Part shown: in pieces, positions 1 through 64,000 of the stretch
Layout of the letters: each line of letters begins with the position of its first letter
Numbering within the stretch: position 1 is the stretch's first letter
Assembly: GCA_963678705.1 (NCBI GenBank)
Contig: OY783220.1
Location: 248,001 to 312,000 of the forward strand
Direction of reading: 5' to 3'
Source of the DNA: Panorpa germanica
Lineage: Eukaryota; Arthropoda; Insecta; Mecoptera; Panorpidae
DNA length: 64,000 nucleotides
Notes under the pieces: generated by a model
Databases searched by the model: none
What the model saw: only the letters and a program-made list of their open reading frames with translations
What the model was told of the DNA's origin: nothing
Translations under genes and position numbers: made by a program

Positions 1-803
1 TAATGTTGGAGATTTGAGTAATCATATATGGAAGTAATATAAGTTATTATTGTTAAGCATTAATAAATTAACAAATAGATAAGAATAGTCCATGTTCATA
101 ATATAATAGATACATTGATACAGCTTGTTTCCAAAATATAGCTTGATTCATAATCATATAGATTCAATTTATTTGTGTCGCTTTATCATAATGGTAATAT
201 AAACGATTGCAATCTTGCTATAGGTAATGTCAATTATGAAAATCGAACGTTTCTAAGTAAGCGTCTTCTTAAATTTAAGTGTTATACTATAAATTCCTTT
301 AATAGTACGGTTTTAGCGAAAAGTTTCCTCTTGCTTAACATTGAATTGGTTTTTTGTTTGGAATGTACGCTGATTTCGTAAGTGTAGCATATTTATAAAA
401 TTAAATATAATATTAGCAGGTACCTTAGCAAATGTAATACTTAATTCCTGGAACCAAATAAATTGAAACGATATTTGAGAATATAATAAAATCTTAACAA
501 TTCAGCTTTTTCCAAATATCTTAACAGCTCTTAGTATGCTGTATTCATAGAGGTCAGCAACGAAATGCTAATTGCAATGGTCAATTCAGTCCAACTCGTG
601 AACTAAGTAGGGACTATAATTTATTTTAGAAAACTTTTTTATCTCTGACTTTAATATTATAATATTTAATAATTTTAAAGAAAATAAGGGAGGAAAGTAT
701 AAAGTAGGGGGGGGGGGGTCAAAAAAAGAGAAAGGAGTATTTTAAAAGAAATGGAATGGCGAACGAGGAGGCAGAGAAGAGAAGAGAAGGAGACGCAAGT
801 GTG
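1..803. other. AT-rich DNA, no gene recognised
   Basis: No coding similarity seen on either strand. A short poly-G run lies near 708-718, and the sequence turns purine-rich towards the LINE relic that follows. Confidence 0.6.
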
Positions 804-1190
804 GAAGAGGAGCTAAGGAGAAGGGATAAGGAGATACAACAACAGGAAAGAATGGGAAAAATCGAAAAAAGCAACTACAATACAAGATATAAAAGGATTT
901 AGGAAAGTAATGTATCTCAGTACCTTATAGAAAAAGATATAAAACACATAAGAAGGACAGCAAGGTTTAGATTGGGAAATGAGGAAAAATGAAACAGATA
1001 CTGGGAAAGTAGTGAGGAAAGAAAGTGTAGAGTGTGCGGAACAGAGGACGAAACACTGGAGCACATTAAGTTTGAGTGTAAGGAAAAAGTAGTGAGCGAA
1101 ATGAATATTGGCCAGCTCTTAAAAAGAGGCAGTGAAGGAAAGAGGTGGATGGCGGAAATAGAAAAATGGAAAGAAAAAACAGGACAATAA
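804..1190 (+). pseudogene. Relic of a LINE ORF2 C-terminus (zinc-knuckle end)
   Basis: Read in the frame starting at 804, this stretch is continuous to a TAA at 1188-1190, broken by an in-frame TAG and an in-frame TGA. The best part reads CRVCGTEDETLEHIKFEC, a C-x2-C...H-x4-C pattern of the kind found after the reverse transcriptase in many non-LTR (R1/jockey/I-like) ORF2 proteins of insects. It is followed by a Trp-containing tail (KRWMAEIEKWKEKTGQ) typical of such ends. The reverse transcriptase itself is not visible upstream, so this is a 5'-truncated, decayed copy. Family assignment is by motif only. The long opposite-strand open frames at 813-1556 are by-products of the GA-rich composition. 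Confidence 0.6.
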
Positions 1191-1725
1191 ATATGCTTGT
1201 GGCTGGGTTGCATAAGGAAAATAGAGGATTTTCGGAAAGGAGATAAGGACAAGAGGTAGATGACGGAGATAGAGACAATAATAACATAGTAAAGGTAGAG
1301 AGTCAAGAAGAAATAGTAAAGTAAGAGAGTCAAGAGGAAATAGTAAAGATAAAGCGTCTATGCCTGTAATAGACATAAGTAAAGAAGTGAAAACGAAGAG
1401 AGAAGGCAGAAAGGATAGTGAAAAGATAATAGAGGGTTTATCGAGAGGAGACAAGGAAGGCAACAGGTGATAGATGAAGATACAGGCAATAAGGAAGGAG
1501 AAGCTGGAAACGGTGTGAATAAAGGAGGAGTAGGGGACACAAAGAGAGAGGATCAAGAAAAGAAGAAACAGGAAGTACTATTCGAAGTAGTAATAGTCTA
1601 GAATAGTTTAATTTTAGTTTTTTAACTTTTAATTTATATGATATGCATTAAGAAATATAATAATGTAGATTGTAAAGCCGAAAGGCACGCGATTAATATA
1701 ATTAAAATTAAAATATTATAATATT
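1191..1725 (+). repeat. Purine-rich 3' UTR-like tail of the LINE relic
   Basis: The strand stays extremely A/G-rich to ~1590, then gives an AT-rich end containing the motif AAAGCCGAAAGGCACGCG at about 1674-1691. This has the look of a LINE 3' UTR; the exact end is unclear. Confidence 0.4.
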
Positions 1726-2344
1726 ATAGTGCTACATAACACTGATATTCAATACGAAATATGTAGAATTGTATCAGAATATACCCTTTTGGCACTAGGG
1801 AAGTGTGAGGCCTTAGTCAAAGTTATCTCGCAGACATAGTAACGCTGGTCTTTTACTTTATTATAGTAAGAACGTATATATTTCTTTTCTGAAAACCACA
1901 TCTATTTCATAGTGTGCGCCTAGACTACGTAAGAAGTTGAGTGCTGACAGTATCCATCGATTGAGTGTACGAGTATGTGTTTGACATACAATGTCTTACA
2001 ACTAGACTGACACCGCTTATGAAACATCTGAAGAGAGCAACTTTGTTGATCTAATGGAAGTATGAACTTGAAACATATATTATATAATAACACGACGCTT
2101 ATTGATACTTTCAACGTTGAGGGATGACCTTACATGTAAAAGACTTACATGTGCATCGATAAGTCAGCTTACTGCCATAAAGCGTATGCTTGTTTCATAA
2201 ACTGTGCATCATATGCAGATTTTTTTTAAGTCAGTGTAAATCTGTCATGGTCTAGTATAAATTTGTTGAAGACTGCTTTGACTTTTACCCATTAAAGTGG
2301 ACCACGAACAATTGCTCAATTTTCTCATAGGATAATTTGGTGTG
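1726..2344. other. No feature recognised
   Basis: AT-rich DNA with only short chance open frames. Confidence 0.5.
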
Positions 2345-2402
2345 GAATTAGGACCATGGTCCTAAGAAGCCCGTGAAGTATAAATAAAAAAATAAAAAAA
2401 AA
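2345..2402 (+). repeat. LINE/SINE-like 3' tail, copy 1
   Basis: Contains the motif GACCATGG-TCCTAAGAAGCCCGTGAAG followed by an A-rich run. A close relative occurs at about 3474-3523, and both end in A-rich tails, which suggests 3' ends of one retroposon family. No coding part is attached. Confidence 0.4.
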
Positions 2403-3439
2403 ATTCTTAAATTCTAGAATTGTATGTATCGTATGTAGTGATTAGAACTATCAGGATCTCAAATGTTAAATATTTTTAAATTATTTCTATATAACTGAAT
2501 GTACTATTACCATACATTTTTTTACGATTAATTTCTTATTAAGCAGAAATTTCTCCCATCTACGCAGTCTGTATCGGACCTACTACTGTATCCTTGTTAA
2601 TGCGAGTAATATTAGATAGCGTACAAAAACGCAAGGTCACATGTGTCCAAATACAATATAAGAAGACAAATATTTATCACAGTAACTTAAAAAATACGTC
2701 CTACATAAAACCCCACAGATATATGAGCCAATGAAATAGATGTGATGTGGTTTGTGGTTGATGTGGAAAAAACGAAACATTTTTTCCCCTATATTTTTTT
2801 ATTAAAGTTAGGTACACATACTGTTATGTATTAGCTTTTATGTTCGTTTTTCTTCAAATCACTTACATGTAGTTTTTTTGTTTCCTTCTATTTGTTTTCT
2901 TTGAGAGCGAGAGCTATCCTAACATAAATCTATTTCTGGTGCTAATTTAAATAATGAGCCGGGACGGGATAGTATATGCTCAACAAGGATAATCGCATCA
3001 TTATGCACGAAACTAACTTATAGTATCTAATGTAAATAAATGTTTCAGTTCAAAGTGTTACTGAAGTAATTTAATTGTAGCAAAAATTATCGGGTAATTT
3101 TGACAATTTCTTGGTTTTTATAAGAAATAAATAATTTTGTAACAATGCATGACATGGAAATATATTTTGAAACTACTGTTTTTCTATAACCTAACAGTAC
3201 TTTCTGCAACGCTAAAATAACGTGTTTTTAGTCACGTGACGATTAGATTCCCAGAACACATAATATTTAATGCAGAATAGCGGAAGGATGCAGAACTAGT
3301 ATATATAGGATTATTGTAGAAAAGTGGGTTTGACTTTCCAAAGGAATATTCAAGCTTTGTTCATAACTCTACGTGGTCGGCGTGCTTGGTTCTTGCCAGG
3401 ATATGGAGCGTGGCGGGATATAATCTAAGGATAATTATG
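2403..3439. other. No feature recognised
   Basis: AT-rich DNA between the two related tails; no gene-like reading frame. Confidence 0.5.
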
Positions 3440-3523
3440 TAGATATTGATATTGTAATGTAAAAGGCGAAGAAAGGACCGAGGTCTCAAGAAGCCCGTCG
3501 AATTATAATAAAAGAAAAAAATA
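3440..3523 (+). repeat. LINE/SINE-like 3' tail, copy 2
   Basis: GACCGAGG-TCTCAAGAAGCCCGTCGAA followed by ATAATAAAAG and an A-rich tail. It matches the copy at 2345-2402 in the order CC-purine-AAGAAGCCCGT-A-rich tail. Confidence 0.4.
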
Positions 3524-6500
3524 ATTTACAACTTTGACATAAACGCTCATTTATTATTCTAAAAGCTTTCTTTAACCGAAGTTTTCACCGTTTACAGATT
3601 AAGGTCAATTTTACGAGGCTCGCCAGTACTTCGCTGTGTGCTCTGCAACACGCTTTTTAAAGCGAGAAAATTTCTTTACTGTTAAATAATTGTTTATTTC
3701 AGAACATTTTAAATGTACTGGTATGTGGAAAGTTACAGAAATTATAAAACGTAACGCTAAACTACATACCTCCGACAAAATAGCTAAATAGCAAATTTTC
3801 CATAACTTTATCAAATAAAGCTGTAAATAAATAGAGAGAACACTAAGGTCTTTATCTTACGTGGTGTTCGCACACGTGTTTAGGTCCGATAATTAGGTTT
3901 TTTGGCAAGTGTGGACACAAAGTTCGTGCTCTTTTGTAATCCGTAAACGTCAGTAAATAAGAACGGATCAAACCCTAATGATCATGCACGCCCATTCGAC
4001 CTCGAATACTCGGTAAACAGCTCGATTAATCGAACACACATATGTGAATACGGTCTTCGATATCTCGCTGCAAAGTGATCTCAGTATTGGACTACTCTCT
4101 CACTGGAAGAGACTACTTGCGCTGCCGACATATATGTGGGAAATAATTTAGGATTAAACATAATTAGTTTTTAAGAAATAATAAATATAAAAAGAACTCT
4201 GTAAAATAGGTTAAGAACTTTGCTAATATTATGATATATTTAAATGTTACTAGCGCTGCTTTGAAATAACATGTTGACCCCTAAGCCGTTCACTTAACAG
4301 TTCGCTAATAGAACTGTTTTTAAAGGCGTTCGCTAGCTATTATATGCTGACGGCACATGTTTGCGCGGCAAATGATTTAAAAATATCAGATATTCGTAGA
4401 TATACACAGTGTGTATGGCGTCGTTTGTAAATTCAGGAAATGTTATGTTAACTAGTTGTTAATATCATTGAGAATTGTAATCAGTTTAACTATATTGCTA
4501 GGTGTAATATTTGTTATTGTTATAGGTGTTAATAGTGGAGTTTTTGCAAACAAGTATAGTGTTAATTGTAACCCCCCCCCCTGTTGGCTAGAGGAGGGGT
4601 TCTTTTCATTTAATAATATTTAAACTTTTTATTTTAATTTTTATCCAACTATTTTACCGACTTAAGCTATTCAAATAAAACAACCTTTTAACTAATTCTC
4701 TACAGTTATTTAGCAGCGCCACCTAATTTAAATTTAGGCTGTAAATTAGGAAATCAGCTAATAAAATGCTAAAGGTATAAATTAACAAAAGAATGATTAA
4801 ATACAACTATTGTTTAGCCATATGAGCTAATCAACCCCGCCTTTCGGTTCGATCTAAGACAGTTTTGCGATCAATATAAAGCGTGCAAGTATTTCCAATA
4901 ATCATTAATAAAAGTTTAATTAAAACAATGACGGAATCCGACACTACGCGATGCACATTGGATATGGAAAAATTAAAGTATATTACTTACATGTTAAAAT
5001 AAACAAAAACACATATATTTCAAACACCATAATAAAATATAATTATACACAAAAAAGAAATCTTAAAATTACATATAACAAATAGTTAAAAAAAGAATCG
5101 TGAACTTTTTCGGCCCCTCCGAGCGAAGGCCAAAGTGTTAAAAATTTACAGTTAAACTTTCAGTTGTAATTCGTTGTTAAAGTGCTATTATGAAGTTTGT
5201 GAATTTGAATGTTTTCCTTCCATTGGGTTCCTGTACTTTTATACTCTTTACTAATACATATTTGTATTATTACAAATAGAGCTTGACCCTGGAACCCCAA
5301 AAGTCAAATATTTATTCATTAAAATATTACTTCTACTCATCCTTAATGGTATTTGTTTTATTACAACCTAATTTGTTTAACTCTAATCCTTCTTCAGGCT
5401 TTATCTTTACTTCACTCATCTTTGGACTCAACGACTTTGGATGTTTACAATTTAATGTATTATCGTTGATAGTCCAGTGGCGTGCGATGGTTACATAATT
5501 ACTATGTTGTTTTTATCATTATAAACCAATGTGATTGTAAAACTATGTACTATTTATACTACGCATTACTTTGTGATATGCAATCATTGTAATAAGGTCT
5601 TCCAACCTAAGCATTGTATATAATCAAGTGTTATTATTATTGTGAACTCTTTTTAATTTATTAACTTTATTGTAATGTAATTGTTTTTCTTTGTGAAATA
5701 ATTAAATGAACTACTATTAAACAAAAGTTATCTCCTACTCAGGATTTATATAACATCAAAACTGCTATAAAACCACAGCTGGTAATCTAGCTAACACCCA
5801 CTAAGGTGTAAGATAGGCCCACATATATATAATATGTTAGAATATTTTTTACCCTCGATATAGTAATAAGCCATACAATTGATACCATTGGAAAACAATT
5901 TTTATGTGAAGCAACTCCAATATACCATACTGAAGAAATCAAAGGGTGTCAGTCAAGCAGTCTATTCCAGAGTGAAAGCAGCTTCATACTGTTTATACAA
6001 ACGTTTATATATTATTATATATTTTAGTGTATACAAACGTTTATTTTTTTACTATTTACATCTAACTGAATCTACAAAATTAAATATAAATAAGCATGAG
6101 CAACATTGTGTTTAAGTCCTTTACTTATTTATAATGTTGGCACATTTTAGGAACAATCTTAACAAATGGATGATTATTAAAATACATAGAAAACATAGAA
6201 AATTTACATAGAAAAACTTCTAGCCGTGTTTCATTGCAGGTTGATAATTACCTGGAAAAGCAATTAAAACATGCAATAAAAATAATAGTACCAAGAAAAA
6301 GTAAAGGTAATTAACATGACGTAGTGTCCATGTGAGTGGCATAGCACAGTTTGACGTTTGATAACTTGAATTTAACGAATTTGTATTAATCGCGACTTGT
6401 TAGTTTTCTACACCAATATGATAGTCTGTTATACGTGTGTTTTACAAAGGAACAGAACAGGCGTAAACAAATATTATTTTTTGCTGTAGTATTAAAGTAA

Positions 6501-7576
6501 CTTGAGAATAAAAATCCGTGAAAATAAATCATGACATGATATTATTTAAAATAGAGACAGCAGCGTCGAGACGCAGGGCGTCACGAATTGTGGATGAGTG
6601 ATGATTTCATAAAATGAAGTTATTACTTCTAGTGTTAAAGGATAACAAAAAAAGAAAATGAGAAAAAATGAACAGAAGAAAATAATCACGATGCATAGAA
6701 ATAAAGGTCCTTAATCATTTTACCTAATACTCGTATATAACGATTTGTGACAACATTTAATGCTTATTGAATTATTAGGCTTATACACCCTTTTATGGAT
6801 TATAAAATTAAGAAGGTATTTTAAAGATTTAAAGTAATTAGAATAACTATAAAATAATAAAACAAAATCATTTTAGATTAAATATTACTAGGTTATATTT
6901 AAGTAAAATATTACATGAATATAAGGTAAACATCGGTATTTTGTGTTCTGCAGAAATGAACTGAGTTAAGTCGTAGAATGAAAGTCAGTGATGTAAACAG
7001 CAAGACGAGGGGTTATGAGATTACTGTAGTATACGTCATGTACCTAGATATCGTAGGAACAGATGGATTCGCAAGGTACATTATGATATACGTATTATGC
7101 GTATTATGCGGATGTAGAAAGAATACAAAAGAAAGAACACCCAGACTACCAAGTTTAAAATAAAAAAAAAAGTAATAGTCTGCTATGGTCGTAGTACTCG
7201 TACCTACTTGTACTTAAATAAAGTATTGCGATAATTTGTATTGTTACAAGATATGTATTGCACAAATGAAATGTAAGGATCAAATGAAGTAATAGCTGTT
7301 AACATTGAAGTAGGAATTGTATTAGTCTTCTATTACACGTCAAAGTAGAACATTTTACAGCTACGTATTGTAATTATTAATAAACCAAAACACAGTGACA
7401 TTTTTATTACTTAAAGTATATAATTATACATTGGTAAACCTTTAGTATTTAGGGTGGTATATAGTACAGTGGATATAATATACACCCAACGTTTGAATTC
7501 CCGCGTTCGGACTCTACCAAACTCGCTAGAATTTATCAATGTGAATATTACAATCGAACGTTAAAATTAACACGTC
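3524..7576. other. AT-rich DNA, no gene recognised
   Basis: No open frame here resembles a known protein. A poly-C run lies near 4571-4581, and a short TATACAAACGTTTAT motif repeats near 5995-6045. It could be intergenic or intronic host DNA or old unrecognised repeats. Confidence 0.5.
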
Positions 7577-7878
7577 CTGGGGCGCTATTCCTGAGTTCAA
7601 TCGAATCGTAAACTCTTCTTCTTTCCGTAAAAATTACTCAAAAGTGCTATTCCTGAAAAGCTTACGAAAATTTACGAGCAGAGAAATCGAGCAAAAAAGT
7701 GAACATTTGCACGTCGACTATTTAGCTTGCGAATGTACACACAGTCATTTGTTTTTTCGTGGAATAAACATCCTTTCCGCGCATTAAAAAATAAATGTAT
7801 TTAAAAATTATTTAAATAATTTAAATAAATTATCATAAATGAATAAATAGGTGTAAGAATTTGATTTGATTAAAAAAA

Positions 7879-8673
7879 ATGGAAAATAATAATAGGAAAA
7901 ACACCTTAAGTGTAGACTTCGTCGAAGTGATTTATAGAATGACGTTTACCGAATTACACTTATTTTTAAAAAACGATTTAAAATTATCAGTGGAACATGT
8001 GATGGCAATCCAAGTGAATGGAAACAAGATGATTGTGAAAATTGCAGAACATTTATTAATTGATAACATTATTGAAATGACAAATGGGAAAATAATTTAC
8101 AAAGGTACGGATGACAATAATTATAATGTGTATATAGAAAGAGCCGATAAATTCACAATTGTAAGAATGCACAATATAGAATATGAAATTCAAGATATAA
8201 CGATACAACACGCACTACAAGGATATGGTACAGTTATTAGCATCAAAAAAGAAACATGGGGTAGAGATATGCCTTTCCCAGTTTATAACGGAACAAGATC
8301 AATAAAGATGATTTTAAAGAAAGAAATCCCATCGTACATACCAATGATTGGCAGAAAGGTTTGGGTTAGCTATGCTACCCAAAAGAAAACTTGTAGGTTT
8401 TGTGATAGAGAAGACCATTTAGGACAAGATTGCCCTACTAAAATTAGCAACAGAATAAATTCAAATGGTTTCGCACGCAGCTATGCAGCCATTGCGGGGA
8501 ATACAATGAATGACAAAGCGGTAACTGATTGTGTTGTTCCAACTGAATCAAAAAATGAAGAATTAAGTTTTGTCAATAATTCAATTTTTCCACCCTTAAT
8601 GCCAAAGAATACGCAAAATGAAACAAAAATCATTTCAACAGCTATTAATGATGATACTATTGCGCGATTGTAA
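7879..8673 (+). pseudogene. LINE ORF1 (gag-like nucleic-acid-binding protein)
   Basis: A 264-codon open frame starting MENNNRKNTLSVDF. Its first ~175 residues are a basic/hydrophobic domain with no motif I recognise. Near residue 177 it has one CCHC knuckle, CRFCDREDHLGQDC (C-x2-C-x4-H-x4-C), the usual RNA-binding signature of non-LTR ORF1 proteins, followed by a polar tail. In such elements ORF1 coats the element RNA in the ribonucleoprotein. The frame ends at 8671-8673, and related acidic/Lys-rich sequence continues in another frame at 8688-8918, so the gene is probably frameshifted. The start is the first ATG after the leader. Confidence 0.7.
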
Positions 8674-8687
8674 ATAATAATGATAAT

Positions 8688-8918
8688 TTGTCCAAAATTC
8701 CTACAGCACACAAAGAAATTAAGAGAAAAATTGTAGAATCATCGTCAAATGAAGATACTTTGGCAAATTCTGAAATTGAAGATTGCTCAGATAATTCCGC
8801 TGCATCCAAAATGGATATAGGATTGGAAAAAAAAGATAAGAAAAATAACAAAAGACCAAAGAAACAAAAAAAAGTGACAGGAAAAGCAATGGATATAAAA
8901 GATAAAACAATTGAATAA
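8688..8918 (+). pseudogene. C-terminal tail of the LINE ORF1, out of frame
   Basis: A 76-codon frame with no ATG start at its beginning, Ser/Glu-rich and then strongly Lys-rich (KKDKKNNKRPKKQKK). Its composition and place between ORF1 and the endonuclease suggest the displaced ORF1 C-terminus. Separate expression is unlikely. Confidence 0.5.
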
Positions 8919-8945
8919 CCTTAATTTATTCAATATCTTATTAAT

Positions 8946-9563
8946 ATGGTACTAAGAACATTTGCAACATTTAATATCAATGGATTATCCTCTGTAACAT
9001 CTAAAATTATGCTGAAACAATTTATTATAGACCACGATTTGGACATAATTTTATTACAAGAAGTTAATATAGAAAATTTAAGTTTCTTCAAACATTATTC
9101 CTATATCTCGAACATTGGCATAAATAATAGAGGAACTGCAATTTTGTTAAGGCCTGGAATAGAAGCTACAGATTGCATATGTAAAGAAGATGTACGTATC
9201 CTATCGATAACTGTTGAAGGTCATAGATTAGTAAATATATATAATTTTTCAGGATCCAAATATAGACAACAACGCATAAAGCTTGCTAATGAAACTATTG
9301 TCAAACATATTAACTTTAGACTACCTCTAATCATTGCTGGCGATTTTAACTGTGTGCTGAACCAGAGAGACCAACTTGGGAATCTAAACTTCTGTTCTGG
9401 ATTAAATAGGTTAATAACTGAACGAATTCTATCTGATATTTGGATCCTCAAGAATAAAACTCAACAGGGCTTCACTTACTTTAGGGGAATGAACATAGCA
9501 TCAAGAATTGATAGAGTTAATGTTTCTGAAGATAGCCCTCACTGTAGAATACTCCTACTATAA
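8946..9563 (+). pseudogene. LINE apurinic-like endonuclease domain, truncated
   Basis: Residues 1-205 form the exonuclease-endonuclease-phosphatase fold used by LINEs to nick target DNA. Visible motifs in order: FNINGL (~9), LLQEVN (~37), GTAILLR (~61), LIIAGDFNCVLNQRDQLG (~130) and SRIDRV (~187). The GDFN and SRIDR motifs are diagnostic of this family. The frame ends ~20 codons after SRIDR; the final S-D-H motif and the whole reverse transcriptase are missing. In a full element this would be the N-terminus of a ~1000-residue ORF2. It starts 27 bp after the ORF1 tail. Confidence 0.85.
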
Positions 9564-10523
9564 AATGTTTTACTAAGATCCTTGTTTTGTAGTTGTAATA
9601 TTAAGAAATAAATGAATATCAATAAAAAAAAAAAATGTACGATCGAACAGTAAATTTTAGTGATTTTTATTAGTTATCACTGTTTCAGGCAAGAGTATTT
9701 AATAAAATTTGTGTTGCTTGTCCTATTTTTCTAAAGTCAATTTTTTTATTTTTTGAAATGTCAAAAAAATAAATTTTTGTTGATGTTAACCTAAAATTTT
9801 TCTATTACTTTTTATTGCGCTCTGTATTAATTTAATAAAAATGACATCTCTAACGAGTATGCCTTTAAATATTTGAGCTACGCTTGAAGAAACGGAGTCA
9901 AATTATATGGAAATTGAAATACAATTAAGAAAATACAACTATTAGAAGCAGAAACTAGACGTAGCCAAAACACTTAATTAATAGATCCTATTTATAATAG
10001 AATATACTGTTTATTTATTAATAAAATTAGAAACAGTATATTGTGTTTATTCTTAAATATACTTATTAAAATAAGTGCTGTTTTTTTAATCTATCATAAT
10101 TTAACAAATATAATGTATTCTAATATTCTATTAATGCCTATAATTTTTAAAATTAAATTGTGAAATGATTAAAAGTTCTATAAAATTAATAAATAATAAT
10201 AATAAATGAATAAATTTGTACTATACTAAAATAAATGCTTCTTTAAAATCCAGAAATTCGATAAAAATAATAGTTTAACCAGATAATTATATCCAACTTA
10301 CAAAAAATATTTAAATTTCCCGCATTTTGCAGGTCTACAAAACGTTCTACACAATATATTCAATCGAATAAAGAATGTTAGTTTCAATTGTATTAAGGAA
10401 TAGTGTTTTCAATTTTGATCGAATCTTACTTCACTCGTTTCTGTTTCTCGTCACTTCGTTTCTCAATCGAATCTGTTCGATTGATTCGATTGATGCTCGC
10501 AAAATACAGGAATAGGGCCCCTG

Positions 10524-12727
10524 GCTTCGGTAATATATACAGCCGCTCGGTATAACTACTATGTATTAATATATCAATATTAATTATCTTATTACATATC
10601 ACGAGTAATTAAATTAGGGGTTAATTTTGAAAAGGGAAACAAAATATTGTCTAATCCAAGTTTTTCGTCGCTCTTTTTTATTGACTATTGATCAGGGCTG
10701 CAGAGTCGGTAAAAAACATTCCACTTGAGTCCGGATAATTTTACTCATTCGACTCTGACCAAATTAATTACTTTACTACAAACATATTTTGTGATGTGTG
10801 TAATGTAAAAAGCAAATATATATAAAATATACCCGCTAATCACGGTCTTGTTATTTATGGATTATCTAACACAAAAAAATGTTGTTGGTTACTTAAAAGA
10901 GTTTACCTAATATGGAATGTTTTGTGACCTATTTTACTGCTTTTTGAGAAGAAAAACAACCCTTTTGCGCATTACCATACTCATAAAACTTTTTAAGGAT
11001 ATCACGTAAACAATTTTGCGTTTTTTACAATGCTCTCTGAACTATTTATTCATATTTTATTTACCCAAATTACTTATTCGCATTTAAAAAAATATGTCTT
11101 TTAGCCGTTTAAGAAGTTCACAAAATCTTAAAAACTCGCTATCAAGGATTGAAAGTTATAAAATAAGACTAGTTTTAGATTAAGTATTACTAGTGTGCTA
11201 AAAAGAAAATATTATAGGAATGTAATGTAACATTCAAATTTTGTGCTTAGCGGCTTTGAGTTGAAAATAAAATTGAAATGAATCTAAATTTTACCTTTTC
11301 AAAAAACTATTATATGTTAAGATTCCATTTTATCCAGTGCGAATTTGTAAATTTTATTTTATTCTATTTATAAATCTATTTTATTAAATATCTAAATGTT
11401 GACGGAGATATAGCAATTAAAAGTTTGAATTGTAGTTTTAGCTCTAGAAATGGTCGGCCATATTTGTATGACGTGAAATGCATTTTAACGTCAGTTTGCG
11501 TCAATTTGTGAGTAGGTCAGTGCTGTAGTAATGTTTTGTAGCTCTTGGTAGTCAAATAATCAAGTCAAGTAATAATAAGTTTTTATTTTATTTAACCCTG
11601 CAAAGGCAGACATAATATTGGAATTCTATTGTTCCTTGAAATAGCTGTAAATAATATTGGATATTTTGATATGTAAATACATATAGCAGAGATTTATGAG
11701 CTGTAAGGTTGGAAGCGGTTGTGATGTCACATGCATTTGGAATGTATACAACGTTGAATCCCTTTAATATTTAAAGAGACAAAATGACTTTTTTAATTGT
11801 TAATATCTCTTAACATATAAGGAGTTATTAAAATATAATTGAACATTTGAGGTTCTAGTAACCCACTTTATCAATATAAAGTACACTTTTATAAAAATTA
11901 AGACATAGGACACAAGCCCATTCTAGAAATGTATTCTGTATGTATATATAGATCTCAAATGTGATTTCCCGAATAGTCATAATATTATTGAGGACATTAA
12001 CAATTAAAACAGCTCTCTAAAATGGTTAAGAAATATTTGTGCCTTGAACCATCTGTAAAGGAAAATTCTAGTTCAACAAATTAACTATATAATTGGTTGG
12101 TGAATTAACAACACCAAAATATACACTAAATTCACTAAGTACTTTACTCCAAAGAGACAAATTATTGATATAACTATTTACAACTTAAATTAGATGTTCT
12201 CATACTAAGTTACTGATTTTGAATGGCGTACTTTCCTACTAACTAAATGTTTTATACTAAACGGTCAATATATGTCCTGCAGGAGACATAACCATTATTC
12301 GTAGAAATGCAAGCATTTAGATGTATTAAGTATTACATCATAAGAATTTCCATGATTCCTCGAACAGATGTACATCGATATTAGAAATTGTTCTTTGATG
12401 GGAGTTCCTAAATAGTCATCTTAATTGTTCATCTTAAAATCAAAGCCATTTTACAATTATGTCAAATAATGAATAAACTCCATACATAGTTTGGTGAATC
12501 AATCGGAAAATCAATGCTCAACGAAATTCCTACATGCTCAATAGACGATGACCGCGATCTACTGGGTCATAAGTTATAGCTACTGGATGATATCATGACT
12601 GCCTACCGCTACAAATAATGCTGACAACAGAGTCGCGATAACTTCCTCTCGTGCGGTCGCATAACAGCCGTAGTACCTCTAACTAGTGATAAACTCACTA
12701 AATTACACTGACAATCTCTTGAATACG
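10524..12727. other. AT-rich DNA, no gene recognised
   Basis: No coding similarity. At 10,695 the string GGGCTGCAGAGTCGG leads into TAAAAAA. A near copy occurs at 46,499, so this may be the end of a dispersed element. Confidence 0.5.
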
Positions 12728-12951
12728 TACTCTCCTTATAGTCCAGACTTATCCCCATGTGACGATGACAAGTTTGGTACACTGAAGGAAGTATTAGGAA
12801 AGAAAGTATTGAAGACAACGCTGTGGCTTTAAAGAACGTGTACAATTGCCTACTGCAGTACCCGTCTTGCTTCTTGCATAAAATGATCAAGAAATTTCCT
12901 TTCCGATGGAGAAAATGTATTTCTGTTGAAGGAAACTATGTAGAAAAATAA
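12728..12951 (+). pseudogene. Mariner transposase C-terminal relic
   Basis: The frame at 12,728 reads YSPYSPDLSPCD, the hallmark around the third catalytic Asp of mariner transposases (Y-S-P-D-L-x-P-x-D). About 150 bp later a different frame reads RWRKCISVEGNYVEK before a TAA at 12,949-12,951, which is the usual mariner C-terminus (W-x-x-C-x-x-x-x-G-x-Y-x-E). The two pieces are in different frames with stops between them. The N-terminal domain and the first two catalytic Asp are not visible. A dead, old copy. Confidence 0.7.
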
Positions 12952-13359
12952 CTTCAGTTGTGTTTTTATAAATCAACAATAAATCTATATTAAAAAATTT
13001 TGATTTATATTTGAATGACCCTCGTACAGATGTTGTAACAACAACGCGTCCCGAGAATTTTGCTGTAGCTGGAGAACTAACAAATGCGTAAAGGAACATA
13101 GGAAATAGCGATGAAATACTCATTAATTATTTGAGATACTCGTACATTCACGCACGTCGCGCCTACGCACCGGTTTGATGGAAGACAGGATGTGATTCAC
13201 AGAGCATGTAAAAATAACATCAGTTAGTACAAGTCCGGCTGTAAAAACACAGTTTAATTGGCAAATGATATAAATGTACAGATCTAAATATATTATCTAC
13301 AATAACACCCTAAGAAAAAATTATATAAATTTATGAGATGTGAATATGAAACAACGAAA
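12952..13359. other. No feature recognised
   Basis: AT-rich DNA. The first ~75 bp may be the 3' end of the mariner relic. Confidence 0.4.
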
Positions 13360-13362
13360 CTG

Positions 13363-14335
13363 GGCCCTATTCCTGAATTTTGCGAGCAATGTTCGCAATC
13401 GAACAGATTCGATCGAAACGAGTGAAATAAGACTCGATCACAATTATAAACACTATTCCTTAATACAATCGAAACTAACATTCTCCATTCGATTGAATAT
13501 ATTGTGTAGAACGTTTTGTAGACCAGCAAAATGCGGGAAATTTAAATTAATTTAAATATTTTTTGTAAGTTGGATCATTATCTGGTTAAACTATTATTTC
13601 TACCGTTTTTCTGGATTTTGAAAGAAGCATTTATCTTAGTATAGTACAAATTTAATATTGAATACAGAGTTTGCATAATAATTTATATATTCCCTATTTA
13701 TTAATTTTATAGAACTTTTAATCATTTAACAATTGAATTTTAAAAATTATATGCATTAATAGAATATTAGAATACATTATTTTTGTTAAATTACGATAGA
13801 TTATTTATTTTATTAATAAATAAACTGTATATTCTATTATAAATAAGATCTATGAATTAAGTGTTTTGGCTACGTCTAGTTTCTGATTCTAATGGTTGTA
13901 TTTTCTTAACTGTATTTCATTTTCCATATAATTTAACTCCGTTTCTTTAAGCGTAGCTAAATTATTTAAAGCCATACTTCTTAGAGATGTCATTTTTATA
14001 AAATAAATATAAACCGCAATAAAAAGTAATAGAAAAATTTTAGGTTAACTTCAACAAATATTTATTTTTTTGACATTTCTAGAAAAATAAAACAAACAAC
14101 ACAAATTTTACTAAATACTCTTGAATGAAACAGTCAAGTAAAAATCACTAAAATTTACTGTTCGATCGTACATTCGCAAGCTAAAAAGTCGACGTGCAAA
14201 TGTTCACTTTTTTGCTCAATTTCTCTACTCGTAAATTTTCGTAAAATTTTTAGGAATAGCACTTTTGAGTAAATCGAGTGATTTTTACGAAAAGAAGAAG
14301 AATTTACGATTCGATTGAACTCAGGAACAGCGCTT
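13363..14335. mobile_element. Non-coding TIR transposon, copy B (inverted relative to copy A)
   Basis: A ~970-bp element aligning in reverse orientation with 7580-10520 minus its LINE. Shared landmarks include CGAATGTACGATCGAACAG near the middle of copy A, the AACGTTTTGTAGAC region, and both terminal CTATTCCTGA motifs. CTG triplets flank it (13,360-13,362 and 14,336-14,338). There is no protein-coding capacity. It is the empty site that defines the LINE boundaries in copy A. Confidence 0.75.
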
Positions 14336-14338
14336 CTG

Positions 14339-14821
14339 ATGTTGAAAAACTTTTTATTTTAAATTACTATTCCTATACTATTACTATTACTATTACTATT
14401 ACTATACAATATCCGCAATTCCTATATCCCTCCTCCGCTACATGCGCAATTTCCATCATTCAAGACAGTGGATAACAGGGGATAAGATACATGGAAGCAG
14501 GTCAGGTGAATTAGGTGGATGGTTTAACACTAAGATGTTATATTTTGCTAGAAATATCTTCGATTATGAGAATTTTTGACACATTTATCGCTGACTTTTT
14601 GCATAAAAGTTTCTTATATAAAATTTTCTTTCGCGGCAGAAGCTCCAATCTAATGAAAAGAATCCACGCCACACAGCTTCCGTTGTACAACTTTGAAGCA
14701 TGCGCAGTTGAAGCAGTATCAGTCTCGTTTACAAGAAAACCTCACCTCGTCTACTCGTATTTCTGTGGTTAAATCAAAAATAAATGATAATATTAATGAA
14801 ATAGTACTAATAATATTTAAT
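14339..14821. other. Spacer with a TTACTA microsatellite
   Basis: Imperfect (TTACTA)n at about 14,377-14,405. Nothing else recognised before the target duplication of the palindromic element. Confidence 0.6.
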
Positions 14822-14827
14822 GAAAAC
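14822..14827. repeat. 6-bp target site duplication, left (GAAAAC)
   Basis: GAAAAC directly precedes the element end AGTAGGTT. The same six bases follow the element at 34,581-34,586. Six bases is the duplication length known for Polinton/Maverick integration. Confidence 0.8.
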
Positions 14828-15506
14828 AGTAGGTTGAAAAAGCGGGTTCTGGCTTAAATTTGAGTCGAGTTGGTTGAGTTGGAAATTATTGGGGTGGGGA
14901 TTAATATAGGTCACGGTATGAAGAAGGGGGCGTGGCTAGACAATGTTGGGGGTAATAGTGGGGTGAGGAGTGTGATAAGACATAAGCTGTGTTGTGATTG
15001 GTTTAGAAGATGATGACCTCATTACAGACTTTATCTCTAGGTACAGTCTCTTTAATATCCTAGGATATGAGTGAGAAAGCAGTAATATGAAAGAGTGAGA
15101 TAGCGATAATAAGTATTACGTGTGTGTTAGTATTGGTGTAGAAGATATGGCCGTAATTATTGCATTCTTCGTCAATTTCCGGAAACCAATCGTTTATGTT
15201 CGTGTCCTAGATGTATCTGTGGATGCAGTCAGTATAAGATCATAGCGTATTTCTTATTATTAGTTGTAATTATGATTACGTTAAAAAGACATAGTTGGTA
15301 CTACTGCAAGTATATACTCATATATATTCCCACTTATGCATTTTGATGCATGTATGCATATGTAACGGGATTCTGTTGGTGGAGGTGGGATTTAATATGG
15401 AGTGGTAGAGATGGTAAATTCATGTATAAATGTCACTTAAATAGAGATGATGTTTAGATGTAATTACAGAGTAATGTTTTCTTAGTTCAAACTAAAGTTT
15501 AATAGT
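14828..15506. other. Left outer terminal region, non-coding
   Basis: Terminal ~680 bp before the first ORF, G-rich near the tip (GGGGTGGGG at 14,892-14,900). It presumably holds terminal recognition and promoter sequences. In the equivalent right-arm region (33,902-34,580) a short Cys-rich frame with a membrane segment is open; here it has a TAG. Confidence 0.6.
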
Positions 15507-15839
15507 ATGAACGGATTTAAGAATATTCCAGACGTAACATGGTTGTTGGATTCGGGGGATATACGCGTCGGCATTGATAGTGAAGATAGATATTATGTGC
15601 AGGATATAACTGACGATTTTGATATAGATGACTGTGATCCAGAGGATATGACGGATGAAGAAAAGAAGACATACGAGAAAATTATAGAGAGTTATGCTGA
15701 TGAAATATTAATAGGTCATGAAGAAATTGAAATACAGGAAGAAGATTCTGATGTGGAAATCATAGATTTATTAGAGAGTGATAGTGAAGTTATTGAAATA
15801 TTAGACTCGGACGATGAAACTGTACAAGTGTTAGACTGA
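15507..15839 (+). CDS. Acidic 110-aa protein with SUMO-interaction-like motifs (left arm)
   Basis: An intact 110-codon ORF, identical in predicted protein to the right-arm copy at 33,569-33,901. It is strongly acidic. Its last 30 residues hold three short hydrophobic patches each beside acidic/Ser runs: VEIIDLLESDSE, EVIEILDSDDE and VQVLD. These resemble SUMO-interacting motifs (V/I-x-V/I-V/I next to D/E/S). No membrane segment or enzyme motif is visible. It is the outermost gene of the arm and one of only two ORFs without a lesion. A role in binding SUMO-modified host proteins is inference; an acidic DNA-mimic or a transcriptional activation tail are alternatives. Confidence 0.7.
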   Translation: MNGFKNIPDVTWLLDSGDIRVGIDSEDRYYVQDITDDFDIDDCDPEDMTDEEKKTYEKIIESYADEILIGHEEIEIQEEDSDVEIIDLLESDSEVIEILDSDDETVQVLD

Positions 15840-16167
15840 TGACGAAATTGTAAAAGTATAACATAGTGATTAATGCATTTTTTTATGTAAAATTCTATAA
15901 ATAAATGAACTTTTAAAAGCAATTGTTATTTATATTTTGATTTTAAAACTGAAATATATAATTTAAAATGGATAACTGTTGTAAGATTATTAAGCATATG
16001 AGAACAATTATTGAACTGAAAAGTAATGCATTTAAGGTTGGGTTTTGAAATAAGTTTTAATAAATATAGTATAGGGAGGGGATTATAGTATATAAGCTGT
16101 AGATATTTTATATTTTCTTCAGTTACAAATAAATATTTTAACAAGTTTAACTAAACATTTTATAATA
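15840..16167. other. Spacer between the acidic ORF and the unknown large ORF
   Basis: AT-rich non-coding stretch of ~330 bp, mirrored at 33,241-33,568. Probably 3' end and promoter sequence. Confidence 0.5.
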
Positions 16168-17059
16168 ATGGCTTATCGTTACAAACCATATCCAATGTTT
16201 AATAAAAATAAAAAGTTAAGTTTTGATAGTGATGAATCCGATTATAAAATAATATATGATGATTCTATATATTTATTAAAATCATTATATTATTTAAATA
16301 ACAGTAAATCAAAACAAGCATTAGTTGGAATTAAAGTAAATAATTTATGTGAAGCCATTTTGAAAATAGAAAAGGTTAATGGAAATGGCGTTATTATATC
16401 AGAGCAGGATTGGAATACCCTGTTAAATAATAAAAACAACATTTCCAATTATTTTGAAGGAAGTGAATATTTAGATCAGCCTCACATAACCTTATCAAAT
16501 TACACAATACATTTTCAAACTTTCTATAAAAAGCCAACTATGGTTCTTGAAAAAAATATACAATGTTCACATCAATATTTGAATGAACAAAAACTTAAAT
16601 CATCTTCTGTTTATTTACAGAAAGAATCTTGGGACAACTTGCTTAATATATCTCATTGTATAACAGTGACATTAAAAAATTATAATTTGTGTTCTAAATT
16701 AGTGGATAAATCTTTATATCAAGTTCAAAATAATTTGTTTAATGTGTTAAAGGATACTCAAAGTATAAATTATAAAAATCACAATATTAATTTTTATGAG
16801 TGTTTTATTAAAAATAATATAAATAACCATATTGATTTAAATAATAATTTTAGCCATATATCATCAAAAATAAACTTGGAACTGTTGGAACAAGAAATAA
16901 AAATTTTGTGCATAGACTTTTTTAAAATTAAATTATACAATAACGCTCAAGAATATATATATAACTTATCAAAAAATTATTAACTGAATCATTAAATGCA
17001 GATATTGAGATACAGAATATATCAGAAATTACAACTTCTTTAAACAATGAGGAGGATTT
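16168..17059 (+). pseudogene. Unknown ~500-codon ORF, 5' part (left arm)
   Basis: Starts MAYRYKPYPMFNKNKK and runs 271 codons to a TAA at 16,981-16,983. Coding-like sequence resumes at once in another frame and continues into the copia insertion. Asn/Lys/Ile-rich composition; no enzyme motif, signal peptide or convincing membrane segment. The first 45 residues hold a basic then acidic stretch (KKLSFDSDESDYK). The same break exists in the right arm. I do not recognise the family. By position it could be a structural or replication-associated protein, but nothing in the sequence proves that. The copia target duplication GATTT ends this piece (17,055-17,059). Confidence 0.65.
17055..17059. repeat. 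Copia target site duplication, left (GATTT)
   Basis: GATTT before the left LTR and again after the right LTR. The uninterrupted right arm has it once. Five bases is the usual copia duplication. Confidence 0.9.
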
Positions 17060-17266
17060 TATTGAAGCAGATATTATATGCACAGTTATATATTAAATAT
17101 TTTATTAATTAATAAGTCCTCAGACTGAAATTATACAGAAAGTCCTCAGACAATATTTCTTATAGACATAAAACAATTGAATTTAATATAATAATTTTTT
17201 ATATAAACAAAAACAAAACAAGTTTAAGTAATTTAATTTAAGAATGAATGTATTGTAATTCCAACA
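17060..17266 (-). repeat. Copia 3' LTR
   Basis: 207 bp. On the minus strand it starts TGTTGGAATT and ends CTTCAATA. I see no difference from 21,455-21,661. It contains two GTCCTCAGAC-like repeats. Confidence 0.9.
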
Positions 17267-17275
17267 CACCCCCTC
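17267..17275 (-). other. Copia polypurine tract
   Basis: GAGGGGGTG on the minus strand, directly against the 3' LTR; primes plus-strand synthesis. Confidence 0.7.
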
Positions 17276-17295
17276 AAGACATTCATTTCAACAAT

Positions 17296-18435
17296 TTAAA
17301 TAATTTGAAGTCCCAATCCTTCAGTGAATTTTTCATGTAACTCTCTTGGCAGTGCTTTTGTTAAAATATCCGCAACCATTTCATTAGTTGATACATGACG
17401 TAATTTAATAATTCCTTCATCAACTACATCACGAACAAAATAATGACGAATATCTATATGTTTTGTACGTGCATGATAAATCGAGTTCATTGCCAGTTGT
17501 TCAGCTCCACGATTGTCAATTAATATTTTAATTTTCAAAAATTTTTCTTGCTCTAGTTCAGTCAATAAATCATTTAAATATATTGCTTCTTTTACAGCTT
17601 CTGATAAACTAACATATTCTGATTCAGTAGATGAAAGTGCCACAGTTCTTTGTTTTTGAGATTTCCAGCTCACAGCACCCCCTGCCAACATAAATACATA
17701 TCCAGAATATGATCTTCGATCTTCAAGACAACCTCCCCAATCAGCATCACAGTATCCAATCATAGATTTTGTTTCTTTAGTATAAAGTATTCCTAATTCT
17801 ATTGTACCAGCTAAATATCTCAATATTCTCTTAACTCCCAACCAATCTTGTTTACTTGGTTTGTTTACAAATTGAGCTAATCTTGAAACAGTATTTGCAA
17901 TATCTGGTCGAGTTCCAACCACTAAATACATTAGTGCTCCAATAACTTCTCTATAAAATTTACTATTAATTTCTTCTTTTTCAGTTGAATAAAATATTTT
18001 CTTCTTTTGTAATTCTGCTGGCGTTTTAACTGGATTGCAATTATTCATTTCATATTTTTTAAGTAAATTGATAATATATCTTGATTGATTAATAAAAATA
18101 TATTGATCTGATTGATTAATTTCTATTCCCAAACATTGTTTTGCAAGACCTAGATCCTTTATTTCAAATTCTTCTTGTAGTTTAATTTTAATTTCATCAA
18201 TCCAATCAACATCTGATGATGCAATTAAGAAATCATCAACATAAACTAGAAATAATAAAATATCTTTACCACGTTTTGTATAATACAAACAACTCTCCTT
18301 TTTTGTTGACTTTAGTCCAATACTTTCCAACTTATTTGATAATTTTTCATTCCATTGTCGAGCAGCTTGTTTAAGACCATAGAGAGCTTTATTTAATTTA
18401 CAAACATCACCTCCTTCTTCAATACATTTTAACAT
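17296..18435 (-). CDS. Copia pol, C-terminal part: reverse transcriptase core and RNase H
   Basis: A 379-codon frame. Reverse transcriptase motifs KLNKALYGLKQAARQW (~13-28) and the catalytic box LVYVDDFLIASS (~63-74, YVDD) are intact. RNase H follows with YCDADWGG (~228), ALSSTESEYVSLSEA (~268-282), the DNRGAEQL segment and the ARTKHIDIRHYFVRD box (~320-334) typical of copia. It overlaps the end of the upstream gag-pol frame by 7 bp in a different frame, at a run of A. In intact copia elements these are one polyprotein. The frame ends ~30 bp before the 3' LTR. The internal Met at 18,433-18,435 is unlikely to be a true start. Confidence 0.9.
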   Translation of the reverse strand: MLKCIEEGGDVCKLNKALYGLKQAARQWNEKLSNKLESIGLKSTKKESCLYYTKRGKDILLFLVYVDDFLIASSDVDWIDEIKIKLQEEFEIKDLGLAKQCLGIEINQSDQYIFINQSRYIINLLKKYEMNNCNPVKTPAELQKKKIFYSTEKEEINSKFYREVIGALMYLVVGTRPDIANTVSRLAQFVNKPSKQDWLGVKRILRYLAGTIELGILYTKETKSMIGYCDADWGGCLEDRRSYSGYVFMLAGGAVSWKSQKQRTVALSSTESEYVSLSEAVKEAIYLNDLLTELEQEKFLKIKILIDNRGAEQLAMNSIYHARTKHIDIRHYFVRDVVDEGIIKLRHVSTNEMVADILTKALPRELHEKFTEGLGLQII

Positions 18436-21419
18436 TTTTGTAGCTTTATTTTTTTTAATTCTTCAGACACCTGACTATCATCAATTATCCACATCAAAAT
18501 TTCATGTAGCATATCCGGTATTTCCATATAAACATTTTCTTCTAATATTCCATTTAAATAGGCAGTTACAACATCAAATTGTCTTATTACAAGTTTTAAT
18601 TCCACAGACAATGCAATTAAAAGTCTCATTGATTCCATTCTTGCAACTGGAGCAAAAGTTTGATCATAATCAATACCATATTTCTGACTATAACCTTTTG
18701 CAACAATACGAGCTTTTCTTTTTTCAATAAGCCCATCTGATCCAAATTTATTTGTTAAAATCATTCGACTTCCCACAACACTTTGACCTTCAGGTAATTT
18801 TACAATATTCCAAGTATCATTTTTTAATAAACTTATGACTTCTGATTTAATTGCTCTCTTCCACTCAGCACACTCTTGAGAATTAATAGCATCTTCCAAT
18901 TTAACTTCAGCTACTCCAACAAATATATTATCATTATCATTATCATCTTCATTAGAATCAGATTCAATCCTTTCTTTAACTTCACAATTATTAATTTTTG
19001 AAAATAATTTTCTGGGACGTCCTTTCAAACCTGTTTTAATTAATTTTGGTCTTCCTGGTCCTCTTCTTTCTTCTCTAGTATATTCTCTTGAGTTTCTTCT
19101 AGGAGTTTCTTGAATAGATGATTGAATACCAGATGAATTTTCATTTTCTTCATTATCTTCTAAATTTTCTTCTGGAATTCCATCTAAAGTTTCTGTCTCA
19201 TTACTATTTTTAAATCCTGTTATCAATTCAATCCATGGTTTATCCTTGTTTTCAAAATCATTAATAATCAGCTGTTTAATCTCTTGGTTCTTTAAAACTG
19301 TAGTAACATTATCTTCAATAAATTTCACATCACGAGCAACAATAAATTTTCTCTTTTCTGGTAACCAAATTCTGTATCCTTTTGATTCACGTGGATAACC
19401 TACAAAAATTCCTTTCATTGATCTATCAGATAATTTGCCTTTTGTTGGATCTTTATCTAAGACATATACAGTTGATCCAAATGCTCGTAAATAATTTAAA
19501 TGAACTTTATCCCTGTTGAACCATCTCTGATAAGGAGTATCTCCATTAATACTTCTTGAAGGACATCTGTTTCTCAAATGACATGCTGTAGCTACAGCAT
19601 CAGTCCAAAACATATCCGATAAATTTGATTGAAGTAATAAACATCGTCCCATTTCAACTAATGTTCGATTTAAACGTTCAGCAACACCATTTTGCTGAGG
19701 TGTTCTTACAACACTTAATCGACGTTGAATACCTTGATTACGCAGGAAAGAATCCATCTCAGTATTACAATACTCTTTACCATTATCACTTTGAAGATAC
19801 TTAATCTTCTTCCCTGTCATACGTTCAGCTTGATTTTGATACATTTTGAAAGCTTCTAGTGCACCACTCTTCTGTTTAAGAAAGTATACTTCACACCATC
19901 GAGAATAATCATCAATAAATGTAATAAAATATTTTGCTCCATTCACTGATTGTGTCCTAAACGGTCCAACAATATCTGTATGAACTATTTCAAGAAGTTC
20001 TTCACTCTGTCGTTCACTTCCTGAAAACGGTAACCCTGTCATCTTGCCTCGTAGACACACTTCACATCTTGACAAACATTTCAATTGTTCAGAGGTTACT
20101 TTACTTGTAGTATTCTGATTAATCACCCGAAATAAATCCTTAGCATTTAAATGACCCATACGACAATGCCACATCAATAACTCAGAATTAGCTTTATCTT
20201 CTCCAATACAAGCTTCTTCATTACCTTCTTGTAAATAATAGAGATCACTACGCCTTTCAGCAACAAATTTAACATTTCCAGTCATATCCATAATTACAGC
20301 TGAATCTTTTTTAAATAGAATTTCATGATCCTTATTAGTAATTTTAGCAACTGATACTAGATTTGACCTTAAATCTGGTACAAATAATGTGTTTGAAAAA
20401 TCTACTGACCTCAGCTGTTTACCATTACTAATCGACAAATTAACAGTACCTTTTCCTTTGATTTCACTATTTGCTTGATTAGCCAAATTTATTTTCCCAC
20501 TAATTTCTTCATTTAAAGACTTAAATAATTGTTTATCACCACATAAATGTGTTGTACAGCCACTATCAAGAATCCAAGGTCGACAACTTGGAACACTACC
20601 AGCAAATTCAACATTAAATACTGCAAAAGTATCATCATCCGCTTGAGAACATTGGTTTTCTTGTGTGTATCTATTCTGTCTATCTGGTCTATTTCTTCTG
20701 AAATTTGGTTTCAATTGAGTTGGGCATTCAGGAGACTTATGTCCTTGTTTTCCACATTTAAAACAATATCCTTTAAAAATATTTTTGTAACTCGGTTGAT
20801 TTTCAGCCCTTACATTTCCAGCTAACTCAACAACTGAATTTGAACCAATTTCACTCTTCTCAAGTATCTTAACCTTAAGAGCTTCAACCTCCAAGAGTTC
20901 ATCACGTGATTCCATAGCACATTTAAAACCTTCATAGCTATCTGGTAGACTATATAATAACATTACAGACAATAAATCTTTATTCACTTCAATATCCATA
21001 GCTCCAAGTCGATCAACTATATCCGAAAACTTGTTTACATGATCCCTGACATCACCACCTTCAGACATCTTGTGAAGCATAAGTTGCTTAAGTAATAAAG
21101 CTTTTCTTGCAGGTCCTTTGGAAGCATAAACTGAGGCAAGTTTTTTCCAAACTTCATGAGAAGTATTACAACCTCGGACATGCTGCAATTCCGTTGAACT
21201 AATTGCTAATATTACTTCTGACTTAGCTTTACGATCAATTTTTATCCATCCATTTCTTTCTTCTTGATTATTTTCCGCAGCAACAGGAATCGGTTTTTCA
21301 CCACTGACATATTCCCACAAATCATTTTTGATCAATAGCGCCTCAACATGAATTTTCCAGGCTTCATAATTGTCCTTACTCAACAGCTCAAATCTTGTAG
21401 CACTCACTGATGTCGTCAT
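18429..21419 (-). CDS. Copia gag-protease-integrase and reverse transcriptase N-terminus
   Basis: A 996-codon polyprotein starting MTTSVSATRFELLSKDNYEAW, 35 bp after the 5' LTR. In order: the copia gag domain (1-~200), a CCHC knuckle CFKCGKQGHKSPEC (~220), aspartic protease WILDSGCTTHLC (~284), the integrase zinc region with HCRMGHLNAKDL and CEVCLRGKM (~410-455), the integrase core with HTDIVGPF, QSDNGKEYC and PQQNGVAERLNR (D-D-E), and the start of reverse transcriptase with KARIVAKGYSQKYGIDYDQTFAPV (written here only to name the box). The frame ends ~20 residues after YMEIP, where an eight-A run on the coding strand (near 18,450-18,457) gives a plausible slip point. The remaining pol frame continues at 18,435. 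Confidence 0.95.
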   Translation of the reverse strand: MTTSVSATRFELLSKDNYEAWKIHVEALLIKNDLWEYVSGEKPIPVAAENNQEERNGWIKIDRKAKSEVILAISSTELQHVRGCNTSHEVWKKLASVYASKGPARKALLLKQLMLHKMSEGGDVRDHVNKFSDIVDRLGAMDIEVNKDLLSVMLLYSLPDSYEGFKCAMESRDELLEVEALKVKILEKSEIGSNSVVELAGNVRAENQPSYKNIFKGYCFKCGKQGHKSPECPTQLKPNFRRNRPDRQNRYTQENQCSQADDDTFAVFNVEFAGSVPSCRPWILDSGCTTHLCGDKQLFKSLNEEISGKINLANQANSEIKGKGTVNLSISNGKQLRSVDFSNTLFVPDLRSNLVSVAKITNKDHEILFKKDSAVIMDMTGNVKFVAERRSDLYYLQEGNEEACIGEDKANSELLMWHCRMGHLNAKDLFRVINQNTTSKVTSEQLKCLSRCEVCLRGKMTGLPFSGSERQSEELLEIVHTDIVGPFRTQSVNGAKYFITFIDDYSRWCEVYFLKQKSGALEAFKMYQNQAERMTGKKIKYLQSDNGKEYCNTEMDSFLRNQGIQRRLSVVRTPQQNGVAERLNRTLVEMGRCLLLQSNLSDMFWTDAVATACHLRNRCPSRSINGDTPYQRWFNRDKVHLNYLRAFGSTVYVLDKDPTKGKLSDRSMKGIFVGYPRESKGYRIWLPEKRKFIVARDVKFIEDNVTTVLKNQEIKQLIINDFENKDKPWIELITGFKNSNETETLDGIPEENLEDNEENENSSGIQSSIQETPRRNSREYTREERRGPGRPKLIKTGLKGRPRKLFSKINNCEVKERIESDSNEDDNDNDNIFVGVAEVKLEDAINSQECAEWKRAIKSEVISLLKNDTWNIVKLPEGQSVVGSRMILTNKFGSDGLIEKRKARIVAKGYSQKYGIDYDQTFAPVARMESMRLLIALSVELKLVIRQFDVVTAYLNGILEENVYMEIPDMLHEILMWIIDDSQVSEELKKIKLQKC

Positions 21420-21440
21420 ATTAATTTTTTTAATTAAAGC

Positions 21441-21454
21441 CTGGGCCCATAACC
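21441..21454 (-). other. Copia primer-binding site (initiator-Met tRNA anticodon arm)
   Basis: The plus strand reads CTGGGCCCATAACC directly beside the 5' LTR. This equals the anticodon stem-loop of eukaryotic initiator tRNA-Met (CAT anticodon inside), so the element RNA pairs with the middle of that tRNA. Half-tRNA priming of this kind is known for Drosophila copia. Confidence 0.9.
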
Positions 21455-21661
21455 TATTGAAGCAGATATTATATGCACAGTTATATATTAAATATTTTAT
21501 TAATTAATAAGTCCTCAGACTGAAATTATACAGAAAGTCCTCAGACAATATTTCTTATAGACATAAAACAATTGAATTTAATATAATAATTTTTTATATA
21601 AACAAAAACAAAACAAGTTTAAGTAATTTAATTTAAGAATGAATGTATTGTAATTCCAACA
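21455..21661 (-). repeat. Copia 5' LTR
   Basis: 207 bp, the same as 17,060-17,266 by eye. Contains the promoter for the minus-strand element. Confidence 0.9.
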
Positions 21662-21666
21662 GATTT
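21662..21666. repeat. Copia target site duplication, right (GATTT)
   Basis: Second copy of GATTT, followed by the resumed sequence of the palindrome arm (TAATAC). Confidence 0.9.
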
Positions 21667-22295
21667 TAATACAAATTTGACTCCTTCTAAATTAACAGCA
21701 GTTCCATTTTTATTTAATGAAGTACCTATATTATTAAAGGAAGATATGTATTCAATCAAAATAGGATTAAACTGTACTAATCAGTTTGAACCAGAAATTT
21801 ATATTTACAATAAATACAATTTTGGGGCTAAAATTCAGTTTAGGTGATTATTTTGAACTTATAGAGCACATACAACAATTGATTAATATGTTTATTGGAC
21901 AATTGTTTATATCATCCAATGTTCTAATAGGATCAAACTATAAAATAAATATATTTAATCTAAATAGTATTTCAATTACATCAAATTGTAAAACTTATGT
22001 ATTAGTATTTTTAAATATTTTTGATTTAATACATTTCTTATCTTTAAATGATTATATTAATGCTATTGGTAAACATTTTTCTGAAATGCAAATTGATTTG
22101 TTTAATACATATAATATATTTTTAAATAGTATTGTAATGTATTTAAAAAATAAAAATATTGGTGTTTCGAAAGAGATTTTGACTCAATTTTTATTTTACG
22201 AATGTAAAGAGTTAAATTCTAATGATATATTATTAAAAATGATAATAATTTCAAACATGTCGTATATATTAGAAGAAATATCAAAACTGTTGTAA
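21667..22295 (+). pseudogene. Unknown ~500-codon ORF, 3' part (left arm)
   Basis: Continuation of the ORF begun at 16,168. The first ~60 codons run in one frame to a TGA at 21,845-21,847. Coding then continues in another frame for ~150 codons to a TAA at 22,293-22,295; that frame is open from 21,786. The last part is rich in Leu/Ile/Asn with amphipathic, helix-like stretches (FNTYNIFLNSIVMYLKNK). The right arm has the same breaks. No known domain recognised. Confidence 0.6.
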
Positions 22296-22351
22296 TTACT
22301 TAATTTATAATATATATATATATAAATTTAAAATGTATATAATTCTTTTAT

Positions 22352-22717
22352 TTATTTATTTATTAGGGTATAACTACATCCATTAGAATCATAATATAAC
22401 ATATAATTACAATCATAACAGTTTCTTATTTGACATGGAGGACCATCTCTTTGCATGTTTCCTTTGTTATAATGTTTGTAACATAATCGACGTCCTTGTA
22501 TATTTTGATTTTCTTTTAAATACATTGGAGGCCGGTTCCAGTTTTGTTCAATATCGGTAGAGAACATTATATAATGCAAGAAAAACTCTGTCGGTAAATA
22601 ATGTAATTCTTCATCAGTAAGATTTTCTAGTAAACACTCATTTTCTTTATATTTTTTTAAAATAGCTCCAACTTTTGAAATCGTTTTCGAAACTTGTTCA
22701 TGATCATTTAAACCCAT
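22352..22717 (-). CDS. 121-aa Cys-rich protein, opposite strand (left arm)
   Basis: An intact 121-codon ORF convergent with the large unknown ORF and divergent from the ATPase. The first half is Leu/Glu-rich and probably helical (MGLNDHEQVSKTISKVGAIL). The second half has a Cys cluster, with C at about 80, 96, 101, 104 and 114, spaced like a small zinc-binding fold (CQIRNCYDC). The right-arm copy differs at four residues, all conservative enough to keep the frame. The ATG lies inside the first of a series of 11-bp iterons, so its start and its promoter overlap. Function unknown; a DNA-binding regulator or packaging accessory protein is possible. Confidence 0.65.
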   Translation of the reverse strand: MGLNDHEQVSKTISKVGAILKKYKENECLLENLTDEELHYLPTEFFLHYIMFSTDIEQNWNRPPMYLKENQNIQGRRLCYKHYNKGNMQRDGPPCQIRNCYDCNYMLYYDSNGCSYTLINK

Positions 22718-22786
22718 TACGTTTAATTTACGTTCAAATTACGTTCCCATTACGTTGAGTTTACGTTCAAATTACGTTCCCATATA
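22715..22786. promoter_or_regulatory. Divergent promoter with 11-bp ACGTT/AACGT iterons (left arm)
   Basis: Six to seven units of about 11 bp (TTACGTTCAAA, TTACGTTCCCA and similar) between the 121-aa ORF and the ATPase. The same units make up the central arrays at 26,828-27,219. Likely protein-binding sites for transcription or replication (inference). Confidence 0.6.
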
Positions 22787-22857
22787 ATATTTTCATATAT
22801 AAAGATTAAATATTTAAAACGTATTTTATTACTTTATAACACATGCCTGGTTAAACA

Positions 22858-23559
22858 ATGAAGTTTATAAAGCAAAAAGAAACTCTTTCTGTAAAAAATA
22901 TTGATAATCAAAGTAATAATTACACTAATAATTCAAAACATGGATCAATATTACCAAATGACATTAGATGCATTATTTGTGGACCTTCAAACTGTGGAAA
23001 AACTAATGTTATGTTTAATCTAATTGAACATCCAAATGGGTTGCGATTTAAAAATATATACATTTATTCAAAATCTTTATATCAACCAAAATATAAAATA
23101 TTACAACAAATTATGAAGAATATTAATGGTATGGGATACTATACATACACTGACAATGAAGAGATTATTAGACCTGAAGATGCTAGCCCAAATTCTATAT
23201 TCATATTTGATGATGTTGCTTGCGATAAACAAAATAATATTCGAAATTTTTTTAGCATGGGCCGTCATAATTTGATAGACTCTTTCTATTTATGTCAGAC
23301 TTACAGCAAAATTCCAAAGCAATTAATACGGGATAATACTAATTTTATTATATTATTCAAGCAAGATGACTTAAATTGAAAGCATATATATGATGATCAT
23401 GTTAACTTTGACTTTCCAAGTTTTCTAGAGTTTAAACAAGTTTGTAATTTATGTTGGGATTCAAATAAATATTCCTTTATGGTAATAGATAAAAATAGTG
23501 ACTTAAATAACGGGCGATACAGAAAAGGATTTGATATGTTTTTAGATATAACCAAGTAA
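22858..23559 (+). pseudogene. A32/FtsK-like DNA packaging ATPase (left arm, one in-frame stop)
   Basis: Starts MKFIKQKETLSVKNID. Walker A is CIICGPSNCGKTNVM (~39-53), followed by NGLRFKNIYIYSKSLYQPKY, a signature of Polinton/adintovirus ATPases. Walker B is SIFIFDDVACDKQ (~117-129), and the sensor-like SMGRHNLIDSFYLCQTY follows. The frame has a TGA at 23,377-23,379 and then continues with conserved-looking sequence to a TAA at 23,557-23,559, ~233 codons in all, the usual family size. In related elements it pumps the DNA genome into a capsid, but no capsid gene is visible here. The same TGA occurs in the right arm. PolB follows directly. Confidence 0.85.
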
Positions 23560-23576
23560 TCTTTACAATAATATTT

Positions 23577-26021
23577 GTGATATATGGAGATTTTGAAACA
23601 TTATTAAAATCCATTAGTACTTGTTATCCTGAAACTAATACATCATTTTCAAATAATATTCAAATTCATGAACCATATTCTTTTGCTTATTATATTAAAT
23701 GTTCCTTTAATGATTCCTTAAGTAAGTTTGTTACGTACAGAGGTATTAATTGCGTTAAAGTATTTATTGAAACAATAACTGAAGACGCTAAACAAATTTA
23801 TAAAGTCTTAAATAAAGTGAAGCCTTTAAATAAATTATCTGATTGGCAAAAACAGGAATATGATGAAGCTTCTATTTGCCATATTTGTGAAGGTATCCTC
23901 AATGGTGATAAAGTGTTAGATCATTGTCACTTAACTGGTAATTACCGAGGAGCTGCTCATAATCATTGCAATTTAAAATTTACAATTCCAAAGTTTATAC
24001 CTGTCATATTCCATAACTTAAGTAATTACGATAGCCATATAATTGTAAAAGAATTAGGTAATGATAGTGAAAAAATTGAAGTTATTCCATAAAATAAGGA
24101 AAAGTATATATCTTTTACGAAACATATTTTGGTGGAATCAAAAGTCGATAAAAATGATAAAGTTCATAACTGCTATATTAAACTTAGATTTATTGATTCT
24201 TTACGATTTATGCATTCTAGTTTAGAAACACTTGCAAAAAATTTATCATCAGAACAATTTTTCGAATTAAAAAAATTCTATCCGAATGAAAATCATTTTA
24301 ATTTATTAAAACGTAAAGGTGTATTTCCTTTTGAATATGTAAATAGTAGGGATATGCTTAATGAATCTGACTTGCCATCTCAAAATAATTTTTATAGCTC
24401 ACTTAATGGCTGTAATATATCTGACGATGATTACAATCATGCCAAAATGGTTTGGTATGCATTTGAAATGAAAACATTGGGGGAATATTCAGACTTATAT
24501 TTAAAGATCGATGTTCTGTTGTTAACAGATATTTTTGAAAATTTTCGAGATGTGTGCTATAAAACATATAATTTAGATCCCTGTCAATATTATACAGCAC
24601 CAGGACTTTTTTGGGATGCTATGTTAAAGTATACAAGTATTGAATTAGAACTTTTAACAGATATTGATATGTTACATTTTATTAAAAAAGGTATAAGAGG
24701 TGGAATTTCACAATGCTCTCACAGACATGGAATTGCAAATAATAAATATATGTCCAATTATGATTCAAATAAAGATTCTCAATATTTAATGTATTGGGAT
24801 GCAAATAACTTATATGGTTGGGCTATGAGTCAATATTTACCACATGAGGGATTTAAATGGTTAGATACATATAAATTACAAACATTTAATGTAGAAGCTA
24901 TTGAAGATAACTCAGATGTTGGTTATATATTAGAAGTCGATTTAAGATATCCTAATTATTTGCACGATGAACACAATGATCTACCTTTCTGTGCTGAAAA
25001 TATTAAACCACCTTGCATTAAAACAAATGACGTTAAATTAATACCAAATCTAAATAACAAGTATAATTATGTGCTTCACTATAGATCGTTAAAGCAATGT
25101 CTTAAAAATAATCTGAAAATAGATAAAATTCATAGAATTTTGGAATTTAAACAGTCTGATTGGTTAAAAAGTTATATTGATCTAAATACATTAAAAAGAA
25201 AGAACTCTGCAAATACATTTGAGAAAGACTTTTTTAAATTAATGAATAATTCAGTTTATGGGAAAACAATGGAGAATGTAGATAAACGTGTCGATGTAAA
25301 GTTAATAACTCATTGGGATAATATAGGACATAAAATGGGTGCTAATACACTTATAAGTAAACCAAACTATCATAGTTGTTCTATATTTCATGAAAACTTA
25401 GTTGCTATTCAAATGCAAAAACTTAAAGTTTTTTATAATAAACCATTGTATTTAGGATTAAGTGTACTTGATATATCAAAAACTTTAATTTACGATTTTC
25501 ATTATGAATTCATCAAAAAAGTCTATAAAGGTAATGCTAATATGTTGTATACAGATACAGATACATTAATATACCAAATTAAAACAGATGATATATATGA
25601 CGATATTAAGTGTAATCTAGATAAATTTGATACATCTAATTATCCATTTAATAATGAATTTTCATTACCTTTAATGAACAAAGCTAAATTAGGCTTAATG
25701 AAAGATGTATGCGCGGGTAGTATAATTTGGGAGTTTGTTGGGTTAAGGTCAAAAATGTATGCAATTAATATTGAGGGTTCATGCACAGCTAAAGCAAAAG
25801 GAATTAAGAAAAATATTGTAAACAAATTCAATATTAAAGATTATGTAAATTGTTTATCTCAGGATAACATATTATTGATCACAATGAATACCTTTAAATC
25901 GATTAAGCATACAATTTATACTCAAATGATAAGTAAAGTAGGTCTTAGTGGAAATGATAATAAAAGATATGTATTAACTGATGGTATAAGTACTTTAGCA
26001 CATGAACATTATAAAATTTAG
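23577..26021 (+). pseudogene. Protein-primed type DNA polymerase B (left arm, one in-frame stop)
   Basis: An 815-codon frame with one internal TAA at 24,090-24,092. Exonuclease motif I is YGDFETLL at the very start. A zinc-like segment CHICEG...DHCHLTGNYRGAAH and FHNLSNYDSHIIVKELG follow, the latter carrying a second exonuclease Asp. Polymerase motif A is YWDANNLYGWAMSQYLP, motif B KLMNNSVYGKTMENVD, and motif C YTDTDTLIY, where the right arm has the usual YTDTDS. The C-terminus KRYVLTDGISTLAHEHYKI looks complete. The frame lacks an N-terminal region before ExoI and has no clear ATG, so it is N-truncated or starts in another frame. The motifs match the PolB of Polintons/adintoviruses. Confidence 0.9.
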
Positions 26022-26594
26022 TACTAATTTTAAGTTAAGTTTAAGTTTTGTATAAATTTATATCTGTTTTAGTTAAGATAATTAAAATGTATATTTATAT
26101 AACAATTTAAAAATAGCATATTTGTAAACAAATAATAATATATAAACACAAACCATTGAGTTTTATTATTATAAGATTTAATGTTTTAATACATCCATAT
26201 AAAATAAGATACATATATTTTATTAGTAATGTTTTGTTATATATAATTCTTATATGATTAACACTGGTCATAAGAGCTCTAATATATATGCATAGACATA
26301 TTAATGTATGAGTATGCGTACATAAACTGCATGACAATTGTATACGTTATATGCAGGAGCAGTACCCAAATCAATTCATTAGTGAATGCAGGCATGTCAA
26401 AAAACCAATATTTCATTTATTATTATCATACCAACGTAATGGGAATGTAACTTGGAATATTGGAATAGTGGTGTAGGTTAGGTTACACACCCGCGGAGCG
26501 AGATTTAGTTTAGAGCCCAAACCCAGGCCCAGACCCCTACCCGGGCCACCCCACTTGGGTCCGCACCAGGACCCCCCGCCCCAATCTGTACCCT
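26022..26594. other. Left inner non-coding region, GC-rich near the centre
   Basis: AT-rich after PolB, then a GC-rich stretch (26,490-26,590) beginning GTAGGTTAGGTTACAC, with many C-runs. Mirrored at 27,440-28,000. Confidence 0.6.
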
Positions 26595-26648
26595 CTCTTT
26601 CTCTCTCTGTGCCTGTCTCTGTAGCTGTCTCTCTAGCTGTCTCTCTAG

Positions 26649-26705
<57 letters not shown>

Positions 26706-26745
26706 GCTATCTCTCTTTCTCTCTCTATCTCTGTTTGTCTATCTA
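26595..26745. repeat. (CT)n microsatellite, left of centre
   Basis: Long CT dinucleotide tract with TAGCTGT/TAGCTAT interruptions. The inverted counterpart is the (GA)n at 27,300-27,432. Confidence 0.9.
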
Positions 26746-26827
26746 GCTGTGGGTCTGGGCTCTAAACTGCCTAAGATTGTGGTTTTTTAAGTCAGTCAAC
26801 ATTGTGACATACAAACTTTAAATAGTT

Positions 26828-27023
26828 CGAACGTAACTTGAACGTAATGGGAACGTAACTTGAACGTAATTCAACGTAACTTGAACGTAATGGGAACGTA
26901 ACTTGAACGTAATGGGAACGTAACTTGAACGTAATTCAACGTAACTTGAACGTAATGGGAACGTAACTTGAACGTAATGGGAACGTAACTTGAACGTAAT
27001 GGGAACGTAACTTGAACGTAATT
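26828..27023 (+). repeat. Central iteron array, left half
   Basis: About 18 units of ~11 bp alternating GAACGTAACTT with GAACGTAATGG or GAACGTAATTC. ACGTAA recurs about once per helical turn. Confidence 0.9.
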
Positions 27024-27039
27024 CTAAAATAAATACTCT
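27024..27039. other. Symmetry centre of the palindrome
   Basis: A 16-bp spacer (CTAAAATAAATACTCT) between the two inverted iteron arrays. It is short enough to form a hairpin loop if the arms ever fold. Confidence 0.7.
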
Positions 27040-27219
27040 ACGTTACGTTACGTTCAAGTTACGTTCCCATTACGTTCAAGTTACGTTGAATTACGTTCAA
27101 GTAACGTTCCCATTACGTTCAAGTTACGTTCCCATTACGTTCAAGTTACGTTCCCATTACGTTCAAGTTACGTTGAATTACGTTCAAGTTACGTTCCCAT
27201 TACGTTCAAGTTACGTTCG
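27040..27219 (-). repeat. Central iteron array, right half
   Basis: Reverse complement of the left array with about 16 units (CATTACGTTC, AAGTTACGTTC). Slightly shorter than the left half, so the arrays have gained or lost units. Confidence 0.9.
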
Positions 27220-27299
27220 AACTATTTAAAGTTTGTATGTCACAATGTTGACTGACTTAAAAAACCACAATCTTAGGCAGTTTAGAGCCCAGACCCACA

Positions 27300-27341
27300 G
27301 CTAGATAGACAAACAGAGATAGAGAGAGAAAGAGAGATAGC

Positions 27342-27388
<47 letters not shown>

Positions 27389-27432
27389 CTAGAGAGACAG
27401 CTAGAGACAGGCACAGAGAGAGAAAGAGAGGG
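27300..27432. repeat. (GA)n microsatellite, right of centre
   Basis: Mirror of the left (CT)n tract; slightly shorter. Confidence 0.9.
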
Positions 27433-28001
27433 TACAGATTGGGGCGGGGGGTCCTGGTGCGGACCCGGGTGGGGTGGCCCGGGTAGGGGTCTGGGCCTGG
27501 GTTTGGGCTCTAAACTAAATCTCGCTCCGCGGGTGTGTAACCTAACCTACACCACTATTCCAATATTCCAAGTTACATTCCCATTACGTTGGTATGATAA
27601 TAAGAAATGAAATATTGGTTTTTTGACATGCCTGCATTCACTAATGAATTGATTTTGGTACTGCTCCTGCATATAACGTATACAATTGTCATCCAGTTTA
27701 TGTACGCATACTCATACATTAATATGTCTATGCATATATATTAGAGCTCTCATGACCAGTGTTAATCATATAAGAATTATATATAACAAAACATTACTAA
27801 TAAAATATGTGTATCTTATTTTATATGGATGTATTAAAACATTAAATCTTATAATAATAAAACTCAATGGTTTGTGTTTATATATTATTATTTGTTTACA
27901 AATATGCTATTTTTAAATTGTTATATAAATATACATTTTAATTATCCTAACTAAAACAGATATAAATTTATACAAAACTTAAACTTAACTTAAAATTAGT
28001 A
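27433..28001. other. Right inner non-coding region
   Basis: Inverted counterpart of 26,022-26,594, GC-rich then AT-rich up to the PolB stop codon. The short open frame at 27,686-27,916 has a mirror-image copy in the left arm and no recognisable domain. Confidence 0.6.
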
Positions 28002-30440
28002 CTAAATTTTATAATGTTCATGTGCTAAAGTACTTATACCATCAGTTAATACATATCTTTTATTATCATTTCCACTAAGACCTACTTTACTTATCATTTG
28101 AGTATAAATTGTATGCTTAATCGATTTAAAGGTATTCATTGTGATCAATAATATGTTATCCTGAGATAAACAATTTACATAATCTTTAATATTGAATTTG
28201 TTTACAATATTTTTCTTAATTCCTTTTGCTTTAGCTGTGCATGAACCCTCAATATCAATTGCATACATTTTTGACCTTAACCCAACAAACTCCCAAATTA
28301 TACTACCCGCGCATACATCTTTCATTAAGCCTAATTTAGCTTTGTTCATTAAAGGTAATGAAAATTCATTATTAAATGGATAATTAGATGTATCAAATTT
28401 ATCTAGATTACACTTAATATCGTCATATATATCATCTGCTTTAATTTGATATATTAATGAATCTGTATCTGTATACAACAATTTAGCATTACCTTTATAG
28501 ACTTTTTTGATGAAATCATAATGAAAATCGTATATTAAAGTTTTTGATATATCAAGTACACTTAATCCTAAATACAATGGTTTATTATAAAAAACTTTAA
28601 GTTTTTGCATTTGAATAGCAACTAAGTTTTCATGAAATATAGAACAACTATGATAGTTTGGTTTACTTATAAGTGTATTAGCACCCATTTTATGTCCTAT
28701 ATTATCCCAATGAGTTATTAACTTTACATCGACACGTTTATCTACATTCTCCATTGTTTTCCCATAAACTGAATTATTCATTAATTTAAAAAAGTCTTTC
28801 TCAAATGTATTTGCAGAGTTCTTTCTTTTTAATGTATTTAGATCAATATAACTTTTTAACCAATCAGACTGTTTAAATTCCAAAATTCTATGAATTTTAT
28901 CTATTTTCAGATTATTTTTAAGACATTGCTTTAACGATCTATAGTGAAGCACATAATTATACTTGTTATTTAGATTTGGTATTAATTTAACGTCATTTGT
29001 TTTAATGCAAGGTGGTTTAATATTTTCAGCACAGAAAGGTAGATCATTGTGTTCATCGTGCAAATAATTAGGATATCTTAAATCGACTTCTAATATATAA
29101 CCAACATCTGAGTTATCTTCAATAGCTTCTACATTAAATGTTTGTAATTTATATGTATCTAACCATTTAAATCCCTCATGTGGTAAATATTGACTCATAG
29201 CCCAACCATATAAGTTATTTGCATCCCAATACATTAAATATTGAGAATCTCTATTTGAATCATAATTGGACATATATTTATTATTTGCAATTCCATGTCT
29301 GTGAGAGCATTGTGAAATTCCACCTCTTATACCTTTTTTAATAAAATGTAACATATTAATATCTGTTAAAAGTTCTAATTCAATACTTGTATACTTTAAC
29401 ATAGCATCCCAAAAAAGTCCTGGTGCTGTATAATATTGACAGGGATCTAAATTATATGTTTTATAGCACACATCTCGAAAATTTTCAAAAATATCTGTTA
29501 ACAACAGAACATCGATCTTTAAATATAAGTCTGAATATTCCCCCAATGTTTTCATTTCAAATGCATACCAAACCATTTTGGCATGATTGTAATCATCGTC
29601 AGATATATTACAGCCATTAAGTGAGCTATAAAAATTATTTTGAGATGGCAAGTCAGATTCATTCAGCATATCCCTACTATTTACATATTCAAAAGGAAAT
29701 ACACGTTTTAATAAATTAAAATGATTTTCATTCGGATAGAATTTTTTTAATTCGAAAAATTGTTCTGATAATAAATTTTTTGCAAGTGTTTCTAAACTAG
29801 AATGCATAAATCGTAAAGAATCAATAAATCTAAGTTTAATATAGCAGTTATGAACTTTATCATTTTTATCGACTTTTGATTCCACCAAAATATGTTTCGT
29901 AAAAGATATATACTTTTCCTTATTTTATGGAATAACTTCAATTTTTTCACTATCATTACCTAATTCTTTTACAATTATATGGCTATCGTAATTACTTAAG
30001 TTATGGAATATGACAGGTATAAACTTTGGAATTGTAAATTTTAAATTGCAATGATTATGAGCAGCTCCTCGGTAATTACCAGTTAAGTGACAATGATCTA
30101 ACACTTTATCACCATTGAGGATACCTTCACAAATATGGCAAATAGAAGCTTCATCATATTCCTGTTTTTGCCAATCAGATAATTTATTTAAAGGCTTCAC
30201 TTTATTTAAGACTTTATAAATTTGTTTAGCGTCTTCAGTTATTGTTTCAATAAATACTTTAACGCAATTAATACCTCTGTACGTAACAAACTTACTTAAG
30301 GAATCATTAAAGGAACATTTAATATAATAAGCAAAAGAATATGGTTCATGAATTTGAATATTATTTGAAAATGATGTATTAGTTTCAGGATAACAAGTAC
30401 TAATGGATTTTAATAATGTTTCAAAATCTCCATATATCAC
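28002..30440 (-). pseudogene. Protein-primed type DNA polymerase B (right arm, one in-frame stop)
   Basis: Right-arm counterpart of 23,577-26,021, with the same internal TAA (at 29,925-29,927). Motif C is the canonical YTDTDSLIY here. On the other hand, a 6-bp deletion removes Lys-Gly before VFPFEYV, which the left arm keeps. Other differences are few (for example SNRDS/SNKDS, HYDFIKK/HYEFIKK). Exonuclease motif I, the DHCHLTGNYRGAAH segment and polymerase motifs A and B match the left arm. It ends with HEHYKI, and the N-terminus is missing as in the left arm. Neither arm has an uninterrupted polymerase. Confidence 0.9.
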
Positions 30441-30457
30441 AAATATTATTGTAAAGA

Positions 30458-31159
30458 TTACTTGGTTATATCTAAAAACATATCAAATCCTTTTCTGTAT
30501 CGCCCGTTATTTAAGTCACTATTTTTATCTATTACCATAAAGGAATATTTATTTGAATCCCAACATAAATTACAAACTTGTTTAAACTCTAGAAAACTTG
30601 GAAAGTCAAAGTTAACATGATCATCATATATATGCTTTCAATTTAAGTCATCTTGCTTGAATAATATAATAAAATTAGTATTATCCCGTATTAATTGCTT
30701 TGGAATTTTGCTGTAAGTCTGACATAAATAGAAAGAGTCTATCAAATTATGACGGCCCATGCTAAAAAAATTTCGAATATTATTTTGTTTATCGCAAGCA
30801 ACATCATCAAATATGAATATAGAATTTGGGCTAGCATCTTCAGGTCTAATAATCTCTTCATTGTCAGTGTATGTATAGTATCCCATACCATTAATATTCT
30901 TCATAATTTGTTGTAATATTTTATATTTTGGTTGATATAAAGATTTTGAATAAATGTATATATTTTTAAATCGCAACCCATTTGGATGTTCAATTAGATT
31001 AAACATAACATTAGTTTTTCCACAGTTTGAAGGTCCACAAATAATGCATCTAATGTCATTTGGTAATATTGATCCATGTTTTGAATTATTAGTGTAATTA
31101 TTACTTTGATTATCAATATTTTTTACAGAAAGAGTTTCTTTTTGCTTTATAAACTTCAT
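30458..31159 (-). pseudogene. A32/FtsK-like DNA packaging ATPase (right arm, one in-frame stop)
   Basis: The first 173 residues are the same as in the left arm, with Walker A GPSNCGKT and Walker B SIFIFDDV. The same TGA (30,638-30,640) cuts the frame, with the C-terminal ~60 codons continuing to the stop at 30,458-30,460. The identity of the lesion in both arms means it was present before the arms were last alike. Confidence 0.85.
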
Positions 31160-31230
31160 TGTTTAACCAGGCATGTGTTATAAAGTAATAAAATACGTTT
31201 TAAATATTTAATCTTTATATATGAAAATAT

Positions 31231-31302
31231 TATATGGGAACGTAATTTGAACGTAAACTCAACGTAATGGGAACGTAATTTGAACGTAAATTAAACGTAA
31301 TG
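31231..31302. promoter_or_regulatory. Divergent promoter with 11-bp iterons (right arm)
   Basis: GGGAACGTAATTTGAACGTA-type units mirrored from 22,715-22,786, again running into the ATG of the 121-aa ORF. Confidence 0.6.
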
Positions 31303-31665
31303 GGTTTAAATGATCATGAACAAGTTTCGAAAACGATTTCAAAAGTTGGAGCTATTTTAAAAAAATATAAAGAAAATGAGTGTTTACTAGAAAATCTTAC
31401 TGATGAAGAATTACATTATTTACCGACAGAGTTTTTCTTACATTATATAATGTTCTCTACCGATATTGAACAAAACTGGAACCGGCTTCCAATGTATTTA
31501 AAAGAAAATCAAAATATACAAGGACGTCAATTATGTTACAAACATTATAACAAAGGAAACATACAAAGAGATGGTCCTCCATGTCAAATAAGAAACTGTT
31601 ATGATTGTAATTATATGTTCTATTATGATTCTAATGGATGTAGTTATACCCTAATAAATAAATAA
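31300..31665 (+). CDS. 121-aa Cys-rich protein, opposite strand (right arm)
   Basis: Same frame as the left-arm copy, with four substitutions (Pro/Leu, Arg/Gln, Met/Ile, Leu/Phe). All five Cys of the CYKHYNK...CQIRNCYDC region and the late Cys are kept. The ATG is inside an iteron (GTAATGGG). Intact in both arms, unlike its larger neighbours, either by chance for a short frame or because it is useful. Function unknown. Confidence 0.65.
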   Translation: MGLNDHEQVSKTISKVGAILKKYKENECLLENLTDEELHYLPTEFFLHYIMFSTDIEQNWNRLPMYLKENQNIQGRQLCYKHYNKGNIQRDGPPCQIRNCYDCNYMFYYDSNGCSYTLINK

Positions 31666-31719
31666 ATAAAAGAATTATATACATTTTAAATTTATATATA
31701 TATATTATAAATTAAGTAA

Positions 31720-33240
31720 TTACAACAGTTTTGATATTTCTTCTAATATATACGACATGTTTGAAATTATTATCATTTTTAATAATATATCATTAGAATT
31801 TAACTCTTCACATTCGTAAAATAAAAATTGAGTCAAAATCTCTTTCGAAACACCAATATTTTTATTTTTTAAATACATTACAATACTATTTAAAAATATA
31901 TTATATGTATTAAACAAATCAATTTGCATTTCAGAAAAATGTTTACCAATAGCATTAATATAATCATTTAAAGATAAGAAATGTATTAAATCAAAAATAT
32001 TTAAAAATACTGATATATAAGTTTTACAATTTGATGTAATTGAAATACTATTTGGATTAAATATATTTATTTTATAGTTTGATCCTATTAGAACATTGGA
32101 TGATATAAACAATTGTCCATTAAACATATTAATCAATTGTTGTATGTGCTCTATAAGTTCAAAATAATCACCTAAACTGAATTTTAGCCCCAAAATTGTA
32201 TTTATTGTAAATATAAATTTCTGGTTCAAACTGATTAGTACAATTTAATCCTATTTTGATTGAATACATATCTTCCTTTAATAATATAGGTACTTCATTA
32301 AATAAAAATGGAACTGCTGTTAATTTAGAAGGAGTCAAATTTGTATTAAAATCCTCCTCATTGTTTAAAGAAGTTGTAATTTCTGATATATTCTGTATCT
32401 CAATATCTGCATTTAATGATTCAGTTAATAATTTTTTGATAAGTTATATATATATTCTTGAGCGTTATTGTATAATTTAATTTTAAAAAAGTCTATGCAC
32501 AAAATTTTTATTTCTTGTTCCAACAGTTCCAAGTTTATTTTTGATGATATATGGCTAAAATTATTATTTAAATCAATATGGTTATTTATATTATTTTTAA
32601 TAAAACACTCATAAAAATTAATATTGTGATTTTTATAATTTATACTTTGAGTATCCTTTAACACATTAAACAAATTATTTTGAACTTGATATAAAGATTT
32701 ATCCACTAATTTAGAACACAAATTATAATTTTTTAATGTCACTGTTATACAATGAGATATATTAAGCAAGTTGTCCCAAGATTCTTTCTGTAAATAAACA
32801 GAAGATGATTTAAGTTTTTGTTCATTCAAATATTGATGTGGACATTGTATATTTTCTTCAAGAACCATAGTTGGCTTTTCATAGAAAGTTTGAAAATGTA
32901 TTGTGTAATTTGATAAGGTTATGTGAGGCTGATCTAAATATTCAATTCCTTCAAAATAATTGGAAATGTTGTTTTTATTATTTAACAGGGTATTCCAATC
33001 CTGCTCTGATATAATAACGCCATTTCCATTAACCTTTTCTATTTTCAAAATGGCTTCACATAAATTATTTACTTTAATTCCAACTAATGCTTGTTTTGAT
33101 TTACTGTTATTTAAATAATATAATGATTTTAATAAATATATAGAATCATCATATATTATTTTATAATCGGATTCATCACTATCAAAACTTAACTTTTTAT
33201 TTTTATTAAACATTGGATATGGTTTGTAACGATAAGCCAT
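31720..33240 (-). pseudogene. Unknown ~500-codon ORF (right arm, uninterrupted by copia)
   Basis: Starts MAYRYKPYPMFNKNKK at 33,240. The first frame ends at a TAA at 32,425-32,427. Coding resumes in a second frame for ~80 codons, then in a third for ~150 codons to 31,720. The positions of both breaks match the left arm. Substitutions against the left arm are few (for example EGI/EGS, FYEK/FYKK). The total coding length, about 500 codons, makes it the second-largest gene of the arm. No recognisable domain; I cannot say whether it is structural. Confidence 0.65.
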
Positions 33241-33568
33241 TATTATAAAATGTTTAGTTAAACTTGTTAAAATATTTATTTGTAACTGAAGAAAATATAA
33301 AATATCTACAGCTTATATACTATAATCCCCTCCCTATACTATATTTATTAAAACTTATTTCAAAACCCAACCTTAAATGCATTACTTTTCAGTTCAATAA
33401 TTGTTCTCATATGCTTAATAATCTTACAACAGTTATCCATTTTAAATTATATATTTCAGTTTTAAAATCAAAATATAAATAACAATTGCTTTTAAAAGTT
33501 CATTTATTTATAGAATTTTACATAAAAAAATGCATTAATCACTATGTTATACTTTTACAATTTCGTCA

Positions 33569-33901
33569 TCAGTCTAACACTTGTACAGTTTCATCGTCCG
33601 AGTCTAATATTTCAATAACTTCACTATCACTCTCTAATAAATCTATGATTTCCACATCAGAATCTTCTTCCTGTATTTCAATTTCTTCATGACCTATTAA
33701 TATTTCATCAGCATAACTCTCTATAATTTTCTCGTATGTCTTCTTTTCTTCATCCGTCATATCCTCTGGATCACAGTCATCTATATCAAAATCGTCAGTT
33801 ATATCCTGCACATAATATCTATCTTCACTATCAATGCCGACGCGTATATCCCCCGAATCCAACAACCATGTTACGTCTGGAATATTCTTAAATCCGTTCA
33901 T
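33569..33901 (-). CDS. Acidic 110-aa protein with SUMO-interaction-like motifs (right arm)
   Basis: Predicted protein identical to the left-arm copy at 15,507-15,839, including the SDVEIIDLLESDSEVIEIL region. Intact start and stop. Two identical copies in a decayed element could reflect recent arm homogenisation or constraint. Confidence 0.7.
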   Translation of the reverse strand: MNGFKNIPDVTWLLDSGDIRVGIDSEDRYYVQDITDDFDIDDCDPEDMTDEEKKTYEKIIESYADEILIGHEEIEIQEEDSDVEIIDLLESDSEVIEILDSDDETVQVLD

Positions 33902-34580
33902 ACTATTAAACTTTAGTTTGAACTAAGAAAACATTACTCTGTAATTACATCTAAACATCATCTCTATTTAAGTGACATTTATACATGAATTTACCATCTC
34001 TACCACTCCATATTAAATCCCACCTCCACCAACAGAATCCCGTTACATATGCATACATGCATCAAAATGCATAAGTGGGAATATATATGAGTATATACTT
34101 GCAGTAGTACCAACTATGTCTTTTTAACGTAATCATAATTACAACTAATAATAAGAAATACGCTATGATCTTATACTGACTGCATCCACAGATACATCTA
34201 GGACACGAACATAAACGATTGGTTTCCGGAAATTGACGAAGAATGCAATAATTACGGCCATATCTTCTACACCAATAATAACACACACGTAATACTTATT
34301 ATCGCTATCTCACTCTTTCATATTACTGCTTTCTCACTCATATCCTAGGATATTAAAGAGACTGTACCTAGAGATAAAGTCTGTAATGAGGTCATCATCT
34401 TCTAAACCAATCACAACACAGCTTATGTCTTATCACACTCCTCACCCCACTATTACCCCCAACATTGTCTAGCCACGCCCCCTTCTTCATACCGTGACCT
34501 ATATGCATCCCCACCCCAATAATTTCCAACTCAACCAACTCGACTCAAATTTAAGCCGGAACCCGCTTTCTTAACCTACT
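33902..34580. other. Right outer terminal region, non-coding or weakly coding
   Basis: Mirror of 14,828-15,506. A frame at 34,062-34,286 (minus) encodes a Cys cluster (CSCPRCICGC) followed by a hydrophobic segment (IIAYFLLLVVIMITL). It has no ATG at its start, and the left arm has a TAG in it, so it is not called as a gene. Confidence 0.5.
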
Positions 34581-34586
34581 GAAAAC
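34581..34586. repeat. 6-bp target site duplication, right (GAAAAC)
   Basis: Directly follows the element terminus AACCTACT; identical to 14,822-14,827. Confidence 0.8.
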
Positions 34587-34993
34587 CCATTACTTGTGTC
34601 GTAATAAGTAAATGTAAACAAAACCCTAAAATTAAACTTGTGATGTAATTTCAATATACTGTTTTTTGAATACTTTGTAGTACTGGTAACTAAAGCATGC
34701 GGCAAGAAACTTTGGCGCTACTGAAACTGCTACTCGTTTCGTTTGCTTTCATTCCATATCTATACTATTTACTGTGGTGAATTGTATTGTATTGCCTTAT
34801 TTTAACTTCATTAAAAGTTTTAGTAAAAGCAAAAACTTCTTTTTAATTTTTTTTATTTTAAATGAACTGTTTCTTACCTTTTTATATTTGACTATAACTT
34901 TTAGTTGACTATGTTTTACTTTTTTACCTAATTTTATATTTATAAAAGTTCAGACCTATGACCAAAGCTTTTATTTTTTCAAAGTATATAATT
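34587..34993. other. Flanking DNA, no feature recognised
   Basis: AT-rich spacer between the palindromic element and the Helitron copy. Confidence 0.5.
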
Positions 34994-35120
34994 TTGTGCT
35001 TAATGTATTTATACAAGATACTAGAATTTACCCCCGTCGCCAGCGACGACTGTTTTTTGTGCTTAATGTATTTATACAAGATACTAGAATTTAACCCCGT
35101 CGCAAGCGACGACTGCCTTT
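34994..35120 (-). repeat. 63-bp tandem duplication of a Helitron 3' end and its flank
   Basis: The stretch TTGTGCTTAATGTATTTATA...CTAG...CCCCGTCGC-AGCGACGAC occurs twice, 63 bp apart. Each copy holds a GTCGCnnGCGAC hairpin and a CTAG (35,021-35,024 and 35,084-35,087). Confidence 0.8.
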
Positions 35121-35844
35121 TGTGTGTGAATTAAATTTCATTTCAAATTTTAATTCTATTTTTAAATTAAAATATTTAACTCGTTCCATATTTATTTTAC
35201 ATATAACAACAAATAATTTTTCATATAAACTGACTAAAAAAATAAATATTTTTTATAATTTTTTCATTATTTGACCAACTATTTTTCAAAATTTGGGATT
35301 TTTTTTTCTATTTGTAAATTAGGTATCAAAGTTAGCCTATATATAAAATTTCAACTTTCTAGCTCAATTTTTTCACTCGGCAAAAAACCGCCCACGTGCC
35401 CCGAAATAAAATTTGTGAATTTTGATTTTTTTCTTTTTTTTAACATATATCATTATTAAGTAATCCGAAATTTGAGTTTCTCTAAAGTATCCTACCGAGC
35501 TTTCTAATTTTCTGAGCGCCCATTTTTCCAATTTTTCAAAAATTGTTAGCATCGAACACTGTAATACACATGGGCGTACAATTCACCTTTTTATCTTTTA
35601 CGAATTAAAAGTTATATTGCAAAAGTAAAAAATTTTTTTTAGTTTTTCCAAAATTACGGATTTCTAGGAAATTCAGGGTAAAATCTGGGGACGGCAAAAG
35701 TCTTAGAATTTTTTCTCTACTGAATGGACAGTTTTCAGGAAAATGCGCGGAGCCGTTTTCGAGCCACCATACGAATCGCGTAAACATATAAACAAACAAA
35801 CAAATAAACATATAAACTTTCACTTAGAACATTATAATATAAGA
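35021..35844 (-). mobile_element. Short non-autonomous Helitron, single copy (same family as the array at 53.5-58.2 kb)
   Basis: On the minus strand it begins TCTTATATTATAATGTTC and ends with a GTCGC-GCGAC hairpin followed by CTAG. Internal strings such as the region around CGAAAACGGCTC are shared with each unit of the 53.5-58.2 kb array. 5' TC, a 3' hairpin and CTAG are Helitron hallmarks. No coding capacity. Confidence 0.8.
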
Positions 35845-38800
35845 TCGTTATTATTTACTTTAATTACTTAAAAATAATTACTTTTCTTACGTTTAATAGA
35901 TATACATATTTTACAATATTATGCTATTTATGGTTACTTTTAAAAGAAGAGTTTTATTTAATTTAAAAGCATCTCATAATTCAATTATACATAGTTAGAT
36001 ATTTTAGAAGTTTAGAAAATAATATTAAATTACAAAATGGTTATCTTATACCGTAAAATATACTTATTTCCGAAGTAAAGCTACACTCGTAGCTTCACGT
36101 AGCTACAGTATAGCTTCATTAGTATCACGTGTAGTTGCAAAGCAATTGGTAACTGAGATTATTTGTCCTTTTTATTTTAAGTCTGCATGTTTTGGAAGAT
36201 TTTTGAATCACAACTTTGTGTACATTACTTTATATTGTTTTTGAAAATTATAAAAAGTGAAAATGAAGGCATTTAAGGTTTTAATTTCTTTTAATTTTTA
36301 TTATCTCATAAAACCACTTATGCTTTAAGTATTTCCTTTTAGGTTTTTGGTTAAAACATTCATCTAAAATGCGATTTTTTGTTGTCAATTTTCAAAAAGT
36401 TTCTGATTTCGATCACCTCAGGTCAGCCAATGGTATAATTACATGTGGGATTCTTACTTTTTCTTTATGTTTCTTTGTGCACTTTAAAATAAATTATTAA
36501 TTAATAAAGTAAAAAATGTTTGTTAAAAATTAAATCTTATAATAAAAGATACAATAATATCTTCTATAAAAGAGTATTAATTAGAGATAGGCGAGTTAGT
36601 GGTTAATCTATGACTCCAAGTGTGAATGATTTCGAGGTAAGGAGAAGTCAATAAAAAATATTTGTAATGATCCGATTTTATTTGGTAACATTAAGGAAAG
36701 GTACAATTCGTAATTATCGGTAAAGACATAGTTAATACATTTTTGTTTATTCAAATAATTGACGCATTATTCAAAAAGCTGCTGCTTTAACAAGTTTTCT
36801 TATTTGAACTATTGTCTTGCAAATAAATTGTATATGCACGGGCATCCACTAAAAATTAGCAAGAAGTTAAAAATCATTTATAAATGATTTTTTAACAGAA
36901 GGTGTCATTTTAATTCTCGTGAAATGTGGTGATATTTTTATATTTAATTCAAAGTACAAACTCTAGTGTTAGTAATATAACACAATATTTGCCGAATATT
37001 GCCAGATAAAAAATGGAGAAAAATTTAAAACAACAGCTCTTGTAGAAATACCCTATATTACATTTGATTTAGTGTACATTTTATTATTCTAGAAATAAAA
37101 AAAATATTTCTTGCAATGATTATTCAAATTACCAACGGAAACAACGACGTAATAAATTTAATATAAAACTTAAAAGGGTTCTGACGTAATGAACAAGTAT
37201 AATTCAATAATAAAATAATGAAATTCAAAAAGGAAAGAAATAACAGGGGATGAAGTTGTAAAGTAAACATTTAAGACCACTGAAAAGACGCAGCTGTGGT
37301 CTCGGCGTATTGGAAAGTGTTTAATGCATAAACATTTTTCTTAGTAGGTAGTAATTATTGATATTGTCTCTGCCTTCCGGTTTAGGGAATCAGGTTAACG
37401 TCAAACTTGAGGTGTTCTTTAAATTATAGATTGAACTACTTGGATGATGAAAGAAACAACTCTTTAGAAATTTTTTAATAAAAACTAATTTATTATATTT
37501 TCCCATTTGTTACAACTATTTGAACTTGATAAAAATCGTAGTTAGTTTGTTGCATTGTTGCGTTACTCTAAAGCTGACAATTAGTGAACATCGTTAGGAT
37601 AGCTGTCGTTAGATGCTTCTAAAAGAGCGCGAACCCGGCAATGCTATGTTAAATCAGCAAGATCGCATATAAATATAATCCTGCATTTATCAGACAGCTG
37701 TATCGACTGACAAGGCTACTAGGTTCGGATTTGAGGGGAGATAAACCATGGAACTAGCCCCAGGCGCGTAAGAATTTTTGGGGGCTCTAAATTCTGAAAG
37801 GCACTGAGTACATATTTAGATTGTTAATAAAATTTTATTTTTTGGTAAAATTACCCTTTTTTTTAGTCCTCACCAAAATTGTCAGGGACAACTAACCTAT
37901 CCTGTTACTATGTTTTGACTTTATTTATTTTCACCAATAAGTATGTAGGGAGTAGGAGTGTCGCCAATGTTAAGATCTTGCTCCGGTTAAAAAAAAATCA
38001 TAGATACGTTACTGCAACCTACTCAAACTATTTTCAAAAAACGAAATTTACCAAAATTTATACGTAAACAGAACACAAAGAAACAACGCCACATGAAATG
38101 TTGTTGAACTTTATCAATGCATACTTATACCATTGAATAAACTTGACTTTTAGGACTCTAGTTGCATTTTCGTTATAACTTTTTATTGTCACCTAGTCTG
38201 TTTCCCAACGAGTATACTCGCATGTTACAAAAACAATAAATCGTTATTGATAACACAACTCTGCCGCAGATTTGACAACTGTCACTATGATAACAAATTG
38301 AGTAGTTTTACTTTGTTCGAGTAAAGTGATAGACACAGGTTAAACGACAATTGCTATTTATTACCATGCGCATGCCAATTAACAAATAAAACGTTTAAAT
38401 ATGCATGACAATAATTGGCAGATTCAGAATCCGCTGATACAAAACATTATTATTACGAAATACGATAGGTATTGCGGCTATTTTTAAACGAGACTGATTT
38501 TGTATTTCTATTTATTTATTTATTTAGACTATTTATTTTTAATTAATACATATTATGACAATTTATTACTCTGTTAAAACACTTATCATGTTTCCGGCAA
38601 AACACAAATATAGATCCTATACAAATGAGGACTACTGCCTGATTAATACATCCGCAGACACGGAAGAGCCGTCAATCGAAAGAGAAGGGATCACGCTATA
38701 CAGCAGTCGGTCATACAAATGTTTCATTTAAATTATAGTTGAAATAGATTCATATGTTAGATATATAGATGTATATGAGCTACAGTTAGTTGACACATTT

Positions 38801-39065
38801 TAGAAAATAAAAAAATGAAATGAAATGAAAATAGCACTTTAACAGTTGTATGGGTGGTTATGCCAAACTCGAAACACCTAAAATTAAAACTGGAAAATGT
38901 CGTTTGAGTTTTATATTGGTTTTATGTTCAGTTTAATGCAACCACTTACCAAACTGTCATATTACTTTAGAGTAAAGTGTGAACTATTTTTAAAATCTAA
39001 ACGTTTATTTGATAAAATGTTGCACGAAATTTTACATAGTTGATGAAAAACTGCAGTTGTATATA
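35845..39065. other. AT-rich DNA; one dispersed repeat at 37,875-38,045
   Basis: No gene recognised. The segment around 37,885-38,040 (GGGACAACTAACC... TGTTACT... CGCCAATGTTAAG... GATACGTTACT) has a diverged copy at 63,320-63,480. Confidence 0.5.
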
Positions 39066-39356
39066 ATTAAAGTTTGAGTAATTTAGACTTTAATTAAAAA
39101 AACAATTTATTTTAATTTTACTTAAATAATATTTATTTGAACTAATATTCACTGTGCGATACAGCTTATGCCTAGTCTCAAATGGTGAGCCAGCCAATTA
39201 CTATCTGCGCGATGCAGATTATACATGAACTTGAACTGACTAGATTAAGATTAACATATTACTTATATACTATTTTATTATCTCTAGAGTGCATGGTCAG
39301 CAAAGATACTGAAGAGACATTGTTAGTTTGTGTCGTATGGAATGTGTGTTATAACA
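39066..39356 (-). repeat. 3' LTR of the gypsy-like element
   Basis: 291 bp; on the minus strand starts TGTTATAACACACATTCC after the polypurine tract and ends CTTTAAT. Contains a TATA-like GTATATAAGT (39,261-39,270). A TATA sequence outside may be the remaining target duplication. Confidence 0.75.
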
Positions 39357-39833
39357 CCTCCCCTATAAGATAAAATCTTATGCTTCAAATGTAGCAAAAG
39401 GTTTTTGCAACTCTTCAATATTTTTGCTATCTATTTCTTGTGCATTTTCATTTTTTATTATTTTTATTTTTTTTAAATATTTGATTATCTTATATATTAC
39501 AATAGTAATTATTATGAATAATATGGGTAATCATCTACCTATTATAATGTTCGTAATGTTCCAATTTAACATGGAAAACTCATAAGAACTCATAGATATT
39601 TATATATATATATAGAGCGTTATATATTTATATATATATATCCGGTAACAAAATCGTTCAAATTTAATATGTAGGCTCGCTGTAGACAGTAATTAATGAA
39701 AAAAAATACACAGCCCCAAATTTCCAGTGGCGGCGGGAGTTGAGACAATAAAAGCCAGAAATATTGAAAAAGAAGTATTAAAACTTTGGATATGTATTAA
39801 GACATTAATTGTGCATGTTTGCCAATAATTGGA
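39357..39833 (-). other. 3' internal remnant of the gypsy-like element
   Basis: Non-coding. Starts (plus strand) with CCTCCCCT, the complement of the polypurine tract. It is what remains between gag and the 3' LTR after internal deletion, and holds a TATATATA microsatellite near 39,600-39,640. Confidence 0.6.
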
Positions 39834-40145
39834 TTACCAAAATTTTAATTCAGTAGCGGCGTGATTTTTTGGTTTTCCGAAGTGGGTAATTAATAATTCT
39901 TTTAAGTCATCCCAATCATCAATATCTCTGTTCTCTAGTGTAGCTTCGGCTTTACCAACAATCTTGGATTTTATTCTTATGAGTATTAGGGCATTGTGTT
40001 TTTTGGCTTCCAATCGGTCCTCATTTTCAGTGGGGAATTGGCCAAAATTTTGTATTATAATTTGGCAGTGTTTTATGAATTCTGCCAACGAATTCTGTCC
40101 ATTAAATTCTTTTATATAATTTAAATAGCCCGTAAAATTCGCCAT
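39834..40145 (-). pseudogene. Errantivirus-like Gag, N-terminal 103 residues
   Basis: Starts MANFTGYLNYIKEFNGQNSL. The pattern of an opening Y-x-G/N-G segment, a helical C-x-I-I-I region and later residues such as IRSKIVGKAEATL-like, DIDDWDDLKELLITHFGKP (19 residues seen here) resembles the capsid domain of gypsy/errantivirus Gag, where a W-DLK-LL-FG motif is usual. The frame stops soon after, at the internal deletion junction, so the nucleocapsid and the rest of the polyprotein are missing. Its ATG is the first one downstream of the leader on the minus strand. Assignment by motif; moderately sure. Confidence 0.65.
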
Positions 40146-40253
40146 TTTAATTGATAGGGTAATTTTATTTTTAAAAATTATTATTTTAATTAATATTTGA
40201 TTATTTTATTACGTTGCGTAATTTTTATTTTAATATTATTTTTAATATTTAGT

Positions 40254-40285
40254 AGGCCTGTATAAACGATTTATACTCCTTTTTT
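40254..40285. repeat. Direct repeat beside the Helitron, left copy
   Basis: AGGCCTGTATAAACGATTTA... ~31 bp, repeated at 45,880-45,910 on the other side of the Helitron in the same orientation. Confidence 0.85.
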
Positions 40286-40363
40286 TTAAATTTAACTAGC
40301 AAACCCGGCGAACTCCGTTTCGCCATCAGATGGCTTCGTTTTATGTAACATTTCGTTTGGCGA

Positions 40364-41082
40364 TTAAAATATGAAGAAATTTTTTTTTCTTGTTTTATGC
40401 TTCACCGCTTGCATTAATGTTTCGTATACTTGTTTTTGCTGTTCATTCAGCAACGGCACATTATTTCGAACGAATTCCTGCAATGTATCAACATTGTATT
40501 GCAGCTCTCGATTTAATTCTTGGTTGAATGCATCGTGCATCGATCGATTTGGCGCAATCATTCCTACTTCAATCAGTAGCTTGTTTGCAATAGTCAAGCA
40601 TTGATCCTCAATCAGAATCAATCCTTCATTGCAGATTTCATCGGTAATTTAGATGTCAGGATTATTCGTTTGAATGCGCAAGCGATGAAAGATATCTTCA
40701 CATATGTCGTCTTTGTATTTGTTCCATAACTGAATTGGTTGTGAAGGAAAACATGTGGTGATGATAATTGCGAACAGCGTTAAGAAACAACTGAATCCGC
40801 AAGTGTTAAATCCCAATGAGAATCGTTCTCCAGCAAACCCAATAGTTGACATGCTTCTCGATATGTTTGGCATTGGTGGCCATTCACAGTTTTCAAATGC
40901 GCAAATGATTTTGGTCCACGTACATTTACCAACAGCAGTCGCAAATAAAAACATTCATCATTTTTAGGATGAACAGTATACATGCGACCTAGTGCATCAG
41001 AGGAAAACACCTGTGGCCAATCTGGAACTGGGGTTCCTTGTTTGCGACGTTGGAATTTCTTTGTTGATTGATTCCAAGTGTA
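40364..41082 (-). pseudogene. Helitron Rep/helicase, middle part after the hAT insertion
   Basis: From the hAT edge the frame reads YYTWNQSTKKFQRRKQGT and FYLRLLLVNVRGPKSFAHLKTVNG, the conserved linker between Rep and helicase in Helitrons. It ends at a stop at 40,780. A different frame continues through SQPIQLWNKYKDDICEDI (40,649-40,740), then a TAA, then LNRELQYNVDTLQEFVRNN and LLNEQQKQVYETLM. That last string normally comes just before the helicase Walker A. Here the sequence runs into KKNFFIF and a stop, 65 bp from the Helitron end, so the whole helicase is deleted. Confidence 0.85.
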
Positions 41083-41090
41083 ATACTTGG
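41083..41090. repeat. hAT 8-bp target site duplication, left
   Basis: ATACTTGG, repeated at 42,804-42,811. Eight bases is diagnostic for hAT. Confidence 0.95.
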
Positions 41091-41099
41091 TAGTGTTGC

Positions 41100-41245
41100 C
41101 CAAATGCAAGAACAAGACGAGACTTAGCCAGTCTTGGTCTTGGTCTTGCGCCAATACACCTGGTCTTGGTCTTGGTTTTGGTCTTGCGCTCCCAGTCTTG
41201 GTCTTGGTCTTGGTCTTGCAGCAAGAGTCTTGCAAGTCTTGCAAT
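41100..41245. repeat. hAT subterminal repeat cluster, left
   Basis: About fifteen GTCTTG hexamers, many in tandem (GGTCTTGGTCTTGGTCTTG), plus a few CAAGAC in the opposite orientation. Probably transposase-binding sites. Confidence 0.9.
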
Positions 41246-41668
41246 TACCTATTAGTCTATTACTATTTATTAAAGTTTACTTTAAATCTTAGAAAAACGT
41301 ATTAGAATTGGAACATTGTGAGCTTGAATTAACATAGCCATAGTAAAGATCAAGCAGATTAATAAATAACTGAAGATTTGATAAGAAATTCGAAAAATCA
41401 ACTGACCTATATGTCGTTTTCCATGGAAGTAACTGTTTCTTAATATACATTTATGATTTATAAGCTTACATTTGCTAAAACATGTAAAAAAACAAATTAA
41501 TTACAATAACTTGACTGTATTTTAAAGAACAATACTTATCTGTCTAGAAAGAGATTGAACCCTCAACTTATAAGAAATTTAATAAAAGAGTTTTACGATT
41601 TATCATTTATTTGAATAAAAAATAAAATACAACACAAATCAACAGCTTTATCATTAGGTTATGATACT

Positions 41669-42520
41669 TTATATCAATTCTTTTGACCAAGAATTAATAC
41701 AAAGTAACCATCTGGCTGACTCATCACTTAACCTATTTCTATGTTTTCTAATTACTAATGATGCTTTAGAAAATAACCTCTCAGCAGGTACTGAAGTTGC
41801 AGGTATTGAGAGAAAATCACGGGCCATTTTCGATAAAATCGGATACTCTGTCTCATGCGTCCTCCACCAATCTAAAATGTCTTCCGAGCTGACAGTTCTT
41901 GGTTTTCTCAGGTACTCCTCCAACTCGTCTATCACTAAGCCTTGAAGACAAGATCCAGATGACGTCGAGGGACATTCATAGAGTTTATCAAAGTCTATTA
42001 CGTCTTCATCTTCATCACATACTTTATTGTCTTTTTCTGGTAATTCCAGAGATTTGTTCAGTGAGTGTAGACTTTTATATTCTTCATAAAGTTCATTGAA
42101 CTTGCGCAGACTTTCTGTTTTAAGTTGCTTCCCCCACATTGTCAGGTCAAAAGTCTGAGCCTTATGCCTTGGGTCTAAAATTAAAGAAGTACAATAAATC
42201 CAGTTGCTCTTCTTGTAATGTTTAAGCATTTTGTCTCGAGCTGCTTGGAAAGCTAGAATGAGCCTTTCATCCACTTCAGATCGATTAGGTTTCTCATCTA
42301 ACTGTTTTACCATGGATTCAATTTTATCTAGCAAGAGATTAAATGATACAATGACTAGCGGTAACGTAACATATTTGTCTCCACCAAGTTTTGTACTTAA
42401 AAGTTTAAAGTTTATTAGAAATTTATGTAATTTTTCGAGTACCTGCCATTCATTAGCTGTGATTTGAAAATCATTCAATTCGGTGACAGAACTGCACAAT
42501 ATGTCAATGCCCGCTCTCAC
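41669..42520 (-). pseudogene. hAT transposase, C-terminal half with dimerisation domain
   Basis: A 283-codon frame. The last ~60 residues hold the hATC signature: MARDFLSIPATSVPAERLFS followed by KHRNRLSDESARWLLCINSW. Upstream, LILDPRHKAQTFDLTMW and the acidic linker are typical of the insertion and final catalytic region. The N-terminal BED zinc finger and the first catalytic Asp are absent. No open frame lies in 42,521-42,640, so an internal deletion removed them. It cannot act alone, but its termini look intact, so it could be moved by a full-length relative. Confidence 0.9.
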
Positions 42521-42629
42521 TTTTAAACCAAATCCTAAGAATTAATCCTATAGAATTCCTAAGCGTACCTACCTACCTATACACCGAACTGTTACACCTA
42601 ACTACTCCGTGAAATAGCGCTAAGTCCTA

Positions 42630-42792
42630 GCTGCAAGACGCAAGAGTCTTGCAGGCTATGTCTTGTTCTTGCTCAAGTCTTGCACGGTCAGTCTTGGTCT
42701 TGGTCTTGCTAAAAATACGCGGTTTTGTTCTTGGTCTTGGTCTTGCAAAAACGCAAGAACAAGACCAAGACTGCAAGACCAAGACTGAATTT
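42630..42792. repeat. hAT subterminal repeat cluster, right
   Basis: GTCTTG/CAAGAC hexamers as in the left cluster, in mixed orientation, with a CAAGAC-rich stretch next to the terminus. Confidence 0.9.
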
Positions 42793-42803
42793 GGGCAACA
42801 CTA

Positions 42804-42811
42804 ATACTTGG
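42804..42811. repeat. hAT 8-bp target site duplication, right
   Basis: ATACTTGG, identical to 41,083-41,090. Confidence 0.95.
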
Positions 42812-44116
42812 GCATTTCAACGTACATCAGCGTCGCTGCGAATGGATCTGCTTCACACATTGCAAAGAAGCTAGTCAATGTTGTCGATGGTGGTCTCTCA
42901 GCTCGTTGTGCCGCATTAGCCTCAGTGAAGTAAACTCTTTGGCCATTTTCCAAATGCACTGCTAAATGTACTACTGTGGGATATCTTTCATGAATTTGAA
43001 ATGACAATAATCGCCACAGTGCTTCATTAGTACTGACGTATCTGCCCATTTGGAAGTTGCTGATTTCGTCATTCGCATTTTCCGACGCAATACTAAACAC
43101 AGCCATGTCGCTGCCTTTTGTGACGTACTTGCACAAATATTTGATTGATTTGGCCGAATGACAACTCTCAACGTTTGCATGTGTTTTGAAAATTCGTGAT
43201 AGCAGCGGGCAATATGGTACAATGAATTCATTTCCGATCTCAATCTCTTGATTTTTAACTTTAACTTTGATAGTTCGACCATTATCTTCTTTTGAACGCC
43301 GACGATAAACTGGATATCCATCGTTCCCTGTGACTGTTTCAGCAACTAACGGTCGCGGATATCGTTTTGTGCACTTTCTATCAGCCATGCAAGGCGATAA
43401 TGGACTTAATGCACCGCACGGTCCATGCACCATCTGTGTCGTCACAATGTCGTGTAGATGGGGATCAGTGACTGGATCAGGAATTTCAGCTGATATGATG
43501 TCATCCACTTCATTTGAATGTAATTTGTTCAGCAACCAAATTAGGATATGAGCATGCGGTAGTCCACGCTTCTGCCATTCCACCGAGTACATATAACAAC
43601 GTGTGTCACCAAAAACTCGATACTTAGTAAGCACATCCATCATAACCTTGAGTTTTTGCTGAAATACTCTGGCGATTATGTCATGGCGATCTTGCGGTTT
43701 TTGGCCCGGTTCCAACTCACGTTCAATTTCCGTCCACTTCGGATTGCATGTGAACGTAATAAATAAATCCGGAGTTCCATAATTTCGCACGTACGTCATA
43801 GCGTCTTGAGCGTATTCGTGCATGTGTCGTGGGCTTCCGATGTAAGATGATGGGAGAATCGTCAGACGTCCAATATTCTGAACATCACCATCTGAATGAA
43901 TAGCATCACGCAAGTGTATATAGTCCTCAGATCGTAGCTTTGCCTGATTGAATCGGATGAACGCTAAACGTTCGGTCTCGACTTTGACATACATGTCGAC
44001 AGCGAATTGCTGGAATAGCCGACGGCACTTCAGAATGACATTCTCCTCATGTGTACAAATCATTATACGATACGCATAGTAATTCATTGCGCTTAGATTT
44101 TTATTCGTTGATACAC
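42812..44116 (-). pseudogene. Helitron Rep, exon 3: HUH nuclease core
   Basis: Reads GVSTNKNLSAMNYYAYRIMI at its start, just after a TTTTCAG splice acceptor. The Helitron-like N domain follows: ITFTCNPKWTEIERELEPGQ, then YSVEWQKRGLPHAHILIWL containing the metal-binding H-x-H (HUH), and KSIKYLCKYVTKGSDMAVF containing the Y-x2-K-Y-x2-K catalytic tyrosine helix. Helitron Rep nicks DNA through these Tyr to start rolling-circle transfer. The motifs look intact. The frame runs without a stop to the hAT insertion at MYVEMP. Confidence 0.9.
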
Positions 44117-44188
44117 CTGAAAATGCAAAATTAAATGAATTGTTAATGGAAACCAATAATAGCAATAATTAGTGTGTGAATATTGTAC
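44117..44188 (-). other. Probable 72-nt intron 2 of the Helitron Rep gene
   Basis: Minus strand GTACAATATTC...GCATTTTCAG with AT-rich, pyrimidine-ended 3' part. Removing it keeps the frame across both exons (phase 1), whereas reading through meets a stop (44,169-44,171). Confidence 0.75.
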
Positions 44189-44690
44189 CAGTAATTGGAT
44201 CGACCATCTTCAACGTGATGTCGTATCCGTCTTGCCCTTGCCAATAAATGATTGGATATTGTAACGCATCGTACAAACGATGTGTCTCGTTTACACGATG
44301 CATGATATTGCTTCTTCGCTGAACGACAATGTCTCGCGATTTAGTTGGATCGCCAACAATAATTGCAGCAACATCATTAACGGTGGGTGCATTGAATCTT
44401 CGCACATGTTCACCTGTTGGGGTACAATCCGCTCTTATGACAAATTTGTGCGTATCCGATGGCATTCGTTCCAATGCTGTTTTGAACATATTAACCACAG
44501 CATTATTAGCGTGAAAAAATGCTTGCAACTGTTCAATAATTCGTCTCTTTAACTGTTGTGTTCACTGTATATTGCACCGCACATTCAGCTGATCCACCAT
44601 CGACGAAATGAAATATATTTGCAGAAATTGATGCGGTTCATCTGGTGTTGGCACCATTGAACCATGCAAATGATATATTTGTCCTTGTAT
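44189..44690 (-). pseudogene. Helitron Rep, exon 2
   Basis: Starts after a GCAATTACAG acceptor with IQGQIYHLHGSMVPTPDEP, a conserved Helitron segment. It contains one in-frame TGA at 44,562-44,564, then continues QQLKRRIIEQLQAFFHANN and FNAPTVNDVAAIIVGD, and ends ALQYPIIYWQGQDGYDI...DPITG at the next donor. All are typical of the region before the HUH domain. The TGA indicates decay unless the true splice pattern avoids it. Confidence 0.8.
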
Positions 44691-44836
44691 CTGTAATTGC
44701 AAACAATCATTTGTTGAAGAATACGGTGTAACTTCTGATCGTGTGATGGTGTAGTGTGTGGTGTATATGTAGTTGTTATGTGTTGCAATTCATTGTGTTG
44801 GTGTGAGTGATTGGTTATGTGTGTTGTATCTTTTAC
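44691..44836 (-). other. Probable 146-nt intron 1 of the Helitron Rep gene
   Basis: Minus strand GTAAAAGATACAACAC...TTGCAATTACAG, between ...FMPTCK and IQGQIYH, two segments that are contiguous in other Helitron proteins. Confidence 0.8.
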
Positions 44837-45316
44837 CTTGCAAGTCGGCATGAAGCCGCCTTCTCGAATGATATTAGCTCCAAAGGAAGTCATGCGAAAG
44901 CAGTTATTGTATTCAAGGATGTGTTGAAGAAAATGGCTGGAATCGGGATCACTTCCATCGAACAATGGTTTCAGTGGCTGTGGTGGTGTAAGTAATGGAT
45001 CCAGTTTGACTTTTCCACTTGCGCAGCACAATCCAGCCGTTTCTCTTTTGAACTTTAACGCATTGCAATATCGGCATATAGTCGTCGTTGGTCCAATATC
45101 TAAATTTTCATCATCACTGTAGTTCGCAGTAGGATCATATTGGAATGCCAAGCGATTGTATGATGCCAATGATCTTCGTGTGCTCACGCGTTGTCTCAAT
45201 CGGGCATTTTCTCTTATTATATTTTGTCTTTCTTCGCTTAAGTTCTGTGAATACAGTTGTTGCTGGCTTGCATGTCTTGCGCGGCGGCCGATGTTCGCAC
45301 GTCGTCCTCTAGGCAT
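44837..45316 (-). pseudogene. Helitron Rep, exon 1
   Basis: Starts MPRGRRANIGRRARHASQQQ, an Arg-rich leader. Then YNRLAFQYDPTANYSDDENL and a Cys pair region ICRYCNALKFKRETAGLCCA (zinc-finger-like), and NNCFRMTSFGANIIREGGFM before the donor. This is the N-terminal part of Helitron Rep/Hel proteins, with its usual C-x2-C...C-C metal site. No lesion seen in this exon. The ATG is ~550 bp inside the Helitron 5' end. Confidence 0.85.
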
Positions 45317-45869
45317 TTTGGACTATGGACAGAGTGGTGAATGTAACCTTAAATGCAGGATCCACATAATTTACACAGTACAACTTACCACCAGACCACA
45401 AGACAAATGCCTGCTGTTGAAATTGAATAAAAATTTGCACAATATACGTGATTGATTTGATGGTTTCCAATTTAAATGTTAGGAAATGAATTAACTTATT
45501 TTTTTAATTTTTTTTTCACAATTTCACAATGAACACAATACCGGTTTGTCACATAAAATTAATTAACTGAGCAGAGAATAATGAGTAGCTGTCAAACAAT
45601 GTATCACGCACCGGCGCCTACTACTTAAAACACCGGTCTACTTAAAATATTGGTTTGTATATATGCTATGTATCAGAGTAGGCGCTGTATGTGAAAAAAG
45701 ATTTTCCCGCTTTTCTGTTGAAATTTTTCCTGAATTCCTGAATTTTCTTTGCTATAAACCTCACGGAGCCCGAGACCTTTCCAACGAATGCAAAACCGTG
45801 GAAATCGGTTCGTGCGTTCTGGAGTTATAACGTCAGGAAGGAAAACCCGACTTATTTTTATATAGTAGA
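45317..45869 (-). promoter_or_regulatory. Helitron 5' terminal region
   Basis: Non-coding ~550 bp ending at TCTACTATATA on the minus strand; contains the conserved run CGGGTTTTCCTTCCTGACG near the tip, a strand-transfer recognition end. Confidence 0.75.
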
Positions 45870-46195
45870 TACCTGTTTTAGGCCTGTATAAACGATTTAT
45901 ACTCCTTTTTAAACAGGAAATATTATTATAAAAATGTTAATAATTTTTGTTCTTGGAAAGTGTGATATATAGAAAGGAAATATGAATGAGTACTCACATT
46001 ACGATTATCACCGCGATGCCTTGCGAGATCTTCATGTCCATATGCTGCTGCTAGTGGGTCGATGAGCCTCGGAGCACTTCAATTTCTGTTTCTATTTCAC
46101 TCCACTATTTATTTTTTAACTTTATTTTTGTAGGTTTCGAAATATTAAGTTAACCATAAAAATGGAAAAATTTACAGCGATTGTAATTCCTTAAT
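45870..46195 (-). other. 5' leader of the gypsy-like element
   Basis: Non-coding; holds the right copy of the ~31-bp direct repeat (45,880-45,910) inside a CCTGTTT...AAACAGG inverted pair. Confidence 0.6.
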
Positions 46196-46213
46196 ATCCT
46201 ACCGACTGCGCCA
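46196..46213 (-). other. Primer-binding site of the gypsy-like element
   Basis: Minus strand TGGCGCAGTCGGTAGGAT directly after the LTR. From memory it matches the tRNA-Ser-type site of 17.6/297/ZAM-like errantiviruses. Confidence 0.7.
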
Positions 46214-46479
46214 ATTAAAGTTTGAGTAATTCAGACTTTAATAAAAAAAACAATTTATTTTAATTTTACTTAAATAATATTTATTTGAACTAATATTCAC
46301 TGTGCGATACAGCTTATGCCTAGTCTCAAATGGTGAGCCAGCCATTTACTATCTGCGCGATGCAGATTATACATGAACTTGAACTGACTAGATTAAGATT
46401 AACATATTACTTATATACTATTTTATTATCTCTAGAGTGCATGGTCAGCAAAGATACTGAAGAGACATTGTTAGTTTGT
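46214..46479 (-). repeat. 5' LTR of the gypsy-like element, truncated
   Basis: Matches 39,066-39,331 with few differences but lacks the first ~25 bp of the LTR (minus strand); the match stops at ACAAACTAAC. Another repeat (GGGCTGCAGAGACGG) starts ~18 bp further on. Confidence 0.8.
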
Positions 46480-47547
46480 TGAAGATGTTATCTCCAGGGC
46501 TGCAGAGACGGTAAAAAATAATTGACTGCGAATAATTGTAGTAGCAGTAGCATATAAGAAAAAGAAAAAAAGAATACACGAGGATAGAGAAATAAAACAA
46601 AATTTGAGCCGAAATTATTTAGTCTAATAAAACTAGAGATACTTCTGCAACAACAGATCCAATCGCCATAGTTAATTTATCTTAATCAAATTTGCTACAG
46701 ATTATGATTCACAGCATTTAATTTAAATTAATCATTCTTACAACATCATATGTCATTTCCATCAAATTCTTAGGAAAAATGGACCCACACAAAGCTAACG
46801 AAAACGATCTGGCATGGAAATATCAATAAATTACGTACAAATGTTATGTTCGGGAGCCCTAACTATAAGATGAAGAAGAAATATTTCAAATTCGTTATTT
46901 TATTTCATCTTTCCGTTATACTAAACACTAACTAGCACATATCCGTGTTTTAAACCACTTTGTAACAGTTTAATTTTCTTGTGTCACTGTCACTGTCACC
47001 TGTGTAATTTATTTCTTTTTGTGCGAAATGCTGAAGCCATTTTTTCCATAATTCAGTTTCGACGTTTTTGTTTTATATGTTGAGTAATATATAATAAAGT
47101 TTCTTTATTGTTTTTAGAGTGAGTGAGAGTACTGTGAGTGGTAGAAACTAGTTAGTAAATATTTGTTTATTTTCTTTAAAAAGTAATAATTATGTTAATA
47201 ACTTGACATTCTTTTTTATTAAATCCAATAACTTTAACTTTGTTATTTCTCTCTACAAAACATCTTCGTAACTTCATTATTAAAAAAAAATGTATTATTT
47301 TTTAAAGTATAAATAACATTTCTTTAATAAAACTATAGAGTTTTGTAACTATTCTTTATCAAATTACAATTTGATATTTCAAATGTTGCTTTACAAAAAA
47401 AGTTAGAAAGCTATTGAAAGTTACAACCACTTCACCGCATCCTTATAATATCAGTTCTTTCTCAACCTAAACCAGTGTTATAAGAGGTGTGGCTTTGTCT
47501 AAATGCAACCGGTGTGAGTACAGACCAGGGTACTATCAGTTAGTCAC
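46480..47547. other. Spacer, no gene recognised
   Basis: AT-rich; begins with a GGGCTGCAGAG-CGGTAAAAAA motif shared with 10,695. Confidence 0.5.
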
Positions 47548-48643
47548 TTAGGGCCTTATTCTGTGAAGTATTCTGTGATGATTTTTCATTTGGTATTCTG
47601 TAAGAAACTTCAATCGATTTTATTTTTGTCGCTGGAAAAAAATCGACCAAATTATAAGGTCGCCTTCAGCGGTGACTTTAAAATTTTTCATCGCTGTATT
47701 TTTGAGAACTGTCAAACAATTTGAACAATAATTTGCTGTAGTTGGAGGATTCTACGAAAAAATAAAGAATAAGTTAGTATTTATATGTATACATATATTT
47801 TTAATTTTTTTATTGACATCCCATTACAATATTACAATCTATGCATAGATATAATAATATGTATACATATGAATATATAAATATATCTAAGTGAGGTTAT
47901 GTTGTTTGTCAATTATTGCTTCAGGTGATTGCTTTTTTACATAAATTGTGCATGGCCATTTAAAATTCTATTTATAATAATTATTTCCCCACTGATTTTC
48001 CCGTTTTCCTTTTCGTAGATGCCATATTAAATTTTTTTAATAAATTTTGACATGTAGGAATTATATAAACAACTGTCATTTAAAATATTTTATATTTTTT
48101 TATTTAATACTTTGTCGTGATTGGTCAAATATCATCAGTACCAGTTTATACTCTTTCACCGCTGTACATTATAAGGGCGGTGAAAAATTTTGCATACAGA
48201 ATACCACTGTAGATATTTTAAATACAGCGACCTTAGGCCTGTCTCAGTATGGGACCGTATTTAAGCGACGGCGTATTCGGACGTAAATCGGCGGGTTGGA
48301 TGAGCTACAAAGCAAATCGCCTATGTGTGTCACAATACATGTTTATACTAATTTGTTTATCTATATTTATGATACAGCATCCTCTTGATGTTTACGTCTT
48401 AAATCTGGTGTGCTTGGATAATAAGATAAGGGTATATTATCTTATTATGTTATCGGTTTTTGGTTTTGTTATTGTTTTGTCAGCCTGTAGTGATCTCCTG
48501 TAGTCGTCAGATAACTAACTTGTGAACTGTAGGGGGTGTATTGGAGTTCTTTAGCACTAATATAATTTATTATGAGAGCAAACTTTAACTTTAATTTTTA
48601 TCGATACACTACTGGTATTAAAGGGACTTTAGCATTTATTATA

Positions 48644-49945
48644 CAAGGTGTCCAGAAAGGGTATCGGGTATTTGTAAGTTCAATGAAACAAAAATTATTT
48701 GTATGCAATAAAAAAGTTTATTGTTTATTATTAGCATATGAATTGGAGAATTATTTGGAAAAGATGACGTTATCCAAATGATGACCGTTACGTTGCTGGC
48801 ACTCTTCTAAACGGAAACGAAGATTGGCGATAACACGTTGACACATAGCTATCGATATTGCTGCCATTTCTGACCTGATGTTTTGCTTTAACTGGGTTAG
48901 ATTCGTCGGATTGTTTTGATAAACCTTACTTTTAAGGTATCCCCATGCAAAATAGTCAAGCGGGCTAAGGTCGGGGCTTCTGGGAGGCCAGTTGATGTTA
49001 CCCCTTCGCGAAATGACTTTATTAGGGAATAACTCGTTAACAACTTCCATTGAGTTATTTGAGGTATGGCAAGTGGCCCCATCTTGCTGGAACCACGTTC
49101 TTGAGTTGAAACCTGCAAACTCCTGCAACTCTGGGACCAAAAAATTTAGCAACATATCGCAATACCGGTCACTATTCACATTAATTGCTCGGCCTCGTTG
49201 ATCTTCATGAAAATAAGGACCAATTATGCCTTTAGCAGACATAGCGGCCCAAACAACGAACGAACGCTATGCAGGGGTCGTTCATGCTTTCGTTTCGGAT
49301 TCTCCACTGCCCAGTACCGACAATTCTGCTTATTAACATGACCATTCAGGTGAAAATTTGCTTCGTCACTGAACAGTATGTTGTTAAAGTTGTCAAATCG
49401 CTGCAGCACTTCGTTCGCAAAATTCAGTCGATTAGCATAGTCCGTATCCTTCAATTCTTGAACCAATTGAATTTTATAGGCTTTTAGATGTAAGTCTTTC
49501 TTTAAAATATAATGTAAAGACGATTTTTTGATGTTCAACGCTTGGCTTCGCTTTCGGATGGATACAGACGGATTTTGACGAACCGACGCCTCAACTTCTT
49601 CAATTGTTTTTTCATCGCGAACTGAACGAGGACGACCAGAGTTTTGAATTTTAACTGTCGCACCTGTATTCTCGAACATCCTGATCCATTTCCTAATGCT
49701 ATCGTCACTTGGCGCGTGGCGTATACGATATTCCGCACGATAGAGACGTTGAGCAGTCACTATTGAATCACCATTACGATAATACGCTCGTACGCAAAAT
49801 GCGCGATGCATCCCCGAGTACTGTTCCATCGTGACTAAAACTCCACAGAATGGCGGACGCCACGAACCCCTCCCCGCACCCTTTAGACGCCACGTTTCGA
49901 ATATGGCGCGAAAACAAATACCCGATACCCTTTCAGGACACCGTG
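48644..49945 (-). mobile_element. DD41D mariner-like transposon
   Basis: TIRs of 32 bp, CAAGGTGTCC-GAAAGGGTATC / CACGGTGTCC-GAAAGGGTATC, with TA on both outer sides (48,642-48,643; 49,946-49,947). 1302 bp. Encodes one transposase on the minus strand split by a frameshift. Confidence 0.95.
48751..49829 (-). pseudogene. DD41D mariner-like transposase (one frameshift)
   Basis: The first frame (49,829-49,224) starts MEQYSGMHRAFCVRAYYRNG and holds two helix-turn-helix units joined by a GRPRSVRD-type AT-hook, then the first catalytic Asp in ILFSDEANFHLNG. The second frame (49,242-48,751) holds the second Asp in TWFQQDGATCHTS and the third in SPDLSPLDYFAWGYLKSKVY. Counting by eye, 41 residues lie between the second and third Asp, the rosa-like DD41D spacing rather than DD34D. 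The frames overlap at a GTTC repeat (about 49,224-49,242), a plausible slip site. All three catalytic residues are present, so decay seems recent. Confidence 0.9.
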
Positions 49946-49947
49946 TA

Positions 49948-50409
49948 TATCTGAGTTCTGGTTGTCGTGAATTTTAATTTAGTTCTATCGTATTTGTTAG
50001 GTGGTTTGCATTGTTTGAAATAGTTTGAAAAAATGAACGGTGTGTTTTCCATGTGTGAAAGTAGTAGTTTGTTGATAAGGCGGAAAAGAAAATGTTCAAG
50101 AAGAAGAGAGTGGGTTCACCCAATCTTGCTGAAGAGAGAAGAACTTGGGGAGTTTCACCATTTAATGCCTGATTTAAAGCCATAGAAGTAGAGCCCCACC
50201 GATCAGGTAGCATAATCAAATGCATATGCTTACTGCATAATATTATAATAGATAGAGAAGGTCTTCCCATAAATTTTGATTTCACATCCAGCGGAACTCA
50301 ACAAACCTCAGACACGAATCGATCAAGTACTACGAGTGAAAATCGTGCTGCTGGAAAAGCTTACGATGTTCGTGAAAAATTCAAGACTTTTTTGCCAACA
50401 AATCTATAT
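49948..50409. other. Interior of the second nested element, non-coding
   Basis: No protein similarity recognised. Lies between the mariner and the first 186-bp direct repeat. Confidence 0.5.
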
Positions 50410-50595
50410 AATATTATAAAGCGACAGAGTTTGTTTGTTTGAACGCGCTAATCTCCGAAACTACTGGTTCGAATTGAATAATTCTTTTTGTGTTGGATAG
50501 TCCAGTTATCGAGGAAGGCTATAGGCTATATAACATCACGCTACGACCAATAGGAGCAAAGATATAGTGGTAAATGTGTAAAAAACGGGAGAAAT
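50410..50595. repeat. 186-bp direct repeat flanking a LINE insertion, left
   Basis: Starts AATATTATAAAGCGACAGAG and ends GGGAGAAAT. Two differences from 52,382-52,567 seen. Immediately followed by another AATATTATAAAGC-like start. Confidence 0.9.
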
Positions 50596-52381
50596 ATTAT
50601 AAAGCACAATCGAGTAGTCATTCGATACGTGATAGACGTGTTTTGTTTGTTTCCTTAAAATAATTTAATTGAACTAATATTATTAAATATACATATATAT
50701 AAATTAATTAAAAAGTAAATTTAAATTTAAAGTAAAATTGCATTATCTAAAATATTATTATTTTAATATTCAAATTTTCTGAATTTAAAAAATGAATTTG
50801 AATTCTGAGGGGAAAGTGGGAGTTGACCCCAATATAAATTTATACAATGAAGATAATTTAACTTTATCTTCTTATAAAATTATGATTCAGAAAGAAGATA
50901 TTCTAAATGAAAAATATGGGATCAGTACATTAAAAACAGCAAAAATGCTATATAATTCAGAATATGGAAAAGATATTACAGAAATAAAGAAAATAGGGAA
51001 AAATAGAATAATGGCGGTATGTAAAAATCCTAAATCAGCTAATATGTTAGTGAAATTAAATAACAAGAAAACATCAGGAGTTGATATGTTTATACCAATG
51101 TTTTGGATTACAAGAATTGGAATTATCAAAAATGTAGATATTGAATTTTCGGAGGAAGAATTAAAAGCAAACATTTATAGTGACCCGTATAAAATCCACT
51201 CCATAAGGAGATTAAAAAGGAGAGTGAAAGTTGAAGATGAAATTAAATATGAGGACTCTAGAAATATTATCATTTTCTTTGAAGGCCAAAATTTACCTCA
51301 ATATATTTATATTTGGAATGCTAAATTACCCTGTGAACCATTTATTAAAAATACGAGACAATGTTATAAATGTTTAAGATATAACCATACGGCCAATCAA
51401 TGTAAAGGAAAGAGTAGATGTAGCAAATGTGGTTCAAATGAACATACGCTAAATTTATGTAAAAATGAAATTATAAAATGTGTAAATTGTGATGAAGAAC
51501 ATGATGCGACTGATAAAAATTGCAAAGAAAGAAAAAGGCAACAAGAAATAAAAATTTTAATGGGAAACAGAAATCTTAGTTATCAAGAAGCCGCTATTGA
51601 AATACCTCAAATTTGGAAAGACAAAAATTCGTATGCTGTAACTACAAAAAATAGATTTAATATATTATCTAATTATGAAAAGGACTTTCCTCAAAATTTA
51701 ACAAGTCGTGAAAATAGTATACCATCATATAAGCCAGCACCCATTAGAAAAAGAACATATTTAGATAGAAACTGTAAAAAGGAAAATATTAAAAAACAAA
51801 ATAATATAAATGATAATAAAATTGAAACTAAACAGAATGAGAAAGAACAAAGTTTCATTAATTATATTACAAATTCTACACCTAGAACTTATAATACAAG
51901 AAACAATTACAGAAAAAATGAACAAGATAATGACGAGGAACAAACAGAAAATAATTCTCAGAGGTCCATAAAAGTACCAAAAATTCAATCCAACTCTAAA
52001 TTATTAGTATCACAAAATTTTAGTGAAAATAAAAATGAAGAAAGAAATAAATTCATGACGGATTCAAATAAATTTTCTATATTTGAAAATATAGAAAGAG
52101 GAAGAAAAAAATAGCGAAATTATAAAAATAATATAATATAAGAGCATACATATTAGAGTAACATATAAAATTATAATTATTAAATAGCGTCTATTCGTAA
52201 ATAAGGTTTCTAGAAATTGATATTATACAGTGGAACGGACGGAAATTAATTAGTGAAATATTAAAATATTTATAAATTTGTAAAATTAAATTATAAATTA
52301 TAAAAGATGTATTTAAAAAAGATTGTTGGTGGCTATGACGAAAGAAAGTCAAGGCAAATAAGTGAATAAATATAAAAAAAA
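50596..52381 (+). mobile_element. LINE insertion carrying ORF1 only
   Basis: Leader of ~195 bp, a 440-codon ORF1, a ~260-bp 3' region and an A-rich end (ATATAAAAAAAAAAT). No endonuclease or reverse transcriptase. Flanked by the 186-bp repeats. Confidence 0.75.
50792..52114 (+). CDS. LINE ORF1 protein with three zinc knuckles
   Basis: An intact 440-codon ORF starting MNLNSEGKVGVDPNINLY. An N-terminal domain of ~190 residues precedes three knuckles: CYKCLRYNHTANQC (~197), CSKCGSNEHTLNLC (~216) and CVNCDEEHDATDKNC (~237). The WNAKLPCEPFIKNTRQC lead-in is typical of jockey/R1-clade ORF1 proteins, which coat element RNA and guide it to chromatin. The C-terminal 190 residues are Asn/Lys-rich and low in complexity. 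The frame is open from ATG to TAG with no lesion, striking because ORF2 is missing. Confidence 0.85.
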   Translation: MNLNSEGKVGVDPNINLYNEDNLTLSSYKIMIQKEDILNEKYGISTLKTAKMLYNSEYGKDITEIKKIGKNRIMAVCKNPKSANMLVKLNNKKTSGVDMFIPMFWITRIGIIKNVDIEFSEEELKANIYSDPYKIHSIRRLKRRVKVEDEIKYEDSRNIIIFFEGQNLPQYIYIWNAKLPCEPFIKNTRQCYKCLRYNHTANQCKGKSRCSKCGSNEHTLNLCKNEIIKCVNCDEEHDATDKNCKERKRQQEIKILMGNRNLSYQEAAIEIPQIWKDKNSYAVTTKNRFNILSNYEKDFPQNLTSRENSIPSYKPAPIRKRTYLDRNCKKENIKKQNNINDNKIETKQNEKEQSFINYITNSTPRTYNTRNNYRKNEQDNDEEQTENNSQRSIKVPKIQSNSKLLVSQNFSENKNEERNKFMTDSNKFSIFENIERGRKK

Positions 52382-52567
52382 AATATTATAAAGCGACAGA
52401 GTTTGTTTGTTTGAACGCGCTAATCTCCGAAACTACTGGTTCGAATTGAAAAATTCTTTTGGTGTTGGATAGTCCAGTTATCGAGGAAGGCTATAGGCTA
52501 TATAACATCACGCTACGACCAATAGGAGCAAAGATATAGTGGTAAATGTGTAAAAAACGGGAGAAAT
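52382..52567. repeat. 186-bp direct repeat flanking a LINE insertion, right
   Basis: Same length as the left copy, followed by sequence (TATTTCATC...) that reads as the natural continuation of the host repeat. Confidence 0.9.
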
Positions 52568-53079
52568 TATTTCATCTTTGAAGCCTTCCGTTGCGTGCGC
52601 CGTGAAAACGGTTCAAGATACACAAAAAATATGTATTAAAGAATAATAGCTCTTTTAATGATCTAAAAAACAGTCTGCGATAGTATATGTCTATCTTTTA
52701 AGATTAACTCACAAAAACCGTTTTTATGGTATTTCAACAAAAAACTTTAAAGATTACAATGATAAATAACTCCCAAACAAAACCAACTCGCTCTCTGCGC
52801 TGGCCGGCGCGGCGGGAGAGAGGCGGTGCTTGCGGGCAAGCCGGGAGGGGGGTGTAGCTCAACGAGATACCATGCCGCGCGGGTCACTCGCGCGGTCGGC
52901 TCCCTACTGAACGGTTGAATGCAGCGCTAATTTGTTTATGCGATATAATTATCATCGTTATATTACTTTTTAAACACAGTTTCATTTTGTAGTTGTTTTC
53001 TATATAGTAGGTACTTTATTTGTTTTAGGATAGTATTTAGTTACACAATAATAACACTTTTTTGTTTTTATGTAGATTA
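52568..53079. other. Non-coding spacer with a GC-rich island
   Basis: GC-rich stretch at 52,790-52,900 (CGCGCGGTCGG type) in otherwise AT-rich DNA. No gene recognised. Confidence 0.5.
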
Positions 53080-53433
53080 TCTTAATATATATAAATTACG
53101 TGTCACTGTGTTGTCCGCTATGGACTCCTAAACTACTTAACCGATTTTAATGAAATTTGTACACCGTGTGCAGTTTGACCCAACTTGAAAGATAGGATAG
53201 CTTACATCTCAATTTATTTATCTTATTGCTAATTATTTGTCTATTAATTATCTGTATATGACATATGATATCGGGCGACGATGATGGCGACATCTGTTGA
53301 CTAGATTGAGTAAATATTCTGTTGAGTAAATCGAAATCTGTTGACTAGATTGAGTAAATATTCAATAGATGGCGCTATGTAATGTAATATGACAAAAACG
53401 TTAGTCACAGCAACGCGTGGCCGGGACAGCTAG
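53080..53433 (+). mobile_element. Small non-autonomous Helitron
   Basis: Starts TCTTAATATATATAAATTAC and ends GTGGCCGGGACAGCTAG, with A before and T after. 354 bp. Ends of this type are familiar from insect Helitron-N families. Confidence 0.85.
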
Positions 53434-53527
53434 TTTTAAATAAAATATAACATGCTATATATGAAATACACGTAACCTGTTTTTTTTCTTAAAATATAAA
53501 AAAAAAATATATATATGTATATCATCA

Positions 53528-54338
53528 TCCTATATTATAATGTTCCAACTGTTTGTTTATATTCTTATGATCTTATGATCTTATATGTTTGGTAGTGAAT
53601 TTTGTATGGCAGCGCGAAAACGGCTCCAGGGAAGTTTTTGAAAATTTCCTATTTCGTAGAGAAAAAAATTCTAAGACTTTTGGCGTCCCCGGATTTTTCC
53701 CTGAATTTCCTGGAAACCCGTAATTTTGGAAAAACTGGAAAAAAAGTGATCCCTTTTTTGCTCTATAACTTTTAATTAGTGAAAGATAGAAAGTTGAAAT
53801 TTTGCATGTGTATTAAGGTACTCAATGCTGACATTTCTCAAAAATTAAAAATTCAAAAATTGAAAAAGGGGGGGTGCAAGAAATTCGGGGGCCCGGTAGG
53901 AAACTTTTGAGAAAGTTCATATTCTGGATTCTAGAATAATTAAGTATATTATTAATGAAAAAAAAATTCAAAATTTCAAAATTTTGTTTGGGGGCACGGA
54001 AGGCAGTATTTGCCGAGAGTAAAAATTGTGCTAGAAAGTTGAAATTTTGTATATAGGCTAACCTTGGTAACTTATTTCCGAATCGAAAAAAAAAATCACA
54101 AATTTTGAAAAAAAGTTGGTCAAATAACGCATAAATTGAAAATATTTTTTATTTTGATAAAAAAAAAATATTTTTTTAGTCAATTTATATGTGTCAATGT
54201 ATTGTGCGCGAGTTTATTTATTATTTCAATTTAAAAATAGAATTAAATATGAAATGTAATTACGAATTATTTTTTTGGATTCAAATCATACACGATAAAA
54301 GGGTGGCGCATTGCGACAGGGGTAAACCTTGTGCTTTA
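53528..54338 (+). mobile_element. Helitron array unit 1 (defective 3' end)
   Basis: Starts TCCTATATTATAATGTTCC; ends GCGCATTGCGACAGGGGTAAA with CCTTG instead of CTAG. Confidence 0.8.
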
Positions 54339-55022
54339 AAAAAAACTTTAAAGAGAAAAAAATTCTAAGACTTTTGGCGTTCACGGATTTTTTCTTGAAT
54401 TTCCTGGAAACCCGTAATTTAGGAAAAATTGGAAAAAAAGTGAGCCCTTTTTTGCGGTACTACTTTTAATTCGTAAAAGATAAAATGTTGAAATTTTGCG
54501 TGTGTATTAAAGTATTCAATGCTGACATATCTCAAAAATTAGAAATTAAATAGTTGAAAAAGGGGGGGTTGTAGGAATTCAGGGGCCCGGTAGGGAACTT
54601 CGGAGAAAGTTTATATTCTGGATTCTAGAATAATTAAGTATATTATCAATAAAAAAAATTTCAAAATTTTAAAATTTTATTTGGCGGCACGGGGGCAGCA
54701 TTTGCTGAGAGTAAAAATTGTGCTAGGTAGTTAAAATTTTGAATATAGGCTTACCTTGGTAATTTATTTACGAATCGAAAAAAAAATCCCAAATTTTGAA
54801 AAAAAGTTGGTCAAATAACGCATAAATTGAAAATATTTTTTATTTTGATAAAAATTATATATTTTTTTAGTTAATTCATATGTAAAATTATTTTATTATT
54901 GAGCGAGTTTATTATTTCAATTTAAAAATAGAGTTAAATATGAAATGTAATTCGGAATTATTTTATTGGACTCAAATCATACACTCCAAAAAGACGTCGC
55001 TTGCGACGGGGGTAAAAGCTAG
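54339..55022 (+). mobile_element. Helitron array unit 2 (5'-truncated, CTAG end)
   Basis: Begins within the unit near AGAGAAAAAAATTCTAAG; ends CGTCGCTTGCGACGG...GCTAG. Confidence 0.8.
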
Positions 55023-55838
55023 TATATTATAATGTCCCAGGTGTATATTTATATTCTTATATTCTTATATTCTTATTTTCTTATATGTTTATATGTTTGG
55101 TTCAAATTTTGTATGGCATCTCGAAAACGGCTCCAGGGAAGTTTTTGAAAATTGCCTATTTCGTAGAGAAAAAAATTCTAAGAACTTTGGCGTCCCCAGA
55201 TTTTTCCCTGAATTTCCTGGAAACTCGTAATTTTGGAAAAACTGGAAAAAAAGTGATCCCTTTTTTGCTGTATTACTTTCAAGTCGTAAAAGATAGAAAG
55301 TTGAAATTTTGCATGTGTATTAAGCTATTTAATGCTGACATTTCTCAAAAATTAGAATTTCAAAAATAGAAAAAGGGGGGGTTGAAGAAATTCGGGGGCC
55401 CGGTAGGGAACTTTGGAGAAAGTTCATATTCTGGATTGTAGAATAATTAAGTATATTATTAATAAAAAAAAATTCGAAATTTCAAAATTTTATTTGGGGG
55501 CACGGGGGCAGTATTTTCCGAGAGTAAAAATTGTGCTAGAAAGTTGAAATTTTGTATATAGGCTAACCTTGGTAACGTATTTACGAATCGAAAAAAAAAA
55601 ATCCCAAATTTTGAAAAAAAGTTGGTCAAATAACGCATAAATTGAAAATATTTTTTATTTTGATAAAAAAATAATATTTTTTTAGTCAATTTATATGTGT
55701 GTATATGTGCGCGAGTTTATTTATTATTTCAATTTAAAAATAGAACAGTTAAATATGAAATTTAATTACGAATTATTTTATTGGATTCAAATGATACACG
55801 CCAAAAAGACGTCGCATTGCGAGGGGGGTAAACTCAAG
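55023..55838 (+). mobile_element. Helitron array unit 3 (CAAG end)
   Basis: Starts TATATTATAATGTCCC directly after CTAG; ends GTAAACTCAAG. Confidence 0.8.
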
Positions 55839-56635
55839 TATATTATAATGTCCCAAGTGTATATTATATTCTTATATGTTTATGTGTTTATATGTTTTGT
55901 TCGAATTTTGTATGGCATCTCGAAAACGGCTCCAGGGAAGTTTTTAAAAATTTCCTATTTCGTAGAGAAAAAAATTCTAAGACTTTTGGCGTCCCCGGAT
56001 TTTTCCCTAAATTTCCTGGAAACCCGTAATTTTGGAAAAACTGGAAAAAAAGTGATCCTTTTTTGCTGTATTACTTTTAATTCGTATAAGATAGAAAGTT
56101 GAAATTTTGCATGTGTATTAAGGTATTCAATGCTGACATTTCTCAAAAATTAGAAATTAAAAAATTGAAAAAGGGCGGGTTAAAGAAATTCGGGGGCCCG
56201 GCAAGGAACTTTGGAGAAAATTCATTTTCTGGATTCTAGAATAATTAAGTATATTATTAATAAAAAAAAAATTTAAAATTTTAAAATTTTATTGGGGGGC
56301 ACGGGGGCAGTATTTGCCGAGAGTAAAAATTGTGCTAGAAAGTTGAAATTTTGTATATAGGCTAACCTTGGTAACTTATTTACGAATCAAAAAAAAATCA
56401 CAAATTTTGAAAAAAAGTTGTTCAAATATCGCATAAATTCAAAATATTTTTTATTTTGATATAAAAAATGTATTTTCTTAGTCAGTTTGTATGAAAAATT
56501 AATTGTTATTAAATGTAAAATCAATATAGGATGAGTTCATTTATTATTTCAATTTAAAAATGGAATTAAATTTTGACATGAAATTCAAGCCACTCATAAA
56601 AAACAAACGTCGCTTGCGACGGGGGTAAAAGCTAG
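55839..56635 (+). mobile_element. Helitron array unit 4 (CTAG end)
   Basis: 3' part carries a CACTCATAAAAAACAAACG stretch before the hairpin, shared with unit 6. Confidence 0.8.
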
Positions 56636-57430
56636 TATATTATAATGTCCCAGGTGTATATTTGTTTTCTTATATTCTTATATGTTTGGTTCAAATTTTG
56701 TATGGCATCTCGAAAACGGCTCCAGGGAAGTTTTTAAAAATTTCCTATTTCGTAGAGAAAAAAATTCTAAGACTTTTGGCGTCCCCGGATTTTTCCCTGA
56801 ATTTCCTGGAAACCCGTAATTTTGGAAAAACTGGAAAAAAAGTGATTCCTTTTTTGCTCTATAACTTTTAATTAGTAAAAGATAGAAAGTTGAAATTTTG
56901 CATGTGTATTAAGGTATTCAATGCTGACATTTCTCAAAAATTAAAAATTCAAAAATTGAAAAGGGGGGGGTTCCAAAAATTCGGGGGCCCGGTAGGGAAC
57001 TTTTGAGAAAGTTCATATTATGCATTCTAGAATAATTAAGTATATTATTAATAAAAAAAAATTCAAAATTTCAAAATTTTGTTTGGGGGCACGGGGGGCA
57101 GTATTTGCCGAGAGTAAAAATAGTGCTAGAAAGTTGAAATTTTGTATATAGGCTAACCTTGGTAACTTATTTACGAATCGAAAAAAAGAATCCCAAATTT
57201 TGAAAAAAAGTTGGTCAAATAACGCATAAATTGAAATAATTTTTTATTTTGATAAAAAAAAAATATTTTTTTAGTCAACTGATATGTGTCAATGTGTTGT
57301 GCGCGAGTTTATTTATTATTTCAATTTAAAAATAGAACAGTTAAATATGAAATTTAATTACGAATTATTTTATTGGATTCAAATGATACACGCCAAAAAG
57401 ACGTCGCATTGCGACGGGGGTAAACTCAAG
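56636..57430 (+). mobile_element. Helitron array unit 5 (CAAG end)
   Basis: 3' part matches unit 3 (CACGCCAAAAAGACGTCGCA) and ends CAAG. Confidence 0.8.
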
Positions 57431-58185
57431 TATATTATAATGTCCCAGGTGTATATTTATATTCTTATATGTTTATGTGTTTATATGTTTGGTTCGAATT
57501 TTGTATGGCATCTCGAAAACGGCTCCAGGGAAGTTTATAAAAATTTCCTATTTCGTAGAGAAAAAAATTCTAAGACTTTTGGGGTCCCCGGATTTTTCCC
57601 TGAATTTCCTGGAAACCGGTAATTTTGGAAAAACTGGAAAAAAGTGATCCCTTTTTTGCTGTACTACTTTTAATTCGTAAAAGATAGAAAGTTGAAATTT
57701 TGCATTGTATTAAGGTATTCAATGCTGACATTTCTCAACAATTAGAAATTAAAAAATTGAAAAAGGGGGGGGTTAAAGAAATTCAGGGGCCCGGTAGGGA
57801 ACTTTGGAGAAAATTCATTTTCTGGATTCTAGAATAATTAAATATATTATTAATAAAAAAAAATTTCAAAATTTCACAATTTTATTGGGGGGCACGGGGG
57901 CAGTATTTGCTGAGAGTAAAAGTTGTGTTAGAAAGTTTAAATTTTGTATATAGGCTAACCTTGGTAACTTATTTACGAATCGAAAAAAAAATTACAAATT
58001 TGTTTTGATATAAAAAATATATTTTCTTGGTCAGTTTGTATGAAAAATTAATTGTTATTATATGTAAAATTAAATATAGGACGAGTTTATTTATTATTTC
58101 AATTTAAAAATGGAATAAAATTTTGACATGAAATTCAAGCCACTCATAAAAATCAAACGTCGCTTGCGACGGGGGTAAAAGCTAG
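57431..58185 (+). mobile_element. Helitron array unit 6 (CTAG end)
   Basis: Matches unit 4 near its 3' end, has lost a ~45-bp stretch before TTTTGATATAAAAAATATAT, and ends CTAG followed by T. Confidence 0.8.
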
Positions 58186-58814
58186 TATATATATATTTAT
58201 ATAAATAAATAAAAGTTTTAATATTTTAAATTACGTATCAACATTTAAAAATAAATACTATGTTTGACGTAATTATATTAAAATTAATAATACATTTGAA
58301 ACATGCACCTTTGCACTTTGATTCCACAGCTACTGTGTTCCAAATATGTCGTTGAACATCTCTCGAATGATAGTTTGGATTTTTCTGGTTCCACAAACTC
58401 TCTCTTTCTTGAATTCAAAGAATTAATTTTTCGGTGTCCATGATTCACTGAAATACAAACATAAACTAAAGCATGCTGAATATACTCGTCACAAGCGATG
58501 TCGCCGATAGATCCGAAAAGATCCGTATTGAAGATTTACATCGCGCGGTCTTAGGTATCCCCTCCAGTCTGAGGCGGCTGTTTGCATTTACAAAGGTTCG
58601 GATAGGATATCGTTGTAGTAGTGGTAACACTTGGTTAAAATTCGCCTTTATACGGTTCTAATGTGCGAGGTATGTGCCGCCCGTATTCGGACGGCTTTGT
58701 AGCTTGCAGTCTGAGAGTCTCATTACATTTACAGGGTTCGGATAGGTAAAGCGTAGTAGCCCGTATACGTCCGGCAGAAATTCGCTTAAATACGGTGCAT
58801 TACTGAGACAGGCC
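58186..58814. other. Right part of the second nested element, non-coding
   Basis: Ends in the TIR of the element. GGTTCGGATAGG occurs twice (about 58,595 and 58,735). Confidence 0.6.
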
Positions 58815-58899
58815 TTATTCTATCGATGAAAAAATTAAATATTTCCACCGTTAAAAAAATAAGGTCGATTTTTTGAAAAGTTACAGAATAAAGCCCTTA

Positions 58900-59010
58900 G
58901 AGTAAAATTATTGGACATAGGATAAGCCGCTTTAGGGATATTATATCTCTATGAACTAAATTTCACGGCGACCAATATCTGAAGGGTGAAGGGAGTGAAG
59001 TGTAAACATT
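58900..59010. other. Short spacer, no feature recognised
   Basis: Host or old repeat sequence next to the mariner relic. Confidence 0.4.
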
Positions 59011-59240
59011 TTGAAGTGTACTCCCTTCACCCGTTCAAAGACGTTTCACCATCAGCCTTATTCGTCTGACCTCTCTCCACGTGACTTTTATCTGTTCCCC
59101 AAGATCAAATCTGCATCAAAAACAACAAAATTTCAGTCTGTTGAAGTTGTGAAGGCAAAGCGGCACGCATCACAACCGAGCTCACAGAAGAAGACTTCCG
59201 CACTGTTTTGAACAATGGAAAATTTACACGAAGCAATGAA
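59011..59240 (+). pseudogene. Mariner transposase C-terminal relic
   Basis: Reads HHQPYSSDLSPRDFYLFPKI, a slightly altered Y-S-P-D-L-S-P-x-D-F-x-L-F-P-K mariner motif around the third catalytic Asp, then KFQSVEVVKAKRHASQ, matching the helix that follows it in mariners. The frame shifts after SQKKTSALF. No N-terminal part seen. Confidence 0.75.
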
Positions 59241-61251
59241 GGGATAGAGCAGGGTTGTGTTTTGTAGGGCAAAGTAATTAAATACGTGTAAATTGAAAAT
59301 GAAAAGTTTTACAGCATCAGCCTATTTATTCAATAGCGGCAACTCGACCGCGTATTATTGCAGCTACCATATTTAGATAGAAGCTTGTATGTATTGGTAC
59401 CCGCAGTAGTTAAAGCCGACAACTTGTACCTTATTTCAGAGTATACTTTCTGAGAGTATACTTTCTACAACTTATAGAACCAAGCTATATAAATACATAC
59501 ATTTATTTAAGTAGACACTTGTCTAAATGTGATCTAGGGTTTTCCAGTGTGGATGATATTTATGATAAATAAAATATTAAGCAGAGCTAGTGGTGGTATA
59601 CGCAATTCTACTTAAATTTTTATAACCACAATACATTTCTCCAAATGTAATACACGGTAAATCGTAAAGACAGTTTGGCAGACCCAACTCACTGCGTTTG
59701 AGCTTAGACCCACGTTGCTTTAGTAAAGAGGTAAACTAAATTCCTTAACTTAATTGTGCTTAGTAATATTGTGTTTAAGAAAATAATAAAAGTTTTTCTA
59801 TTTGTCCATGACAATGGTATATGCAGTTTGTGGTGTAATACAGTTATTTATTGGGCAAGTCAAAACCTAATGTTATAACTAGAGTATTTTCCTTAATACA
59901 AATAAAACTATCATAAAGTCTTCATTGTCGTATATTAGTTGATTTGAAAAATTCCAAACCTTGCAAATATATAAATGTCTTTTAGATCCTAGAATAATAT
60001 TAAAAGTTAAATTTTATTAACACGGAAAAAATAAGATTACTTTTTTAACTTTCATGTTAATCATTAAATAGATCTTACCATTCCTGTGCCGCCCCACCTA
60101 ATTATCCTGCAGCATCTTATGCTCTGATTAACGAAAAGTTAGGAACTATTGTTGCTATTGGATTATTAGTACTGACACAAGCTTCATCTAATTAAACCGA
60201 AACATTAACCGCAGGACGAGTGCGAAGGGAAAAGAAAGACAGGTGTGAGAGTTTGAGTTCACGTTCAGATAACCACAATAGACATTTTGCTTGGAGAATA
60301 TTTAATGATGAAAAATGTTTCATAAAATTATGTATATTAAACAAAGTAGAAAGTTTTTCTCATAAATATCAAAAAGTAAATTCATGTTATTATAGTCCAT
60401 GGTTTAAAGTATTACACAGCATATATTATACTAAAAATACTTAAAATATTTTTATAATGTACATACATAATAAACATCGAACCTATTAGAAGTTTTCGTG
60501 TCCGGAAATAAAATTCACGGTCAATGTTGTGATCCCTTTGAAAAAGTTGACCTTACAAGTAGTCTTCCTTAAGGAAGTTTTCCTTAGTACATAATTAGGG
60601 ACCAGTTTTAAACTTAATAATTTAAACATAACGACATTTCACTTGCTATGCTATTAAGTACTAAATCAAATTACTTTGACTTTAATGTAATGCGTGTTAT
60701 TTTACATTATGATATCCTAATATCCACCTTCAACACAAATTTAGTTTTAACTTTCTAGTATTAGTTTGCTCTTTTCTTATTTCATAGCATGAATTTTGCG
60801 ATCAACCGAATTTCATTGCTTCCCTGTTTATCTAAGTACTATAGTTTCCTCTTCGACCACTAGCATTTTAATCGCTCTTTGTACCACAATTCTCCTATCT
60901 TTTTCATCTTCTCTTCTATTTCACCTACAATATTTTCTAATTTCCTATATTACTAATCTCAATAATTCTTTAAGTTTTCTTAAGGTTTTCCTTATAATTC
61001 ATAGGTTTCACACCTGCTTCTATCCGCATTTTGTTCCTCTTCAACACCTTCACTGTTAGGTACCAACGTGCATTTATAGGCTCCAATACTAATGTTATAT
61101 ATTTTTCCAGTAAAGCCTTCTTCACCTCCATTTCTTCCAGCCATACATCTCTTTGTATTTCATTTGAAGGAAATATCAGCTTAACAGCCCTAGATTTGAT
61201 CAGACTATTAGAGTGGTCCGCTAACTTTCCAAACGTGTGTTTAGTTGGGTA
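59241..61251. other. AT-rich DNA, no gene recognised
   Basis: The minus strand at about 60,985-61,240 is open for ~85 codons with protein-like composition (W-L-E-E-M-E-V-K-K) but matches no family I know; possibly LINE-derived. Confidence 0.4.
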
Positions 61252-61253
61252 TA

Positions 61254-62169
61254 CAAGGTCTGTTCAAAAAATAAGGTGAGGCAAAAATTTCGCGGGCTAC
61301 GTACATTCGATTATCGATTTTTTTATTTTGTTATGTTGGTACACTTGTCTCGAACATATGTTCCAGTTTTAACTATATAGCACATTTAGTTTGTTTGTGA
61401 AAGGCATAAAAGTTAGAAGTGTTTTGCGTATTCGGCGATTTTCTGCTGTCGAAAAAACATAAATCAAAGAGTTTACATTAAATTTTGTGTGAAAAATGGA
61501 ATCAAGTGAAATCAAAACACTTGAAATGTTGAAAGTGGCATACGGTGAGTCTACTTTAGGCCAAAAAAATGTTTACATGTGGTACAAGCTATTCACAGAA
61601 GGTCGAGAAGATGTGAATGACGACGCTCGCCCTGGACGCCCCAGCACATCAACAACCGTTGAAAATGTTGAGGAAGTGAAGAAAATTGTTATCGAGAATC
61701 GTCAAATCACTATTAGAGAAGTTGCTGAGGATGTCGGCATATCGGTTGGTTCATGCCATGCAATTTTTTGGGCATGAAGCGTGTGGCAGCGAAGTTTGTT
61801 AATGCACCTGCTCACTCGTCATTACTTGTTCGTAATTTTTTGGACAAAAACAACACCGTAATCATGCCTCAGCCACCGTATTCACCAGATTTGGCCCCCT
61901 GAAACTTTTTCCTGTTCCCAAAATTGAAGACACCCATGAAAGGACGGCGTTTTGAGACGATTGAGGAGATACAAACCGAATCGCTGAGAGAGCTCAAGAG
62001 AATACCAAAAAGTGCATATCAGAACTGCTTCGAGGATTGGAAAAAACGCTGGCACAAGTGTATTATATCTGAGGGGGACTACTTTGAAGGGGACAAAATA
62101 GAAATTGATGAATAAATAAATATTTTTTCAGAAAAATGAAAATTCTCCTTATTTTTTGAACAGACAGTG
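61254..62169 (+). mobile_element. Internally deleted mariner
   Basis: Ends CAAGGTCTGTTCAAAAAATA and CACTGTCTGTTCAAAAAATA (inverted), with TA outside (61,252-61,253 and 62,170-62,171). 916 bp against ~1.3 kb for a full mariner. Confidence 0.9.
61496..62115 (+). pseudogene. Mariner transposase remnant with central deletion
   Basis: The N-terminal piece (61,496-61,777) reads VYMWYKLFTEGREDVNDD, then ARPGRPSTSTTVENVEEV and ITIREVAEDVGISVGSCH: the DNA-binding helix-turn-helix region. After a stop the frame changes and the sequence jumps past the first two catalytic Asp to MPQPPYSPDLAP, where a TGA follows instead of the catalytic third Asp region. The C-terminus (to 62,115) has FPKLKTPMKGRRFETIEEIQ and WKKRWHKCIISEGDYFEGDK. 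No active transposase can be made, but the ends are intact. Confidence 0.9.
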
Positions 62170-62171
62170 TA

Positions 62172-62926
62172 TATAACAATTTCGATTAGAAATGAAAAAT
62201 ATGATGTAATATTTGTATTGAAATAGTCCTCAATTAGTCTACTTTTAGAAAAATTATTGTTTGCTGTCATGCATTATCAAGACAATATCGTTAAACTCCT
62301 AGACACCGATACTCCTAGACATGTCCTGTCGGCAGTATTACCTTGCAGACGCTTTAAAGTTGACAAAAAATTACTGAATCTCACTTATGGTCTGATGGTC
62401 CATTTTAATATTTATGTTACCATTATGTACCATGAGAAAGTTTAATAAATTGTCTATATTGTTGGTATATTTGCAAAAAGAATGTTCAATAATATATTAA
62501 TATTTGTTCTTGTATAGTGTTAGTCCGCTTCAGAACTGCATTCTAGGCAAATTATTCTTTATGTACAGAACAAGATCATTACAATAAACACCGTAAAAGG
62601 TTAATATATTTTTATGTATTGACGTATTTGTGAACAAGTGTCTGTGCGTTAAGTTAAATAATAAACGAATTAGTCTTTATTGATTTCTGAATGCACGAAT
62701 TACTTGTGATATGTCCAAGTGTCCACACAAAATCGCAAGTAATATACAGTAATTCAAGTTTTTTGTGCCTAACTCTTTTTTAACGTTTTTAAATAGTAGT
62801 AGTAGCTATATCTATATGGAATGACTATTTTAATTTTGAGTCTATTATTATGCCCAAATAACTAATTATTTAAACATAGTTATATTATTTTTATATCAAA
62901 TAAGATAAAGAATATCCAGTTTTTTC
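62172..62926. other. No feature recognised
   Basis: AT-rich spacer. Confidence 0.5.
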
Positions 62927-63120
62927 CTAGATGAGCATTAGATGATTTTTCACGCATCTTGCTGAGAATTTTGTTAAAACATTCTTAACATCTAGTTGAA
63001 GTTCTTCTATTGTCCTGGCTTGTACAAGTAGAGTGATATCATCTTATGTGGATAGTCTCCTCTAGTAAAACTAATTGGCGTATCATTCACATACAGAAGA
63101 TAAAGTATTGGACCTAAATT
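62927..63120 (-). pseudogene. LINE reverse transcriptase relic (palm region)
   Basis: The minus strand from 63,120 reads NLGPILYLLYVNDTPISF, the motif before the catalytic site in jockey/CR1-like reverse transcriptases. After a frame change it reads DDITLLVQARTIEELQLDV and FSARCVKNHLMLI, i.e. the A-D-D catalytic box with its helix and the following N-x-L-x-L. The catalytic Asp pair remains but the frame is broken, and nothing else of the element is recognisable nearby. Confidence 0.75.
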
Positions 63121-64000
63121 AAAACTGTTATATCAAAATGTTTTGAATAACGAATGTAAAGATCAATTTAGTTGCAAGTTCCACTCAACTGTCATGCACG
63201 TCATGCTAGATCCGCATCTAGGCATTTGCCAACAACTCATGGGCCACTGCGTACACTTTCAGTTTGTTAAAAAAATAATTTTTTTTGAGAAATGAATTTT
63301 AGTCGTCACGAAGACTGTCCAGAGACAACTAACTCATTCTGTTACTTTTTTCTTAATTTATTCTTTTTCAGCACTGAAAAAGGGGTAATATAATTTATTT
63401 TCGAAGAATTTGCATTATGTAGGGAGGCGCCAATGTTAAGTTCTTATTTGGGTTTAAGAAATCGTAGATTCGTTACTCCATGCACTCGTACAATTTCGAT
63501 TAAGAACGGGTTGGATCTTTACATTTATCAAGCTTTATAAAGGTTAAATTATGTTGCAATAAATATGAATAATAAGGGATGTGATATAAAAAATGCATTA
63601 CATATACAGCGGCAGTGCATTACTAGTTCAACATAGACAGCTATACACAATATATAAGCTATGTATATCTTGAAGTCCGATAATCTAAGTTCGGGGTCAT
63701 TATGTTGCAGGGTCATTGACCACAAAGAACTCTACTTTAACGGCACTGCCTAGATCAAATTTGGATCAGCTTCCAATCAATCACTCTCGTGAGTTTAAGG
63801 ATCTGACATCTTGTCTGTACATCATCGTCATATGAGAAAAAGGAATGTCTTCACTTTGATATCAATTTTCATTTTGATCTATGAATATAAAGATTTGTCT
63901 AGTCAGACGAGAATTATTTTATACTTTCTTACATTCTATCAGATGTTACAAGAACTAAACCTGTCAGTAAACTCAGTTTTCTGGATGGCACTTTAACTCA
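63121..64000. other. No gene recognised; dispersed repeat at 63,320-63,480
   Basis: AT-rich. GAGACAACTAACTC... GTAGGGAGGCGCCAATGTTA... GTAGATTCGTTACT matches the segment near 37,885-38,040 with an extra ~35 bp. Confidence 0.5.

Follow-up and report, generated by a model that had tools for sequence, protein, structure and literature searches.

Palindromic DNAs with two identical ends, formed by snap-back of a strand, are known from protein-primed systems: the subgenomic DNAs of adenovirus incomplete particles and the hairpin and palindromic-dimer derivatives of yeast linear plasmids. These are extrachromosomal, whereas the palindromes described here are multicopy and integrated with target-site duplications. 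To our knowledge, the replication mode of Polintons has remained largely untested. Polintons (Mavericks) are 15-20 kb in size (PMC4028283), and an rve integrase typically yields a 6-bp duplication according to PMC12220804. The same study describes Polinton-like viruses whose terminal inverted repeats (TIRs) span hundreds to thousands of bp and whose duplications measure 5-6 bp; the element studied here is alike in its long TIRs and short duplications. That survey retained elements with a 6-80 kb insert between TIRs of 100 bp to 8 kb, a criterion that would exclude a full palindrome. Invertron plasmids such as pAL2-1 encode a terminal protein and a DNA polymerase and replicate by strand displacement with panhandle or racquet-shaped intermediates; unlike the present element they are mitochondrial, and the accessible portion of the source describes neither a palindromic genome nor a 6-bp integrase duplication (PMC1864894). 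Foldback-type elements such as Galileo share long, internally repetitive inverted repeats, but have relatives of the P-element transposase, and the source extract on them makes no mention of a protein-primed family B polymerase (pPolB). No palindromic Polinton was found among titles and abstract beginnings, a coverage that mostly leaves out subscription journals.

The element under study occupies positions 14828-34580 of a 64-kb stretch of Panorpa germanica DNA (OY783220.1), which was analysed as a whole and is called the window below. It is an inverted duplication with AG...CT ends and consists of the following features:

14822-14827, no strand: target-site duplication GAAAAC, left
14828-17059, + strand: left arm, outer part, with terminus AGTAGGTT..., acidic ORF 15486-15839 and 271-aa ORF 16168-16983; matches pieces of the ordinary Polinton L029/L030
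17060-21661, - strand: Copia LTR retrotransposon, left arm only; gag, integrase and RT in ORFs 18429-21419 and 17296-18435
21662-22783, + strand: left arm, remainder of a frame-shifted 276-aa-type ORF (with 21786-22295); 128-aa ORF 22352-22738 on the - strand
22858-23379, + strand: A32-like packaging ATPase, left arm (Pfam PF04665, E 3e-8)
23573-26590, + strand: EndoVII and protein-primed PolB piece, left arm; about 98.3% identical to family-B palindromes
26593-27021, no strand: left inner flank, CT repeats and 11/22-bp GAACGTAACTT array
27022-27042, no strand: asymmetric block at the palindrome axis
27043-27430, no strand: right inner flank, inverted 11/22-bp array and AG repeats
27431-30444, - strand: right-arm EndoVII and PolB piece, ORFs 28002-29888 and 29925-30440; stop as in the left arm
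30638-31159, - strand: right-arm A32-like ATPase; translation equals the left-arm ORF
31160-34580, - strand: right-arm outer part, with 128-aa ORF, frame-shifted 276-aa-type ORF, 271-aa ORF 32425-33240, acidic ORF and terminus
34581-34586, no strand: target-site duplication GAAAAC, right

The initial annotation had described a giant palindrome of two arms of about 7.6 kb each. Its inverted arms and axis are confirmed, while the arm lengths have to be corrected: the right arm is about 7.5 kb, and the left arm measures 12.2 kb because a 4.6-kb Copia sits in this arm alone (LTRs identical over 207 bp, target duplication GATTT). That these extra 4.6 kb represent a polymerase of the element itself was considered and rejected on finding the Copia. 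The total length is 19.75 kb, or 15.15 kb without Copia. Mechanical repeat detection pairs 14827-17061 with 32347-34581 and 21662-26733 with 27290-32353, plus the centre. The arms are 99.2-99.6% identical when the centre repeats are excluded: 99.55% over 2235 bp in the outer part (10 mismatches) and 99.2% over 4929 bp in the inner part, the latter becoming 98.6% over 5349 bp with the centre repeats included. The terminus AGTAGGTT... is present at both 14828 and 34580, and the 6-bp duplication GAAAAC abuts both ends. The axis block contains the 17-mer TAAAATAAATACTCTAC at 27025, which occurs only once in the window; positions 27025-27041 are identical to the 17 bp ending one base upstream of an ATG that shares the reading frame of the capsid ORF in the ordinary Polinton.

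Like Polintons, the element has a pPolB, a piece of an A32-like ATPase, a 6-bp duplication, a size of 15-20 kb and inverted ends, here comprising the whole arms. Its terminus type and genes are shared with ordinary Polintons of the same genome. It differs in being inverted duplication throughout apart from Copia, with no single-copy core, and in its gene content: of the packaging ATPase and jelly-roll capsid genes of Polintons, the ATPase piece alone was found. The analysis covered an ordinary Polinton of this genome (L029) that carries an rve integrase and a DJR capsid ORF; at the DNA level, the window arm matches neither its integrase part nor its capsid part. Among the window ORFs scanned, the sole rve match belongs to the inserted Copia, and no Pfam match to a cysteine protease was obtained; small ORFs without identified relatives are present. 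The ATPase is C-terminally shortened relative to L029 in a comparison by eye. The EndoVII-PolB piece begins at a mosaic junction at 23573, and its frame is broken by an identical stop in both arms (in the left arm between 23577-24092 and 24129-26021). Likewise, the frame of an ORF with 276 aa in the ordinary Polinton is shifted at an identical place in both arms. Each arm is not a complete gene complement, as had been proposed, but a mosaic of non-adjacent pieces of ordinary Polintons and a family-B polymerase, ending in the same Polinton end. The element derives from ordinary Polintons that reside in the same genome. Two relatives in viral contigs (L041, L042) lack inverted repeats of at least 60 bp. 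For the 271-aa protein, no relative was found at E 0.001 among 1130 candidates.

Besides window-type mosaics, the 464-Mb genome contains ordinary Polintons, which carry integrase and capsid genes, and a second type of palindrome, family B, with EndoVII-pPolB as the single gene per arm. The polymerase common to family B and the window type was scored at 70 places (two of 72 matches were dropped as pieces of others), 50 of which form 25 tail-to-tail pairs, the window copy included; there are no head-to-head pairs and one direct pair. Because of these 25 tail-to-tail pairs and the lack of a single head-to-head pair genome-wide, chance is excluded for the window palindrome. Family-B termini form 15 convergent pairs (30 of 40 scored), and between 14 of these lie two polymerase genes, inverted to each other and sharing one design. 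Ends matching those of the window element occur in convergent pairs at other elements (survey based on 40 long rows of 56), and elements with this terminus type enclose integrase matches. The PolB of ordinary Polintons, scored at 90 of 1838 candidate places, is never in tail-to-tail pairs within 6 kb, an imperfect control since a palindrome of another design could be spaced more widely; within 20 kb, three pairs are convergent, one is divergent and one direct. Two outward integrases lie inside one of the convergent pairs (C2, 10.88-10.89 Mb), which may represent either an integrase-bearing palindrome or two Polintons side by side. The window-type mosaic junction recurs at 40 scored places (880 candidates) at an identity of at least 99%, 26 of them outside convergent pairs. 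The 271-aa gene (142 places, three rows of 145 having been dropped before counting) is also mostly outside convergent pairs, with 12 convergent, three divergent and five direct pairs. Integrase places (128 scored of 2462 candidates) include five head-to-head pairs at 3.35-3.67 kb, a further head-to-head pair spaced 11.9 kb, a tail-to-tail pair spaced 9.8 kb and two direct pairs. The objection that all other copies might carry single-copy genes between short TIRs is in keeping with the ordinary Polinton examined and fails for the two palindromic families.

The single duplication outside the palindrome had been taken as a sign of insertion as a palindrome, and its presence at both ends bears this out. 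A genome search for other palindromic copies with different 6-bp duplications was successful as well. Ten family-B palindromes were read, seven with both ends seen, and four of the seven have matching duplications (TTTGTA, TGCAAC, TATAAA, CACGTC). A second window-type palindrome is flanked by TCCGTT; for the C3 window-type copy, the left end was not found in the stretch examined. Both the insertion of the window element as a palindrome and the transposition of palindromes as units are well supported. The other three family-B copies with both ends seen (C82, C144, C209) lie on contigs below 135 kb and lack matching duplications, and the arms of C82 belong to different subgroups; recombination between copies, or mis-assembly, also occurs.

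A 630-aa structural model of the polymerase (pLDDT 86.6) has phi29 DNA polymerase as its best predicted fold match: the nine best PDB matches are all of this enzyme, including its complex with the terminal protein, and polymerase motifs are present. A sequence-only search of PDB returned zinc fingers plus a single weak match to polymerase delta. The family-B frame is open in all 17 arms read, out of the 20 arms of ten palindromes; the right arms of C144, C6b and C13a, with shorter or interrupted frames, were left out of the frame and pN/pS reading because their match start was unclean. Between palindromic copies, pN/pS is 0.34-0.41 in four comparisons, against 0.54 and 0.58 in comparisons with one broken single arm. 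By these coding signatures, the family-B polymerase gene looks conserved; that of the window copy is broken. A capsid-less palindromic lineage, as previously suggested, exists in family B. Three single family-B arms that were read are all broken. Four of the about 20 unpaired places were read, and a role as unfolded progenitors was rejected from these: L032 is half a palindrome cut at the axis beside repeated flank; in L031, the centre repeats of a family-B arm are followed by the end of an ordinary Polinton, and another family-B terminus lies at a distance of 33 kb; L034 is of mosaic structure; and L033 has the polymerase, with array and terminus absent from the stretch read.

In most copies examined, the two arms are nearly identical and resemble each other more than those of other copies. 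Over 11 copies, the summed within-copy arm distance is smaller than in all 20,000 random pairings, and the partner arm is strictly nearest for 16 of the 22 arms (tied for three, not nearest for three). The lengths of the tandem arrays also match between arms in the seven copies measurable in both, with 10 of 20,000 shuffles equally good (only complete arrays were counted, the right array of C5a being cut by the contig end). In C10, the arms show no differences from each other and at least five from any other arm compared, with near-matched array lengths. The axis block is kept in one orientation, not mirrored, in the window and in six of ten family-B copies. In the other four (C82, C144, C209, C7a) it occurs twice, inverted about a shifted axis; C7a is the only one of these with a matching duplication.

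We consider it reasonably probable that the window element is a copy of a multicopy, palindromic, integrase-less Polinton derivative that replicates by protein-primed snap-back and is inserted by a helper integrase. For replication and insertion we infer the following course. A phi29-type protein-primed polymerase would start at the identical termini; the displaced strand, being self-complementary, would snap back into a hairpin with a single open, replicable end. Arm mismatches would be repaired because they are paired in the hairpin, and the short asymmetric axis loop would escape repair. An occasional fold at a new point would set up another axis, with one arm serving as the template of the resulting palindrome. 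Since the element is without an integrase, we infer that the rve integrase of ordinary Polintons acts in trans on the AG...CT ends to insert the palindrome. The earlier idea of a head-to-head dimer from protein-primed replication fits this course. The analysis saw neither a replication intermediate nor a terminal protein nor an excision event. Also counting against this explanation are the three family-B copies lacking matching duplications, the window-type junctions and 271-aa gene places outside convergent pairs, and the broken single family-B arms with their higher pN/pS.

Regular fold-back has a competitor in gene conversion between the arms after insertion, which would equally make them alike. 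Long inverted repeats readily undergo such conversion, and the palindrome could have arisen once, as a head-to-head dimer or hairpin, and then been carried as inert cargo of helper Polintons, with fold-back lying outside the regular cycle. The unmirrored axis block speaks for this account, as its single orientation implies that the axis is not remade every cycle. Yet the shifted second axis common to four copies speaks for re-folding having occurred at least once; in copies such as C10, the arms are already alike in a copy-specific way and their array lengths nearly match; and both window arms carry the same broken frames, though conversion could spread these too. On balance we regard this account as rather unlikely. 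Lower still is our estimate for defective-interfering by-products, i.e., accidental snap-back deletions made anew by ordinary Polinton replication and dying where they land. The window element does show the same-end structure and rearrangement expected of these, its genes are broken, its arm joins non-adjacent Polinton pieces, and the five closely spaced head-to-head integrase pairs hint at further palindrome types. Such accidents would not explain one mosaic junction at 40 scored places, 14 family-B terminus pairs of one design, polymerases that are intact in most of the arms read, at a pN/pS of about 0.35, and many same-design copies whose nested phylogeny is largely seen. Because the junction and the design recur and the polymerase is mostly intact, these are lineages rather than one-off accidents.

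Palindromes are also classic long-read artefacts, through a missed adapter or a fold-back read, and the three family-B copies on short contigs without matching duplications would suit such an origin. It is contradicted by six sites with different flanks and matching 6-bp duplications, by the Copia in one arm only and by the 10 mismatches in the outer part. Two independent head-to-head insertions would place terminus sequences in the middle of the element, where neither terminus motif occurs with fewer than nine errors in 25 bases. Both origins are highly improbable and are rejected for the window copy, unless raw reads disagree.

Returning to the snap-back derivative with a helper integrase, a further-reaching interpretation, which we put forward tentatively and with more doubt than belief, is that of a mobile element in a class of its own. 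This protein-primed replicon would have as its working genome a half-length hairpin with one terminal-protein end and one loop, and as its integrated form the palindromic dimer. It would encode only a polymerase, depend on Polintons as a satellite for integrase, and may be multipartite with integrase-bearing palindromes. 

In palindromic lineages with alike arms, the replication intermediate would have left a natural trace, namely the fold-back hairpins that protein-primed linear DNA is expected to form. Such lineages also present a case of a Polinton satellite that retains its own polymerase and not the integrase, and demonstrate that an animal genome allows very long palindromes to multiply.

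The element at 14828–34580 is an inverted duplication within the window, with both termini starting AGTAGG... and the six bases GAAAAC directly outside each, exactly the ends and duplication proposed in the initial annotation. The arms are 99.55% identical over the outer 2235 bp and 99.2% over the inner 4929 bp (98.6% over 5349 bp with the centre repeats counted in). The extra length of one arm is accounted for by a single feature:

17060–21661, left arm only: Copia retrotransposon, LTRs identical over 207 bp, own duplication GATTT

The element was inserted as a palindrome. Just to its left (7582–14333) lies a second, decayed inverted repeat (78–95% identity by piece). The window further holds a diverged tandem array (53531–58195; repeats 80–93% identical) with an inverted relative at 35075–35845, and a Helitron-like N-terminal domain adjoining a hAT transposase C-terminal region on the same strand (41669–44165).

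The ORFs of each window arm include one that is acidic, one of 271 aa, one that is frame-shifted (276 aa elsewhere) and, on the opposite strand, one of 128 aa. An A32-like ATPase in shortened form is also present, as is a polymerase region in which a stop separates EndoVII from a PolB part of 630 aa, or 628 aa in the right arm. Because the identical stop and the identical frame shift are present in both arms, this damage predates the latest equalising of the arms. The PolB piece contains what we take to be the motifs NNLYGWAMS, NNSVYGK and DTDS/T, and its predicted fold (pLDDT 86.6) best matches phi29 DNA polymerase, including the terminal-protein complex (TM 0.43–0.48 by query length). No integrase was found in the window arm, either by Pfam on the ORFs scanned, where the single rve hit is located inside Copia, or by DNA comparison with an ordinary Polinton. 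For the 271-aa protein, the public protein search returned no relative; its ORF (16168–16983) occurs at at least 142 scored places in the genome.

Ordinary Polintons, bearing integrase and capsid, are present in the same genome as the window (464 Mb, 249 contigs). The one read in the stretches L029/L030 encodes an rve-chromo integrase, a phospholipase-A2-like gene, an A32-like ATPase, a 295-aa double-jelly-roll capsid ORF (PF21738, 6e-100) and a divergent EndoVII-PolB spread over two ORFs. Sequence comparison with this element shows the window arm to have a mosaic structure: the outer part derives from the right end of the ordinary Polinton, followed by the 271/276-aa genes from near its left end and, further inward, by the ATPase region and the polymerase of another family, without a match to the integrase and capsid regions. 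The window terminus type recurs at 90–98% in 39 further scored rows (912 candidates), the window's own right end included. Some of these termini form convergent pairs, such as C5:20144413–20161638, between whose ends lie one scored integrase hit and a partial, damaged 271-aa hit. On contig C142, the 271-aa gene is found three times in direct order (310965, 327215 and 343494, plus strand; spacing 16.25–16.28 kb); these may be whole Polintons arranged in tandem.

In its polymerase part, the window arm is ~98.3% identical to ten palindromes read elsewhere in the genome, here called family B; apart from this part and one run of centre repeats, the comparison listed nothing longer than 150 bp at E 1e-10. 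A family-B arm consists of the terminus AGTAGAGGG..., a 153-bp tandem array (9.5 to 18.5 units), EndoVII-PolB as one gene of 1279 codons and a central 11-bp repeat array, with no long ORF besides the polymerase among the ORFs listed. Of the 20 palindrome arms, 17 were read and all 17 have an open polymerase frame; in the remaining three the frame is shorter or interrupted. Among palindromic copies, pN/pS is 0.34–0.41 (four comparisons). All three single arms read are broken (pN/pS against two of them 0.35, 0.54 and 0.58; three comparisons). On these figures, family B appears to be a lineage whose polymerase works rather than debris. Relatives of this polymerase occur in beetles, moths, butterflies, a hoverfly and a mealybug, at ≤56% identity among the matches listed (120 of 448).

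Palindromic arrangement is recurrent. Tail-to-tail pairs make up 50 of the 70 scored places of the palindrome polymerase (25 pairs), against no head-to-head and one direct pair (2022 candidates); this list also covers copies of the window type (the window's own and, e.g., C6:17.30 Mb and C38), since the polymerase gene is common to both families. For the ordinary Polinton polymerase, none of 90 scored places is in a tail-to-tail pair within 6 kb (1838 candidates), and three convergent pairs occur within 20 kb. Family-B termini form 15 convergent pairs (30 of 40 scored; 62 candidates), of which 14 enclose two inverted polymerase genes; the fifteenth is 33 kb wide, and at its centre repeats lies the end of an ordinary Polinton. 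The window-type ATPase-PolB junction has 40 scored places (880 candidates), 14 in seven inverted pairs and 26 not, and the 142 places of the 271-aa gene include 12 convergent pairs, the majority being single. The initial annotation had called for a search for other palindromic copies with different 6-bp duplications, and such copies exist: both ends were seen in seven of the ten family-B palindromes read, four of which have exact 6-bp duplications, all different (the other three, on short contigs, have no match), and a second window-type copy at C5:11.46 Mb is flanked on both sides by TCCGTT. A tandem repeat (unit ~1.1 kb in L020) adjoins some palindromes (L032:1–2220, L009, L019, L020) and recurs at several insertion sites, a possible target preference. 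Five outward-facing Polinton integrase gene pairs, spaced 3.35–3.67 kb, are possibly a third, integrase-bearing palindrome type:

C1:22185962 (minus) and 22189323 (plus), outward integrase pair
C3:21679050 (minus) and 21682403 (plus), outward integrase pair
C5:8302658 (minus) and 8306323 (plus), outward integrase pair
C1:8793702 (minus) and 8797180 (plus), outward integrase pair
C6:20807448 (minus) and 20810816 (plus), outward integrase pair

Had the palindrome arisen once and been copied inert with no conversion, two separate lineages would be expected, one of left and one of right arms. The arms do not divide in this way. Over 4350 bp of polymerase region in the ten family-B copies and the window (window 2949 bp, C6b 4238), within-copy differences number 0, 0, 0, 1, 1, 2, 5, 8 and 18 in nine copies and 0 of 2474 in a tenth; C82, a hybrid of two subgroups, is the exception with 28. 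The partner arm is strictly nearest for 16 of 22 arms, tied for three and not nearest for three, a result not equalled in any of 20,000 random pairings. Array length varies among copies and is matched within a copy (17.5/17.5, 14.5/14.5, 14.5/14.5, 10.4/10.5, 11.5/12.5, 9.5/10.5; 13.5/11.5 in the hybrid). The main rival explanation, that the arms were made alike by conversion after insertion, could apply to any one copy. At the axis, the window copy and six of the ten copies of family B have an asymmetric block, including TAAAATAAATACTCTAC, in one orientation; C6b has two in direct order, one with an extra A. The 17 bases of TAAAATAAATACTCTAC also occur in the ordinary Polinton, where they stop one base short of an ATG that shares the frame of the capsid ORF. 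In C82, C144, C209 and C7a the block is doubled and inverted, with the new axis ~20 bp from the block middle, the product expected of fold-back just past the old loop; to judge from these axes, the palindromes were probably re-formed at least once. At the centre of the window element, neither terminus motif was found with <9 errors in 25 bases, and its central 421 nt, taken as one strand, fold into a single long hairpin (−214.7 kcal/mol, z −33).

Insertion as a palindrome, many copies, arms paired by likeness and a shifted axis in four copies form the observed basis of the mechanism we propose. Protein priming would take place at the identical termini, the displaced self-complementary strand would snap back, mismatches would be repaired while the strand is a hairpin, and a helper integrase would insert the palindrome. 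Palindromic DNA is known from adenovirus incomplete particles, and palindromic dimers from yeast linear plasmids. In the parts of the sources consulted, Polintons are defined by PolB, rve integrase and TIRs, with rve integrases producing 6-bp duplications (PMC12220804), their size is given as 15–20 kb along with a gene set (PMC4028283), terminal-protein plasmids are described with panhandle or racquet-shaped intermediates (PMC1864894), giant transposons are reviewed (PMC6431247), and palindromes do not appear (PMC2836005, PMC12721341). The literature searches listed no palindromic Polinton, judged by titles and the starts of abstracts. The palindromic element is a real, recurrent and unusual variant of the Polinton kind, and most likely a satellite that exists in palindromic form.
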